Positions 1 to 64,000 of a DNA stretch of 64,000 nt are shown here, piece after piece. The DNA is from Mytilus galloprovincialis. Lineage: Eukaryota > Mollusca > Bivalvia > Mytilida > Mytilidae. The translations under genes were made by a program, and so were the position numbers. The number at the start of each line of letters is the position of its first letter. Position 1 is the stretch's first letter. A model generated the notes under the pieces. The model was not told the origin of the DNA. It saw only the letters and a program-made list of their open reading frames with translations, and did no database searches. Where the stretch lies: positions 62,083,078 to 62,147,077 of the forward strand of contig NC_134841.1 of NCBI RefSeq assembly GCF_965363235.1. Reading direction: 5' to 3'.

Positions 1-137
1 AATTCTTAGTAACAAGAGACTCTGCAAATTTTCAATAGATTGAAAGACGTAAGTTTTTAGGTCTCTGTTTTATACATAAGTCAAAGTAATAGCTCTATGA
101 AGTGTATTTCCAATATTTTTTGTCCGTTTTACATAAT

Positions 138-547
138 CTACATTGTTGCTATTAGGAACCCCGTAAATGACGCCATTCTGTTACCATGGAGTCGTTCTGT
201 CTGTTTATTGTTGTTTGTTCTACGTGTGACGTCAATAATATCACCCTTCTTGAGTTCTAAAATGGCTTCCATGTCAGCAGTGTTATAATTTTGTTGTGCA
301 GTGCTACGGGCGACTTCAACACTGTTTTTGTTCATTTGCAAATGAACTACATCATCACTTTGCGACATCCCTGTACTTCCGAAACGATACAATCCATTTA
401 AAGGCACAATGAATTTTCCTGTTTTCGGATTATAACTTTTACCAATGTTAGTGTATACATGATCAAAAACTATTGTCTGGCTATGCTCGAGGTCGATAGA
501 TCTGGTTGCGATTGCATAGAAAGCGATGATTCCTTGCTTACTCACAG
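138..547 (-). CDS. C1q-domain protein, terminal exon
   Basis: The last coding exon encodes about 136 residues of a globular C1q domain, a secreted trimeric lectin-like fold that bivalves use widely in innate recognition. Visible are the jelly-roll start (QGIIAFYAIATRS), the strand FIVPLNGLYRFG, a hydrophilic middle (MEAILELKKGDIIDV) and the closing strand FTGFLIATM before the stop, which is the usual C-terminal end of the family. The exon follows a good acceptor (a T-rich tract then AG at 549-548 on the minus strand) and enters in phase 1, so at least one upstream exon must carry the signal peptide. I found no convincing one to the right. The length matches a single C1q domain and the reading frame is unbroken. 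Domain identity is secure from pattern recognition; the specific paralogue is not. Confidence 0.85.
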
Positions 548-902
548 CTAAAAAGAAGAAAAAAAACACATCAAAATAGCAAATTCATGGCAACAATATA
601 TAGAATGATAAAAGTTATATTTAAACGTGGAATCATACGATTAGATCATAATGGTTTGGTTTTTTTATCAACAGTATGAGTAAATTGATATTATGTGGAT
701 AACTGGAAACACGATACAGGCAAATACAACAAAGACCAATCGAACAGCGTTAAACTTTATATCTCTGTCTGCTGTTCATCTTTTGAATCACATTCACTGT
801 AAGAAGTGAATCAATAATCTACAATGAGTACTATCTCTTTATTAATACTTGATATTCTTTGTCATTTACACAAAACCACAAAAAACAACACTTTATAAAT
901 TG
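548..902. other. Intron or flank of the C1q gene, no coding signal
   Basis: AT-rich sequence upstream of the C1q exon on its strand. No exon, RNA gene or repeat is recognisable apart from the 3' branch-point and acceptor region next to 548. Confidence 0.5.
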
Positions 903-1020
903 TATGCGTCTAACCTGCTTTTCTGGTTTTACCTTCACCAGGAACTCCCAAAGTTGAATACTTGAAAGCCAAGATTGTATAAAAACTAAACGTTGAAGAG
1001 CTATATTACCAAAAAAGGAC
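880..1020 (-). repeat. Hammerhead-like repeat, family C copy
   Basis: Read on the minus strand, a short repeat contains the lead-in GCTCTTCAACG, then CTGGTGA (941-935), a stem-II-like GGT/ACC hairpin, a GAAA box and a GACGCATA end (910-903). The lead-in and end resemble the family A repeats elsewhere in the window. The core differs from the hammerhead consensus at A6 (CTGGTGA), so this copy is degenerate. Confidence 0.5.
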
Positions 1021-1250
1021 CTTACATATAGTTTTACTAAAATTTCTATAGTTAAATAAATTATTTAAATTCAAATAGTTCGTTAACTCTGATATTTAAA
1101 ATGAAAAAGATTTACGTTTGTAAAGTTTCAAATGGATGGATCCAACACTATGATCACACAAACACCGAACTTGTAAGATTTTCTTGAAAAGTAAGTATGT
1201 CATATTAAGCTCATGAATTTTGTTTTGTAAAATCACTAAAACAGAGTATG

Positions 1251-1845
1251 TTTGGCGTATTAAATTGTAATCCTGGTACCTTTGATAAATATTTACACCA
1301 CTGGGTCGATGCCACTGCTGGTGGACGTTTCGTCCTCGAGAGTATCATTAGCCCAGTAGTCAGCACTTCGGTGTTGACATTAATATCAATTATATCGTCA
1401 TTTTATGAATTTCCTGTTGACAAAACTTTGATTTTTTCGGAAAACTAAGGATTTTTTTCCCCCAGGAATAGATTACCTTAGCCGTATTTTGCACAACTTT
1501 TTGAAATTTTGGGTCCTAATTGCTCTTCAACTTTGTACTTGTTGGCTTCATAACTATTTTTATCTGAGCGTCACTGATGAGTCTTATGTAGACGAAACGC
1601 GCGTTTGGTGTATAAAATTGTAATCATGATACCTTTGATAACTATTTACACCACTGGGTCGATGCCGCTGCTGAATAACGTTTCGACCCCCAGGCTATCA
1701 CCAACCCAGTAGTCAGCACTTCGGTATTGACATGAATATCAATTATATGGTCATTTTATAAATTTCTTGTTGACAAAACTTTGATTTGTTTGGAAAACTA
1801 AGGATGTTCTTATCCCAGGAATAGATTACCTTAGCCGTATTTGAA
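1251..1845 (+). repeat. Hammerhead-like repeat, family A, 1.7-unit tandem
   Basis: The sequence starts inside a partial motif (TTTGGCGTA at 1251-1259), runs through a 353-bp unit to a full motif at 1574-1611, then repeats the start of the unit (CACCACTGGGTCGATGCC, CCCAGTAGTCAGCACTTC, TTAGCCGTATTTG) to about 1845. The two units differ by substitutions and small indels, so the array is old. Its layout, head-to-tail monomers of about 350 bp with one motif each, matches the loci at 12.76 and 17.7 kb. Confidence 0.75.
1574..1611 (+). ncRNA. Hammerhead-ribozyme-like motif (family A)
   Basis: The core CTGATGA is followed by GTC, a 7-nt loop, GAC, then GAAA, and a stem III of ACGC with GTGT (one G-U wobble) before the final A. 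The order and spacing match a type I hammerhead with a short stem III. The bases flanking the core do not form a clear stem I. Confidence 0.5.
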
Positions 1846-1939
1846 AAAAAAATAAAAATTTGAAAAAATTTGAAAAAAAAATGGAACCCCTTAAAAGATT
1901 GGAACCCCTTAAATTGTTTTTGAATCCCTCCTTGGAGCA

Positions 1940-2095
1940 ATTAATCCCACATTCAAACCCAGCCTTTCCTTTGTAGTATAGAACCTTGTAGTACGATTTC
2001 AGAGAGATCCATATTCTTTAACACGAGTTATTGTCTGGAAACTATAAAAATGCTTGTTTTTTACCCTTTTTTTGTCCCTAATTCCCGCATGAATT
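1940..2095 (+). repeat. Dispersed repeat fragment (TCTGGTATGGAACCTTGT family)
   Basis: The stretch around TAGAACCTTGTAGTACGATT, GAGTTATTGTCTGGAAAC and TTTTTGTCCCTAATTCC has diverged relatives at about 39000-39130 and 63095-63260. It has no coding capacity. The family's nature is unknown to me. Confidence 0.45.
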
Positions 2096-2130
2096 GCTCT
2101 CTGGTGAAATTATCTCATTTACAAGCATAC

Positions 2131-3057
2131 CACATATTCTTATTTTTTCATGTAAGATATAATATAAAATAAGGAGGAAGACAGCAGAGTTGCTGTAGTG
2201 TAATCACCTACCGTTAATATTTTCGTTGCTTGTAGAGTTCCTCGAGTCCCGTATCACATTTAATATCTCCTCTTTTGAATCTTTTATAAGTTGAGTTATT
2301 TCTAAAAGTAAACATGATTCTAATATATTTTTAGAAAAGTGCCATGAAAAGTTTATGTATGTCTCCTAAAAGATTTATTGGTACCACACGTATAGACTGT
2401 GTATTTCAAAACAATTATTGCGAATGTTAATACATTACAAAACCAATGTGAACAGAGTACAGTTATTTGGTTTGTATGTTCACAAACCTGTAGCCAGAAA
2501 CACCTAGTTTTAACTTTGTCCATCTTCAATTCAAAATACAATATGGAAAGGAATTATGTTGTCGTCCTTTGGATATTAACCAAATCAAAACAAAATCCTC
2601 GGAACCTATAGCACCGTGTTGCGCGCCACATGGTCCGAGACCACAACGTCCCTTGATTGATTTTCGAACGAATATAGTCCCTAGTGTTGACAGTGGGTTA
2701 ATTGCCAATGTTTTTATACCCCTTCCAAATTTATTTCTCCACATTTTATGCCTCAAATTGCAAGTAGGGGGTGAAACTACACTGTAAAAAAATTGGGTCC
2801 AGAATTTTAAAGGAAAGTAGTGATTTGGTCCAGCTGAAAAAGGTTGAAAATTAGCACTTCGGAAGCTGTCAAAAGATTTCAAGACGCCCTAAACATAGAA
2901 TTGTCCATATTTTGAGTTAGAGCCGATGAAGTTTTCTATAATTTTGATATAATTTCTCCAAAATGTAGTACAACACACATTTTAAAAATTTCATTGAGAA
3001 AGCATTTTTTATTTATGTTCTAAAAGAAATGCACTACGAAATAATTGTGTTCTCGGA
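2131..3057. other. Non-coding stretch, possible old repeat at 2526-2882
   Basis: No exon is supported. The 2526-2882 block is open on the minus strand for 118 codons, but its composition and lack of a recognisable domain make it more likely a non-coding repeat with a chance ORF. From memory it resembles a block common in mussel sequence, which I cannot verify. Confidence 0.35.
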
Positions 3058-4488
3058 CCACATGCAGGGTGTCGGTTATGTTGGACACGGGGTGTAAATT
3101 TCGAAGCGAAGAATAACTATCAAAGTAACTTAAAGTTCAAGTATCAATTTTTTTTTATTTTTTTTTTAATTCCTCGTACCATATAATGTATTGAATGGAA
3201 GGAACTGAGACATAATCCATTTCCTGCAAGCAGAAGCAGTTGTTTTCAGTGCTCTGTTTCCTCAAACACCTCTCCTTAGTTTTCCGTGTTGTAGATTTTG
3301 AGGCTTCATATGCAAATTTCTTGATAAAAAACTACTTAAGACGACATCCTCTCGAATCATTTATATAGAATTGAATTCCTATTATGGAATTCAACCAAAT
3401 ACCAGCTTCTTACTTAAAATTAACTGGTTATAAAACTAGTTTTTCATCAAAATATTAAGTGTTTTAGGGGTGTCAGATTTTGCGTCTCAAGGGGTAGAGG
3501 CTTTTAATGAAAAAAAAAATAGAGCAGATTTGCATATAAATCGGTCTGTATCTGATACTTTTTAGTTAACACACATCTACTGTATTATGATAACACATTA
3601 CAAACTAAAGGTACTTCATTTTGCCATTTTTTTAGTCTTATAAGACATGTGCTTTTGATTTCATAAAAAGTAAAAAATGACTCAAAATATTTTGTTTTAA
3701 AGCTTGAAAATTATTTCTTTTCCTTGTCAGTTACTAGCATGATCAGAAAAAGTCACAGCTGGAGGTCTGCTCTGTGAATTTCCTCCATGTTTCAGTGAAT
3801 TGAGCCACAGCCGTGACTATTTTCTGACCATGATAGTAACTGAAAGAGAAAAGAAATCATTTTCCAGATTTAAAACAAAATATTTTTTACTTTTTATGAA
3901 ATCAAAAGCACATGTCTTATAAGACTAAAAAAAAGGCAAACATTTAGTTTGTAATGTATCATCATAATATAGTAGATGTTTTTTAACTAAAAAGCATCAG
4001 ATATAGACCGATTTATATGCAAATCTATTCTATTTTTTTTATTATTAAAAGCCTCTACCCCTTGAGACGCAAAATCTGACACCCCGAGCAACACTTTTAT
4101 ATTTTGATGTAAAACTAGTTTTAAAACCAATTAATTTTAAGTAAGAAGCTGGTATTTGGTTTAAATTCCATGATAGGAATTCAATTCTATATAATTGATT
4201 CGGGAGGAAGTCGTCTAAAGTAGTTTTTATCAAGAAATTTGCATATGAAGCCTCAAAGTCTGCAACACGGAAAACTAAGGAGAGGTGTTTGAGGAAAAAG
4301 AGCACTGAAAACGACTGCTTCTGTTTGCAGGAAATCGATTATGTTTCAGTTCCTTCCGTGCAATACATTATATGGTAATAAGAATTCTAGAAAGAAAAAA
4401 AATTTTGATAATTGAACTTTCTTTGATAGTATTTCTTCGCTTCGAAATTGCCACCTCGTGTCGATCATAGCCGACACCCCGCATGTGG
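3058..4488. repeat. 1.43-kb foldback palindrome
   Basis: Two arms of about 700 bp (3058-3762 and about 3806-4488) are inverted copies separated by a spacer of about 45 bp near 3785. Matching landmarks include CCACATGC..GGGTGTCGG at the left tip with CCGACACCCCGCATGTGG at the right tip, the TTCGAAGCGAAG block, the AAACACCTCTCCTTAGTTTTC block, GGGTGTCAGATTTTGCGTCT with its complement, and CAGTTACTAGCATGATCAG with its complement near the centre. The arms look roughly 85-90% identical by eye, with small indels. No transposase is encoded. It may be a foldback-type DNA element or a one-off inverted duplication. A transcript across it would form a very long double-stranded hairpin. Confidence 0.85.
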
Positions 4489-4914
4489 CGTTCTACAAGG
4501 TGTATATAGTGTCTCGCCTTAGATTGCTGCTGTCCATATAAAAGTGTAATGCTGATCGCCAAAACCTATCTCAGTGAAATGTTTAGCGGATACTAAGTAT
4601 ATATGCAAGTGTAAAAATCATAATAATCCTGAATATATGTAATGTATATATCTATGTCAGTATCCTTCAAATTCACTTACTGTTGACCTGTTGAAATAGT
4701 TCATGATACAAAATGTAATGACGGCATTCTGCTCTGTTGACAGCTTATCTTATATCCACTGAGGTGATATTCGGAATTCAGTTATGTAATAGAAGGTACA
4801 GCTGTGCATGCACTAAATCTGTGTCATGGTTTAATTCCAAAGATTCTTTGTTTTTCTTTTACAATAGATAGACGAGTTTGATTAGGGATCCCTTTGCCTG
4901 ATTGCTATATATAT

Positions 4915-5145
4915 AATAACTCTAATATTTACACCACCAACTCCCTGAATACGATTACCTCAGCTGTATTTGGCAATACTTTTAGGAATTTTGGTCCTCA
5001 ATGCTCTTCAACTTCAGTTTTTACTTTATTTGGCCTTTTTAACATTTTTGGATTCGAGCGTCACTGATGAGTCTTTTGTAGACGAAACGCGCGTCTGGCG
5101 TATATAGTCCTGGTATCTTTGATGAGTTTATTTATTTACAAAGTT
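4915..5145 (+). repeat. Hammerhead-like repeat, family A, partial monomer
   Basis: The copy includes the ATTACCTCAGCTGTATTTGG block, AATGCTCTTCAACTTC, the complete motif at 5064-5102 and the downstream TCCTGGTATCTTTGATGAG tail. About two thirds of a unit is present. Confidence 0.7.
5064..5102 (+). ncRNA. Hammerhead-ribozyme-like motif (family A)
   Basis: CTGATGA, stem II GTC/GAC with a 7-nt loop, GAAA, and stem III ACGC/GCGT followed by A. All conserved core positions match the hammerhead consensus. The flanks (GAGCGTCA before, TATAGTCC after) give only one obvious stem I pair. Confidence 0.55.
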
Positions 5146-5578
5146 ACCTCATAATGTTACGTACGTTAGAAGAGATTACACCTTACCCAAAAATATTTGC
5201 ATCAAGGAACATTACTTCTAAATTATGCATGCTTTCCAGTAGCGCTAAAAAAAAACACAATTTTGAACAATTTAGTTTCATCTTGATGGGGACCGAAAAC
5301 ACAATTTTCAGTATTCAGGGCATGCACTAGACTTGCTACCTGTCCCTTCCTAATTATGTTTTTTTCTTTTTTTTTTCAATTTGCCCCTTTAATAATTTTA
5401 CTGCTCTAACTAGGAGATTACAATTATTCTGACATCTGCTCCAAGGGCCATCAGTAGGCTGGCACTTATCAGTAAACATATAAATTAGTAAGAGAGAAAT
5501 AATAGAAAGGGAATTATAGCAAGTCCAAGCATGCACCAGCACACAAACACGAGACCAGTGAGGCATTTTAATTTATTC

Positions 5579-5761
5579 TCAATAGGCTGAATATACATGT
5601 TTATGCTTACCAAAAGACTGGATATGCCCTTTTCCTTTTTCTTGCCCTATAGAAAATAGAAGATAGCTCATTCCGATCGCAAACGAATATCCTAGAATTA
5701 ATCCGCTGACTGTATATACCAACGTACGATTGTTGGTCCAAAATGTCTGTATTCGCCCCAT
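5579..5761 (-). CDS. Possible first exon of a signal-anchor membrane protein
   Basis: The reading frame starts at an ATG in good context (A at -3, G at +4). It gives a short basic/polar head (MGRIQTFWTNNR), a hydrophobic span (LVYTVSGLILGYSFAIGMSY at about residues 14-33, extending into LLFSIG) and a polar stretch. A consensus donor (G then GTAAGC) falls after about 51 codons, in phase 1. The topology suits a type II Golgi enzyme such as a glycosyltransferase, but the sequence alone does not identify a family. No partner exon was found: the nearby open frame at 5354-5566 does not join in frame. It could also be a chance ORF. Confidence 0.3.
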   Translation of the reverse strand: MGRIQTFWTNNRTLVYTVSGLILGYSFAIGMSYLLFSIGQEKGKGHIQSFGKHKHVYSAY

Positions 5762-5770
5762 GTTTGGTGC

Positions 5771-6640
5771 TTGTATAATAACTATCCGTGATGCTTGTAG
5801 CTGACTTCTGCGTGTATCATATTAATCAGGTTTTTCCTAAATAAATACGTGCGACATTAAGAAAGCCACATGAAGTAATTAAGAGTACTTTGTACTTCAT
5901 ATGATTTATAAGTAATTCATGTTAATACTAATTTTTAGTGCAGACGACGGAAAACATTAATTAGTTTCTAGATTTACATTTTCTAACCGCAGCATTACGA
6001 TATTTTAGGTCAGTTTCTACATAATGTATCTAATACAAATAACAGATATACAGATAATACAAATACTAGTCACATGTACATGAACAATGATAGGGACAAC
6101 ATGTACAAAATGTTTGAATACATGTTTAGTGGAATGAGAGATGGACATTATTAAGTAATAAGAAATAAAGGTCTTTTTGTTGACATTTTTAAATATTTGA
6201 TTTTTGGTTAAACATGTTAAACTAGGCAAAATAGATAAGCCTAAGAATATTTGTAAGAAATTAAGTTTTTTTAATATTTTTCATATTATCATGTAGATGT
6301 GTTAAAAGAAATATGATAGATATTATAATGTGTATACATATAATATACCTGGGAACAGTTAAAAATAAGAAGGTTGGTAAAATTGGATAACTGAGATCAA
6401 ACTGACAAAAGAGAAACTTAAAAGTGTTATTTTATATGTTAATTGTTTACCATAAATCATAAGGCAATGACAAAATTTACCATATTTAATATATATTAAA
6501 AAAGTAATTCATAAACAATCATTTTAAAGTTGGAATTCAACATGTTTAATCAATATATTTGGATGTAAGTGTAAAGAAATAATTTTAAAACAGAAAATAG
6601 AAAAGAAAAAAAAACAAACATTTTTTACTTGCTTGTTCAA
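5771..6640. other. AT-rich non-coding stretch
   Basis: No exon or RNA gene is seen. The right part, increasingly A/T rich towards 6900, may be the 5' untranslated region of the LINE that follows, but no boundary or ORF1 can be placed. Confidence 0.4.
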
Positions 6641-6948
6641 AAATTTTGAGTTATCTTTCTTTGTCCTCAGATATTGTTTAAATGATGACATATTGTTTAT
6701 TGCTTGATATTTCTTATATGTACAAATGTATGGTAAATGTTTTGAAATATGAATATATCATATATATGACAATGAAGAGTTTTATATTTTAAAGATAAAC
6801 CAAAGTCATCTTCTTAAGTCAATAATTGGCAGTAGAAAAACTCAAATGAAAACTATAACAATGAAACTTATAATGATTTATTTTCAGACCATTTATTTAA
6901 TTATTTTACAAAAACATTTAGTTTACCAAAAAAAAAAGAGGAAGGAAT

Positions 6949-9900
6949 TTGATCATGGGAACTCATGAGAATAAACGCTATTTAACTATTTCTGCTTGGA
7001 ATGTGCGTGGCCTTGGGGACAAAATTCAAGATGATTTTTTTATAGATAAAATTCAAAGTGACATAAATATATTACTTGAAACCTGGAAAGGGGAGTGTAA
7101 AGATTATAAAATATCAAATTATAATACTTTCTCAAAAATACGCAAAAAGAAAAAAAAAGCACGTCGACATAGTGGAGGAATTATTGTCTATTACAAAAAA
7201 GAAATAGCAAAAGGTATAACCAATATTAATGGTACAAAATCACAAAATAGATTATGGCTAAAACTTGAAAAGGAATTCTTTGGTTTCAAAGAAGACTTAT
7301 ATTTATGTGCATTATACATTCCCCCTATAAATTCAAACTATTTTGAAAATGATTATAGCTTTTTAGAAAATGAGATCAGTACTTTTGCAAGACAAGGAAA
7401 AATACTTTTAATGGGGGACATGAATGCAAGGACTGGTAAATGTCCTGATTTTATTACAGGAGATTCTTGTCAAATAAATAATTTTGATGCTAAAAATCTA
7501 ATACCAAATTATTATGAAGTTGACACTGAAATTTCTAGAAACAATCAAGATAATGTAACAAATGTACAAGGTAAATCCTTATTAGAATTATGTATTGCCT
7601 CAAGGTTACGCATATTAAATGGTAGATTTATAGGGGACAGCCTAAGCTACTATACTTATATGTCAATAAATGGATACAGTGCTGTAGATTATGCATTAAT
7701 AAGTGAAAGTCTCCTGTCCTCAGTGAAATACTTTAAAACTGATGATTTTACTTACTTGTCAGATCATGTACAGATTCAGTTAACATTAAATTGTAATATA
7801 AAACAAACTTTTGACCTTAAAAGTCATATAGAAAAAAAATGGAAATATTTGAAAAGATATAAATGGACTGAAAATTCACATAACTTACTACTTAAAGCTC
7901 TTATGTCAGAGCATATAAAAAATGATATAATGAAGTTTGAATTAAATGAGTATCAGGAAAATCAAAAAGGGGTTGATGGTGCAACTGAAAATTTAACTAA
8001 CATTTTTGAAAATATCTCTGATATTACTTGTAAAATTACAAAAATAATTAAAAGTAAGAGAAAAAAATATAGACAGGCATGGTCAGACAATTGTGTATAT
8101 GAGACAAAAAAAGAAATAAACAGGATTGGAAATAAACTTAAAAAATGTCCAAATAATCAACTTAAACAGAAATATTTTGAATTGTTAAAAAGTTTTAAAA
8201 AAAATGGTAAAATTTAAAAAAGCAAAATACAGAGAGAAAATGTTTAACTCATTAACAGATAGTTTTGATAAGAAACCTAAAGATTATTGGGAAATACTTA
8301 AAGGAATGAAAAACAAAAAAAATACTGGTAATGAAGTGCCAGAAATTTTAAAAGATGAAGAAATAATTACGAAGCATATTCAGGACCAAGAAAAACCCAC
8401 ATTTGTAAATATAAAATGGAAAGAGGAAATAGAAAAACAACTTGTTAATATTGAAAAGAACATAATATCTAATAGAAAACAGATGCTCCAATAAAATACT
8501 CTGAAATAAAAAATGTTATTAGTAAGCTAAAAAAAGAAAAAGTGCCTGGGCCAGATACCATTATAAATGAAATAGTAAAATTTAGTAAAAATGTATCTAT
8601 CAAAAGTATTGTTAAACTGTTTAACCTTATTTTGAATACAGGTATTTACCCATCAAAATGGAAATACTCATACTTAATTTTATTGCATAAATCAGGAGTA
8701 AAAACTGATCCTAATAATTACAGGGGAATATCTCTGATAAGTTGCTTACCAAAATTGTTTAATGCTGTATTAAATGAAAGATTGATTAAACTGATGGAAA
8801 ATACTATAAGTAATACTCAATTTGGCTTTAGAAAAAATCACAGAACCTCTGATAGTATATTTGTGCTTAAGTCTTTAATAAACAAATACTTACACAAAAA
8901 TAAAAATAAAATATATGCCTGCTTTGTAGATTTAAAAAAGGCTTTTGATTCTGTCTGGAGAAAAGCTTTACTTTATAAACTGTATAAGGCAGGAGCAGGG
9001 AAAAAAATATTTAATATTATTAAAGGACAGTATGAGGAAACAAAATCTGCCTTCAAGCATCAAGAGTGGCATTCAGAATATTTTGAAATCACACAAGGGG
9101 TTAAACAAGGGGATTCATTGAGTCCTACTTTATTTAATTTATTTATTAATGATTTAGATGCAGAGTTTTCAAATGAAAATAGCTGTCCATTAGAACTAAT
9201 TGATACTAAAGTAGGATCTTTACAATTTGCTGATGACCTTTTAATATTATCTGAAAGTAAAGAAGGCCTACAAAATAGTCTGAACAACTTAGAAAAGTAT
9301 TGTGAAAAATGGCAATTAACTTTAAATATTAATAAAACTAAAACAATGATTCTGCAGCCAAATAATAAAAAAGTGGAAACATCTTTATCAAAATATAAAA
9401 ATGAAAGTTTGTCAAATGTCTCTGAGTATTCATTTCTTGGAATTCTTGTGAAATCAAATGGAAACTTATTGCATAGCTCTGAAGAGCTTGTAAATAAAGC
9501 AAGGAAAGTGATGTTTGCCATTAAAACTTATACTGGTTCCTTAAATAATCTGCCAGTTAAAGTAGCTTGCAGTCTTTTTGATTCTATAGTTAAACCAATA
9601 GCCACTTATAATTCAGAAATAACTTATATGGATACTTATGTTACAAAATTTAGGGCAGAAAAACGTGCAAATATTTCCAAAACAAATATAGACCCCCTTA
9701 ATTTTACTGATAAATCAAGTTTAGAAAAATTACATTTGTCTTTCTGTAAATATATCCTCGGAACAAGAAAATCTTCATCAAACATAGCTGTGAGAACAGA
9801 GCTAGGGAGATACCCACTAGAGATGCATATAAAAACTCAAAGTATACTTTACTTATCAAGATTACTAAATTCTGAAATTAATCCATTATTATACGAATCC

Positions 9901-10515
9901 TTTTTACTTTCTAAAAGTTTAGATAATTCAGGTTGCTATACCTGGTTTACATATGTTAAAAACATTTTGAAAGAGGTAAACATGGACGCATCCATTCTTG
10001 AGGGAAACAAAAGAAAAAATTACTCAAAGTTGTTAAAAAAAACCTTCAAAAATCAATTCTTAAATTTCTACACAAATATATTTGAACAAAAATTTGAAAA
10101 AATAGATAAAAAAAGTAAATTGTATTTATATAAAAGTTTAAAGCAAAATTTAGAAATGGAAAACTACTTAAACTGTAAATCTTTTGAAAAGAGAAGGAAC
10201 ATAACAAAAATGAGAATTAGCGATCATAATTTAATGATAGAAAAAGGAAGACATTTAAAAATACCTAGAGAAAAAAGACTATGCACATCCTGTAATACAA
10301 TGGAGGATGAAGCCCATTTTATTTTATACTGCAAAAAAATTGCTAAACTAAGAGATAACTTTATAGGAAATGTAATTAAACATATGCCAGATTTTATGTC
10401 CTGGCAAGAAAATGAAAAAATTAAATATCTTCTTTGTCCATCAACCTCAAAAGAAGTAGAAAGCTTAGGGTCCTATTTTAAACAGGCATTAGAACTGAGG
10501 ACAGGGGACTCTTGA
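6949..10515 (+). mobile_element. APE-type non-LTR retrotransposon (LINE), ORF2
   Basis: ORF2 lies in three pieces. Frame 1 at 6949-8217 is an apurinic-type endonuclease with N18 in SAWNVRGL, E44 in ETW, GDMNARTG at 156, SAVDYALI at 244 and SDHVQI at 271. Frame 2 at 8204-8494 is the linker. Frame 1 at 8542-10515 is a reverse transcriptase with NYRGISLISC, FGFRKNHRTSDS, FVDLKKAFDSVW (Asp130), GVKQGDSLSPTLF and LQFADDLLIL (Asp231 and Asp232), ending in a CTSC..H..YC zinc-knuckle-like tail. The element copies itself by target-primed reverse transcription. One frameshift falls in an A-run near 8200 and a second near 8470, and together they restore the original frame. Otherwise the catalytic residues look intact, so the copy is fairly young. 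No ORF1 is visible upstream. The 3' untranslated region probably ends near 10675 after TTGAATTCTTATAAA. The clade is unresolved. Confidence 0.9.
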
Positions 10516-10679
10516 TTTATTTATAAAATATATTTATATATCATATAGATAGATTGTTTTGCTTTTTTGCTTTTTTTGTTTTCATGGTTTTGTTTGTTAA
10601 ATGTATTTTGTGTATGTTTATATTATTTGTCACAAACTTATTGTTCAGAGTTTATATGACAATAAATATTTGAATTCTT

Positions 10680-11900
10680 ATAAATACACATTCTTGCTGA
10701 TCTACAGGTCGATAATTTCTTTAAAAGATTTTTACTTTGGATTTTGTACTGTAGTAGACATCAGTAGTACATACATTGTCTGTGGAAATAGCGAATCGAG
10801 AAAACCCGTTTTTTTATGTAGGGTAGCCATTTTTTTTTTTTTGCAAACGAGATGCATTTTGGGAAAGAGGAATGGCCAATTTCCCCTCAATTCTTTTCAT
10901 TCGGTAAGATAGGTAAATCATGTTTTAAATAGCCCGATAGATGCTTATTATAGTACATTAAAATGCGTCACATCATCTATTTTCATTCCTACAAAAAAAC
11001 AAGGCCAAGACTATTGATTTTTTTTTATATTGAATTTATCTAATTGTTAACACCCTTTATGCGCATTAGGTACCATAGCACGTAACTTGTCAAGAAGACA
11101 AATACTATTGAACAAATTCAAATATGATGTTTTTTTTCCTCATTTTGAATATAAGGTTTCATCGTCTATTAGATAAGATAAGATAATATATATTTTAACC
11201 GGAGAACATCTTACATCAGCTGGCCATAGAACACCTTGTGTTACTAACACATGTTATATGGCCTTTTCTGGCATTTTAACAAATCGGCCCTTCGTTGTGA
11301 TACAGATGCAACAGCTTCTTGATGTTTTACCTACAATCACGATTTGTAGTCTAATTGATTTGTTCTGTGGTGTTGTCTTATTTTCTGATGACTTAGGTAC
11401 CTGTGTAGGGACAGTGGTAAGAATTTCAGTACTAGTATCTACACAGTTAGTGAATTGGTGACAAAACTGATTGCTGTTGACTGCATTTGTTACATATTAT
11501 ACCATGTTCAAAAAAAGTTTCGAAAAATTGTTTGTGTTGTTTTGAAACTTGTATACAATGGGCTTATTTTATGTTATGTGTATATTGCACACGCAACATT
11601 TGGGATTCATTGCTATAGAATCAATTTTCGTGTTATTGGTTATGTACAGGCACCTACTTCAGTTTGACGGCAGTTGTTTCTTGCATATATGTTAATGTCA
11701 AGGTAAACACATATATTGAAAGTAAGTCAAGAGTATGGACAGTCATAGGAATGCACAAAATAAGCGATATAGTATTATTTTTTTGATAAAATTATTTATA
11801 TAATATAGTCAAAATGAACCAGAATGACTCTATGAATTAAGCAAACATCCGAAAAAATATGATAGAAACATTAAAATTTAACATAACAACACAAAAAATG
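10680..11900. other. Unassigned non-coding stretch
   Basis: No exon is supported. Short open frames at 10601-10912, 11258-11461 and 11455-11667 lack domains, codon structure and splice context. The GATAAGATAAGATAA run near 11170 is a short microsatellite. Confidence 0.4.
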
Positions 11901-11906
11901 CAAAAA

Positions 11907-11987
11907 GTCTGAGCGAGATTCGAACTAGCTTGAAAACAATCTTTCATTTGTAGTTCTATGCTCTACTGATTGAGCCACCGCGATACT
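11907..11987 (-). repeat. tRNA-like sequence (tRNA pseudogene or SINE head)
   Basis: On the minus strand, a GTGGCTCAATCAGTAGAGC A-box-like segment is followed about 40 nt later by a B box (AGTTCGAATCT) and then a run of T. The acceptor arm does not pair cleanly, so it is a tRNA relic or tRNA-derived SINE rather than a working tRNA gene. Confidence 0.6.
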
Positions 11988-11999
11988 TGACTATAATGT

Positions 12000-12745
12000 T
12001 CTTAATAAGGAGCTATATTGGTACAATTCAGAGATGTTACAATTTTTTCATTAAAAAGTTTTTTTTATATATATAATAAGGACACACTAAACCAATTTTA
12101 ATTTTTAGGGAAAATGTAGTATAAATTGCCATAGTCACGTAAACATAACTTTTTTTGGTTTAAAATGTCCTTCTTGAGGGATTCCCTGTTGTCCCACCTA
12201 AAACACCCTAAATTCCGCATATTGGACTTTCATCTTTTTTTAGGGTTAAATTAAATATTTATCACACATATCATAATATATGTAAATCGAGATATTGATC
12301 AAAAGGCATTTTTATTTTTTATTTTTATAGTAAATTTCATTCTGTTGGCACTTTTTGAAATTGGCCCTACCTCTTTTGCCAATTGAAGCAATTATATATT
12401 ATGAAACTGCCTTGAACAATGAGACAAGCCAATACCCTATACAGTCAGTTACGATAGGACCCGATATAACAACAATGAAACGATTAAAACTCATTCATTT
12501 CAAACGGGATAGCACATCCTCATTTTTACGGAGATGTTGTTTACCGTGCCCGGAAATTTAGAAACGATCCTGGTAAACTTAATGATCCTTTGAATAAACT
12601 CATTCTGAAAGGTTACCAATTCAACACTGTAATTAGATCTTTGAATATTGTTTTTATTGGTATTAATATTGATTTTTTTATCAGTAAATTAAAAACATAC
12701 TAAGTATAATTGTTATATACATATACACTTTCATTGATCTACAAT
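12000..12745. other. Unassigned stretch
   Basis: A weak coding-like block at about 12360-12620 reads as short pieces in several frames and may be a transposon remnant. Nothing else is recognisable. Confidence 0.3.
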
Positions 12746-12749
12746 CTGT

Positions 12750-13165
12750 CGAAACCTGTGTAGACGAAACGCGCGTCTGGCGTAAATACGTGTCTATGAT
12801 GAGTTAATTTACAACCACTTGGTCTATGCCACTGTTGGTGGAGTTTAAATTCCCCGAGGGAATCACCAGTCCAGTAGTCAGCACTTCTGTCCTGACATAA
12901 ATTATTATTGATATGGTCATATTTATAAATTAACTGTTTACAAAACTTTTGTATTTTTGACATCCTAAGGCTTTTTTACCTCAGAAATAGATTACCTTAC
13001 CCGTATTTGGCAAAACTTTTAGGAATTGTGGTCCTCAATGATCTTTAACTTCGTGCTTTAGTTGGCCTTTTTAACTTTTTTTTATTTGAGCGTCACTGAT
13101 GAGTCTTTTGCAGACGAAACGCGCGTCTGGCGTAAATACAAAATTTAATCCTGGTATCTATGATG
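12750..13165 (+). repeat. Hammerhead-like repeat, family A, 1.1-unit tandem
   Basis: The left edge carries a motif lacking its CTGATGA half (GTAGACGAAACGC at about 12760). One full unit follows, ending in a complete motif at 13096-13134. The shared GCGCGTCTGG strings at 12771 and 13121 set the period at exactly 350 bp. The unit contains the GTCTATGCCACTGTTGGTGG, CCAGTAGTCAGCACTTC and ATTACCTTACCCGTATTTGG blocks in the same order as the copy at 1.25 kb. Confidence 0.75.
13096..13134 (+). ncRNA. Hammerhead-ribozyme-like motif (family A)
   Basis: CTGATGA, GTC/GAC stem II (loop TTTTGCA), GAAA and ACGC/GCGT stem III with a terminal A. The core is intact. After the predicted cleavage position the sequence continues AATACAAAATTT, which does not pair with the upstream GAGCGTCA. 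Confidence 0.55.
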
Positions 13166-13194
13166 AGTTTATTTGGCATTGCTCAAGGTCATGT

Positions 13195-13815
13195 TTTTCT
13201 CCGACAGTTTATGACGTCTTTACACTAAATCCATTGGATGTTTGATGTGTACTGATTGATAATTTAGTCTTAGATGCATGATTATTTTTTCTTAGTTGTT
13301 AGTGGCCTTGAATTACAAAATGTACCAGTCAGTAACTGCAAGTACTTTCAGATCTGTACTTTTGGTTTTTGTTGTTGTTATGATGTACAGGTCCCCGGCC
13401 ACGTCCACTCTGGGTTTTTTGTTAGACGTATTTCTATTTGTATCCATCTGATGAGTTAAGTATTTTTCAACTGATTTTTATAGTTCGTTATTATGTTGTA
13501 CTGTTACACCACTGTCCCAGATAAGGGAAGGGTTGGGATCCCGCTAACATGTTCAACCCCGCCAGTGGCTGCCGTTTGTTAATGTGTGACATATATTTGT
13601 TTTTCGTTCATTGTTTGTACATGAAATATGCCGTTAGTTTTCTCATTTGAATTCTTTTACATTTGTCATTTCGGGCCCTTTTGTAGTTGACTATGCGATA
13701 AGCTTTGCTCATTGTTGAAGGCCGTACGGTGACCTATAGTTGTTAATTTCTGTGTCATTTGGTCTATTGTGGATAGTTATCTCATTGGCAATCATACCAC
13801 ATCTTCTTTTTTTAT
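13195..13815 (+). repeat. 3'-anchored dispersed repeat (AATCATACCACATCTTC family), longest copy
   Basis: This is the longest of five copies in the window. Blocks in order are TATCCATCTGATGAGTTAAG, CCACTGTCCCAG, GGGTTGGGATCCCGCTAAC, GTTAGTTTTCTC, GAAGGCCGTACGGTGACC and the shared 3' end CAATCATACCACATCTTC. The other copies start at different points but stop at the same 3' end, the hallmark of 5'-truncated retrotransposed elements. No coding capacity is seen. Confidence 0.7.
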
Positions 13816-16425
13816 ATATACAAACAAACAACATTCTGATTTATGACCAAAAACCAATAAACAAACAACAGATATAACAAACAGCAACTAACGTTCACTA
13901 CTGCATTAGATGCTCTTGATTTGGGACAGGCACATACGCAATGTGGCAGCGTAAAGAATGTTTGAGAGCGCTCAATCTTTCCCTTACCTGGAACAATGGT
14001 GTAACAGCAAAACATAAGAAAAACCTGTAAAAATAGAAACTCTTGGTTTAATAGCATCCTTGTGAGTAGCAACACTCTATCCATGAAATCATAATAGGAA
14101 ATACAAGCCCGGATATATCGTATCAATTGGGAGATATATACTTCGTATGCAAGCGATACTGGAATGTTGCTACATAGAAATGAAAAGTTCACAATTGGGA
14201 AGCTGAAATCATCTCTTTTGTCGTAAAGTTTTGTTTTCAGCTGACACTCATTGTCAATTTTTAAATGTAGGTCAAAATATGAGGCAGACTTAACTGTATC
14301 TGTTGTATCCTTGATCTCCAACTCGATTGGATAGATGCGTTCAACATAGTCACCAAATTTAGAACTATTTAGTGTGAGAACACCATCTATACAGCGGAGA
14401 GTAAAGTTAAAGGATATTGCTCACTTCTTATCTTTCTTCCTAAGAAGTTCCTGTATGAAGTCAGCCTCATTAGAATAAAGGAACAAGTCGGCAAGAATAG
14501 GGTCACACTTGGTTCCCATTGGAATGCAAATAGTTTGTTGAAATACACATCCTCCAAACGTAACAAATATGTTGTCAATCAAGAAATCAAGCATCTTGAT
14601 AATGTCAGTTTCAGAGCATTTTTGGTTTGAATCAGAGTGATTTTCTACAAAGTAGAATTTATCCCTCCCCAAGACCAGATACTTGTATCTACGTTTGCCA
14701 TTCTTTTTATGAAACAAAGCAATACCAATTCTGTCAATTTGTCTTTTAGTTTGAAATGGGGAATACTTGTGTATAAAGTGTAGACAAGTTAAATGTTTTT
14801 ATACTATTGCAAGATGAAAGGGTCTTAGTTTGTATGTACTCAAAAAGATCTTTAGATTTTTTTAGTATCCAAATCTGATTCACACCACCTCTAGAATATG
14901 CAGTTTCACAATAACTTTGAAACCGGCCCGGCTTTGATTGCTGACAAATATTTTGTTAATAAGTTAGAAAGATGTTTCGTGGAGCACTTGGAATATGCAG
15001 CAATATACAGTTGTTTGTAAGGACACTTATGTAGTTTAGATATCCAATACAGTGATGGAAGATCCAGTTCTTCGACTTTGGTTGAAATTCCAAAGGAACA
15101 TAGAACATACCTATGATTATCCAGGATTTCCTCTTTAGTAAGTGTCATGGTCGTATATGTTGAGTTCCCAAGAGAATTATCAATACCCAAATCATTTATC
15201 AAGCAGTTTATATAATATTATTTACACACAAAACGATGTTGTTTGGGGCTTTACCTGCGGGGACAACAACATATTTGTCATGGAGGTAGGCCAAGTGTTT
15301 TGCAACATTTGGGTATTTAAAGACGTAGAATGGGTATTGATAGACCTATTCAGTTTCTTCATTCTGTTTTGTATCAACGACCTCACAGCCTTAATCCATT
15401 CGGAAAGAGTACTAGTATATACGTCTTCTTTCTCGCCATTGCCTGGCATACTCTCGACTGAATCCATCAGTATTTTAAAGTTGTGTTTCCGATTGTTGGA
15501 TTTAGGCTAACGATATTTTCGGATAACACATTTCGCTGGGAAGTGTTATTGACAATGTTGAGGTCACCGGTAATAAGTGGTCAGCCAGCTTATATATAAA
15601 TGAGGAACTACCACAGGTACAATCAGAAGGTTTAGACTTGCATTCGATCGTCATTCTTGGGATCCTGCAACACATGTTTGTAATTGAAAATTTTAGTTGC
15701 AATTGATTTGATATAGGTATAAGAAATGATTGGTACAGACTGATCATTAAAATAGGGAGATATTCCGATTTAACTAATTTATGATGAAGGATATTGCCCA
15801 AGTTGACGTCATCGAGACCTTTGTTGGCAAAGAAAAGTATAAGAAAGGATCTTTTCTCTTTTTCATCTTTTCCAATGTGCATTAGTTTGAAAAGTCAGTG
15901 ACTTGCAATATCCAAAATGATAGCTGTAAGTTTGTATGGGTTTGAATAAGGGTTTGTAATAGTGGTTTCCAAACATAAATTGAACAGAGAATGAAGTTTT
16001 AAAAGGGGTAATGAATAAAGCTCCGTAATTTGATAAAGTTCACTTAACAAATAGAAACGCATGGAAGAGGTAAATAAAAACAATTATTCATTGCTTTATC
16101 ATCTCACTTATGTTCAGGTGCTCAAATATACTGAGTTTATTATTTACGCGGGCATTCAGAGCGTGGTTGAAAGTACGTAAAGTGTTGTAGGAAGAATTTT
16201 TGTAAAATATTTAATGACTTGAGAATTTCAGGAAAAGTATCAAAAGTCATAATTACTTGGGGACAGGACAATTGTTTTTCTCCCCCATTTTCTTGAAGAC
16301 CTCGTGATATTTTATTAGGAATTTGTCACTTCCGGTTCTAAATATCACAAAAGAAACTGGGATTAATACATATGTTTTATAAAATTAGTAATGTTTTTCC
16401 AAGTTGTCCAATAAAATGATATTAC
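13812..16425 (-). mobile_element. Penelope-like retroelement relic
   Basis: Minus-strand pieces give, in order, FANKGLDDVNLGNILHH, KPSDCTCGSSSFIYKLADHL, the RT block LPSLYWISKLHKCPYKQ, a GGCVFQQTICIPMGTKCDP block, LADLFLYSNEADFIQELL and a C-terminal stretch around ISQLIRYIRACISYYDFMD. These are the diagnostic strings of Penelope-like elements, which copy through RNA and are not bounded by true LTRs. The copy is broken at several points and cannot make a working protein. The 5' limit near 16425 and the 3' limit near 13985 are approximate. The 3' side abuts a copy of the AATCATACCACATCTTC repeat. Confidence 0.8.
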
Positions 16426-16429
16426 TATG

Positions 16430-17400
16430 ATTCTTTTGTCAAATAAACAAATTGAGAGACCTGTCATTCACAATCACCACCACAAGCACACAGGTCAGTG
16501 CATGAGAAGGCAGACTAGTTGTATCCAAAGTGAATATACTCTTGACATGAAGATGATGCCTCTGACATATCGCTCCAAAATGGTTGCCATTGATCATTTT
16601 TGTCTTTTATCCAGCCAAATGCATTTGGGCTAGTCAATTGTGGTTCCTAACTGAGACATTCACAACACATATCCACTGTGATAGATAGAACGTTTGGTGT
16701 GCTGGAAAGGGGCTGATTTTGTGAGTGGAATACTTTCAATGGACCTGCATTTTTGAGCGAAAAGATATTTTTGGCCCTCATTGACCTTCTCTGATATATT
16801 TGATCGATCACACATCAGAATAACGAATCATTCGATTAATGGCATAAACATGAGTGGTTTCGATATTCAAAGTCCTTGCATGGTCTCTCATAACGGTGAA
16901 TGCTATTTTGACATCATTAAATGCCATTCGTGTATCCCATGTTTTTTTGGTTTTTTTTTTCTTTATCCGCGAACGATGAGACAGTATCGCATCCAGTGAA
17001 TGTATGGAAGGCAGGTAATGCATATGTTTTTTCTAGTCCAAAAGTGTTCGCAAGCTCATAAATAGAAATATATCTTAACGGATTCCCAATCCCACAGGCA
17101 ACCCATATTTCAGCTGCATTTTTCGCATGAAATCAAGACACAACAATTACTACTACACCGGTATCAGCTGTCAACTCATCACTCTAGTATGTCCTTCTCT
17201 TATCACATTTGCAATATGCACTATGATTCTGATATCAGCTTCTTCTGAATTGCATGGTACACAAGGAGATCAAATTGAAGAGATGTCAGTTGTGTCTTTT
17301 ACACTAAACAGGAACCAATTAAAGATATTAAACCTTCCATAACAGCTCTATTACCAATATTTAAGAGGACGCAAAATCAGTAGTTATGATGAAACGCACC
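16430..17400 (-). pseudogene. PIN/FEN-like acidic-motif gene, C-terminal half (decayed)
   Basis: The minus strand shows SEEADIRIIVHIANVIREG, then a DT-rich strand with VVVIVV, then an aliphatic helix region (ISIYELANTFGLEKTYALPA), TFTGCDTVSSFA, KTWDTRMAFNDVKIAF and NIETTHVYAINRMI. The order E..AD, D-x-D, GCDT resembles the metal-binding acidic residues of PIN/FEN1-type nucleases. That resemblance is my inference. From memory, this ORF family is multicopy in molluscs and cnidarians and behaves like a mobile element, but I know no accepted name. The copy is decayed. Its N-terminal half lies next door on the opposite strand. Confidence 0.55.
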
Positions 17401-17789
17401 TTTGATGTTGTCAATACAAGTGTTCAAGCATTAAATCCTAGACATCAGTGATAAAATTAGATCAGCCTTAAATTCAATGATATTGGCCGGTATGATTAAG
17501 ATCGAATTTTAATCATGTTTGGTGGACTTATAGAGACGGCTTTATTCAAAACAATCGGCGATTGCATTGGCTTGAGTGTTCAGGATGGACAAGTGTAATT
17601 ACTCAAGCCCAGATTGCTTCATCTGGAAAAGCAGATGCGTTTTTTAAAGCTAGCCATTCAACAAGAACACGACGTGCGCATCAAGTGACAGCTTACACGG
17701 ATTTGGCTATACTTTTTGGACCTTTTGGATTATAGCTCTTCATCTTTTATATAAGCTTTGGATTTCAAATATTTTGGCCACGAGCATCA

Positions 17790-17828
17790 CTGAAGAGACA
17801 TGTATTGTCGAAATGCGCATCTGGTGCA
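17790..17828 (+). ncRNA. Hammerhead-ribozyme-like motif (family B)
   Basis: CTGAAGA (position 7 is variable in hammerheads), stem II GAC/GTC with loop ATGTATT, GAAA, then TGCGCATCTGGTGCA. Stem II has the reverse base pairs of family A at the same spacing. Stem III is weakened (G-U pairs and an A-C mismatch at the 15.1-16.1 position). Confidence 0.45.
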
Positions 17829-18139
17829 AGAAAATTGTTACCGTTAATTTTATTACTACCACTGGGTCGATGCCTCTGCTGGTGGACTATTAGTCCCCGA
17901 GGGTATCTCCAGCCCAGTAGCCAGTACTTCGGTACTGGCATGAACATACGGATTTTTTGTGTTATTAAAATTTGCTGTTACAAAATATTAGAAATTATTA
18001 TAAATTAAGGAATGTATCTCCCTCATGCAAAGCTCTGATTCCTTTCATGGATTTGGCTATACTTTTTGGACCTTTTGGATTATAGCTCTTCATCTTTTAT
18101 ATAAGCTTTGGATTTCAAATATTTTGGCCACGAGCATCA

Positions 18140-18178
18140 CTGAAGAGACATGTATTGTCGAAATGCGCATCTGGTGCA
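18140..18178 (+). ncRNA. Hammerhead-ribozyme-like motif (family B), second unit
   Basis: Identical core and stem II to the motif 350 bp upstream. The two predicted cleavage points would bracket exactly one 350-nt monomer. Confidence 0.45.
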
Positions 18179-19400
18179 AGAAAATTGGTACCGTTAATTT
18201 TATTACAGTATGTTTATTCTTCTCAAGGCTGCGTACAATAAATTTCTTGAAAAAGAAAACCTGGAGAAACACTAAGTTTTTAGGAATTGTATATGCGAAT
18301 GAAAAGCCAAATTTTAATTACTGGAATTAAACCATTAAACTTATACTGGACGCATGACTTTTAATAGAGCAATCAGAGAAGGAAATGTCAAGTTGCACAT
18401 AGAAACTTTCAGTAAGATCCTTCCTCGGTTTTTTGCCCTTGACTATATTCATTTTTCCAGGTGGTTACCAGTTCGTGTGCGTGACATGGCTACACTTATG
18501 AACACGATTCCTGACACTTACACAGCATTTTCTAACGGAAAGAGTGTAATTAGTAAGTCAAAGAAAATGTTTCCGGCAATAGCTATTGATCATGCGCATG
18601 AACAAAACAATGATGTTGTCAAGTCAGATAGAGCCGCTTTTGGATTAACAGAAAACCCAACAGCCCTCTGAAATGGATGATTGCTTGACCAGAAATGGAA
18701 AGACTTGCTAAAGAGTTTGAGAGCTGCATAGATTAATTTCATGATGAAAAGGAAATAAATCACCATCAGGAGCAAAAGGAAAGTGTTCAAATGTCGTTTG
18801 ATGTAACCTTAATGGTAGACGTGATAGACGAGGTAGGAAATACATTTCTCGAAGACAGCAACGAACTGCTTGCACTAGATACTAAAGATATAGCTACCTC
18901 AGCAGAAGTTGAGCAACCACAAGGAGCAAACTTTGACGAGTTCTTCAAACAAGAAAATCATATCCACCTACCAGAATTTTGTCGGAATGGAAACTTAAAT
19001 CGTATCACGTATGAATGGAAACAAAAATCTGACTTGCTTACAAAGACACGGACACAATCAACTAGTGATGTACCCAATGTAGAAACTATAGTTATTGATG
19101 GTGCAGCTGTTGTTAATATGTTAACACATGGAGCCTCTTGAACTTTTAATGGATATTCAGGGACAATAGTTTGTCTATACATTAGGAACTAGCTTGATAG
19201 TGTACAACGAGCTGATGTTGTGTGAGATACCTACATAGATTAACAGTTTAATGAATGCTACAAGAAGTAAGAGAGGGACCGGGATAATTAAGGAGACGTG
19301 TTCAGGGGCAAACATGCGTACCAGCTTCTTAAGTGTTATAAAAACAAAACAGTACTTTTCAATTTCTGACATATTTCTAGTATTTCAGTAATACAAAGTT

Positions 19401-20640
19401 GCGACCGGAAGCGGACCAAACTTCCCCAATTACTGCTTCAACATTATAAAATAACTATGAAAACCATCTGATATGATTCTGGTGAATTTAAACATCCGTT
19501 CTTGTAGGTCGCATTAAAATTTCTAAAAGAAAAAGAAAAAAGTTGAAATCTAGAACATGCATCCGCCATATTGAACTTTACCGGAAATTGACTATTTTTC
19601 CAGCTTGCCTCCATTTAAAATTAAAGAGTATAGATAGAAGTTTGTTTGAACAAAATTTGGTGCTTTTAACACGAAGTGCTCAATTTTTTAAAATATTGCA
19701 CCTATCTGCTAGATATGGAGGAGTAGCGACACACAAAATGCGGTCTCCTCATTTAATAGTATTACTTCAGCACCAAAACCTGAAAGTTAATTAGCAGGCA
19801 AAATTTCCAATCAACTACTAGTATCAAAGAATTAAAAAGTTTTATTGTCGATTATACTACTTAGATTTTAACATTGGTTAAAAAGATATTCAATATTTTA
19901 ATAACCCGAAACTCCTTTTATACGTTTTTAATAATTTACCAGTAATGTATAGATTTCGAACATTCACATTTAAAATGTCATTACAGACAAGGATATAGAA
20001 AACAAGTCAGGAAATTTATATACACCGTTAGAAGGACCAAAAGAACACCAAGTTTCAGAAAAGAAAAATTAACTATATAGAACAAAAGATCGTTTGTTTT
20101 GGTGTACTTTTTGGTTTAAATCTTTGCATGAAAAACTTAAATATATAAATCTAGAAAAAGGACCATTATTGACGATAATGTTAGATTTATCTGAAGGAAA
20201 TTCCCTTGGTTAATTTTAGCAGCATGAAAAGAAAATTCTTCATTTATATTTAAAGAAAAAATATCATCAAGAATACAATGAGTGTTTTTATATTTATCAA
20301 TGAAATGGAATTAACACGATCTCTACTGAATTTAACTGAGAAAAGATAAATTTTGGTTTTGTCTGTCCGCATTGCACAGTGTTTGCCACCTTCCAAGTAA
20401 AAACAATTGTACATTTATCCTATTGTTTTACTGATTAATTTTATTTTTCAATGGTTGTGTGGCTACATGCAGTCACTATTCTTCCTAACTAATTGACTGT
20501 ATCATAGGTCTATTGTAAATAGCCACACTAATAAAGAAATGTAGTTTCTTAAAGGAAAGAAACATTCAGATGAAAATGATAATAGGTCCAGCGGCAAATT
20601 GATATGCATATATAGGACAAGAACATGTTAATGTTATATG
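19401..20640. other. Unassigned AT-rich stretch
   Basis: No exon, RNA gene or named repeat is recognised. The frame at 19543-19794 has no domain. Confidence 0.4.
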
Positions 20641-20649
20641 AATATTAAT

Positions 20650-20904
20650 ATTGCTTTGTACGACCGACGCGCTGAGCCGGATTTTTAACATGCAAGTTCA
20701 CAAGGTAACAGTCCACCGGAAGACATGTCACCTTATCCGGACACATTATTCTGACTCCGATATGACTAGCTAGTTACTACTTTAATTTATGCCGCATACG
20801 GATGCGGAGAAGCAGCAAATACCAATTTTAAAGTCGGCCGAGGTTCGAACCCAAGGCTCACGCACTCGAGGCGAACATGATACCACGAGACCACTGAGGC
20901 GGTC
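20650..20904 (-). mobile_element. tRNA-derived SINE
   Basis: On the minus strand the head reads GACCGCCTCAGTGGTCTCGT (A box) and GGGTTCGAACC (B box), followed by a body with GTGTCCGGATAAGGTGACAT and ATCCGGCTCAGCGCGTCGG. The same head occurs at 62168 on the plus strand. Pol III would start at the head, and mobilisation depends on a LINE. Confidence 0.75.
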
Positions 20905-20914
20905 AGAAACATTC

Positions 20915-21565
20915 AGAGAGACAATAAAGTCTTAAAACGGTTCACAGCAACACATGAAAATGTATTAACATACGGCAAAAGTATTATTCCAAAAAATAAC
21001 TGATGTATAGTTACCGTTGTCTCGGACATTAGAGATACAATTATATATCCAAGCAAAAAGATGTATTTATAAAGATATCTAGTATTGTCTTTAGCCTTAG
21101 AGATACACTTGATATTTTTAACACCCCTAATAGATCACCAAATGGCTTTCTGTGTTGAATTCCTCAATCTCAAGCAGACACAACCCTTTAATTTTAAGAT
21201 TAAATAAAGTGACAGTTATTGCATGTCAAAGCAACACCATATGGTGTTTTGTAACGAAACAATCAACATACCTTTAATTGCACATACCAGAGTATTGGTT
21301 CCCAGAACTTCAGAAGAACAAAAACATATACTTCAGATCTGAGAAACAGGTAAAATGTAAGCACTTTTTTTTAAATTTCATTCAAAATCTTTAGTATTCA
21401 AAATTATAAGTCAAAAAATGTTTTAAACTGATAATCGGTCTTTCGGCTTTAATTTGATATAAAATAAAACAAAAATATTCTACAGATTTTGAAAGTTATA
21501 CTTATACGTAGGAACTGTTCTGTTTTGAATATGTACTACTTTCAGGTATGATTTTTCAGACCGGG
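20915..21565. other. Unassigned stretch
   Basis: Nothing recognisable is present between the SINE and the 3' end of the RTE-like LINE. Confidence 0.4.
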
Positions 21566-23252
21566 TACGAATTTGTGGTTTTACACCTTAAACCTTACCT
21601 TAACCTTAATTCTCTTCGCGCCAGAAGTCGCATAAGGCCTCCACGCTGCTTTTCCACCCTTTTCTATATTTTGCCGCTGTTCTGGATACGTTCCAACTTG
21701 TCCATCCTTGTTGGTTCCTTTCTCTCTCTGTTCTTCTCCAAGTAGTTTTTGGCCTTCCGTTGGTTCTTTTCCCTTCATGTGTCCATTGTAGGGCTACATA
21801 GCTGTTGTTGTCTCTTTCACGCCTTAATATATGTCCTATCCATGTCCACCGTCTCCTTCTGATTTCACAACCGATGTTTCTGGTGTTAGCAATTTCGTTT
21901 ACTGTTTTGTTTGATGTTTTACTTTGCCATCTTATTTTTAGGATCTTTCGTAGGCATTGGTGTTTTACAGTATTTAGTTTCTTTTCTTCAATGTTTGTAA
22001 GTTTCCATGTTTCGCATCCATACAATAATACAGGTCTAACTAATGATTTATATAGGTGTATTTTTGTTTTTCGGCCAATTCTTTTTGTATGTTATATATT
22101 TCTTAGGCGATGGAATGTCCCTCTTGCTTTCTGTATTCTGTTCTTGATGTCGCTACTTCCTCCTCCTTCTTTGTCAATGACAGCTCCCAGGTATGTGAAC
22201 TTGTCTACATCTTCTACTTTCTGGTCGTATAGTGTTATCAGCTCTTTACTCTTTGTTTGCTTTGATCTAAGAGTTTTACATTTTTTGGGGTTAAGTCTCA
22301 TTCCAACTCTTTCAGCTTCAGTTGTTAATTTCTGCTTTTTTTCATCAAGGTCGCTAAATTTTGAGGAAAGAAGTGTAATGTTGTCAGCAAAGTCAAGATC
22401 TTCTAGAACAGTTTTAAAGTTCCTTCTTATCCCTCTGGCTTTGTCTACAGTTGTTTTCCGCATGATCTAGTCTATGACTAGAAGGAAAAGAAAACCTGAC
22501 ATTACACGACCCTGTTTCACTCCTGATTTTATCTCAAACCATTCTGATGTTTCTCCCTGGTCGATGAGGGTACACTTAAATCCAGTGTATATTCCCTTTA
22601 TGATTCTTATGATCTTGCTTGGTATTCCATAGCTCTTCGTGATATACCACAGACTCTCTCGGTGGACTGAGTCAAATGCTTTTTCGAAGTCTATAAAAAG
22701 TATTATTAAAGCTGCCCCCCATTCATTTGTTTGCTCTAGTATGTTTCAAAGGATAAAAAAATCTGTTTAGTTGTTCCTCTTTTAGGTCTTAATCCTGCCT
22801 GCTCATTCCTCAATCTTTTGTCTATTCCTTCCTTTATTTTTTCTATAAGCATTCTGCAGAATACTTTACTGAAAACAGGTAGAAGAGTCACTCCCCTCCA
22901 GTTGTTACAATCTGTCATATCGCCCTTCTTAAAGATCTTGCAAATCAATCCCTTTCTCCAGTCTAATTTGTCTTCTTCCCATAGGCTGTTAAATATTTCT
23001 GCCATTTTCTCTGCTGTAAGGTCGATGTCTGCCTTTAAAATCTCTGGTGTTACCATGTCTATTCCTGCTGACTTCCCATTTTGTGTCTTCTTCAATGCTC
23101 TTTTAACTTCTGCTTCTGTCCATTCTCCTATATCGAACTTGTCTATTATAATTTCAGCCCATGTTCTACCAATCTATTCAGTATGTCGTTTCCTTCACTT
23201 TTCAGTTCTCCTTCTTTACTTTTTACTCCTGTGTGTTGCCTCTTTCTTTTAT

Positions 23253-26200
23253 TATTATTATTACAAGGCATTTATATATAGCGCATTATATAAAAATACA
23301 ATTACTCTAAGCGCTTTACATGTTAAAACAAAAGTACACAAGTTCGTACATACACGAAATTACAAAGTTAAAAATATACCGAAATATGTATAAAGCATAC
23401 ATCATATCAACTATAAAAAGTTAAGACTACAGCAACTTGGTAAAAAAATACTTAAAAGAATTATTAATGAATAAGTATAAATTTGAATAACTAAATATTT
23501 CTAAATTTGTTGAATTTTGTATTTAAAAATAAGTTACTAAAATATTCCATATACAGAAACACATAAAATCAGAATAAAATGTACAAAATATTAAAAAATC
23601 AACATCAGTCAAATACAACAAATCACAGTTCCAGGTCTTAACTTATGAGCGATCCACACATGCAACTTTGAATAGATGCGTCTTTAGTCCTTTCTTAAAT
23701 AGTTCTAGCGATTGTTCATTTCGAAGATTTGTTTGAAGGCTATTCCACAGAGTCCCGGCCGCCACATCGAACCTCCGTTCACCATACATTTTGGTCCCTG
23801 CATTTTTTGGCATCTCAATTAAAGAAGCATTTTCAGATCGCAACGATCGTGCTGGTTTGTAAAAATGTATTAGTTCACTAAGATACGAAGGTGCAAGTCC
23901 ATGCAAGTCTTTGAATGCGTAAAGCAACAGTTTGTACTGGCATCGGAATTTGAATGGTAGCCAATGAAGAATCATAAGTGTTGGAGTTATATGTTCAAAC
24001 TTCTTTTTGCGTGTTCTGAACACGATGAAGTTTGGATAGACTCGAGGCATTAACACCATACATCAAAGCATTACCGTAATCAAGTCGCGACGTAACAAGA
24101 GAACATACAAGAGTTTTACAAGCGTCCTCCGTTATATATGATCGAATCCGTCCTATGTTACGAATCTGATGGAAACAGGATTTGGTAATTGCATTTGTCT
24201 ATTGCTGCATGCTGAGGGTTTGATCGAGAAAAACTCCAAGATTTCGAACACAGGTAGATGCACTTAGTATAGTTCCGTCAAAATTCAGTTGTAACTTACT
24301 AAGACTTTTGACTTTGTGTTTTGGAGCAAAAACAATCAATTCGGTCTTGTCCTGATTTAACTTCAACATATTTGTACACATCCAATTTTTGATATCTTCC
24401 AAACAAGCTTCTAGGCGCTCGGTAATGTCATCCCAGTTATCTAATGGCTTGATGACTTGGTAAATTTGCGTATCATCCGCATCACTGTGGTATGCCATGC
24501 CATGCTTCTTACATATTTCACTAACCGGGTACGAAAACATGGAGTGAAGTCTCGGTCCAAGCACGGAACCCTGTGGGACGCCATAGTTCAGAACCATTTT
24601 GTCGGAGTGAACAGATCCAATAGAGACACATTGCGACCTATTAGTCAAGTATGAACGAAGCCACGACAAGGCTGTTCTAGATATACCAAAAGTATACTGT
24701 AGACGATCGAATAGAATGTCGTGATCGATCACGTCGAACGCTGCTGAGAGATCCAACATCAGCAATATTACACAAGAGTTGTTGTCGAGTGCGTATGTAA
24801 TGTCATGATGAACACGGATCAGTGCTGTTTCAGTTGAATGTCCGGTGCGATATGCTGACTGCATATCGTCATGTAAAGAGTTCAACATGATATGAGATCC
24901 AAATCTCGTGTCAACAACTCTCTCGACAACTTTGGATACAAATGGCTAGTTTGAAACTGGGCTGTAATATTTTAGAACTTCTTTGTCTAGGTTCGCTTTC
25001 TTAAGTGATGGCCACACAACTGCCTCTTTGAAAGTTGAAGGTACTATTGATTCAGCCAACGACATGTTCACTATGTTCGCAATGACAGGCGCTAGAGTGT
25101 CTATGCACTCTTCGAGAAGGTGTGTTGGTAAAGGGTCCAGATCACAAGATTTGGATGGCGCTTTCAGAATAATTTTCTTGACTTCTTCGAGTGTTGCAGG
25201 AGGTAGAACATGTAAATGCACGCCTTTGAATTTCTGATCAGCTGATAGATAATTTCGACTTCCCGACATTTCGCCAATCGATGCATATAATCCATTTCGA
25301 ATGGTATCAATTTTACCAAGAAAAAATTCACAAAACCTATTTGCTAAATCCTTTTCATCATAAGACAAAGGGAGAACCACTTCACGCTTGTTCCTCATTA
25401 AATCTCCAGTTATTTTATGTAACTGTTTCTGATTGTTACTGATCTCGGTCTCTTTTACATTTTAGAAGCTGTTTATTTGTCTGGAGACACTTTTCTTTGT
25501 AAAGGAGTAGGTTCAGTAAGACCCCTTTTTGGCCTCAAAATATAGCAGTTTTAGAAAATTGTGAAAATGTAATCGTTTAGATATTTATTGCAAAGTAGAA
25601 TGCCTCTGCTTCATAAATATGGGCTGTTTTTGACAACACAATGCACATATATCGGGTACTAGCATCATTAAGTCATGCTAAATTACTGAAATCTTCACAA
25701 TTGTAGCATTTTAGTTAAATTTTAGACGGTTTCCGTCTGAAATGAAAGTGGCCGCATTCGTGTTCATTCATAATAATGAAATGTAAGTTGTATTTGATGA
25801 TAATACATAATATATATAAAGGTTGAGGATGAACACGGATGCGGCCACTTTCATTTTTGACAAAAACCATCTGAAAAGTGACGATTTTTGGCATATTTGA
25901 TAGATTTTTCATATTTAAGCTTGAATCGGGGCGTTTTAAATGACTTATTAAGTTAAAATCTTCCACATTAACGAATTGAATCAATTGAAATAGACACTTA
26001 AGTGTTTAGAAAGTGTCTAAAATCTTTCGTTAGATGAACTTCAAAATTGAGGCCGAAATCGGCCCTTACCGGACCTACTCCTTTGCTGATGCACTGTCAA
26101 TTTGGTTTTTCGCATTTTTCGCTCCGCCCTCCGACGTTCCATTTTAGAGTTTCGTAGCTCATCGGTGTACCATTCAGTATTAGGTCGAATTGTTATTGTC

Positions 26201-26608
26201 TTTGATTTAATTGGAGCATGTTTGTCGATCATTGACTTAATTTGAGAATTGTAGCTTTCGACAAATTTTTTCAGCAGACTCTTGGTTGATCTCGGGATTT
26301 GAGATGTTTCGTAAGTCATCCTTTAAATCAGACATATCGATGTCACGGTACTTGCGGTATGTAATTGCTTTTCGTTGTTTAGGAGGTTTAGTCACATCTA
26401 GTTTGGTCAGGAGCGCGAAGTGGTCGCCAGATGGATTTCCCTTATTATCACAAAGATTTGGATTTTAAACTAACGATGTTTCGAGCAAAATCGGACTATC
26501 CTCTCTAGTAATTACCACATCAAGAATATGCCCACAAATATGTGTCGCGCAACGAACGTGTTGTACTAGTTCATGCTCTATCAATGTTTCTAGAAATGTT
26601 TCTTTCAC
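23253..26608 (-). mobile_element. L2/CR1-like LINE, 5'-truncated, nested in the RTE-like LINE
   Basis: Minus-strand pieces are the tail of an endonuclease (ETFLETLIEHELVQHVRCAT, HILDVVITRED), a linker (EWYTDELRNSKMERRRAERK), the N-terminal RT ([18 protein letters not shown]), the RT core (YRTGHSTETALIRVH, MLDLSAAFDVIDHDIL, NYGVPQGSVLGP, SDADDTQIY) and a C-terminal domain (LHGLAPSYLSELIHF, FDVAAGTLWNSLQ, FKKGLKTHLF). The 3' end at about 23253 is GCGCTATATAAATGCCTTG followed by TAA repeats, as expected for L2-type elements. The 5' junction with the RTE-like host near 26608 lies in a short overlap (GTGAAAGAAAC). It carries several frameshifts and one internal DNA-element insertion. Confidence 0.85.
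25501..26084. mobile_element. Palindromic non-autonomous DNA element inside the L2-like LINE
   Basis: Imperfect terminal inverted repeats, AAAGGAGTAGGTTCAGTAAG on the left and the complement of AAAGGAGTAGGTCCGGTAAG on the right, both continue into GGCCTCAA. A second inner inverted pair (GAAAGTGGCCGCATTCGTG near 25745 with its complement near 25835) gives a double hairpin. The LINE protein frame breaks at the left end and resumes at the right end (..TKLTVHQQ / [13 protein letters not shown]..), which fixes the insertion point. No transposase is encoded and no clear target duplication is seen. Confidence 0.7.
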
Positions 26609-28479
26609 CTGTTAGGATTTTAGTGATTTTATAAAGATCTTTGCTTCTGTCATATTCTGCTGCTTTTTCTGCATCTTCAGCCATCATATTGTACCACTTT
26701 TTATCCTCTCGGGCACTTTTCTTAACACCTTTATTTTTCTGCTTGTATTCTTCATTTAGTCTCCCTTTTAATCTTTCTAATCTCTTTTTGATTTCTTTTC
26801 TTTCATCAACCACTTTCCATGTATTGTTCGTTATCCATGGTTTACTGATCTTTTTACTGCTCCCCAATACCTGTTTAGCTGCCTCAGTGTATATATCTAC
26901 TGCACTTTCATATTTCAACACTGGATCTTCCATGTTACCTTCTTCCAGTACTTGGAATCTGTTTCTCACTTCAATATTGTACTTTTTCCTTACATCCACA
27001 TTTTTTAGCCTGTTTAGGTCATATCTCTCTCTTTTGTATTTGTTCTTGTCAACCCTATTTCTTGCCAGTTTGATTCTGATCTTTGAACTTACTAAGTAGT
27101 GGTCAGTATACACATCTGCTCCTCTCATTACTCTTGTATCTAATATTGATGTCCTCATGTCCCCACGTACCATTATATGATCTATCTGATTTGTTGTTTT
27201 TCCATCAGGGGATTTCCATGTTATTTTATGTATTTCCTTATGTGGGAAAATGGAGCCTGTTATGATAAGGCCGTTGATTTGGCAGAAATTGCACCATTTT
27301 CATTAATTGTCCCACATCCATGTTTCCCTAACATCTCTTGCATATGGCTGGTGTCTCTGCCTACTTTTGCATTCAGGTCACCCATAACTATAAGCATGTC
27401 ATTCGTATTGCAGGATGAAACATTGTCTTGTAGTTGTTGGTAAAATTGTTCTTTCTCTTCCTCTCTTGTATCATTTGTTGGAGCATATGATTGTATAACT
27501 GTCAGCTTCTTATACTTTGAATTGAATCTCGCTTTTATCATTCTCTTGTTGATTGGTGTCCATTCCATCAATGTTTTCTTAGCTCTTTCATTCATCATTA
27601 TGGCTACTTCCTTGACTTGATGTGCATCATCCCCGACATAGATCACTGTGTCTCCGCTTTGTGAAGCTTGGTTTCATCCGATCCTTTCCATCTACTCTCA
27701 CTGATACCTAGTATGTCAATACCATAATTTTTCATTTCCTTTACTACTTGTGCTGCTTTTGATATGTCTGCCATTGGTCTAACATTCCAACATCCTATAT
27801 ACATATTCTGTTTTTGCGCTACTATGGAACCTATCGGCTTTTGGGCTTCCTTTCGGCTTTCCCCCAAATCTGTCATGTTTGGTTCCTCAGCAGAACACCA
27901 GTTTTGGGTTTCTTCACAATTTCTGGTTTTTGTAACAAGCCCTTTTTTACAGAGTTGGTTTATTAGTCCAACGTCCAACCTCCGCTCTGGTGGACGTTTT
28001 CTCTCTGGAAGTCCTTCCCGTAGATGATTGCATTCACATGCTAACGGATTGCATCCGTCCGGATTTCTTTCTGGGTTGTCTCCCATAGCGTTCGACTTTC
28101 CACAGTCACCAACAAGGTAGTGGGGCTATTTATCCATACCTGGGAGTTTAGTTTGCAGACACCAGGGCGTATCCACTCACCGGTGGGCCTAGCATGCCTT
28201 GCATCTAGGGACCAAACCTCCTCCGAGACCTTGTGGTTTTGCCTGAGGCCGTGAGGTTCCCAGTTTCCATCTATCACCTGGTGGAGGATCCCATATGTGG
28301 GCCACATATGTCTTACTGCATGAGAGGCTGTAACTGCCAGGAAAACTTACGCACTCGGCTCTCCTTTTCACAGCAAGCTGCTAGCCAGTGATGAATACTG
28401 AAAGCGAGAGTGACAAGCACAGACACAACAACACACATACAGATGCGCATCACACAGTCATTTGACAAACTTACACATT

Positions 28480-28665
28480 AAAACGACATTGTTTTCTCAT
28501 TTGAATTGTTTTACATTTATTATTTCGGGGTCTTTTTATAGCTGACTTTGCAGTATGGGCTTTTCTCATTGTTGAAGGCCGTACGGTGACCTAAAGTTGT
28601 TAATTTCTGTGTCATTTGGTCTCTTATGAAGAGTTGTCTCTGTGGCAATCATACCACATCTTTTT
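28480..28665 (+). repeat. AATCATACCACATCTTC-family repeat, 5'-truncated
   Basis: Contains GTTTTCTCATTTGAATTG, GAAGGCCGTACGGTGACC and the shared 3' end ATCATACCACATCTT. Confidence 0.7.
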
Positions 28666-28959
28666 TATATTGAAAGTATCTGTATCATTGTATTATCGTA
28701 TTATGTTTTTCATTCATCATTATCGATCATTATCGTGTTGTACAAATGTATACGTACATATTGTTTATTTTTGCATGAGAACATGCATTTTTACCCTGAA
28801 TAAGCAAATGTTTCGCAATTCTCCTGGTTGCTTCTCTTTTCTTTTATGTATTGTTTTCGGTTGGGTATCATCGCACGTTGCTCAATCTTAAGTTTTCTGT
28901 GTAGTGTCTTTCCTAATTGCCTGTTTGTTATCTGGTCGACTCTTCGTTTTTGCTGAGCC

Positions 28960-29300
28960 AGCAACATTTCTGTCGCGAAAGCAAGACATGGCGATCCTAG
29001 ATTTCGTCGTCGGCGTCGGCGGCTTTTACATTTAGATTAAATCTGTGGTTAATTTTTTTTAGATATCAATAACTTTATCAAACCTTCCTCGAATTTTAGG
29101 AAATTTGGACAGTACCTTGTTTCTGACCAAAATGTTGAATTAAAGATATTTATTTTCATTTTTCCGTATTTGAAAGATAAATGGACTTTTTTTTCACCGA
29201 GTAAATACAGTTCAAGGTTAAAGTTTTTCTGTCATCATGACTTTGTCAAACCTCCGGGGAATTTTAGGAAATTTTCATTTTCTGTATTTTTCTGAAAGAT
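28960..29300 (+). repeat. Dispersed repeat (GACATGGCGATCCTA family)
   Basis: The GCAAGACATGGCGATCCTAG and CGTCGTCGGCGTCGGCGG blocks, followed by repeated AATTTTAGGAAATTT, have an opposite-strand relative at 35820-36235, where the order is TCCGCCGACGACGACGG then GGATCGCTATGTCTCG. A similar but shorter relative ends near 33490. Confidence 0.5.
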
Positions 29301-29304
29301 GGGT

Positions 29305-29455
29305 TTATAGGCGAGTGACTTTAACCATAAAATTAAATTTTTAATGCACCCACCTAACACACGGCTAAATTATATATTATTTGAAAGCTACACATCTGTA
29401 CTATCTGTTTTGCCCGATCGTAAAATATCGATCGTACGGGGCAATTTCCGTCAAA
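29305..29455 (+). repeat. Left member of an inverted repeat pair
   Basis: GGCGAGTGACTTTAAC, ATGCACCCACCTAACACACG and CTGTTTTGCCCGATCGTAA recur in inverse at 33055-33215. The two copies are roughly 75-80% alike by eye and 3.6 kb apart. Confidence 0.6.
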
Positions 29456-30300
29456 TCAAGATCGAAGGCCAAGGACGAAGAAGTGCATATTTTCTAAGAT
29501 TTCAGCTGATTGCATAATATGACTTTTATATACTAAATTCACAGAGAGATTAACAGTCATTAATTAAATGCATTTTTTAATATTTAAAGCGTGTTTTTGA
29601 TAGACAGCACATGTTTCCTGAAATTCGAGTAAAAGTTAAAAAAAAAATTGTGAAAACCCATTTTTTTTTCTTTCTGATGCAACTGCTTATCACTCAATAC
29701 TAAGTAAAACCCTGAAATAACTATCAAAGAAGTTTTTTTACATCATAAATTTCCTAGAATTATGCTTACTTCTAATAGAACAGCAAATCATAACAACTCA
29801 TACAGTTGCCCAAAATACCGCCATCTGCGAAAAACAGCTTATAAGCATTTCTTCCTATCTAAACATTGTATGTGGTCAATATGATATTTAATAAACAAAT
29901 TCTTAAGAATCTGAAAAATTTAAGGTAAAAAAATATGTGCGCGAATCATACTATGGCTTAAAATATAGGGGGAAAACTAAGAGATTGCAATAACAGACTA
30001 AAATAAACATCTTTCGACTTTTCTAATTCTTTGATTTGTAGCTTAATTATAAATATTGATGTAGTGAAAAGATCTATTATTTATTTAATGTGAACAATAA
30101 AAAAAGAAATTGAAAATTTAGACAAAAATAAATAAAAAAAATAGTAAACCAATTATAAAACTTGACTACTTGATTGCTTTAATTGCGTTGTTCATTGTTT
30201 AAATGCATTAATTCATTAATAACAATAATTTTTAAGAAAAAAAATCATTAATACGCAACGATTCTAGTTACAACTAGACTTCCTGAATAGCTTGAATTAC
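29456..30300. other. Unassigned AT-rich stretch
   Basis: No exon or repeat is recognised. Confidence 0.4.
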
Positions 30301-30309
30301 TAGTTTATT

Positions 30310-30950
30310 TTTCATACGAGGATGACTTCATGCAAGAGCTTCTGATGACGACTGAAAAAAAGCTACTATTATCTCGAAACTTCACTTTCCACTATAAAGA
30401 TGATGTCATCTCACTGAATAGTGCCAAAATTGTGACAATGTTGGACTCGTATTTTCCATTGAAATTGAAAATAAAAGAGTCAACAGATATAGTTTACTCT
30501 ATCACGTTTCTTGAAATCGACGATGAGGGTTGGTTGAGAACAAGTTTAACGACAAAAGAGATTATCATAATCAACCAATAAAAACACTCCTTACTACCCA
30601 ATTGTAACTTTTCATTTCTATGTAGCAGCATTAAAGCAACGCCTGCATATCCTTACTGCTAAAGGAGGAGATCGATTCCATTGAGCCTCAACTTACAAGT
30701 CGGGAATATTTATGATATTATGTATAACTGCAGGGTTTTGTATTTCCTAAATTTGTCTTTGCATGCTCAGTCGACGTACTGCCCGTGAAATTAAATAAAA
30801 CTCTTTATTTAAACACATGCCCAATTGTAACGCGATTTAGCGGCATCTTCTGTTGGAGTACATATCTCCACTGAAGTTGATACAATATTCCAGAGCTTGC
30901 ATTTACTATCATGATTTTCGTGATAGTGCGTAATTGCTCACAATGAAGAT
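30310..30950 (+). mobile_element. Penelope-like retroelement fragment
   Basis: The frame YEDDFMQELLMTTEKKLLLS, NFTFHYKDDVISLN and a following block (EIDDEGWLRTSLTTKE) match the second half of the RT of the Penelope-like element at 13.8-16.4 kb. A weaker continuation (CNFSFLCSSIKATPAY; then VHIS..DTIFQSLH near 30860) is separated by about 200 bp of foreign sequence. It is a broken, old fragment. Confidence 0.65.
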
Positions 30951-31412
30951 ATTAAATAAAGGCAACTACTAGTATAGTATACCGCCATTCAATAGTCATC
31001 ATTCGATTTACTAGTAACTGAAACAAATCTGGGTCACAAACCAAAACCGAGGGAATCGCATCAACTATAAGAGGAACACAACGGAATAACAGAAACAGTG
31101 AACTGCTACAAAAACAAACGCCAACATACAAAGAAACAGATTATTCGATACCAACTGCCATATGCTTGACTTGGTACGGAACATTTGAAGAAAAATGGTG
31201 GTTTGAACATGGTTTTGAACCAGAGTTCAAATGCAAAGTTGAAATCATCCCTTTGAAAATTTCATGGACTCCACTACGAGTTGGTTGACAATTATGAAAT
31301 ATCTCTTTCTCTAGAAGACGACTGATAAGTTCCAATCGACGTAACCAAAATACCGTCATCTCTGCCTTGAATGTCACCTACCGAATAAGGCTGCCACCGA
31401 GTTAGGAGTTAC

Positions 31413-31640
31413 ATGAGCCACAAGACGGGTGTCACTTGTGGAACACGATCTGCTTACCATTTGGGAGCCCTAAGTTCACCCCAAATATTTTTTGGGGGTT
31501 TGTGTTACTCAATCTGTAGTTTTATATGTTGTGTTTTGTATACTGTTGCTTTTCTTGTACGTTTTTTGCCCGGCTTTGTCAGTTCGTTTTCAATTATGAG
31601 TTTGTTGTCCCTTTGATATATTTCGTCACTCTTCAAGTAG
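31413..31640 (+). repeat. GGATCTGCTTACC-family repeat
   Basis: Blocks GTGTCACTTGTGGA, ATCTGCTTACC, TTTTATATGTTGTGTTTTG and the end TATTTCGTCACTCTT. This copy and those at 31993, 39300, 54180 and 60590 share the same order and a common 3' end (TTTCGTCCCTCTT type). Confidence 0.65.
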
Positions 31641-31992
31641 TAAAAGTTTTTAAAATTGTAGATCATTGGAGCTAAATGTATCATGATAACGATTTGGTTC
31701 TATATATATATCACCGTGAGCAAATTAAGTTATTTTCGCGGATATTTGTCTTATTGCTGTTATCTTCTTCACTTTACTTTGAGGCAATCTTTTTGCCGAT
31801 TTTCATTACTGCAAGTTAATGTCTTAAAATAAAAAAAAATACCAAAGGGACAATCAACATCTCAAACCATGAATCAAATAAACTTAATTAAAACTATGAA
31901 CAAAATAAAATTAAAGTCCAAGAGACGAACAACAGTCCACAAAACACAGCACAACATGGAAACGATCACCGCCTAAAACAACGAATGATCTT

Positions 31993-32215
31993 ATGAGGTC
32001 GGGAAGGGTATTCAACTTTTTCATTTTTTTTTTTATTTCACAACTGCTTATAGTGTTTTTGGGGGGTTCGTTTTGCTTATTCTTTAGTTTTCTACGTTGT
32101 GGCATGTGTACTATTGTGTGTCTGTTTGTCTTTTTTATTTTTAGCCATGGCTTTGTCAGTTTATTTTCGATTTATGAGTTTGACTGTCCCTCTGGTATAT
32201 TTCGTCCCTCTTTTA
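31993..32215 (+). repeat. GGATCTGCTTACC-family repeat, 5'-truncated
   Basis: Begins at the TTTTGGGGGGTTCGTTTTGC block, runs through TAGCCATGGCTTTGTCAGTT, and ends in TATATTTCGTCCCTCTTTT. It lacks the 5' third seen at 60590. Confidence 0.65.
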
Positions 32216-32229
32216 CATACACAATGACC

Positions 32230-33050
32230 TGCATTTGTATTTTAAAAGCTTATGTTGATAATACTCAAAGCATCTTTTATTCAAATAATTAAAAAGATCA
32301 AACGTCTAAACATATTTAATATGTTACACGATTTTAAACTAAATAAGAAGCAGCAGCATTACTAGTATATTTAGTTCGTTTACATCCCACTTTAAGACAA
32401 CCAAGTGTTTCTATATAAACAAGGTTACTTATTTCAATGTTGCCTACGATTTAGTCGCAAAGTCATGTTTGCATTTAAACATGATTACAAAAAGTAAATA
32501 AGATTGACTTCGTAAAAAACATATTTTTACCTCATTTAGCTCGTATATATTCTTTTCGAACTTTAAATATCCATTCTCTTATTATGGAAAAGTATTCTTC
32601 TCCCTGATATTGACAATAAGCAATGTGCTAGATTAACATAGAATAACAAAATGATCGCTATATGCAGATGGCAGATTGTTGGACAACTACAAACACTTCA
32701 ATAGAAGGCTGTTCTATGAACAATAATTAATAGTTGTTTCTTAAAATTACAAAACAAATATTCCTTGACCTAAAACATATACATTTATCTATTTTGTTTA
32801 GCCTACAAATATCGACCCCCTAGGATATATTTTGCTTTTGGAACAATTTTTCATTTTTTGAGGATTTGTGATGAATTTCAATTTTCGGGAAATATTGCGC
32901 ATCTAACCTCTTATCTTTTGTTTGATTTGGAAATAATGTATCATGTTATATAAAGTAGGATCTTTTGGAAGATTTTACGGTACAAAAATTGGAAAATGGC
33001 TTTTTGTTTAGTAATCGCAAAAATTGGAATGTTTATTCATGACCTTTGAC
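32230..33050. other. Unassigned AT-rich stretch
   Basis: No exon or repeat is recognised. Confidence 0.4.
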
Positions 33051-33054
33051 CTTG

Positions 33055-33215
33055 GTTTAACAGAAAATGCACCGTACGATTTTTTTACGACCGGGCAAAA
33101 CAGAAAGTATAGATTATTAGCTTTCAAATGATATAGAATACAGCCGTATGTTAGGTGGGTGCATTAAAGACGTTAACTAAGCGTCTTTTTGAAATAAGTC
33201 ACTCGCCTATTACTA
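33055..33215 (-). repeat. Right member of an inverted repeat pair
   Basis: Inverse of the block at 29305-29455, sharing GGCGAGTGACTT, ATGCACCCACCTAACATACG and CTGTTTTGCCCGGTCGTAA on the minus strand. Confidence 0.6.
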
Positions 33216-33517
33216 GTAGTTTTCAGTTTACAGTTAACATTTACACACAGACTGGGGTTTATTTTTTTTTCGACTTTATACGTATACATTTGTAAACCTT
33301 CGTGGATTGCTATAAAACTTGAACAGAAGCTAATCCTCAAGACCATGAAATTGCATTTAAAGTAAAAGTTCGATTTTTTTTTAAATTCTGTATTTTAAAA
33401 ATAAATGGACTCACTTTTTAAGTCAACATTAAACTTTTACATTGACAGCAGCAATCGCAGGCAAGACACAAGTTTTCCGTAGAACCCCTTACGATTTTTT
33501 TTTTTATTATTATTATT

Positions 33518-34698
33518 AGGTCTTTCCACTTTTCGTTTTTCTTCTGATTATTTTTTTTTTCTGCCGTCTGAGATGCTTTTTTGTCTTACATTATATCGAA
33601 TGGATGTTTTGGCCAATAATGTTGTACAGTAATGGGGGTTTCAAAACTCATCCTGTGTTACCGAACACTTATTCTTATAGGAGTTATCTCCCCGTGTCCC
33701 TTTTTCTTGTTATAGCTATATCTCTTAAACTATAAAAGATTTTAGCAAACTGTTTTCACCAAATTGTTCGTCTACTCTTGAGAATGATTTGGTTTATTTT
33801 GACTTGAGTGATCGGAAGACATCTTATGGGAGTTATTTCCCTTTGAAAATTCAAGATAGGCGATTTGTTGGATAAATTCATACGTTATAAGTCGTAGAGG
33901 CCTACAGTCTTTTGATATGAAATCTTTGGTCCATTTGAAGGAAATTGAGGTCAAGGTCAAATTCATGTTCTAAATTTTGAATTTTGCTTGTTATCGTTAT
34001 TCCATAGAAACTGTGACAGTAAATGATATGATGTGTTTGCCAAATAACTGTTTACAATAAGGCGCAACTTCAACCTATTTCAGTCAAAGTGTTTTGGTTA
34101 ACCCTTATAGGAGTTTTCTCCCCTTATGTATTTCAAATCAGTATTTCTCCACAACCATACAAGTGATTGACCTCCAGTCTTCCGTTTTGAATTCACTGAC
34201 CTATGACCTTGAAATAAAGATCAAGGTCGAAGTTCAAGGTCATGTTATAAATTTTGAATTTTGCTTGTAATCGTTATTGAAAAGAAACTGTTACAGTTAA
34301 TGATATGATTTGTTTGCCAAATTACTGTTTACAAAAAGGCGCAACTTCAATCTATTTCAGTCGAAGTGTTTTGGTTAACCCTTATAGGAGTTTTCTCCCC
34401 TTATGTATTTGAAATTAGTATTTCTCCAAAACCATACAAATGATTGACCTGGGGTCTTTTGATTTGAGATCACTGACCTATGACCTTGAAATTGAGGTCA
34501 AGGTCAATTTGACGTTCTAGATTTTGACCTTTGCTAAAAATTATTTTCTGTTCGTACTAAAACAATTAAGTCTTCTACATATACCTATTAATCTTATTTT
34601 TTTATATCAATTCGAAGAACCAAATTACATCAACAAGGAGTGACATTTTCTAACATCGTTTTTTAAATTTCATTCTTATTATCGAGGTGGAAAGACCT
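33518..34698. mobile_element. TIR-bounded element with internal 283-bp tandem repeats
   Basis: A perfect 12-bp inverted pair bounds the block: AGGTCTTTCCAC at 33518-33529 and GTGGAAAGACCT at 34687-34698. Inside are about three head-to-tail units of roughly 283 bp, marked by CCCTTATAGGAGTTTTCTCC (34094 and 34378), ATTTTGAATTTTGCTTGT (33975 and 34252) and repeated GACCTATGACCTTGAAAT. No transposase is present. No clear target duplication is seen, so the TIR may be coincidental with an array edge. Confidence 0.55.
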
Positions 34699-34699
34699 T

Positions 34700-35420
34700 C
34701 AATTGTTCTCTGAAGAATTGGTTTTTAATTGATCATTTGAGTTATTCAATTGAGAAATGTATATACAATCCTCATAAAAGGTAAAGAAAGGTGTACGGGT
34801 ACATAAAGTAATTCGTTCAGTTAAATATAGAAATTAATCACATTTAAAATATTTATATGTAGGTAGATAAAACCGTAAAGGTATAGGTTAAATAATCCGC
34901 TCTAGTTACCGTGAATTACACAACATTTTTGTGGTAATAAAAACCTGACGTCTATAGATTATCCATATATAGCTTTCAAATATTGAACAATTACTTTGAA
35001 TTGAATCCAAAAAGCCTACTTATGTCAAAACCAAAACTATGGAACTTTTCACCTTTTAAAAAGGAGCAATGACAAAAGAACTAAAAAACAATGAAAAGCA
35101 TTTTGTCTTTTTTTAATTTTTTGTACGAAGTTATGATAAAAGAATTTTGTCTTTTTACTGGTACATATATATGTTTTTGAAGAACAATAAATATAAAAAG
35201 AAACTGACTCAAAACTATGTGAAACGTCTTAGAAATGAGTAGTTAATTATTCGCGTATTATATTCCTGAATTTGAGATTGTTTTAAGATTTCGATATTTC
35301 CTTCTTTTACTAAAAAGACTCGGACAAACTAGTATATGAAACATGTAATGACTTTCCTCCATATGTGACTTTATAACCCAAAACATTCAATAGTAGTATT
35401 GAATTGTTCATAATTGAGTT
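34700..35420. other. Unassigned AT-rich stretch
   Basis: No exon or repeat is recognised. Confidence 0.4.
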
Positions 35421-35424
35421 TAGA

Positions 35425-35480
35425 CGTCATACGCAATGTTCTAGGTTTAACTTCACCAGGAAAGCCAAAACACAAACAGA
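35425..35480 (-). repeat. Degenerate hammerhead-like fragment, family C
   Basis: The minus strand reads CTGGTGAAGTTAAACCTAGA then TTGCGTATGAC, matching the family C copy at 903-941 in the core, stem II side and 3' end. The core is further decayed. Confidence 0.4.
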
Positions 35481-35819
35481 AAAGCAAATGATGTATCAAA
35501 ACTACAATACTTTGAGAACTAAATTGCCTAAAGGAACACAGAAAAGTTACTGAATTCATTCACTAGTTCAACCTATGGTTTTAAACATTGAACAATAAAA
35601 GAGCGTCTACAAAATATGTCGACCGCGATATCGCACAAAAAAATTGTTAAGGGTCAAACTATAAAAAGTATACACCCAATTCCCCTTTCGGTCGTCTCGT
35701 GTTTGCCACTAGTGTGCGAGATCTATGTTCGATCCATCGACTAGGTAAAAACAAAAGAAGGGTTCTGCTGAACCCAAGTGTCTCGCCTACTTTATGAATC
35801 TAATAAATGTTTTAAGAAC

Positions 35820-36240
35820 TTTAACTGCAGCCTGTATGTAATGTGAACTTTAAGAAAAAACTTAAGTCCATAGATAAGTAAAATACGGAAAAAATAGGAA
35901 AAACATTTTTACAAAATTTCCTTCTAGATACTAGCTTTTGATCATAAACAAGCTTCTGTCCAAGTTTGGTAAAAATCCAGGATAGTTTAAGAAAGATATC
36001 GAAATTTTAGAAACTTTAACCACATGTTCTGCTAGGCAGAAAAAGTAAAATAAGGAAAACATGAAATTTTTTTGACAAAATTAACTTCTAGTGCTTATGA
36101 TCAAAAACAAGCATCTGTTCAAGTTTGGTAGAAATCCAGGACAGTTGAAGAATTTTAAAAACTTTAACACAGAGTAAATATTTGTGGACGCCTCCGCCGA
36201 CGACGACGGAATGTAGGATCGCTATGTCTCGTTTTTTCGA
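35820..36240 (-). repeat. Dispersed repeat (GACATGGCGATCCTA family), inverted copy
   Basis: Two internal sub-repeats (TCTGTCCAAGTTTGGTA and TCTGTTCAAGTTTGGTA, each followed by AATCCAGGA) precede TCCGCCGACGACGACGG and GGATCGCTATGTCTCG. Opposite orientation to the copy at 28960. Confidence 0.5.
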
Positions 36241-36589
36241 CAAAAATGATAAACATTTACTGCTTCACTGCCAATTAGCATTTAAGAGTAGGGACCACAG
36301 ACCACAATTAATGACTTCTATCAGTTCTTGATAACGTTTTGTCTCATTAAAAAAATGCATCTAGTCTTTTTGTAACAAATTTTGAACGTGTAAAGTATAG
36401 TACTAGTCCAAAAATATATCCAACATTCAGAAAGAGGCATAACTTGGCTCCGTGGGTACGATGAAAGTGTGATTTTTAACAACAAGAGTACATACGCTGA
36501 AATGTCTCGTTTTCTTTACTAATCATTGATATTGTGTTGATAGTCCCTAAATATAAAGTTTTATTACAACAGTCACAAAAACATTAACC

Positions 36590-37625
36590 TAGAAAACTAA
36601 ACATTGACTAATGAACCATGAAAATGAGGTCAAGGTCAAATGAACCATGCCAGACAGGTACAGCTAACAATTCTTCCATACAACAAATATAGTTGACCTA
36701 TTGCTTATAGTTTAAGAAAAACAGACAAAAACACAAAAACTTAACAGAGCAATGAACCGTGAAAATAAGGTAAAATAAAACCTGCGTGACTGACTTATAG
36801 ATCATAAAATATTTCTATTCACCAAATATAGTTGACCTATTGCACATAGTATTAGACAAAAAGACCAAAACTCAAAAACTTAACTATAACCACTGAATCA
36901 TGAAAATGCAGTCAAGGTCAGATGACACCTGCCAGCTAGACATGTGCACCTTACAATCATTCCATACACCAAATATAGTGTATACCTATTGCATACAGTA
37001 TAAGAAAAACAGACCAAACACAAAAACTAAACTATAACCACTGAATCGGGAAAATGAGGTCAAGGTCAGATGAGACCTGCCAGTTGGACATGTACACCTA
37101 ACAGTCCTCCCATACACCGAAAATACTAGACATATTGCTTATAGTATCCGAGATATGCACTTGAACACAAAAACTTAACCTTGTTCACTGATCCATGAAA
37201 TGAGCTCGAGATCAAGTGAAAACTATCTGACGGGCATGAGGACCTTGCAAGGCACGCACATACCAAATATAGTTATCCTGTTACTTATAATAAGAGAGAA
37301 TTTAACATTATAAAAAAATCTTATTTTTTTTTTTTCAAGTAGGAGGACCTTGCAAGGCACGCACATACCAAATATAGTTATCCTGTTACTTATAATAAGA
37401 GAGAATTTAACATTATAAAAAATTCCTATTTTTTTTTTTCTCAAGTAGTCACTGAATCATGAAAATGAGGTCGACATTGGACATGTGACTGACGGAACTT
37501 CATAAAATGAGGCATCGATATATAAAGTACGAAGCATCCAGGTCTTCAAACTTCTTAAATATATAACTTTTAAGAAATTAGCTAACACCGCCGCCGGATC
37601 ACTATCCCTGTGTCGAGCTTTCTAC
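36590..37625 (+). repeat. Tandem array, ~145-bp unit, with GAGGTCAAGGTCA
   Basis: About six diverged units carry ACTGAATCATGAAAATGAGG, TCAAGGTCA, a TGCCAGNTGGACATGTACAC type block, ATACACCAAATATAGT and TTAACTATAACCACTGAA. A 105-bp direct duplication (GACCTTGCAAGGCACGCACA at 37241 and 37346) lies at the right. The array ends in a block with GCTAACACCGCCGCCGG and TGTGTCGAGCTTTCT. The same array, end block included, occurs inverted at 56975-57935. Confidence 0.8.
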
Positions 37626-37689
37626 GAAAACAAAAACAAATTATGTACAGGTTTTTTATATAGATTTACTGTTTCCATTTCATATTTTT

Positions 37690-37835
37690 CATGTCAGGAC
37701 CTTTTAGAGACGACTATAGGAATGAGATTTTCTCGTTGTCGAAGACCGTAACCGTTGCCTATAATTGCTAACATCAATTTCATTTGAACTTTGGTGGATA
37801 GTTGTCTCATTGGCAATCATACCACACCTCCTTAT
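37690..37835 (+). repeat. AATCATACCACATCTTC-family repeat, 5'-truncated
   Basis: Starts near CAGGACCTTTTAGAGACGAC, includes GTTGTCTCATTGGCAATC and ends ATACCACACCTCCTT. Confidence 0.6.
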
Positions 37836-38299
37836 TTTTATAAACAAGCATTCTGTGAGTATTGTCTGGCAATACATGTATAGTCCCCTACCGGTTAAAA
37901 ATGTTTGATCTATAACTTGTCATTGGGTATCTATATTACATAAAGCAAGTCAATCACTTCCAATTATGACGAAAAAAAAGTTTAGAATAGATTCTTAACA
38001 TGCAAGTGAATTTTGAAGTCCAGGCCCATAACTCTGCACAAAATCATCAGCACAGAAAAATATTCGAACTTGATCTGCAACTTGCCGTAATAACATTATA
38101 TACCAATTATCTAATCAATATCTTCCAAGCTGAAAAAAAGTGAGGAAAGCAGATTATTTGAGGGAATTTAAGTACAAGGACCATAACTCTACACAAAATC
38201 ATCCGACCAATACAAAATTTGAACTTGATCTGCTACTAATCATAAAACAATAGACCAAATATCAAATCATTCATCGTCTTCAAACACAAAGAAAACCAG

Positions 38300-39210
38300 G
38301 TGCTCAGCAGGGCGCAGCTTTATACGACCGCAGAGGTCAAACCCTGAACAGTTGCATTGGGGCAATGGGAAAATGTATGGACAAAACATTCAAGCTTGAT
38401 ACAGCTTTGAATTTGGATTGTGATCAAATATTTCACATTATATGGGTTGGTTTCTTACACAAAACAAATGGCAAGATCTTACAAATCTATTGCACAATAT
38501 TGTGAAATTAAAGATTTCTTCTTCAGTTTTCAAAAATTTGAAATTTGAGAAGTTTGGAAAAAACAATTTGTAAACTACTATCATGCACCCCCTTTTTTTT
38601 TGCAATTTTGCATGACGACGACGACATGATAGCATTATACGATGCAAACAAATTTTTGCGGTCACATAAAAAGTGTTGAAGATAAGATTGATTTTCCTGA
38701 CAGACAAAGACAGACAGAAACATAAAGCTCACTTTCGACTTTTTCGGTAAGGGACTCAAAACAAACTCTTTGACATGTAATGTATGAAACATTTCAATGT
38801 CAATAGCATGAATAGACCATGAAGCAGTTTCAATGAAGAATTTTTCTTTTAAACTTTATGGACAACAGACAGACATAAGATGATGTTTACTAATACCAAC
38901 CACCGTTAAGCAAAGATGATGTTTACTAATACCAACCACCGTTAAGCAACCAACAATCATTCAGTCAACCAAACAGTTGGTCATCACCCCAAAATACAAT
39001 CCCAACCTTCCTTTTGTGGTATTCAACCTCTTGGTTAAATTTCATAGAAATTCATACACTTAAACTCAAGATATTGTCTAGTTCTTGTAGATGTATTAGC
39101 CATTAAGATATTGTAGTTCTTTTATACAGATCTGGAACACTGTGTTACACAAATGTCTTCGGATGACAATGGTGACGACATGATAGCAATATACAACCCC
39201 AACATGAGGA
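38300..39210 (+). repeat. Dispersed repeat (ACGACCGCAGAGGTC family)
   Basis: Starts with TTTATACGACCGCAGAGGTC, continues through TTGATACAGC..TTGGATTGTGATCAAATA, and reaches the CCCAACCTTCC..AGATATTGTCTAG block. The copy at 62255-63260 has the same order. It contains a perfect 34-bp tandem duplication (38879-38912 and 38913-38946). No coding capacity is seen. Confidence 0.55.
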
Positions 39211-39299
39211 TGTGGCCCTTTCTGCCACTTACCAAATAATAGTTAGGCCACCATGGATGTGGTAATCTAATCACATACATTTGTACATAGCTTATATCT

Positions 39300-39480
39300 A
39301 TAAAGCATGTGGAAACATGTGTGGCAGGATCTGCTTACCCACCCAGAGCACTTAAAATCACCCCAGCTTTTTGTGGATTGTTTGTTGCTCAGTTTTTAGT
39401 TTCATGTTGTGCTTTTTCAACTGTTTTTTGGGGTTTTTTTTGTAGTTTGTCACTACAGCAGCTTTTCATTGACCTGAGCT
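39300..39480 (+). repeat. GGATCTGCTTACC-family repeat, truncated
   Basis: AACATGTGTGGCAGGATCTG, TTACCCACCCAGAGCAC and a TTTTTGTGG..TTTAGTTTCATGTTGTG block. It lacks the usual 3' end. Confidence 0.55.
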
Positions 39481-40417
39481 TGAACATACTCTCTTTATAA
39501 ATAGCTGCAAAAGGCTAAAAATTATCAGAATCAAATGCTAACTTGTCTTTGTAATGTTTGCTGACATCAGTTGCATTGATGTATTTCCTCCAGATAAAGG
39601 TTTAAATAATGCAAAAATAACTTCAATGCAATTTAAATGATAGAAAGATAAACTGATTATTTGCTTGCTGAATTTCACTTCCTCTTTCATTTTCATTTTC
39701 AATATACTGATTCCCTTTCATAGAATTTATTTTTTTATTTTTTGTGTTTTTTTTCATGAAGGTCATTGGTTTGTATGACTCATAATATTGACATCTACAG
39801 TAATGTCAGTGCATGTAAACATATATTCAAGTTACTTATTTTTAAATATTTAATAATATTTCTTCTTTTCATTTATTGTAACATAAAAAAACACACATGT
39901 ACTTGTGTAAAACAATGACTAAAACTGAAATGTTCCTGAGACCAGGCCACATAAATTTGATTTCTAAAATTTTATCTCATTGCACATTAAAAGGGCACAG
40001 CAGCAAAAAAAAATCAATTTAAACCAAATTTAAAGATTATGTGTGTTTCCTCTGCCTCTATATTTTGTTTTTTGTTTTTCTTAATCACATTGATCTAAAA
40101 CAAATCAGAAAATTCAAAATACCATGGTAAAAATCATTCTAATTCAACTTAGGTATGTCAGAATAGTACAATTAATTACCTTTTACATATTTTTATTTTT
40201 TTGGGGTTTTATAATCATTTTTATCACTCAATATTAATCATTTCAAATATATTGGACAGAGTTGAAACAAACACACTTTAAAATGGCCTAAATTTGATAG
40301 CTACATATATATATAGTCAAATATATTTTTATAATTATTTTTTTTAAAATTCTGTATGGGGAATTAGATGGCAGATGAAAAAGCTAAAAATCAACTACAT
40401 GTGGCCTATTGAGATTA
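39481..40417 (-). other. AT-rich 3' flank of the Mcl-1-like gene
   Basis: No coding signal is present. This stretch follows the Mcl-1-like stop codon on its strand and probably holds the 3' untranslated region. Several T-rich tracts occur but no single poly(A) site can be chosen. Confidence 0.4.
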
Positions 40418-40534
40418 TTATTGGGCTGAAATCACTGTAGCTAAAGCACCAAGTCCCATTGCAGTATAAACAAGTCCTTTCCAAATTTTATCCTCAACAG
40501 CTCCTTGCTCAGGGAAATAATCCACAAAGGCATC
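40418..40534 (-). CDS. Mcl-1-like Bcl-2 family protein, exon 2 (membrane anchor)
   Basis: A 117-nt exon encodes DAFVDYFPEQGAVEDKIWKG then LVYTAMGLGALATVISAQ and a stop. The acceptor is TTTATTTTTAG followed by GAT, in phase 0, which joins exactly with the phase-0 donor after Trp192 of exon 1. The hydrophobic stretch (about residues 212-228 of the joined protein) is the C-terminal tail anchor that places such proteins on the outer mitochondrial membrane. The exon is too short for ordinary ORF listing and was found by reading the minus strand downstream of exon 1. The residues WDAFVDYF continue the BH2 region as in other Bcl-2 relatives. Confidence 0.85.
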   Translation of the reverse strand, partial: DAFVDYFPEQGAVEDKIWKGLVYTAMGLGALATVISAQ

Positions 40535-42881
40535 CTAAAAATAAATAAAATAAAATATTATACATGTATATTATGTACATTCTAAATATCATCCTAACCT
40601 TTAGTTTCATATATATAAAATGTATTTTCATAAAGATATATATAAATACTCTACTTTTGGTTGCTTAACTTCTTGTCATCACACATTATCAGATACAGCT
40701 GTCATCATGGTCAAAGAACTTCAAGTTTTGTTACATTTCTGTAAATACATGTACACTGTACATGTACACCAAATGAGAAAAAAATCATGTTCTTTATTAA
40801 TGTGTATTTTTTCTTTATTAATAAAGTCTAACTTGAATAAAATTTAATAAACAAAATTAAATTGTAACGATTCAAATCAATATATAGCAATATATAATAC
40901 TGTGGTTCTTTTTAAATTTAAAATTTGAATGTATTGGCTATGGATTGATTTTTCTGTGTAAAGAGTCTATAAACATATGTAAATGTATCATCTCATGATC
41001 ATTGTTATTACATTGTATATATACAAAACTTGAACATTTACCATTTGTTTAAATTACAGTAACATTCATGACTTTTCTAAGTAGTTGTGAATCATATATA
41101 CACGTTGTAGACTTAAACATGATAAATGTATATATATTGTATGTGGGCCTTTAAAAAAAAGTTTTACCAAAACGAATTCCCAAATAATGTAAATGTACCT
41201 ATAAATAGCACATTTACAAGTAATCATTTAAATATCCATTTAAACAAAATATGCCACCTTTGATCTTTATATCCTGTTTCACATACATTCAACACAAATA
41301 CCTGGCACATGTTTAAAGGTTTGATCAGGTGATCAAATCACCTCATTTCACCCTTTGGCATGTTTGGCAAATATCTTTTTTCCTATTCATATCAACCATA
41401 ATAAACGTTTTGTATATATATTGTATACTGAATGGTCACATGTACACTACTTTTAATAAAAGCAGTACATACATACTTGTTACCCATAGATACATGTACA
41501 TATTTGATACTTCAAGTCCAAGATGTAATTAAAATTGTAATTATATTTTTTAATCTAACTCTGTTCACTTCATGATTACTGTAAATGTTACGTACACTGT
41601 AATGACTGTACATGTACAGTTAGCCAGAAGTAATTGGAAAGTGGAGACTGACTATCAGACTGCATAAACATTGTATATGATCAGTTTGAGTGTACAGATT
41701 ACTTCAAATAAAAGGAGTGTACACTGCATGAGTGATTGACCTTTGGCAAAATAAAATGTATATATATATATTATATATACAAATGTGGCTATGATCAAGC
41801 AAGAATTGTAATTTTGTCTCATTTAACAATATTCTTCAAAATGTATACATGTAGGTTGTTAAAAACTCCTTATATTGTCTATCACCAGTTTGTTTACAAT
41901 GCTTATATAATTAATATATGACAGCCAATTTACAGCTGACATTGAAAATAAAATATTTTTGTTGTGGTTGGACAATTTTTTTTTTAATGATAACAGTTTT
42001 AGGGTATACTGGGTACATTGAAAAGAAATGGGGAATGTGCCCCCTGGGGCCTGGACACATATTACATGTATGTTATAAAGGGACATTACTCAAGAACTGT
42101 AGATGGCTAATAGAGGTGATGTTACCCAAATTTGTGCTTGATCAGATCTAGAGTTTCCAGCTGGCAATACACATTGTGTATAAGATTCATGATAACATTT
42201 GGTTGAGGAAACTTAAGCTGGAGAACAGAAATGAAAAAATCAGCAATTTTATATTTGTAAAGAGGAAATATTTGTAACTGTAGAACATTGTTTGAATATC
42301 TGTCTGTGTACTAGTCAATGGTTAAGATTTTGGTGCCGACTTGACAATAACTGATTGAATATTTTTGAGATGTAAATTCTGACCTGAATGTTTGTACTAA
42401 AAAATGAAGAAAAGTCTTCATTATTGTAACCCATTAATCATACAACGGACAGGGATCCTATTAATTAACTTCATATACATGTTGGTTTTGATTTGGTATG
42501 ACATACATGTACATGTACATGTCAAAAAATGCAAGGTCCTTGCATGTGTGTCATGCATATGCAAATTTATATACCCATACATCATTGAATATATCTAGAG
42601 AAACAAACATCATTACATGTACATGTACAATTTATCATGTTCATGTAGATGGCAGTTTACTCATTGTTGCATTCGGCAAAATAATGTAATGCATTTAAAA
42701 TGTACGTTACATATTACTGTCCTGCTCTGAATGCAATGTGCAAGTGGAAAATAAGACTACAATAAACTTTAAAATTGAAGCCGTCATGACTGACAGACCA
42801 TAAGTTCAAATCTGAAAAGGGGTGTTGGTAGAGCTTGCTTGTGACTGCTGTGGTGATAAAATATCTCTTTTTCATTCTTAC
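40535..42881 (-). other. Intron of the Mcl-1-like gene
   Basis: GT..AG intron joining the two coding exons in phase 0. It contains short microsatellites (a TATATA run near 41760, ACATGTACATGT runs near 41610, 42505 and 42615) and no other recognisable gene. Confidence 0.8.
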
Positions 42882-43457
42882 CCATCCTCCATTATCAAGT
42901 ATCCATCTACCAAGTTTATTTGCTACATATTTTCCAGCATACAGTGAAATTCTTTCATCACAATCTGGACAGGAGTCTTTACAATGTTGTGCTAATCTTG
43001 CTGCGAATGTGTATACTGCTACTATTCTCCCCCAATTTATTTGCCCGTCTTCAAATATTTCATCGACTACTGAAACGAAAGTTGGAAAAGCGTTTGTTTC
43101 TGTTATTTTCAACTTGTTTACCATTCCCTTGAAAGCAATATCATGGCGATTTGAAAGTTCGCGAACAGTTCGTCTCATTGTTTTGCAGTACTTATTGGAT
43201 GGTTTCTTCTCCTCTTTTTCATAGTTCATAATCACATCTGTTGCAATTGTTTCTGACATTGTTCTTACATTTTCCAATGGCGACCCACTACCCGGTGTTT
43301 GTGTTTCCTGGTCTAATTTATTCATGTCTTGTGACAATCCTCGAAATCCTGGCAACAAACCCAGTTGTTTATGAATATCGGCGAAGAAACTTGTTTTAAA
43401 AGATCCATTTCCTCCACTATTAGAAGGATCCATCAATGAGATCCCTTTAGTCGACAT
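42882..43457 (-). CDS. Mcl-1-like Bcl-2 family protein, exon 1
   Basis: This is a 192-codon first coding exon of a 230-aa protein regulating mitochondrial apoptosis. There is a BH4-like helix at about 66-82 (TMSETIATDVIMNYEKE), a BH3-like segment at about 91-112 (CKTMRRTVRELSNRHDIAF) with the AFKGM end seen in Mcl-1 proteins, BH1 at about 132-155 (DEIFEDGQINWGRIVAVYTF, with NWGRI at 141) and BH2 starting LGRWILDNGGW. The degenerate BH3 and intact BH1/BH2 favour a pro-survival, Mcl-1-type role. The family assignment is firm; the Mcl-1 subtype is likely. The donor is TGG followed by GTAAGA at 42881, and the intron of about 2.35 kb is rich in TA and ACATGT repeats. The start codon lies 3' of a short 5' leader and a CCAAT-rich region. 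Confidence 0.9.
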
Positions 43458-43559
43458 GATTGTCTTGTAAATTAACGGGGACTCGCCGTACTTTGGGCGA
43501 ACTGTCCCTATATTCCTGATCTAATATACGAAGTATCAAAGATGGCTGAGGATCAACAT

Positions 43560-43745
43560 CGACTTGAAACGTCGTTTTATTGGTTCATACCAATCACATG
43601 AGCAAGGCAAAACAAAATGTTATTTTTAGTACGGAAGACGTCATACTTCTTAAATTTAATTGGTCAATTATTTTAGGATACCCCAAAACAATCATTTCAG
43701 AATTTCACTCACGAATTCGAACCAATCAGAAATTGGGATACAAAA
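43560..43745 (-). promoter_or_regulatory. CCAAT-rich upstream region of the Mcl-1-like gene
   Basis: Within about 160 bp just upstream of the gene are four clear CCAAT boxes in both orientations (ATTGG at 43579 and 43659, CCAAT at 43590 and 43732) and a CRE-like GACGTCA at 43637. The first two form an inverted pair, ATTGG-6 nt-CCAAT. This is a plausible NF-Y/CREB-type promoter by motif only. No transcription start can be placed. Confidence 0.45.
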
Positions 43746-44280
43746 TAAAACCAGAAATAGCTGAAACTTATACAGGGTTGTCCTTCAGGAAGAAGTCGAT
43801 TAAAAAGTTATAAGAAATCCCTAACGAATCCTGATTCTGTTGGTAAGATATTGATCAATCTATTTCCTTACGTGTAACAAACTAAACTACGGGACTAATC
43901 GACAGACATAAATAGATGGTATACTGTAACTATGAGGAAAGAAAAGGGGGGGAGGTTTGAATCAAAACAAACAGAAGTTAGAACAAGAAATGAGTGTTGA
44001 TCTAAAGTTTTTTTAAACTGAGTGTTATTCATAGCCTTCGTACAATTTCAGAAAAGTATCCCAAGTACATGTATCTGACAGAGACTTATTAATTGGTAGC
44101 CAAAGAAACATACACATGTAAGATGCATATATTATATATATAACAAAATTAACATGCATGACATGTATAAACTATACATTTTTGTACATAAACTATACAT
44201 TTATGGAGCTGCATATAAACTGTACATCTATCATTTGTCTATTGAGATCATATGCAAATAAACTGACTTTGCATCTGTTA
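43746..44280. other. Unassigned stretch between the Mcl-1-like gene and an I-type LINE
   Basis: Nothing is recognisable except short AAACTATACATTT repeats near 44165-44225. Confidence 0.4.
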
Positions 44281-44284
44281 AAGT

Positions 44285-45800
44285 CATCCTCAATCCTCAA
44301 TCTTAAGGCCTGTTGGCACGAATTGTCCCAATGTGCGGTTATCCTCTCTGGTGCGTTTTCCTTGACGTATTTTCTTCTCTGTGCTTTAAATTTGGTATGC
44401 GCTGGTTAAGATTGGAATTGAGGAACAGCAGTATTAAATCTGCCCGTTCTGTCAATGTAATGTGCCACTGTTTGTAATTTGGCTTTTGTCTCTTCTGTGT
44501 TCTCGCCGTCCAGTCTCGTTAGCATAGTAGCTAAATTCAAGTTTCTGACCCCAACCTCTTTGGATATTTGGTGTAGCATATCTTCTCGTTCGTTTTCATA
44601 GCCGGGACACTCCAGAAGGAAATGTTGAGGGGTTTCAGGTGCTCCACAGTTGCATGACTCTATGGCGTTGGTTTGGCTTACTCGGTTCTTGTAGTAATTC
44701 AGTTCTGTATAGCCAGTTCTTAGTTGGGCGAATATACTGAAATGTCTTTTAGTTGGAAAATCATACATAATTGAGTGTTTTGTAGTTTGTATTTTTTCAT
44801 AAAGGTCCCTGCCTCTCTCAGATATTTCCCATCTTCTCTGCCATGTCTGCCATTTATTTTCTGTTCTTTTGTACGCTGCTTGTTTGACGTTCTGTAGTGT
44901 TATGATGTTATTTTCCGGTGGTAATTCTTTTGCTTCCTCTGATGCTGTTTTTGCAAGGATGTCTCATCATTACCAGCTATGTTGGCATGTCCTGGTGTCC
45001 ATGATACAATTACATTGAGTCCTTTTTGCCTAAGATGTTCAATATTTTCTTTTATTTCTCTTATTACGGAGATGTAGCTGTTTGGGGCCCAGTTCAGTGT
45101 AAGTAATCCCACAGCGCTTTGACTGTCAGAGAAAATTTTGATTCTTTGTATTGCATTGTAGATGTTTTCTGTAATGCAGTATTCTAGGACGATGAGAATT
45201 GCTATGAGTTCTGCCAGAAGGATGGATCCTCTTTGTGCCACAGGTTTATGTAATCTGGCAGCAGGTTTAATGTGTTCAGCATAGATAATTGCACCTGCTC
45301 CACAGGGTCCTGGGTTCCCTAAGCATGATCCATCTGTAAACGATATTGCTTGTTCTTGTGTGCAGTCTCCCATGAGTTGGTAAAGGGTTTCCTGGCAAAG
45401 TTCTTGTTGCTCATTTGTCTTCAATTTTGAGTTGCCTAGTCGACTCCAATATAGAGGTTTTGATTGAGTCATTTGAGTTTCTCCCAGTCTGTAGGTAAAC
45501 TCTGGTTCTATGAGATTGATGTTTATCTTTGTCTGTTTTTCCATTTCTGCTGCTTGGCTTAGTGCTTTGCCCATTGGTGTTGGATACTTGTCTTATGCGT
45601 CATGTTCTTCATACCTTACAAGTTGCTGTTTGATTCAGGTTCCTGTGCAGATTTTGGATTTAATCTTTGCAATCTCTTTAATGGCTATTTGTTCTAGCCT
45701 CAGGTCTATTGGCATAACTCCTGATTCTACTTCTAGTGCTTCTCTGCCAGATGTTGTAGGCATATCCATACATAGGATAAGTGCTTTTCTCTGTACTCTG
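44285..45800 (-). mobile_element. I-type LINE fragment with RNase H domain
   Basis: This is the 3' third of a non-LTR element on the minus strand. Order: an RT-to-RNase H linker (QRKALILCMDMPTTSGREAL, 45800-45640), then an RNase H domain (45574-44900) with ISFTDGSCLGNPGPCGAGA (first Asp), LLAELIAILIVLEY (Glu), IKIFSDSQSAVG (Asp) and SWTPGHANIAGNDE (His and last Asp), so all catalytic residues are visible. A C-terminal block (44768-44406) has CNCGAPETPQHFLLECPGY, a CxC..H..C zinc-knuckle-like motif. An RNase H after the RT is typical of the I group. The fragment has at least two frameshifts, and its 5' end is cut by the TIR element starting at 45800. The 3' tail has repeated ATTGAGG near 44290. 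Confidence 0.85.
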
Positions 45801-46354
45801 TCATAAGAAATGAGTGACCGGTGAAAAATAATGTTCTTCCAATTCTTGAACCAATGCATACAAACATAATTAACTTAGTCTTCTGTATTTTTTTCGTGTA
45901 AATTTGGTATAATCGTCAATTTTTTTTTCAATCGGTCAGTGTTGTGAAAATTTGGCAGGTAATTAAAGTTTGTGTTTTGAAGCGGAAGTTTAACGATTGT
46001 CACCTGTTTGTCAACAATCGACAAAAAATCAACAAAAAAGCATGGAAATTGAGCACGTGTTTAACATGTAAATTCAGATAATAGTTTATTTTAAGGACAT
46101 CCATGGGTATTGTGATCTGACACCGGATTTTTACGAGATGGGTCACACTGAGGTCACTTTGCATAAGGAAAATATGTCGGGGGAGGAAGCAATTAAAATA
46201 AAGTAAACTTCTTCTAAATATGAATAATTTAAAGAATTTTCTTCAGAAAAAAGTATATATATATGTACATAAGTTTTGTAATGAAAACTATCCATTGAGT
46301 TATAAAAAAACATATGCATTATTTTTTTTGATTTGAGGTTTCTTATGACTTTAA
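45800..46354 (+). mobile_element. Non-autonomous TTAA-type DNA element, copy 1
   Basis: A 555-bp copy of the element at 57933-58504 shares TTCTTGAACCAATGCAT, GAGCACGTGTTTAACATGTA, CACCGGATTTTTACGAG and AACTATCCATT..AAACATATGCAT. The right end is GTTTCTTATGACT followed by TTAA. The left end (GTCATAAGAAA) lacks the TTAA. It contains no transposase. Confidence 0.7.
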
Positions 46355-46359
46355 GAGGG

Positions 46360-46755
46360 GGTCTTATGGGGGAGTGGTTCTGATCCTGCTTACTGTTTTG
46401 TCAAATTCCTGTATCCTGCTTACACCATGAATGTAAAGATTCTCATTTTTTTTGTTATTTCCCGTGTCCCGCTAGACTTCATTTCCTGTTTCATGGCACA
46501 ATATTTTGACTTTCACATGTCACGCTTACAAAAAATCAGCAATCCTGCGTCACACTTAGACCGTGGCAAAGCAAGACCTTTTATAAGTGTAAGCCTGAAC
46601 CTAGGCAAGGGGTTTGAAGGCCCCCAGCAGCCCCAGGATCTCCAGGTCGGGGACAAACCCCCCAGAAGCTCATGCTGTATTGTGAAAAAGATTCCATTTC
46701 TGTCATTCAAAATTCATCAATAACAACATACTTGATCAGTTGAGAACAAAACATT
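46360..46755. other. Unassigned stretch
   Basis: C/G-richer than its surroundings (CCCCCAGCAGCCCCAGG near 46620). Open frames here have no domain. Confidence 0.35.
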
Positions 46756-47170
46756 ACTACATAGGAGAGATTTCAGCTCCCCAGTTGTTAACTTTCCATT
46801 TCTTTGTAGTACTTTTAACATTCCAGTAGAACCTGCATATGGAGTATACATGTACAGTAGTTGTCGTTTGTTTATGTAATATATATGTGTTTCTCATTTC
46901 TCATTTTTTATATAGATTAGACCGTTGGTTTTCCCGTTTGAATGGTTTTACACTAGTAATTTTGGGGCCCTTTATAGCTTGTTGTTCAGTGTGAGCCAAG
47001 GCTCTGTGTTGAAGGCTGTACATTGATCTATAATGGTTTACCTTTTTTTAAATTGTTATTTGGATGGAGAGATGTCTCATTGGCACTCACACCACATCTT
47101 CCTATATCTATGTGTATATCTCCCAGTTTATACAATATTTTAGAACTTGCATTTCCCATCATGATTTCCT
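46756..47170 (+). mobile_element. Penelope-like fragment interrupted by an AATCATACCACATCTTC-type repeat
   Basis: The plus strand first gives a decayed C-terminal Penelope-like stretch (TTAACTTTCCATTTCTTTGT, 46788), then a copy of the dispersed repeat at 46845-47105 (GTTGGTTTTCCCGTTTGAAT to CACACCACATCTTCC), then the rest of the Penelope-like stretch (ISPSLYNILELAFPIM). It is old and broken. Confidence 0.6.
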
Positions 47171-47955
47171 TGAATGAGGTTGCTACTTCCAAGGAAGCTA
47201 TTGAGGTAAACAAAGTAAACTTAGCTACGCATCTGACCTTCATGAAGAATAAAGGTAAAAAATCTTGCCAAATGACATTAATGGTAATTTTACAAAATGC
47301 ACATGAGATGCATATTCATGTATAACATTGTATAAACAGTACATTTGTAAGACACATTGTACATGCGTGTTCATCAGTTTATATATATTTTCACAGATGC
47401 ACATTTTAAATGTATCTCCAGGAAGGACATTTAATATACATTGTACAGCTTTTCAGATGTACAATGAATCTAAAGTTTATATACAGCTTTGCAGATGTAC
47501 AATGAATCTAAAATTTATATACAGCTTTACAGATGTACCATTTATTTACATATGTACTTATATACATTTAAACATGTTAAATGCACCTAAATAAATGTTC
47601 ATCAATAGTGTTTGTATTAAAGTAGCTGTGTATTGTAAATTGAATGTCAGGATGTTGTTAAAAATATGTAAATCACTGGTAAAAAAAACTGTGTACATGT
47701 ATTAAGGCTATATAAACTTATTGTTGGATTCCACTAATTGCCAGGCCTTTCATTTTTTTAACAGATGAAAAAAACTACTCTCTTTTAAATAATAATGACA
47801 ATTATCCCTAGTGCTTTATCTGATACCAGTAAATAAAAGACAGCCATAACCTTTAAATTTGGAGCTAGAGTTATCTCTCTTTGTACATACATCGTCATGT
47901 ATGTTTACAAGTTTGACCACAAGTAAAGCAGCAAAGCTCTTATTGACTTTTAGAA
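47110..47955. other. Non-coding stretch with a 38-bp tandem repeat
   Basis: CAGATGTACAATGAATCTAA recurs at 47454 and 47492, with a partial third unit at 47530, giving a 38-bp period. No coding signal is seen. Confidence 0.5.
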
Positions 47956-47957
47956 AA

Positions 47958-48121
47958 AACAGAGGCGGATTTAGAGGGGGGGCCCAGGGGGCCCGGGCCC
48001 CCCCTTTTTAGGAAAAAAATTGGTTGCTTATATAGGGAATCACTGAAGTGTGACTGGAGCGGGCCCCCTCTTTTGTCAGTCAGTGGGCCCCCACTTATGA
48101 AAATTTCTGGATCCGCCACTG
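47958..48121. mobile_element. Short TIR element (CAGGGGCGGATCCAG family)
   Basis: Ends are CAGAGGCGGATTTAG and CTGGATCCGCCACTG (inverted), 164 bp, G/C-run rich inside. It is flanked by A-runs that could be a 5-bp duplication. Confidence 0.7.
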
Positions 48122-48129
48122 AAAAAATC

Positions 48130-48444
48130 ATGCATCATAATTACTGGTCAATGAAATCAACATCACATGTCATTCTTTTTAAGGGTTATAATGAAATAAT
48201 GTTTCGAAAAACTTTTCTGAGCCTTTTATATTTATACACTAGATACATGTACATGTACGATGTATGTCTATATGTAGGCAGGCATGAAGGTTAAATACAC
48301 AGTTTGTTTTTATATTGTGGTTTATACAAAATATGTAAGTAAAATGATTAAAAATGTATGTTGTATTTAAAAAAGAGATATGAAATTGAATAGTATTAGA
48401 AAGGTCCATTGTTTTCTTAACAGAAAATCATTTTATATTTCCAG
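48130..48444 (+). other. Upstream intron/5' region of the BH3-like gene
   Basis: Non-coding and AT-rich. It ends in a good acceptor (TTTTATATTTCCAG at 48444), which implies a spliced 5' leader whose earlier exon was not located. Confidence 0.45.
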
Positions 48445-48459
48445 TAAACAATTGACACT

Positions 48460-48933
48460 ATGGGATCTCCTGCCTCAGATGATGAGGAAGCTGAAGAACC
48501 AACCCAGGTACATGTACCACAGCATTTGTCAGATCATTTAAAAGTTCAAGCAACAGGAGAATCAGTCAAATTCAATAAACGGCCAAAATCTGCAGATGCT
48601 GCTACTAGAACTGTTGATTCCACACAAAATAATAGTACACAAGATTTACAAAATCAAAACCCAATATCAAATCAAGAAAGACGATCTTCACTTCCGCCTG
48701 GATTATTAGAAAATGGCGAGATAAATAGTTTATGTGGACAAATGTTACGATACATGGGTGATGAGCAATATTCTATGGCTTGTGGTCGGCATTTAAGATG
48801 TATGGGTGACCAGTTATGCTACAACTACTTCATTAGAAATGTCATCAGAAGTTCAGGAGAGTTTCAGCACCAGAATCAAAATTCTCATGCTTTGACAAAT
48901 TCCAATTCAACACCAAATTTATCAAAGAATTGA
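48460..48933 (+). CDS. Candidate BH3-only apoptosis protein with two BH3-like helices
   Basis: This is a 157-aa protein from one coding exon. The ATG (A at -3, G at +4) lies 15 nt after a clean acceptor at 48444. Residues 1-85 are acidic then polar and Gln/Asn/Ser rich, and look disordered. Residues 91-104 read LCGQMLRYMGDEQY and 107-121 read ACGRHLRCMGDQLCY. Both fit the BH3 pattern (hydrophobic, small, LR..hGD). In the second, Cys108, Leu112, Met115, Asp117 and Leu119 occupy the h1, h2, h3, Asp and h4 positions as in BIM. The first lacks a good h4 residue. The helices are 16 residues apart, like an internal duplication. The tail (125-157) is polar with no membrane anchor. It lies divergent to, and about 5 kb from, the Mcl-1-like gene. 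BH3-only function is inferred; no homologue was searched. Confidence 0.7.
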   Translation: MGSPASDDEEAEEPTQVHVPQHLSDHLKVQATGESVKFNKRPKSADAATRTVDSTQNNSTQDLQNQNPISNQERRSSLPPGLLENGEINSLCGQMLRYMGDEQYSMACGRHLRCMGDQLCYNYFIRNVIRSSGEFQHQNQNSHALTNSNSTPNLSKN

Positions 48934-50355
48934 ATGAATGATTAATTGGGTGCCAGTTATGAACATGTACTCAGTATCTATACCCTTTATGTCAACTTTA
49001 GTTGGTGTATTTAAGCGTATCAGCATGAAAATGAGTTTTTTTGGAACATGATTAGACCAGTAAAATGTACTGTGTCTACTAAAAAAATAGTGGGATAACA
49101 TCCTTGATATATATATATATATAGGGTCAGGATTTAACACGTACGTTGCACATTAGTTACTGAGAAAAGTCGAAAATCATGCAATTACCACACCGTTATA
49201 AAAAAATCCTGGGGAGAACACCGACATTTTTTTTTAAATAACATGTAGAAAATTTAATTAAAGAAATAAACAAAGTCAGTCGGAAACCATATTAAACAGA
49301 AAATATTATTTTTGGTCTGATAAAATTATAGACTATCCAACATTGTCCAAATGGTTTAATTAATTTCACACATAGATTTTAATGCAGCATGAATGTTTAT
49401 GATGTGTATTGATAGAAAAATATGTTATAAAAAATTGTACTTTTATTTTGAAATTTTTATTGGCATTTGGTGTGAAAAATTTAAAGCAGGCATTATTTTT
49501 TTTTATAGGAACTTACAGGTGCTTATGTTGAATTTAACTCCTTTCCTACCTCAACATCTTTAAGAGCCTTTAAAAAATGAAACCTTTACAAATGAAAGTC
49601 CATAGCATTGTTTACAATGGGAGACAACTCAATCATTTTAGGTGTATTAAGTAAAGTTATTCTAACATATCAAAGATTATATGTACATGTATAAAATATC
49701 AAAATATAGTTGTTGTATCTCAATCTGTCAAAAAAAAATTAAGACTTATGTAAAATATTTAAACATTAACTATAACATGTTGTTTATATTTAAGCAAATA
49801 TGTACATGATGTACATACTATGTAAATTTTTACATGTTGATATATGTTAATGTAATACATACATAGATTGTTATTATTAAATTATTTAAAAATGAAATTA
49901 TTCACTTTATTCATTATAAGTAGTGTATATTCAGAATGACTTTTAAGTATATATCAATTCAAAGATAAAAGGAAATAGAAAAAATAAAGGTCTTTTGGTA
50001 ACAGTCCTGTTCACTGAAACACACTTCTGGGCTTGTGACCTTGGTACAGATTTGAGGATTAAACTTTTTATGGGACAATTCACATTTTATCTTTTTATGT
50101 TTTTGGTGTAAATACTCAATGAGGTCATGTCAATGTCATTAAGAAAGCTTTGCCACTTACAACAAACAACAAATAAAGGCAACAGTAGTATACCACTGAT
50201 CAAATTGACAATAGACATAATTTGATAATTCCGAATACAAATTGGGGTAACAAACTTAAACTGAGGGAACACATCAACTATTATGAGCGATTTTCAAATC
50301 TTATAAATCATAACGTTTGGTTCAGACAGAGAAAGCCAAGGTGAACAAACTACAT
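48934..50355 (+). other. AT-rich 3' flank of the BH3-like gene
   Basis: Non-coding. Contains ATTTA-rich sequence and AATAAA-type signals (near 49265 and 49983) that could end the transcript. A TA microsatellite lies near 49108. Confidence 0.4.
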
Positions 50356-50357
50356 GT

Positions 50358-50560
50358 AAGTAAGGTAAATAAACTCATCATAGATACCAGGATTGAAATT
50401 TTATATTTACGTCAGACAGCGTTTCGTCTACAAAAGACTCATCAGTGACGCTGGAAATCAAAAAATGTTAAAAGGCCAAAAAAAGGAAGAGCATTGAGGA
50501 CCAAAAATTCCTAAAAGTTTTGCTAAATACAGCTAAGGTAATTTAGAGCAAAACCCTTGA
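50358..50560 (-). repeat. Hammerhead-like repeat, family A, inverted copy
   Basis: On the minus strand: AGCTGTATTTAGCAAAACTT, TTTTTGGTCCTCAATGCTCT, the motif at 50446-50408, then ATCCTGGTATCTATGATGAG. A partial monomer. Confidence 0.7.
50408..50446 (-). ncRNA. Hammerhead-ribozyme-like motif (family A)
   Basis: CTGATGA, GTC/GAC stem II with a 7-nt loop, GAAA, and stem III ACGC against ACGT (three pairs kept), then A. Confidence 0.5.
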
Positions 50561-50669
50561 GACAATATTTTATGATCACCTAGAGTTCTTCATCAAAAGG
50601 TAAAGTAAGCCAATTTGGCTGCTTGGAATGTCTGATGCATTGTTTGGATAGTGTGTCACTACCATGCAG

Positions 50670-50819
50670 CAGGCGCAGATCCAGAGGGGGGTTCCCGGGG
50701 GTTGGAACCCCCCCTTTTTTTTGGACGATCAATGCATTTGAATGGGGACATGTAATTGGAACCCCCCTTTGTCCTGGGTTAGGAACCCCCCCTTTTTAAA
50801 ATGGCTGGATCCGCCCCTG
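50670..50819. mobile_element. Short TIR element (CAGGGGCGGATCCAG family)
   Basis: 150 bp, ends CAGGCGCAGATCCAG and CTGGATCCGCCCCTG. The interior has AATGCATTTGAATGGGGACA and GGTTAGGAACC. It forms a near-adjacent inverted pair with the copy at 50833. Confidence 0.8.
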
Positions 50820-50832
50820 TGCACTCTGCATG

Positions 50833-50926
50833 CAGGGGCGGATCCAGTCATTTTAAAAATGTGGGGGGTCCAACTATATGCTCCCATTCAAATGCATTGA
50901 TTGTCCTAAAAAAGGGATCCGCAACT
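50833..50926. mobile_element. Short TIR element (CAGGGGCGGATCCAG family), deleted copy
   Basis: 94 bp, starts CAGGGGCGGATCCAG and ends in a decayed GGATCCGCAACTG. GCATG occurs on both flanks, a likely 5-bp duplication. Opposite orientation to the neighbour at 50670. Confidence 0.7.
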
Positions 50927-50929
50927 GGC

Positions 50930-51525
50930 ATGCTCAAAGACCATTTCAACAACAATCTGAGGGGAGCGTAACATTCCCTTTTTATTGTGACAAGTTCTTG
51001 TCATGAATATGCATGAAATATTTGTAAGATTTTAAGCAGAGTTGCAGACTCATTTACAGTGACTTCTAGTTTATGATATTGCAAAGATAACAAACACACG
51101 AAAAGAAGTAGGCCTGAATGTTTACTGTGAAGATAAGAAAGAAAGAAATATAAGGTTAATGATATGAAGTGAACTCCTCTATCTTGCAGAATGGGACATG
51201 TTACACATTTTTGTATTATTTTTAAGGTTTGTATCATTTTCAAATGAGTGCATAAGTGCTGTAGCAATCTTAATCTCACATGTTTTCAGTTGTTACTAGT
51301 ATATGATGAATGTTTTATGTTACTTTTTTACCATTCCTTGGTTCCCATGTGTGATGTCGTCGTCCTCTGAATCTAATTAAGAAGGGACCGCAATTTCAAA
51401 TAAATTTTAGTTGAAAGATCAGTAGGGTACTTTATAGTATAAAGTTGTTTTTTTCGTATGACACAAAATAAAACAGAGAGAAATTGCAATGAATTGTCTA
51501 ATACATTGATAAATATATAATAAGA
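50930..51525. other. Unassigned stretch
   Basis: No exon or repeat is recognised. Confidence 0.35.
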
Positions 51526-51529
51526 TAGT

Positions 51530-51642
51530 CAAATTATTCAGAATCGGCCCTTCAGAATATCGATCAAGATCTAGCGACTTCCCACTCAAATTATTCAGAA
51601 TCGGCCCTTCAGAATATCGATCAAGATCTAGCGACTTCTCAT
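51530..51642 (+). repeat. 57-bp tandem duplication
   Basis: CAAATTATTCAGAATCGGCC through GATCTAGCGACTTC occurs twice with a 57-bp period (51530 and 51587). The first 53 bases of each copy are identical, so the duplication is recent. Confidence 0.9.
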
Positions 51643-51849
51643 TTCCCCCATGATTTTTATCTTTAATTTCTGAACAAATAAATCAACAATTAAAATTGTT
51701 TGATTGACTCTTTTATGAGTAATTGACCTTACAAAGATAAGTCTTAATAGTTTTGTATTGTGTTTTGTCTATTTTTATAGCAACAACAATAAAGGGATTC
51801 GAAACTGGAAATGACAGGAATGATTAAATGATTGAAAGATAAATAAAAT

Positions 51850-51915
51850 TGAGTATGGAAATGGGGAATGTGTCAAAGAGACAACAACCCGACCATAGAG
51901 CAGATAAAAGTCTAC
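51850..51915 (-). repeat. Uninterrupted copy of the GGTCGGGTTGTTGTC repeat
   Basis: On the minus strand: GGTCGGGTTGTTGTCTCTTT, GACACATTCCCCATTTCC. It shows what the target at 58830-58871/60167 looked like before its 1.3-kb insertion. Confidence 0.65.
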
Positions 51916-51989
51916 AAATAACTACATGTATATAGTCTTTGTAAACTGATTGTTGTAACTTTGTTCTTATGTTCAGTTGTACTGTGAAA

Positions 51990-52320
51990 CATCTATCCCA
52001 GGTTAGGGGGATTGACGCCTTCAAACGAGTTTAACCGCCTTCTGTATGTGCCTGTCTGAAATCAGAGGTTATATGTAATTCGTTTGTTGCTGTAAAACAT
52101 ATCTGTTCTTCATTCATTATTTTGTACATAGATTTGGCCGTTAGTTTTCTCGTTTGATTTGTTTTACATTTGTCATTACTGGACCTTATAGCTGACTCTG
52201 TGGTATGGGCTTTGCTCAATATTGAAGGCCGTATACGGTGACATATAGTTGTTCATTTCTGTTTCATTTGGTCTTTTGTGGAGAGTTGTTTCATGGGCAA
52301 TCATACCACATCTTTTTATA
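51990..52320 (+). repeat. AATCATACCACATCTTC-family repeat
   Basis: Starts at ATCCCAGGTTAGGGGGATTG, includes TTCTGTATGTGCCTGTCTG, GTTAGTTTTCTCGTTTG and GAAGGCCGTATACGGTGAC, and ends CAATCATACCACATC. Confidence 0.7.
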
Positions 52321-52324
52321 TTAA

Positions 52325-52758
52325 TGATAAATCGTGACATCACAGAAGTTCTGATTATTGGGCTTGTGAAACCGTCGACAAGAAACCTCAACAAGCCAAA
52401 TAGGCAATGTATTGAAACTGTCAATCAACATGCCAAACCATGAAAGTATTATATTGACTATACTAATTACTATTAATACTTCCATGGCCAAACAGAGAAA
52501 AGATTATTTATCTTCCTCTACTGACCAGACCATGAAAGTCTTTAAAACATTGACATGCAAAATTTGTTTTGATTTCAATTGTGTTTAAAGATGTGTTAGA
52601 TTTCAATTATTGCCCCAAGTTTAAAAAAATACTTCATTGACAGTTTTGTAACCTCTGATTAAGGAGATAATCCAACAAAAAAAAATAAACCCATGCATCT
52701 AGTAATAGTTTGAAATTACATCTACTGAAATAGCTCATTCTGCTTATTTTATAATGGT
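52325..52758. other. Unassigned stretch
   Basis: No exon or repeat is recognised. Confidence 0.35.
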
Positions 52759-52762
52759 TTTA

Positions 52763-53532
52763 GACCCTGTTCACACTAGCATTTTTTTTATCGATCTAAT
52801 TTGAATCGATCTAAATAAAACCAGTTAGCGTTCACATTATCTTTAATCATATCGATCTCTATCGGTCTAATATGAACCACTGCGTTCACACTACAATTAA
52901 AAACGCAATCGATCTAACCTTTTTGCCCGTAAAACTGTAAACACTGTATATAAATAGAATTGATTTATCAAATTCATGTGTTGATACACTGATACACACA
53001 CTTGGAAAAAAGAATTGGATAAAGTTATTGTTTCTCTTGAATCACAATTTAAAATTTTAATACTGGTGTTGTTGCAGTTTTCTTTAATTTTGAAAACAAT
53101 AACTGTAGCAACGAAGTTACAACACGACGCCGGAAATACTGCGTTTCCTGCAAAGAAAAAAATCAACATAAGAAAAGAAGACACAGATTTCGCAAATCTA
53201 TGCTATGGCGAAGACAACATGTTTACAGTTTGTTTTAAAGGTCTTTTAACAGAGAAATATGGGTTAAACAACGAACCTCTGAGATAGTTTTGCCGCTATA
53301 CATGCGCATACGTTATTTTCGATTCAATCGTACTAGTTTAAACCGATCTCTGCGTTCACATCTAAAGTAAGATCGGTTTACTTTAGATCGATTCAAACTA
53401 AACTACCTCTTTTGGTGTTTTAGTTTACACCAATTGAAGATCGATTCAATGCGTTCACATTAGCCCTTAAACCGATCTAAAGTGAACCGGTCTAGTTTAA
53501 ATCGATAAAAATGTCCTAGTGTGAACGGGGTC
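52763..53532. mobile_element. Harbinger/Tourist-like element with TTA target duplication
   Basis: 770 bp, TIRs GACCCTGTTCACACTAG and its near-complement CTAGTGTGAACGGGGTC, flanked by TTA on both sides (52760-52762 and 53533-53535), the 3-bp duplication usual for PIF/Harbinger elements. Subterminal regions repeat GCGTTCACA and ATCGAT/GATCGATT/AAACCGATC in both orientations. An internal plus-strand frame (53015-53287, 90 aa, Lys-rich, no recognised domain) could be a captured host piece. No transposase is seen. Confidence 0.75.
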
Positions 53533-53626
53533 TTATTTCAGAGGAAACTTCCAACATTGTTCATATTTGATGAATTTTATTCAGTATGGTTGTCAACAAT
53601 GAAAAAAATCAAAACTTAAGTCAGTT

Positions 53627-53779
53627 CAGGGGCGGATCCAGCCATTTTAAAAAGGGGGGTTCCTAATCCATGACAAAGGGGGGGGGGTTCCAATTACATG
53701 TCCCCATTCAAATGCATTGATCGTCCCAAAAAAAAAGGGGGTTCCAACCCCCGGAACCCCCCCTCTGGATCCGCGCCTG
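53627..53779. mobile_element. Short TIR element (CAGGGGCGGATCCAG family)
   Basis: 153 bp, ends CAGGGGCGGATCCAG and CTGGATCCGCGCCTG, flanked by CAGTT on both sides (5-bp duplication). In inverse order it shares the same interior as the copy at 50670. Confidence 0.85.
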
Positions 53780-54179
53780 CAGTTTGTCAGCAAAAGTTTA
53801 AGACATTCATCTCGTACCATATATATATATATATATGATGCTGCCAGTAAACAATACCAAATCAACACACCCTTACGTAATATTTTCATCTGAGGTTTAA
53901 CTGAAGAATGTGTCCCTAGTACACGGATGACCCATCCGCATTATCATTTTCTATGTTCAGTGGACCATGAAAATGGGGTAAAAACTGTAATTTGGCATTA
54001 AAATGAGAAAGATCGTATCAAAAGTAACATGTATACTAAGTTTCTAGTTGATTGGACTTCAACTTCACCAAAACTACCTCGACAAAAAACTTTAACCTGA
54101 AACGGTAGACGGACGAACGGACGGACGGGCGCACAGACCAGAAAACATAATGCCCATAAATGAGACATAATAAATGGAG

Positions 54180-54400
54180 CATAAAATTACGATTAGGTTC
54201 TCCGTTGTAGTCGACGAGGGACAAAAGATACCAGAGGGGCATTCAAACTCATTAGTCAAAAATAAGCTGACAACGCCATGGTTAAAAAAGAAAAAAGACA
54301 ACCAGAAAAACAAAAGTACACAAACACGGCATAGAAAATTAAAGACTAAAGCAACACGAACCCCATCAAAAAACTAAAGGTGGTCTTGTGTGCACCTGTC
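54180..54400 (-). repeat. GGATCTGCTTACC-family repeat, inverted copy
   Basis: On the minus strand: TTTGATGGGGTTCGTGTTGC, TAACCATGGCGTTGTCAGC and TCTGGTATCTTTTGTCCCTC. A stretch of CGGACGGACGGGCGC precedes it at 54110-54135. Confidence 0.6.
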
Positions 54401-54435
54401 GTAGGGTAACACAGTAGTAAAATGGCATGCTTTAC

Positions 54436-54523
54436 ATTATAGATATGTGTTGTGGTTTTGGTGTACGTGAACGGACAACATTCTGTAAATGACGGTGTAA
54501 ATTTCAAATACGTTCCGAATGTG
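54436..54523 (+). CDS. Possible signal-peptide-like exon
   Basis: After an AG at 54444 an open phase reads CVVVLVYVNGQHSVNDGVNF then KYVPNV and meets a consensus donor (GTG followed by GTGAGTAC at 54524). The hydrophobic CVVVLVYV then polar residues suggest the end of a signal peptide. A start codon would have to lie upstream. The exon is short and no homologue is recognised. It would join in phase 0 with the frame at 55032. Confidence 0.25.
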
Positions 54524-55031
54524 GTGAGTACTACTCGATACTTGAATAAATACAGTTATTTAAGTTCATTGTTGTATTTATTTTAAGAAAAAGAAAAAAT
54601 CTGGGGTAATCGCCAATGAGATAATTACCCGACACTACTTTAGGGTTGGATTATTCAAGAAAGAAAATGTGTTACATTGTAGTTTCTGGCTAAAATTGTG
54701 AGATATCTAACATACACCACATGACCATTTTCAATCTTCTGATAAACCAATCAGAGGATCGATATGGAACTGTGGTGTATGTGTAGATACCCTCACACTT
54801 GTTCAATGGAAAATAAAACAAACTATGGTGCATGTAATGCTGTGCTTATAAAAGTTTAAATTACTGATATAATTTTGCTTCTTTTGAAGAACTTTTTGGG
54901 TTTAAAATTCTAACTGAACACTCTGAATAAAAAACGACGTAAAGTTATGTAACAAAAATGATCTATAAAAGCATTTATTGAAAGGGGTTGCAAATTACAG
55001 TGTGTTTTTACTTTTTTGTTTCTGTCTTTAG

Positions 55032-55298
55032 GTGGTACCGGGAGAGTTCAGAATGCATCAATATTTACAAATTAAAATACATGTGATTAATGTTTTATAT
55101 AAACTCCGCTTAAATAAATTTCACCTTGGTTATTTTAGTAAGTATTACTCTCTTACTTTGTGTGATGCAGGATACCATTACTCAAATAAGTATGAAGTTT
55201 GTAGGCCTAATGATTTCCAACGCTTTACCATCAAAAACGTAAATTATAATACTAAAACTAATTTTAATTGCAATGGTATATATATTTACACCCGGTGA
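55032..55298 (+). CDS. Possible cysteine-containing secreted-protein exon
   Basis: The acceptor TTTCTGTCTTTAG at 55031 opens an 88-codon frame to a stop. A second strong acceptor (CTTTGTGTGATGCAG at about 55170) lies inside. Residues CDAGYHYSNKYEVCRPND have the look of a small Cys-rich extracellular module. The family is not recognised. This could be a chance ORF in AT-rich DNA. Confidence 0.25.
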   Translation: MVPGEFRMHQYLQIKIHVINVLYKLRLNKFHLGYFSKYYSLTLCDAGYHYSNKYEVCRPNDFQRFTIKNVNYNTKTNFNCNGIYIYTR

Positions 55299-55309
55299 TA
55301 AGGCTAATT

Positions 55310-55910
55310 CTGAAGGTCGCATTTGGTGAAAAGGGGATAGGATTGTAGTTAAGACAAATGGAACCTATCTATTGTCAACCGTCTCGTCATGGCGTCCTTA
55401 TAGCTTACGATGTGATTATTTCAACTTCACCACTTGAAAATCTTGGTTTGTGAGCAGCGGCAACCCTCTATCAAGGAACTTATGATAGGAAATACAAGCC
55501 CTCGATAATCGTATCAATCCACATCGGATTTCCGCCAACTCTAGAATATGTATATGCTGCGTTCACACGTAATTCGAATTCGATTCGCATGCATTAACTT
55601 ATTCGAATTAGTTTAATTCGCATTCGAAACGTTTTACGTCCAAACGTATATTCTTATTCGAATTGCAATGTGTCTCAAATTTGCTTTACTTACATCCGAA
55701 CGTCGTATCAACAAAAAACGGATTTCTAATGCGAATTGGTTAATGCGAATTAGCCAATTCGAATTGAATAAGAAGAGTGTTTAGCGAATTCGATTCGCAT
55801 TCAATTCGAATTAAATGTAAGTGTGAACAAAGCATAAATGAACATGCGAACCAGGCATTAGTTTCACAATAACTTAGAAACCCGGCTTTGCTGGTAAAAT
55901 TATAAAAGAT
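55310..55910 (-). mobile_element. Penelope-like fragment, interrupted
   Basis: The minus strand gives a decayed C-terminal stretch (ATCATAAGTTCCTTGATAGA region near 55490) and, beyond a 280-bp palindromic insertion, the block that lies at 14880-14935 in the larger element (AACCGGGCTTT..GTTTCTAAG type). It is old and broken in several places. Confidence 0.55.
55555..55834. mobile_element. Palindromic TIR element with repeated AATTCGAATT
   Basis: Ends TGCTGCGTTCACAC and GTGTGAACAAAGCA. The interior is filled with alternating ATTCGAATT and GCGAATT motifs in both orientations. It sits inside a Penelope-like fragment. The end motif GTTCACAC recalls the element at 52763, so the two may be related by transposase use. 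Confidence 0.65.
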
Positions 55911-55919
55911 GAGGAAAAA

Positions 55920-56355
55920 AATATGTACACATTTTTCTAACAAAAGATCTCACCGCAATGATTGCTACCTAAAAGATATATATGTAATAATTCATGTCAG
56001 ATTACACACCATTCAGCCAGATATATTAATTGCATAAACTCCTGAAAAATGCATCTGTTGGGCACATTTCAACAAAACCGAAGCCAAAATCATTATTGTT
56101 GGTTTTTTTTTTAAATAACAATTTATATAAAGACAAAAGTCTACCAGACGTTCTAGCATTTCTTGGGAAAACGTTTCAGTCATAATTTTTGGTATTTTAT
56201 TAAAGCGCCTGCAGTATCCGTCGTTATAACAGGATTCACAATGATCGATATCACAGTCTTGCACAATCTCTCTGTTCTTAAAATCTTAGTTTTCTTTTAC
56301 CGCTTGCTGCAGAGATATCAATTTCTGTACTTGTATAAATTCCTACCATCTCTTT
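55920..56355. other. Unassigned stretch
   Basis: No exon is supported. A frame at 56013-56264 (-) has cysteines (CDIDHCESCYNDGYC) but lacks splice or domain support. Confidence 0.3.
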
Positions 56356-56360
56356 TCGTA

Positions 56361-56592
56361 GGCGGTGGCCGAATTGTCTAAGTAGTTAATACTGTTATCA
56401 CTAGCCAGTCAACACCGAGGTTGTGAGTTCGAATCCCGCTCGAGCTGTGCACTCGAATCTTAATTGACTAGGATTATCAGTGTTCCTATCGAAGGTGGCA
56501 GTGGTTTTCGCCGGGCACTACGGCTTCCTCCACCAACAAAAACTAAGGCACTACCACAGAAATTGCATCAACTTTTGTATTTTCATTTTTTA
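56361..56592 (+). mobile_element. tRNA-derived SINE (GGTCTAAGTAGTTA family)
   Basis: The head GGTGGCCGAATTGTCTAAG (A box) and GAGTTCGAATCCC (B box) are followed by the body CTTAATTGACTAGGAT, CCTATCGAAGGTGGCAGTGG and GGCTTCCTCCACCAA. It matches the minus-strand copy at 62840-63098 throughout. Confidence 0.8.
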
Positions 56593-56974
56593 GAATCATC
56601 TTCTAGCCGTTAGAGTCCATCATGACTGTTACATGTATAACACTACGCAACAGGAACAACACGACATGCACGACACACTAACAATGATCGGCTTAGAGGT
56701 AATGTTATATGAAAGGGGGGGAGGGGGGTCGGAGGGGTTCTAATCCCGAAATCCCGGGTATTAAAAACATGAAATCCCGAGGTTCCGAATTTAAAGTAAT
56801 TTAAATCCTGACGTCCCGAAAAAGGACCTTATATTTATAATATCCAAGTGTGAACTGTACCACGTATAACCACTATTTCAGCCAGAACTTTAATGGTGTT
56901 TTGTGATTTAAACGGAAATTTTGAAATTCCTTGTCGTTGATTTACATTAAAAACAGGATTTATTGTCGAGCCTG

Positions 56975-57930
56975 CGACTTTTGTCGCAGAAAGCTCGACA
57001 TAGGGATAGAGAACCGGCGGCGGCGTTAGCTAACTTCTTAGAAATTTTATATTTTAGAAGGTGGAAGACCTGGATGCTTCATACTTTGTATAAGGATGCC
57101 TCATGTTACGAAGTTTCCGTCACTCATATGTCCAATGTCCTTGACCTCATTTTCATGGTTCAGTGACTACTTGAAAAAAAAAATATGGATTTTTTGTAAT
57201 GTTAAATTCTCTCTTATTATAAGTAAAAGGATAACTATATTTGGTAAGTGTGTACCTTGCAAGCCCTCATGCTGTCGGACAGTTTTCATTTGACCTCGAC
57301 CTCATTTCATGGATCAGTAAACAAGGTTAAGTTTTGGTGGCCAAGTCCATATCTTAAATACTATAAGCAATAGATCTAGTATATTCGGTGTATGGAAGGA
57401 CTGTAAAGTGTACATGTCCAACTGGCAGGTGTCATCTGACCTTGACCTCATTTTCATGGTTCAGTGGTTATAGTTAGTTTTTTTGTGTTTTGGTCTGTTT
57501 TTCATATATTGTATGTAATAGGTCTACTGTATTTGTTGTATGGAATGATTGTAAGGTGTACATGTCTACATGTAGCTTGCAGATGTCATTTGACCTTGAC
57601 CTCATTTTCATGGTTCAATGGTAAAAGTTAAGTTTTTGAGTTTTGGTCTTTTTTTCTAATACTATATGCAATAGGTCAACTATATTTGGTGTATGGAAAT
57701 ATTTTATGATCTATATGTCAGTCGGGCAGGTTTTATATGACCTTGACCTCATTTCAAGGTTCATTGTTCAGTGTTAACATTTTGTGTTTTGGTCTGTTTT
57801 TCTTAAACTATAAACAGCAACATGTGTTGTATGGAAGAATTGTTAGCTATCCATGCCTGTCTGGCATGGTTCATCTGACCTTGACCTCATTTTCATGGTT
57901 CAATGGCCAATGTTTAGTTTTCTTGGTTAA
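56975..57930 (-). repeat. Tandem array, ~150-bp unit, inverted relative of 36.6 kb array
   Basis: Six units read on the plus strand as GACCTTGACCTCATTTTCAT (57441, 57592, 57879 and variants near 57131, 57293, 57739), spaced 140-162 bp. The left end block (AAGCTCGACATAGGGATAG, GGCGGCGGCGTTAGCTAAC) is the complement of the right end block of the 36.6-kb array. Confidence 0.8.
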
Positions 57931-57932
57931 TG

Positions 57933-58504
57933 TTAAAGTCATATGAAACGAGTGAGTTGTGAAAAATAAGTTTATCCAATTCTTGAACCAATGCATGTAT
58001 ATATCATAAACTTAGTCCTCTGTGCACGATTTTATCATTATTTTCGCAAATATATCATAATTATAATCGTCATTTTTTTTTATCTCTGTTTGTTATGATT
58101 TAAAAAATATGGCTGCTCATTAAATGCCGTGTTTTAAAGCCGATTTTTACCGATTGTCACCTTATAGTAAACAAATCACAAAAAAGCATGGGTATTGAGC
58201 ACGTGTTTAACATGTATAATCAGATATTTGTTTATTTCAATGACAGACCCATGCCTATTGCGATACCGGATTTTTACGAGGAGGGTTACGCTCGGGTCAC
58301 TATGCATACGGAAAATATGTCGGCGAATGGCTTCCTGGAAGCAAGCAATTAGAAATAAGTAAACTTCTTCTAAATGTGAACAAATTAAAGAATTTTCCTC
58401 AGAAAAAAGTTTATGTACATAAGTTGTATAATGAAAACTATCCATTTAGTTTTAAAAAACATATGCATATTTATTTTTTAATTTGAGGTTTCTTATGACT
58501 TTAA
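57933..58504. mobile_element. Non-autonomous TTAA-type DNA element, copy 2
   Basis: TTAA then AGTCATATGAAAC on the left; GTTTCTTATGACT then TTAA on the right (58501-58504). A TTAA duplication with a 13-bp TIR suggests a piggyBac-like transposase in trans. 572 bp including the duplications, non-coding. It inserted at the edge of the satellite array. Confidence 0.75.
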
Positions 58505-58829
58505 GTTTATGTGACAGCGTATGCACTCTTTAGGTAGTTTTGATGATTCTGAAATCCAATGTATTTTTGGGCGTACAAACACTTCACGCTTCATACAAAA
58601 TATGGTTACACCACAATTAAAAAGGGGGGGAAAAAAATCCATGGGTGAGAAAGAAGTCAAGTACCTTTTAAATGACAGAAGATTTGCTGCGTAAGACACC
58701 AGTTTTACTACTTTTGCTACTGGCTTTGTTCTAATAACTTCGCAACAAATATAAGTAGAAAGGAATCGAGGGCAAACTTCAACAACAGCAACAAATTATT
58801 AACACAAATTACAAGATGTAAATATACAT
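58505..58829. other. Unassigned stretch
   Basis: No exon or repeat is recognised. Confidence 0.35.
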
Positions 58830-58871
58830 GTTTTTTTCAATGGTCGGGTTGTTGTCTCTTTGGCACATTCC

Positions 58872-60166
58872 CAAGGCCGTAACTAGGCATCTTATTTTAG
58901 TGAGGCAAAATAATTGAGCCGAGCGAAGCGAGGCGAAAATTGTTTTTGGAGTGTATGAAATGAATGGTGCAAAATCCTGCATTCTAGGCATTTTTAGAGA
59001 GTTTGATAATGTTTTGAATTTGGACACTTTTTATATATTTTTTTTATATTTAAAGACTTTTACTAACACCAAATTTTTAACAACTTTATTTAAATTCATA
59101 TGCAAGATAATCATCAAAATTTCACTGATTTGAGTCTGCTGCCAGAACATAGAGCAAACATCGAGTCAGTAGAGTTTGCCAAATTTTTCTATGGCCGGTT
59201 CAGTCAAATCGTTTCAGAATCCTAATTTGGTCTACTGATATTCATATCGCGATGAACATGGAGCATGGCAAGACCGCACAATCTACTCCATCAGCAATTC
59301 GGTAGCAGCATCGGTAGTAAAGCTTTCCTGTAAGCACCATCATACAGTCGCAGTTACAAAATATTAAACACTCTTTTATGCTGACAAAGAGTAGACAAAC
59401 TAGGGATAGAATGAGATGAGATACATGTATATGATTCTATCTATAGAGTAAGTATATATGATATGGGTACAGGGGAATTGGAATGGAGTTTTGAACGTTT
59501 ACATGCATGTAGGTCCGTAATTTCAAATTATTTCTGGAAATAGTTGGTGGTATTTTAGTTCCAAAATCTATAAATTTAGGGGTTGGGGTGTCCGATTCCG
59601 AAAACCCGAATATAAAGAAACGAAATTCCATAGTCCCGAATAAGTAAAGACAACATCTTGTGTTGAAGGTTCTACCATTCCTCATTAATATCAAATTGGA
59701 ATATGGAATACATTCTTTAAATTTTTAAGGTTAAAGAAACATGGATAAAAACTAATCCATGAAATGAATACGCAGACAGGACTGCCCCCTTGCGATTCCC
59801 AGTACTTGATTTGTCAAAAGTTGGTGAAAACGGAGAAATGAATACTCAGACAGGACTGCCACCTTCCGAAAACCTGTACTTGATTTGTCAGTCTACTTAT
59901 CGTTTTTTCTGCAAGAGCCTGTTTTTAACTAGAGATCCATGATGATTATCGTTACTAGGTTAATGTAATCGAGAAACATCACCCGTTGAGATGCTGAGTT
60001 ATATCCAGGAAGAATGGTTTAAAAGGAATTATGACAAGTTATAGAAATTAAGGTTGAGACAGAACAACAGATGACTTTTATATTTATAAATATGCATAAA
60101 AAAAATCAGTGTCGAAATTTTAGTGAGGCAATTGCCTCACTTGCCTCAAGGGTAGTTACGGCCTTG
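58872..60166. mobile_element. 1295-bp TIR element with ATTCC target duplication
   Basis: A perfect 14-bp inverted pair bounds it: CAAGGCCGTAACTA at 58872 and TAGTTACGGCCTTG ending at 60166. Subterminal GTGAGGCAA motifs lie at both ends. ATTCC flanks both sides (58867-58871 and 60167-60171). The repeat it splits (GGTCGGGTTGTTGTC..CCCATTTCC) is known uninterrupted at 51850-51915. An internal near-duplicate (CAGACAGGACTGCC at about 59772 and 59850) is present. No transposase ORF is visible. Confidence 0.85.
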
Positions 60167-60179
60167 ATTCCCCATTTCC

Positions 60180-60585
60180 ATTCTCAATTTTATCTAGACG
60201 CTATTATCCATGTCAGCTACAAATTTGCTGAAGTCTACTGTAGTTAGTACATAAAAAAATCTAAATTCATTTCGTAACCTAAACCTATCCATTAAGGCCA
60301 TTGCTCCGGTATACCATATACCCTAAAAATAAACTTCGGTATACTTTACTCAAATTTTGTCTTAAAGGACCCATACCTAACTTGCATACAATGTTTTGTT
60401 CAATGGAGGCATTTTTAGAATTGGTCATTCCAGTCAGAGGAATGCCGATTATAACCTTTTAAAATGTATAATTTGTAGCAAGACTCACGAAAATCTATAA
60501 TATAAAGTCTATGAGATACATGTATAACACATGCAAATTAAACAACATTCTAACATAGACCAAATGACGAGGATTTTATTTTATA
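60180..60585. other. Unassigned stretch
   Basis: No exon or repeat is recognised. Confidence 0.35.
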
Positions 60586-60589
60586 CGAT

Positions 60590-60818
60590 ACACGACGGGT
60601 GCGACATGTGGAGCAGGATCTGCTTACCCTTCCGGAGCACCTGAGATCACCCTCAGTTTTGATGGGGTTCGTGTTGCTTATTCTTTAATTTTATATGTTG
60701 TGTCATGTGTACTATTGTTTGTCTGTTTGTCTTTTTCATTTTTAGCCATGGCGATGTCAGTTTATTTTCGATTTATGAGTTTGGCTGTCCATCTGGTATC
60801 TTCCGTCCCTCTTTTTTA
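60590..60818 (+). repeat. GGATCTGCTTACC-family repeat, long copy
   Basis: GACGGGTGCGACATGTGGAG, CAGGATCTGCTTACCC, TTTGATGGGGTTCGTGTTGC, TAGCCATGGCGATGTCAGTT, GTATCTTCCGTCCCTC. One of the two longest of the five copies, with 31413. Confidence 0.7.
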
Positions 60819-61194
60819 ATCCAATACCAAGCTGACCGTAATACATGAATATTGAACTGCTATAATATGCGTGCTTGAATTATATTAACCATATGATCGG
60901 TCGTTCTGGTAATCGATGTCACTTTACAAGTTACTGAGCAATATAGAAGGTCAAAATTTTCGAAAACTTGTTATCGCTAATTCGCTATCATAATAATTAT
61001 TGTGATTTCTAGTCCCAGCTTGTCTGAAACTAGATTTTAAAAAGCTCAGCTTCCCCAACAGTTGATTTATGTTAACTAAATTAAAGATTGTAATACCTGA
61101 ACAAGTACATGTACAAAAGTTATGTTAACTATTCTACTATGTTTAGCCCGGTTCTACCTCTTCGCATAACTTTGTAATTTCATTTTATTTTCAG

Positions 61195-61341
61195 GCAAAA
61201 GTTTTGAAGATGATCGATGATCGTGCGACTTACTTCAAGACAGCATCTAAGGATCATTATAAACATGACCTAAGGCGGTTCAATCATTTCTGTCAACTAG
61301 GAAATTCTACTCTTTGGGTCTATAAAGGTCACGTGTTTTGA
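61195..61341 (+). CDS. Probable last coding exon of an unidentified gene
   Basis: A strong acceptor (TTTCATTTTATTTTCAG at 61194) opens a clean 49-codon frame that ends in TGA: AKVLKMIDDRATYFKTASKD, HYKHDLRRFNHFCQLGNSTL, WVYKGHVF. The composition is that of a real, basic, mixed alpha-helical C-terminus, unlike the surrounding AT-rich DNA. No domain is recognised. The exon enters in phase 0. Upstream exons were not located in the window; the weak candidates at 54.4-55.3 kb end in a stop and so do not connect. Sequence after the stop is AT-rich and could be the 3' untranslated region. Confidence 0.45.
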   Translation, partial: AKVLKMIDDRATYFKTASKDHYKHDLRRFNHFCQLGNSTLWVYKGHVF

Positions 61342-61344
61342 TAT

Positions 61345-61915
61345 CTGGCATTAAAAAAAACATGAAAAATATATGCCTGAATTGTATGGTTTATTTGGTT
61401 TGATTTTTTATTTTATTTGATTGATTTTGTGTATTTTAAGTTTTTTGACTTTTTTTCAGGGATAGTTTAATGAAAAAACTTATAGTGAAATTTTAAATTA
61501 TTAGAATAAAAGTTAAATGTGCCGAAATTTAACAAAGAGACTTCTATTGAGAATTTCTTGCAGAAAATTGAAAAATATCGGTGTATGGAATAAGGGGATG
61601 GTCTTTACCTGTTCGTGTTTTCTTTGTACAATGCAGTGTCTGCTTTTATTCTATTCCATGCAGTATAGATTTGTCCCTGTTTTATAGTAATAAGATGTAT
61701 GACCTATATGTAATTGCATAACTGATTTGTAAGTAACGAACGATACACTTTGACATCAATTTATTATAGTTAACATTACTTTTAGAAATACAACATGAAT
61801 ATTAACATCATTGTATCCCTATTTTTGTTATTTAACGTCTGTTTTTGTTCAAAAATCGTTGTTAATATAATGGAATGTATGCGACTGTCATATCAGAAGG
61901 AGGTTTTGCTAGCTA
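61345..61915. other. AT-rich flank, no feature seen
   Basis: Possibly the 3' untranslated region of the exon at 61195. Nothing else is visible. Confidence 0.35.
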
Positions 61916-61920
61916 TATAA

Positions 61921-62096
61921 AACCAGGTTAAGTCCATAATTTTCCGCATAAGAAAATGCCTGTATCCAGTCGGAAATATGACTTGATATTCATTCGTGTT
62001 TGATGTTTGAACGGTTTTTTTGCCATTTGCTTAGGAACTTGCTGTTTGGATTTCCTGGGAGTTCCGTATTTTTGATATTTTACTTTTCACTCCTAA
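61921..62096 (+). repeat. Dispersed repeat (GAAAATGCCTGTATCCAGTC type)
   Basis: AAGAAAATGCCTGTATCCAG, CATTCGTGTTTGATG, TTTGCCATTTGCTTAGGAAC and GAGTTCCGTATTTTTGATAT. I recognise this order from memory as a common mussel repeat. It is single-copy in this window, so support is limited. Confidence 0.4.
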
Positions 62097-62167
62097 ATAA
62101 CTTAAGTACTTTTAAATCATGTGTTTAGGCATGAATGAATAACGATTGTTAGAACTTCATATATTTC

Positions 62168-62250
62168 GACCGCCTCTGTGGTGTCGTGGTAGCTTGTGCC
62201 TTGAGTTCGTGTGTTCGAACTCTGTCCTGGCCAAACCAAAACCTATATAT
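62168..62250 (+). repeat. tRNA-like SINE head
   Basis: GACCGCCTCTGTGGTGTCGT (A box region) and GTGTTCGAACTC (B box), the same head as the SINE at 20650-20904. The body beyond 62250 is different, so this is a truncated or chimeric copy. Confidence 0.65.
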
Positions 62251-62254
62251 AAAT

Positions 62255-63260
62255 TGCTTCGCAGAGCGCATCTGGGTACGACCTCAGAGGTTCAACACTG
62301 ATCAGTTGGGACAAAAATGGAAACAATATTCTCGCTGGATACAGGTCTGAAATTTGATTGTAACTAAATATTTGACATATAATAGGTTTCTGAAACAGAA
62401 TAACTGTAGTCAAAGAACTTAGAATTGGTTATAAGATTTGAATTTATATTCAAAGTTTTGCTAATGTGTAATACACCATGCTGTAGCAAATTGTAACCCC
62501 ATTTTTTTGCTTTTGTGCAATACACTGCTGTTGAGAATTCCCCCTCCCCCTGTTTTTTTAATTTGTAATATCTTAAGAAAAAATTGCCCCCCCCTTTTAA
62601 AAAAAGCCCCCAATTATTTCCCCAAAGATATGGTCAAAATCTCAATTCAAATTTCCAATGGAGTTTTTCAAAGATAATTACCCATCAAATAATTTAAAAG
62701 CAGTGTCAGGGAGGTAATCCAAATTTTACTTAAAAGTAATTGTCCATTAACCAGGACACTCTTGTTTTCCCCCTAATTCCTAAAGGGTTTGAGCTATAAC
62801 CCCCCAAAGCCAATCCTAACCATCCCTTTCTGGTATGGATATGATTTGAATTTTTGTGTTTTAATGCCACTTTTAAGCACCGCATCTAGGCTATTTCGTG
62901 GCGGCCAGTTTTTATTGGTGGAGGAAGCCGTACCCGAAGAAACCCACTGACCTTCGATAGGAAAGCTGACAATATCCTAGTCAATTAAGATTGGAGTCGA
63001 GTGCACCAGCACTAGCGGGGTTCGAACTCACAACCTCAGTGTTGACCTGCTAGTGATTACAGTAGTAACTACTTAGACCACTCGGACACCGAGGCCCCTT
63101 CTGGTATGGAACCTTGTCGTATGATTTCAGAGAGGTTAATACACCATTCCACAAGATATTGTCTGGAAACAAGAAAAAACCTTTCCACAAGTTATTGTCT
63201 GGAAACTAGAAAAAATCTTATTTGGGTATCTTTTTGGCCCTTAACCCTTAAGACCCCAAT
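62255..63260 (+). repeat. Dispersed repeat (ACGACCGCAGAGGTC family), split by a SINE
   Basis: Starts with GGTACGACCTCAGAGGTTC, follows the order of the copy at 38300, is interrupted at 62840-63098, and resumes with TGGTATGGAACCTTGTCGT and AGATATTGTCTGGAAAC. Confidence 0.55.
62840..63098 (-). mobile_element. Full-length tRNA-derived SINE with 12-bp target duplication
   Basis: 259 bp on the minus strand: head GGGGCCTCGGTGTCCGAGTG and GAGTTCGAACCCCGC, body with TTAATTGACTAGGATATTG and GGCTTCCTCCACCAATAA, then a short A-rich tail. TTCTGGTATGGA flanks both sides exactly (62828-62839 and 63099-63110). Confidence 0.9.
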
Positions 63261-63269
63261 CCCGTCTGT

Positions 63270-63640
63270 AGGCGTGATGGCGACAACCAAAATCAGGTGG
63301 GGGTGGGCATCTTTTGATGGCCACTACGTAACTGTAAGTGACTGTGTATGTATAAACTATTATAATAAATGAATACATAGGTGGTACAGGAACACAACGA
63401 GGTATAAAATGGCAAATAGGAATCTAGTCTGTAAAATCTAGGTCACCGTTTTGTCAAAAATCAGTAAAAACTAAAAACGGACATTTAGGCAGACCTGACG
63501 AGAATAATAATTCCCCAGCAAGACACTCAAGTCCCACATACTCCCAGTTAGTATGAATGGACTGCTGTAACTATAGGGTAATACTTGAATGACAAAGAAA
63601 CACAGTATTGTCAATGTTCACCTCTCACGGTCGGGGTCCG
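63270..63640. other. Unassigned stretch
   Basis: No exon or repeat is recognised. Confidence 0.35.
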
Positions 63641-63648
63641 CTCCGACA

Positions 63649-63703
63649 GTCCGACAGTTCTATCGTCCGACGGTTCAATAGTCCGACGGTTCGATAGTCC
63701 GAT
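63649..63703 (+). repeat. 16-bp minisatellite
   Basis: Unit GTCCGACGGTTCGATA, three full units (63649, 63665, 63681) and a partial fourth, with few differences. Confidence 0.85.
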
Positions 63704-64000
63704 ATATACAACTAGATATGATATAGAATAATCACAGACACAAGACGTTCTACCTGGCTTTCGAGACGCGACAGACCTAACTTTTCCAAAACTGAATCTC
63801 CATTATTGTTTTCAACTTATTTCACAGATAACAATTTGTTTTAAATTGACATCTTTGTGTAAGTTGAAAGTTCACATGAAAAGATGGTATACAAAAGACT
63901 CTGTTGCCCGTTTCTATTATATCTCTGAAATGGCTGTTAGGGGCAATGATTTAATATTCAACAGTTTCAAATACCAGAAAAACTGACAGAGAATTCATGC

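Follow-up and report, generated by a model that had tools for sequence, protein, structure and literature searches.

Short repeats in the genome of the mussel Mytilus galloprovincialis are type I hammerhead ribozymes carried in units of about 350 nt, that is, retrozymes. Hammerhead retrozymes are already known from this species, as the main text of PMC7229834 describes, and what is new is how their copies begin and end. Here we report an analysis of a 64,000-nt stretch of the genome (C4:62083078-62147077, hereafter the window) and of the 1.385 Gb, 331-contig genome searched with it, in which most mapped copies share one 3′ end zone downstream of the ribozyme cleavage site and have scattered 5′ ends. 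We consider it probable (about 0.7) that the repeats are non-autonomous metazoan retrozymes and that an RNA circle is reverse transcribed from one internal start site.

The window contains six strong and one decayed hammerhead cores, plus one decayed copy of a third family, C (Table 1). The cores of families A and B lie at the positions given in a sequence-only reading of the same DNA. The pattern CTGANGAN{8,25}GAAA matches ten times in the window, six of these matches being the A and B cores, against a mean of 3.19 in shuffled sequences, none of 100 of which reached ten. A descriptor of the full type I fold (exact core, stem II of at least 3, stem III of at least 2, an NUH triplet and stem I of at least 5 bp) found five places in the window against none in 100 dinucleotide shuffles, and missed the copy at 50445, in which one stem III base has been lost. 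A first-guess pattern for family C found 0 places, and CTGGTGA at 35459 on the minus strand has no significant likeness to two family C copies.

Table 1. Hammerhead cores and repeat copies, with positions counted from the first letter of the window
Feature	Position	Strand	Contents
Family A cores	1574, 5064, 13096	+	
Family A core	50445	-	
Family B cores	17790, 18140	+	
Family C copy, decayed	882..1022	-	core region 901-950; pairs: stem I 4/6, stem II 3/3, stem III 1/4
Family A copy, about 1.7 units	1250..1843	+	hammerhead 1565-1616; central domain 1649-1736; 3′ end at unit 239, one of the 13 exceptions to the common 3′ zone
Family A, subfamily A′, 5′-truncated copy	4953..5123	+	hammerhead 5055-5106; aligned part stops at unit 34, followed by the A′ tail GAGTTTATTT
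Family A′ copy, slightly more than one unit	12735..13164	+	two hammerheads: decayed 12735-12788 (24.9 bits), intact 13087-13138 (75.9 bits)
Family B copy, about 1.5 units	17692..18206	+	hammerheads 17781-17832 and 18131-18182, cores identical; central domain 17857-17944; 3′ end at unit 35
Family A′ 5′-truncated copy	50365..50545	-	hammerhead 50404-50454, one stem III base lost

At Rfam gathering scores, the whole window gave no match. Below gathering, Hammerhead_1 scored 32.5, 32.5 and 27.2 bits against a threshold of 34 (E = 3.4e-4, 3.4e-4 and 0.02), the 32.5-bit matches being those at 5058 and 13090, and Hammerhead_3 scored 30.6 bits against 48.5 (E = 0.016) at 50416-50454; both B cores are absent from the matches up to E = 10. 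The best score for RF00163 (Hammerhead_1) is 32.5 in the window and 33 in locus L053, below the gathering score of 34, and its consensus agrees with the units described here in the ACGcgCGUC stem III and the cleavage triplet. Schistosome and newt satellites are members of RF00163. Model R1, for which 33 A and B cores were used, found seven places in the window at E below 1e-4, all from the families behind it, and did not detect the C copy on the minus strand. In a held-out test, the same model detected five of ten C loci at E below 1e-3.

The window also holds other repeats, and a tRNA search of it found none. A long AT-rich inverted repeat at 3622-3938, which scores 70.8 bits for MIR2646 against a gathering score of 245, is perhaps a MITE-like hairpin, and another inverted repeat (25723-25875) has a sub-threshold MIR161 match on both strands. 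Two 277-nt tandem copies with 88% matches occupy 33948-34507, and more tandem pairs lie at 37238-37448 and 51529-51638. Tandem arrays of ~150-nt units at 36593-37138 and 57357-57906 share text in opposite orientation, with CTATATTTGGTGTATGGA in one array and its reverse complement in the other.

Genome-wide, exact matches to the A core pattern number 21,838, with a tandem spacing of about 355, and those to the B core pattern 4,106, with a tandem spacing of about 350; many of the places among the first 100 matches listed are ~350-356 bases apart. Family C gave 637 candidates at a first look, and all 40 that were scored matched. Unit A is 356 nt long (GC 0.385) and unit B 350 nt (GC 0.374), and the longest open run in the tripled unit is 86 codons for A and 90 codons for B. 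As in metazoan non-LTR retrozymes, the units are short and tandem, carry a type I hammerhead, have a GC content under 45% and contain no protein gene.

In an older assembly, about 5000 type I hammerheads in two families of 350-390 bp repeats are described for M. galloprovincialis, together with a cloned unit that self-cleaves with a kobs of ~0.1 per min and with circular RNA in Mytilus (PMC7229834, main text). Compared by description with those Mytilus non-LTR retrozymes (Cervera and de la Pena 2020, PMC7229834), the repeats reported here include the third family C, decayed in the copies examined, are more numerous, in that the A core pattern alone exceeds the hammerhead count given there, and combine a fixed 3′ end with 5′ ends that are scattered; the terms 'truncat' and 'target site' are absent from the main text of that paper. 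Our literature search found no paper mapping the ends of animal retrozyme copies, and a search of papers for the core letters gave 0 matches. Plant LTR retrozymes, as outlined in PMC7229834, are alike in having hammerheads in direct repeats and circular RNA and, unlike the units here, have type III ribozymes and an LTR; they are also described with a PBS and a PPT, which metazoan non-LTR retrozymes lack. Penelope-like elements, with atypical type I hammerheads, share the type I hammerhead and the tandem copies, and the same account proposes them as the source of the retrozyme enzyme (PMC7229834); they differ from the units here, whose longest open run is 86-90 codons. In its treatment of metazoan repeats, a 2020 review finds nothing conserved that points to an autonomous element or its machinery, and notes that neither kind of retrozyme seems to carry promoters (PMC7761336).

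In the correct register, stem III of the ribozyme is an 8-nt palindrome after GAA (ACGCGCGU in A, AUGCGCAU in B and AAGCGCUU in C), and the cleavage triplet GUC, AUC or UUC directly follows it. Stem I is then paired over 6 bp in all six A and B cores of the window, where the search asked for at least 3, and shows compensatory changes between the families. At least five of its six pairs form in 48 of 52 A and 40 of 41 B cores, so the statement of the sequence-only reading that no copy has a well-paired stem I is wrong for these two families; stem I had appeared poorly paired because stem III was read one register too far downstream. That earlier stem III, in which ACGC pairs with a downstream GCGT, does pair fully in 41 of 52 A cores but takes up the 3′ strand of stem I. 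We rejected this register, which gives three of four pairs in 38 of 41 B cores and at most two of four in C; the structure as a whole pairs 86.4% of cells, and 80.8% in its stem III, since most A copies allow it.

A strict fold count, which asks for stem I at 5/6 or better, stem II at 3/3, stem III at 4/4 and an NUH triplet, was passed by 39 of 52 A cores, 38 of 41 B cores and none of 8 C cores. As the A and B cores had been chosen by the core and intact stem II letters, stem II is no test in these counts, and stems I and III and the triplet are; the eight C cores are those of the window copy and of the seven of ten loci that fitted the script pattern, which the other three loci did not. The identification as type I hammerheads with a very short stem III, of the kind found in animal retrozymes, is thus supported. 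Decay, which the sequence-only reading had offered together with reuse as an explanation, is rejected for most A and B cores, the majority of which pass the strict count, and does describe the C copy of the window. Five 44-nt cores folded in isolation did not adopt the hammerhead as their lowest-energy structure (z-scores -0.74 to 1.15).

A covariation test of stems I-III, as the sequence-only reading had suggested, is consistent with this fold but shallow. The alignment comprises 74 cores (56 distinct), with one per A or B locus, all C cores found and all cores of the window, and 93.1% of its cells are paired, a share that drops to 13-50% if the partner is shifted by 1-3 columns. Its placement of the shorter stem II of family C is wrong, so that C is scored as gap or unpaired at that stem. 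Two-sided changes occur at five pairs across stems I, II and III, and nearly all of them separate three or four families from one another. In its share of paired cells, its number of cells with two-sided change and its covariation score, the alignment exceeds all 500 shuffles; the number of pairs with two-sided change (5) and of pair types (14) are reached by 93 and 82 of the 500.

The ends of copies were mapped on 82 segments, taken from the window and from 60 loci on contig C1 that surround A and B cores, excluding segments within 60 bases of a locus end. Of the 82, 69 have their 3′ end in a single zone past the cleavage site (unit 15-48 in A, 15-42 in B), and 59 lie in a narrower zone at unit 31-46 (A) or 31-37 (B). 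Seven A segments stop at unit 25-26 and three at 18-24, and several segments that end at unit 25-34 belong to subfamily A′, whose tail departs from the query there. Among the 13 segments that end outside the common zone, L087 and L090 each seem to make up a single copy together with the segment that follows. Read by eye, the final letters are ...TTTGATAACTAT in A, ...TTAATTTTATTA in B and ...GAGTTTATTT in A′, and C copies at ten loci end about 30-38 nt past the cleavage site. Most tails stop sharply: GATAA is followed by no more than 7 nt in 25 of 31 A tails, and TTAT by no more than 6 nt in 25 of 40 B tails. The remaining six and 15, respectively, continue into the central domain described below. 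None of the 82 segments has its 3′ end at the cleavage site or within 9 nt of it, and a cleaved linear monomer ending there is therefore not the usual template.

The 5′ ends, by contrast with this constant 3′ end, are scattered across the unit, and the combination is that of target-primed (non-LTR) insertion, with its variable 5′ truncation. Segment lengths range from 38 to 1,228 nt (68 segments, not counting L094, which nearly duplicates L093); the 38-nt segment is a piece of a broken copy, and the next shortest has 62 nt. In segments that span one lap or more, the 5′ phase fits a uniform distribution in B (n = 15, P = 0.38) and is non-uniform in A (n = 13, P = 0.017), where there is an excess just over one lap. 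Of 48 A segments, five start no more than 9 nt from the cleavage site (expected 2.4, P = 0.10). One of these, L090, belongs to a broken copy; the remaining four measure 378-400 nt and are what one would expect from a linear template whose 5′ terminus is the cleavage site. The two ends match each other over at least 5 nt in 23 of 68 segments, against a shuffled mean of 12.7 (10 of 5000 shuffles as high). Matches of at least 7 nt (3 of 68, mean 1.4) are not in excess, and matches strictly outside the element number 7 of 68 against a mean of 4.1 (553 of 5000 shuffles as high). The excess of 5-6 nt end matches, present in the tolerant test only, could reflect short duplications or microhomology.

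Because these loci were picked by their core, unanchored word counts are the fairer test of the ends. A-family 24-mers, counted genome-wide with up to two mismatches and independently of the core, occur 30,532 times in the hammerhead, 30,036 times in the tail before the end, 10,272 times just past the end and 18,033 times in mid-unit; the words differ in conservation, so that the step, and not the ratio, counts as evidence. Exact words of 31 and 37 letters (6,746 and 2,102) agree in direction with the 24-mers.

In A and B, the 3′ ends fall a few bases short of a central domain, an 88-nt stretch that is common to A and B and is also found in one C locus (L105). This domain folds into a long stem and a 3′ hairpin, and in the 21 of 37 collected stretches used for the fold, three of 22 pairs are changed on both sides, two of these in about half of the 21 sequences. 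Within it (17857-17944 in the B copy of the window) lies GGGTCGATGCC, which we take to be Pol III B-box-like. The minus strand of the A domain contains a hammerhead-like stretch, which in B is without GAAA. The domain found no match among phage records; its first 16 letters occur in 27 stretches of viral contigs, which we take as chance.

We propose that transcripts running through the units would self-cleave at GUC or AUC, that the resulting ~350-nt monomers would be closed to circles, and that a reverse transcriptase supplied in trans would copy such a circular template, probably primed at the target. Copying would start some 30-47 nt past the former cleavage site, in an AU-rich stretch directly 5′ of the conserved 88-nt structured domain, which may be the landing site of the enzyme, and would run from a fraction of a lap to many laps, stopping almost anywhere. 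Such copying would make the 3′ end constant and the 5′ end variable, and the laps of a copy would have private variants in common.

The laps themselves were compared in 18 of 20 copies long enough for this, as two loci had two copies each, one of which was used. In 14 of the 18, lap 2 is closer to its own lap 1 than to lap 1 of any compared copy, with only 1-6 comparisons available for A copies. This likeness argues against a linear multimeric transcript, uncleaved or cleaved in part, as the template, with priming at that one internal site and no circle at any stage. We regard this alternative as unlikely even though it would suit both the four A copies of 378-400 nt that start beside the cleavage site and the four copies whose laps are not most alike (L040, L083, L085 and the A copy of the window). 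Such a template is also difficult to reconcile with the B array at C1:433303-448387, which has 44 cores at exact 350-nt spacing, begins at unit ~296 and ends at unit 34: its 33 whole units read identical (33/33; a 34th stretch runs into the flank), which would need an equally identical linear transcript of ~15 kb.

Long homogeneous arrays of this kind, and laps made alike by recombination, would also be expected of ordinary satellite DNA spread by unequal crossing over or circular DNA, with the hammerhead as a passenger. We find this distinctly improbable, as many of the sampled copies are short single pieces with unrelated flanks and a common 3′ end, the genome-wide word counts rise from the domain to the tail, and the ribozyme stems change in step between families. 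Decay of the ribozyme, or reuse of its structure for another role, is by far the least credible explanation of the shared core, for the failure of every C core in the fold count and the folding of isolated cores are outweighed by the A and B cores, most of which keep stems I and III and the NUH triplet along with the selected stem II.

A circle copied at the target from a fixed site, for up to at least 44 laps, might have laid down a 15 kb satellite array in one insertion, a tentative extension to which we give slightly less than even odds. In the main text of PMC7229834, the priming of circles and their return into DNA are left open. The mapped copy ends indicate a single start site, next to which lies a conserved domain; this makes the question of re-entry testable, and the scheme would offer a one-step origin for some satellite arrays.
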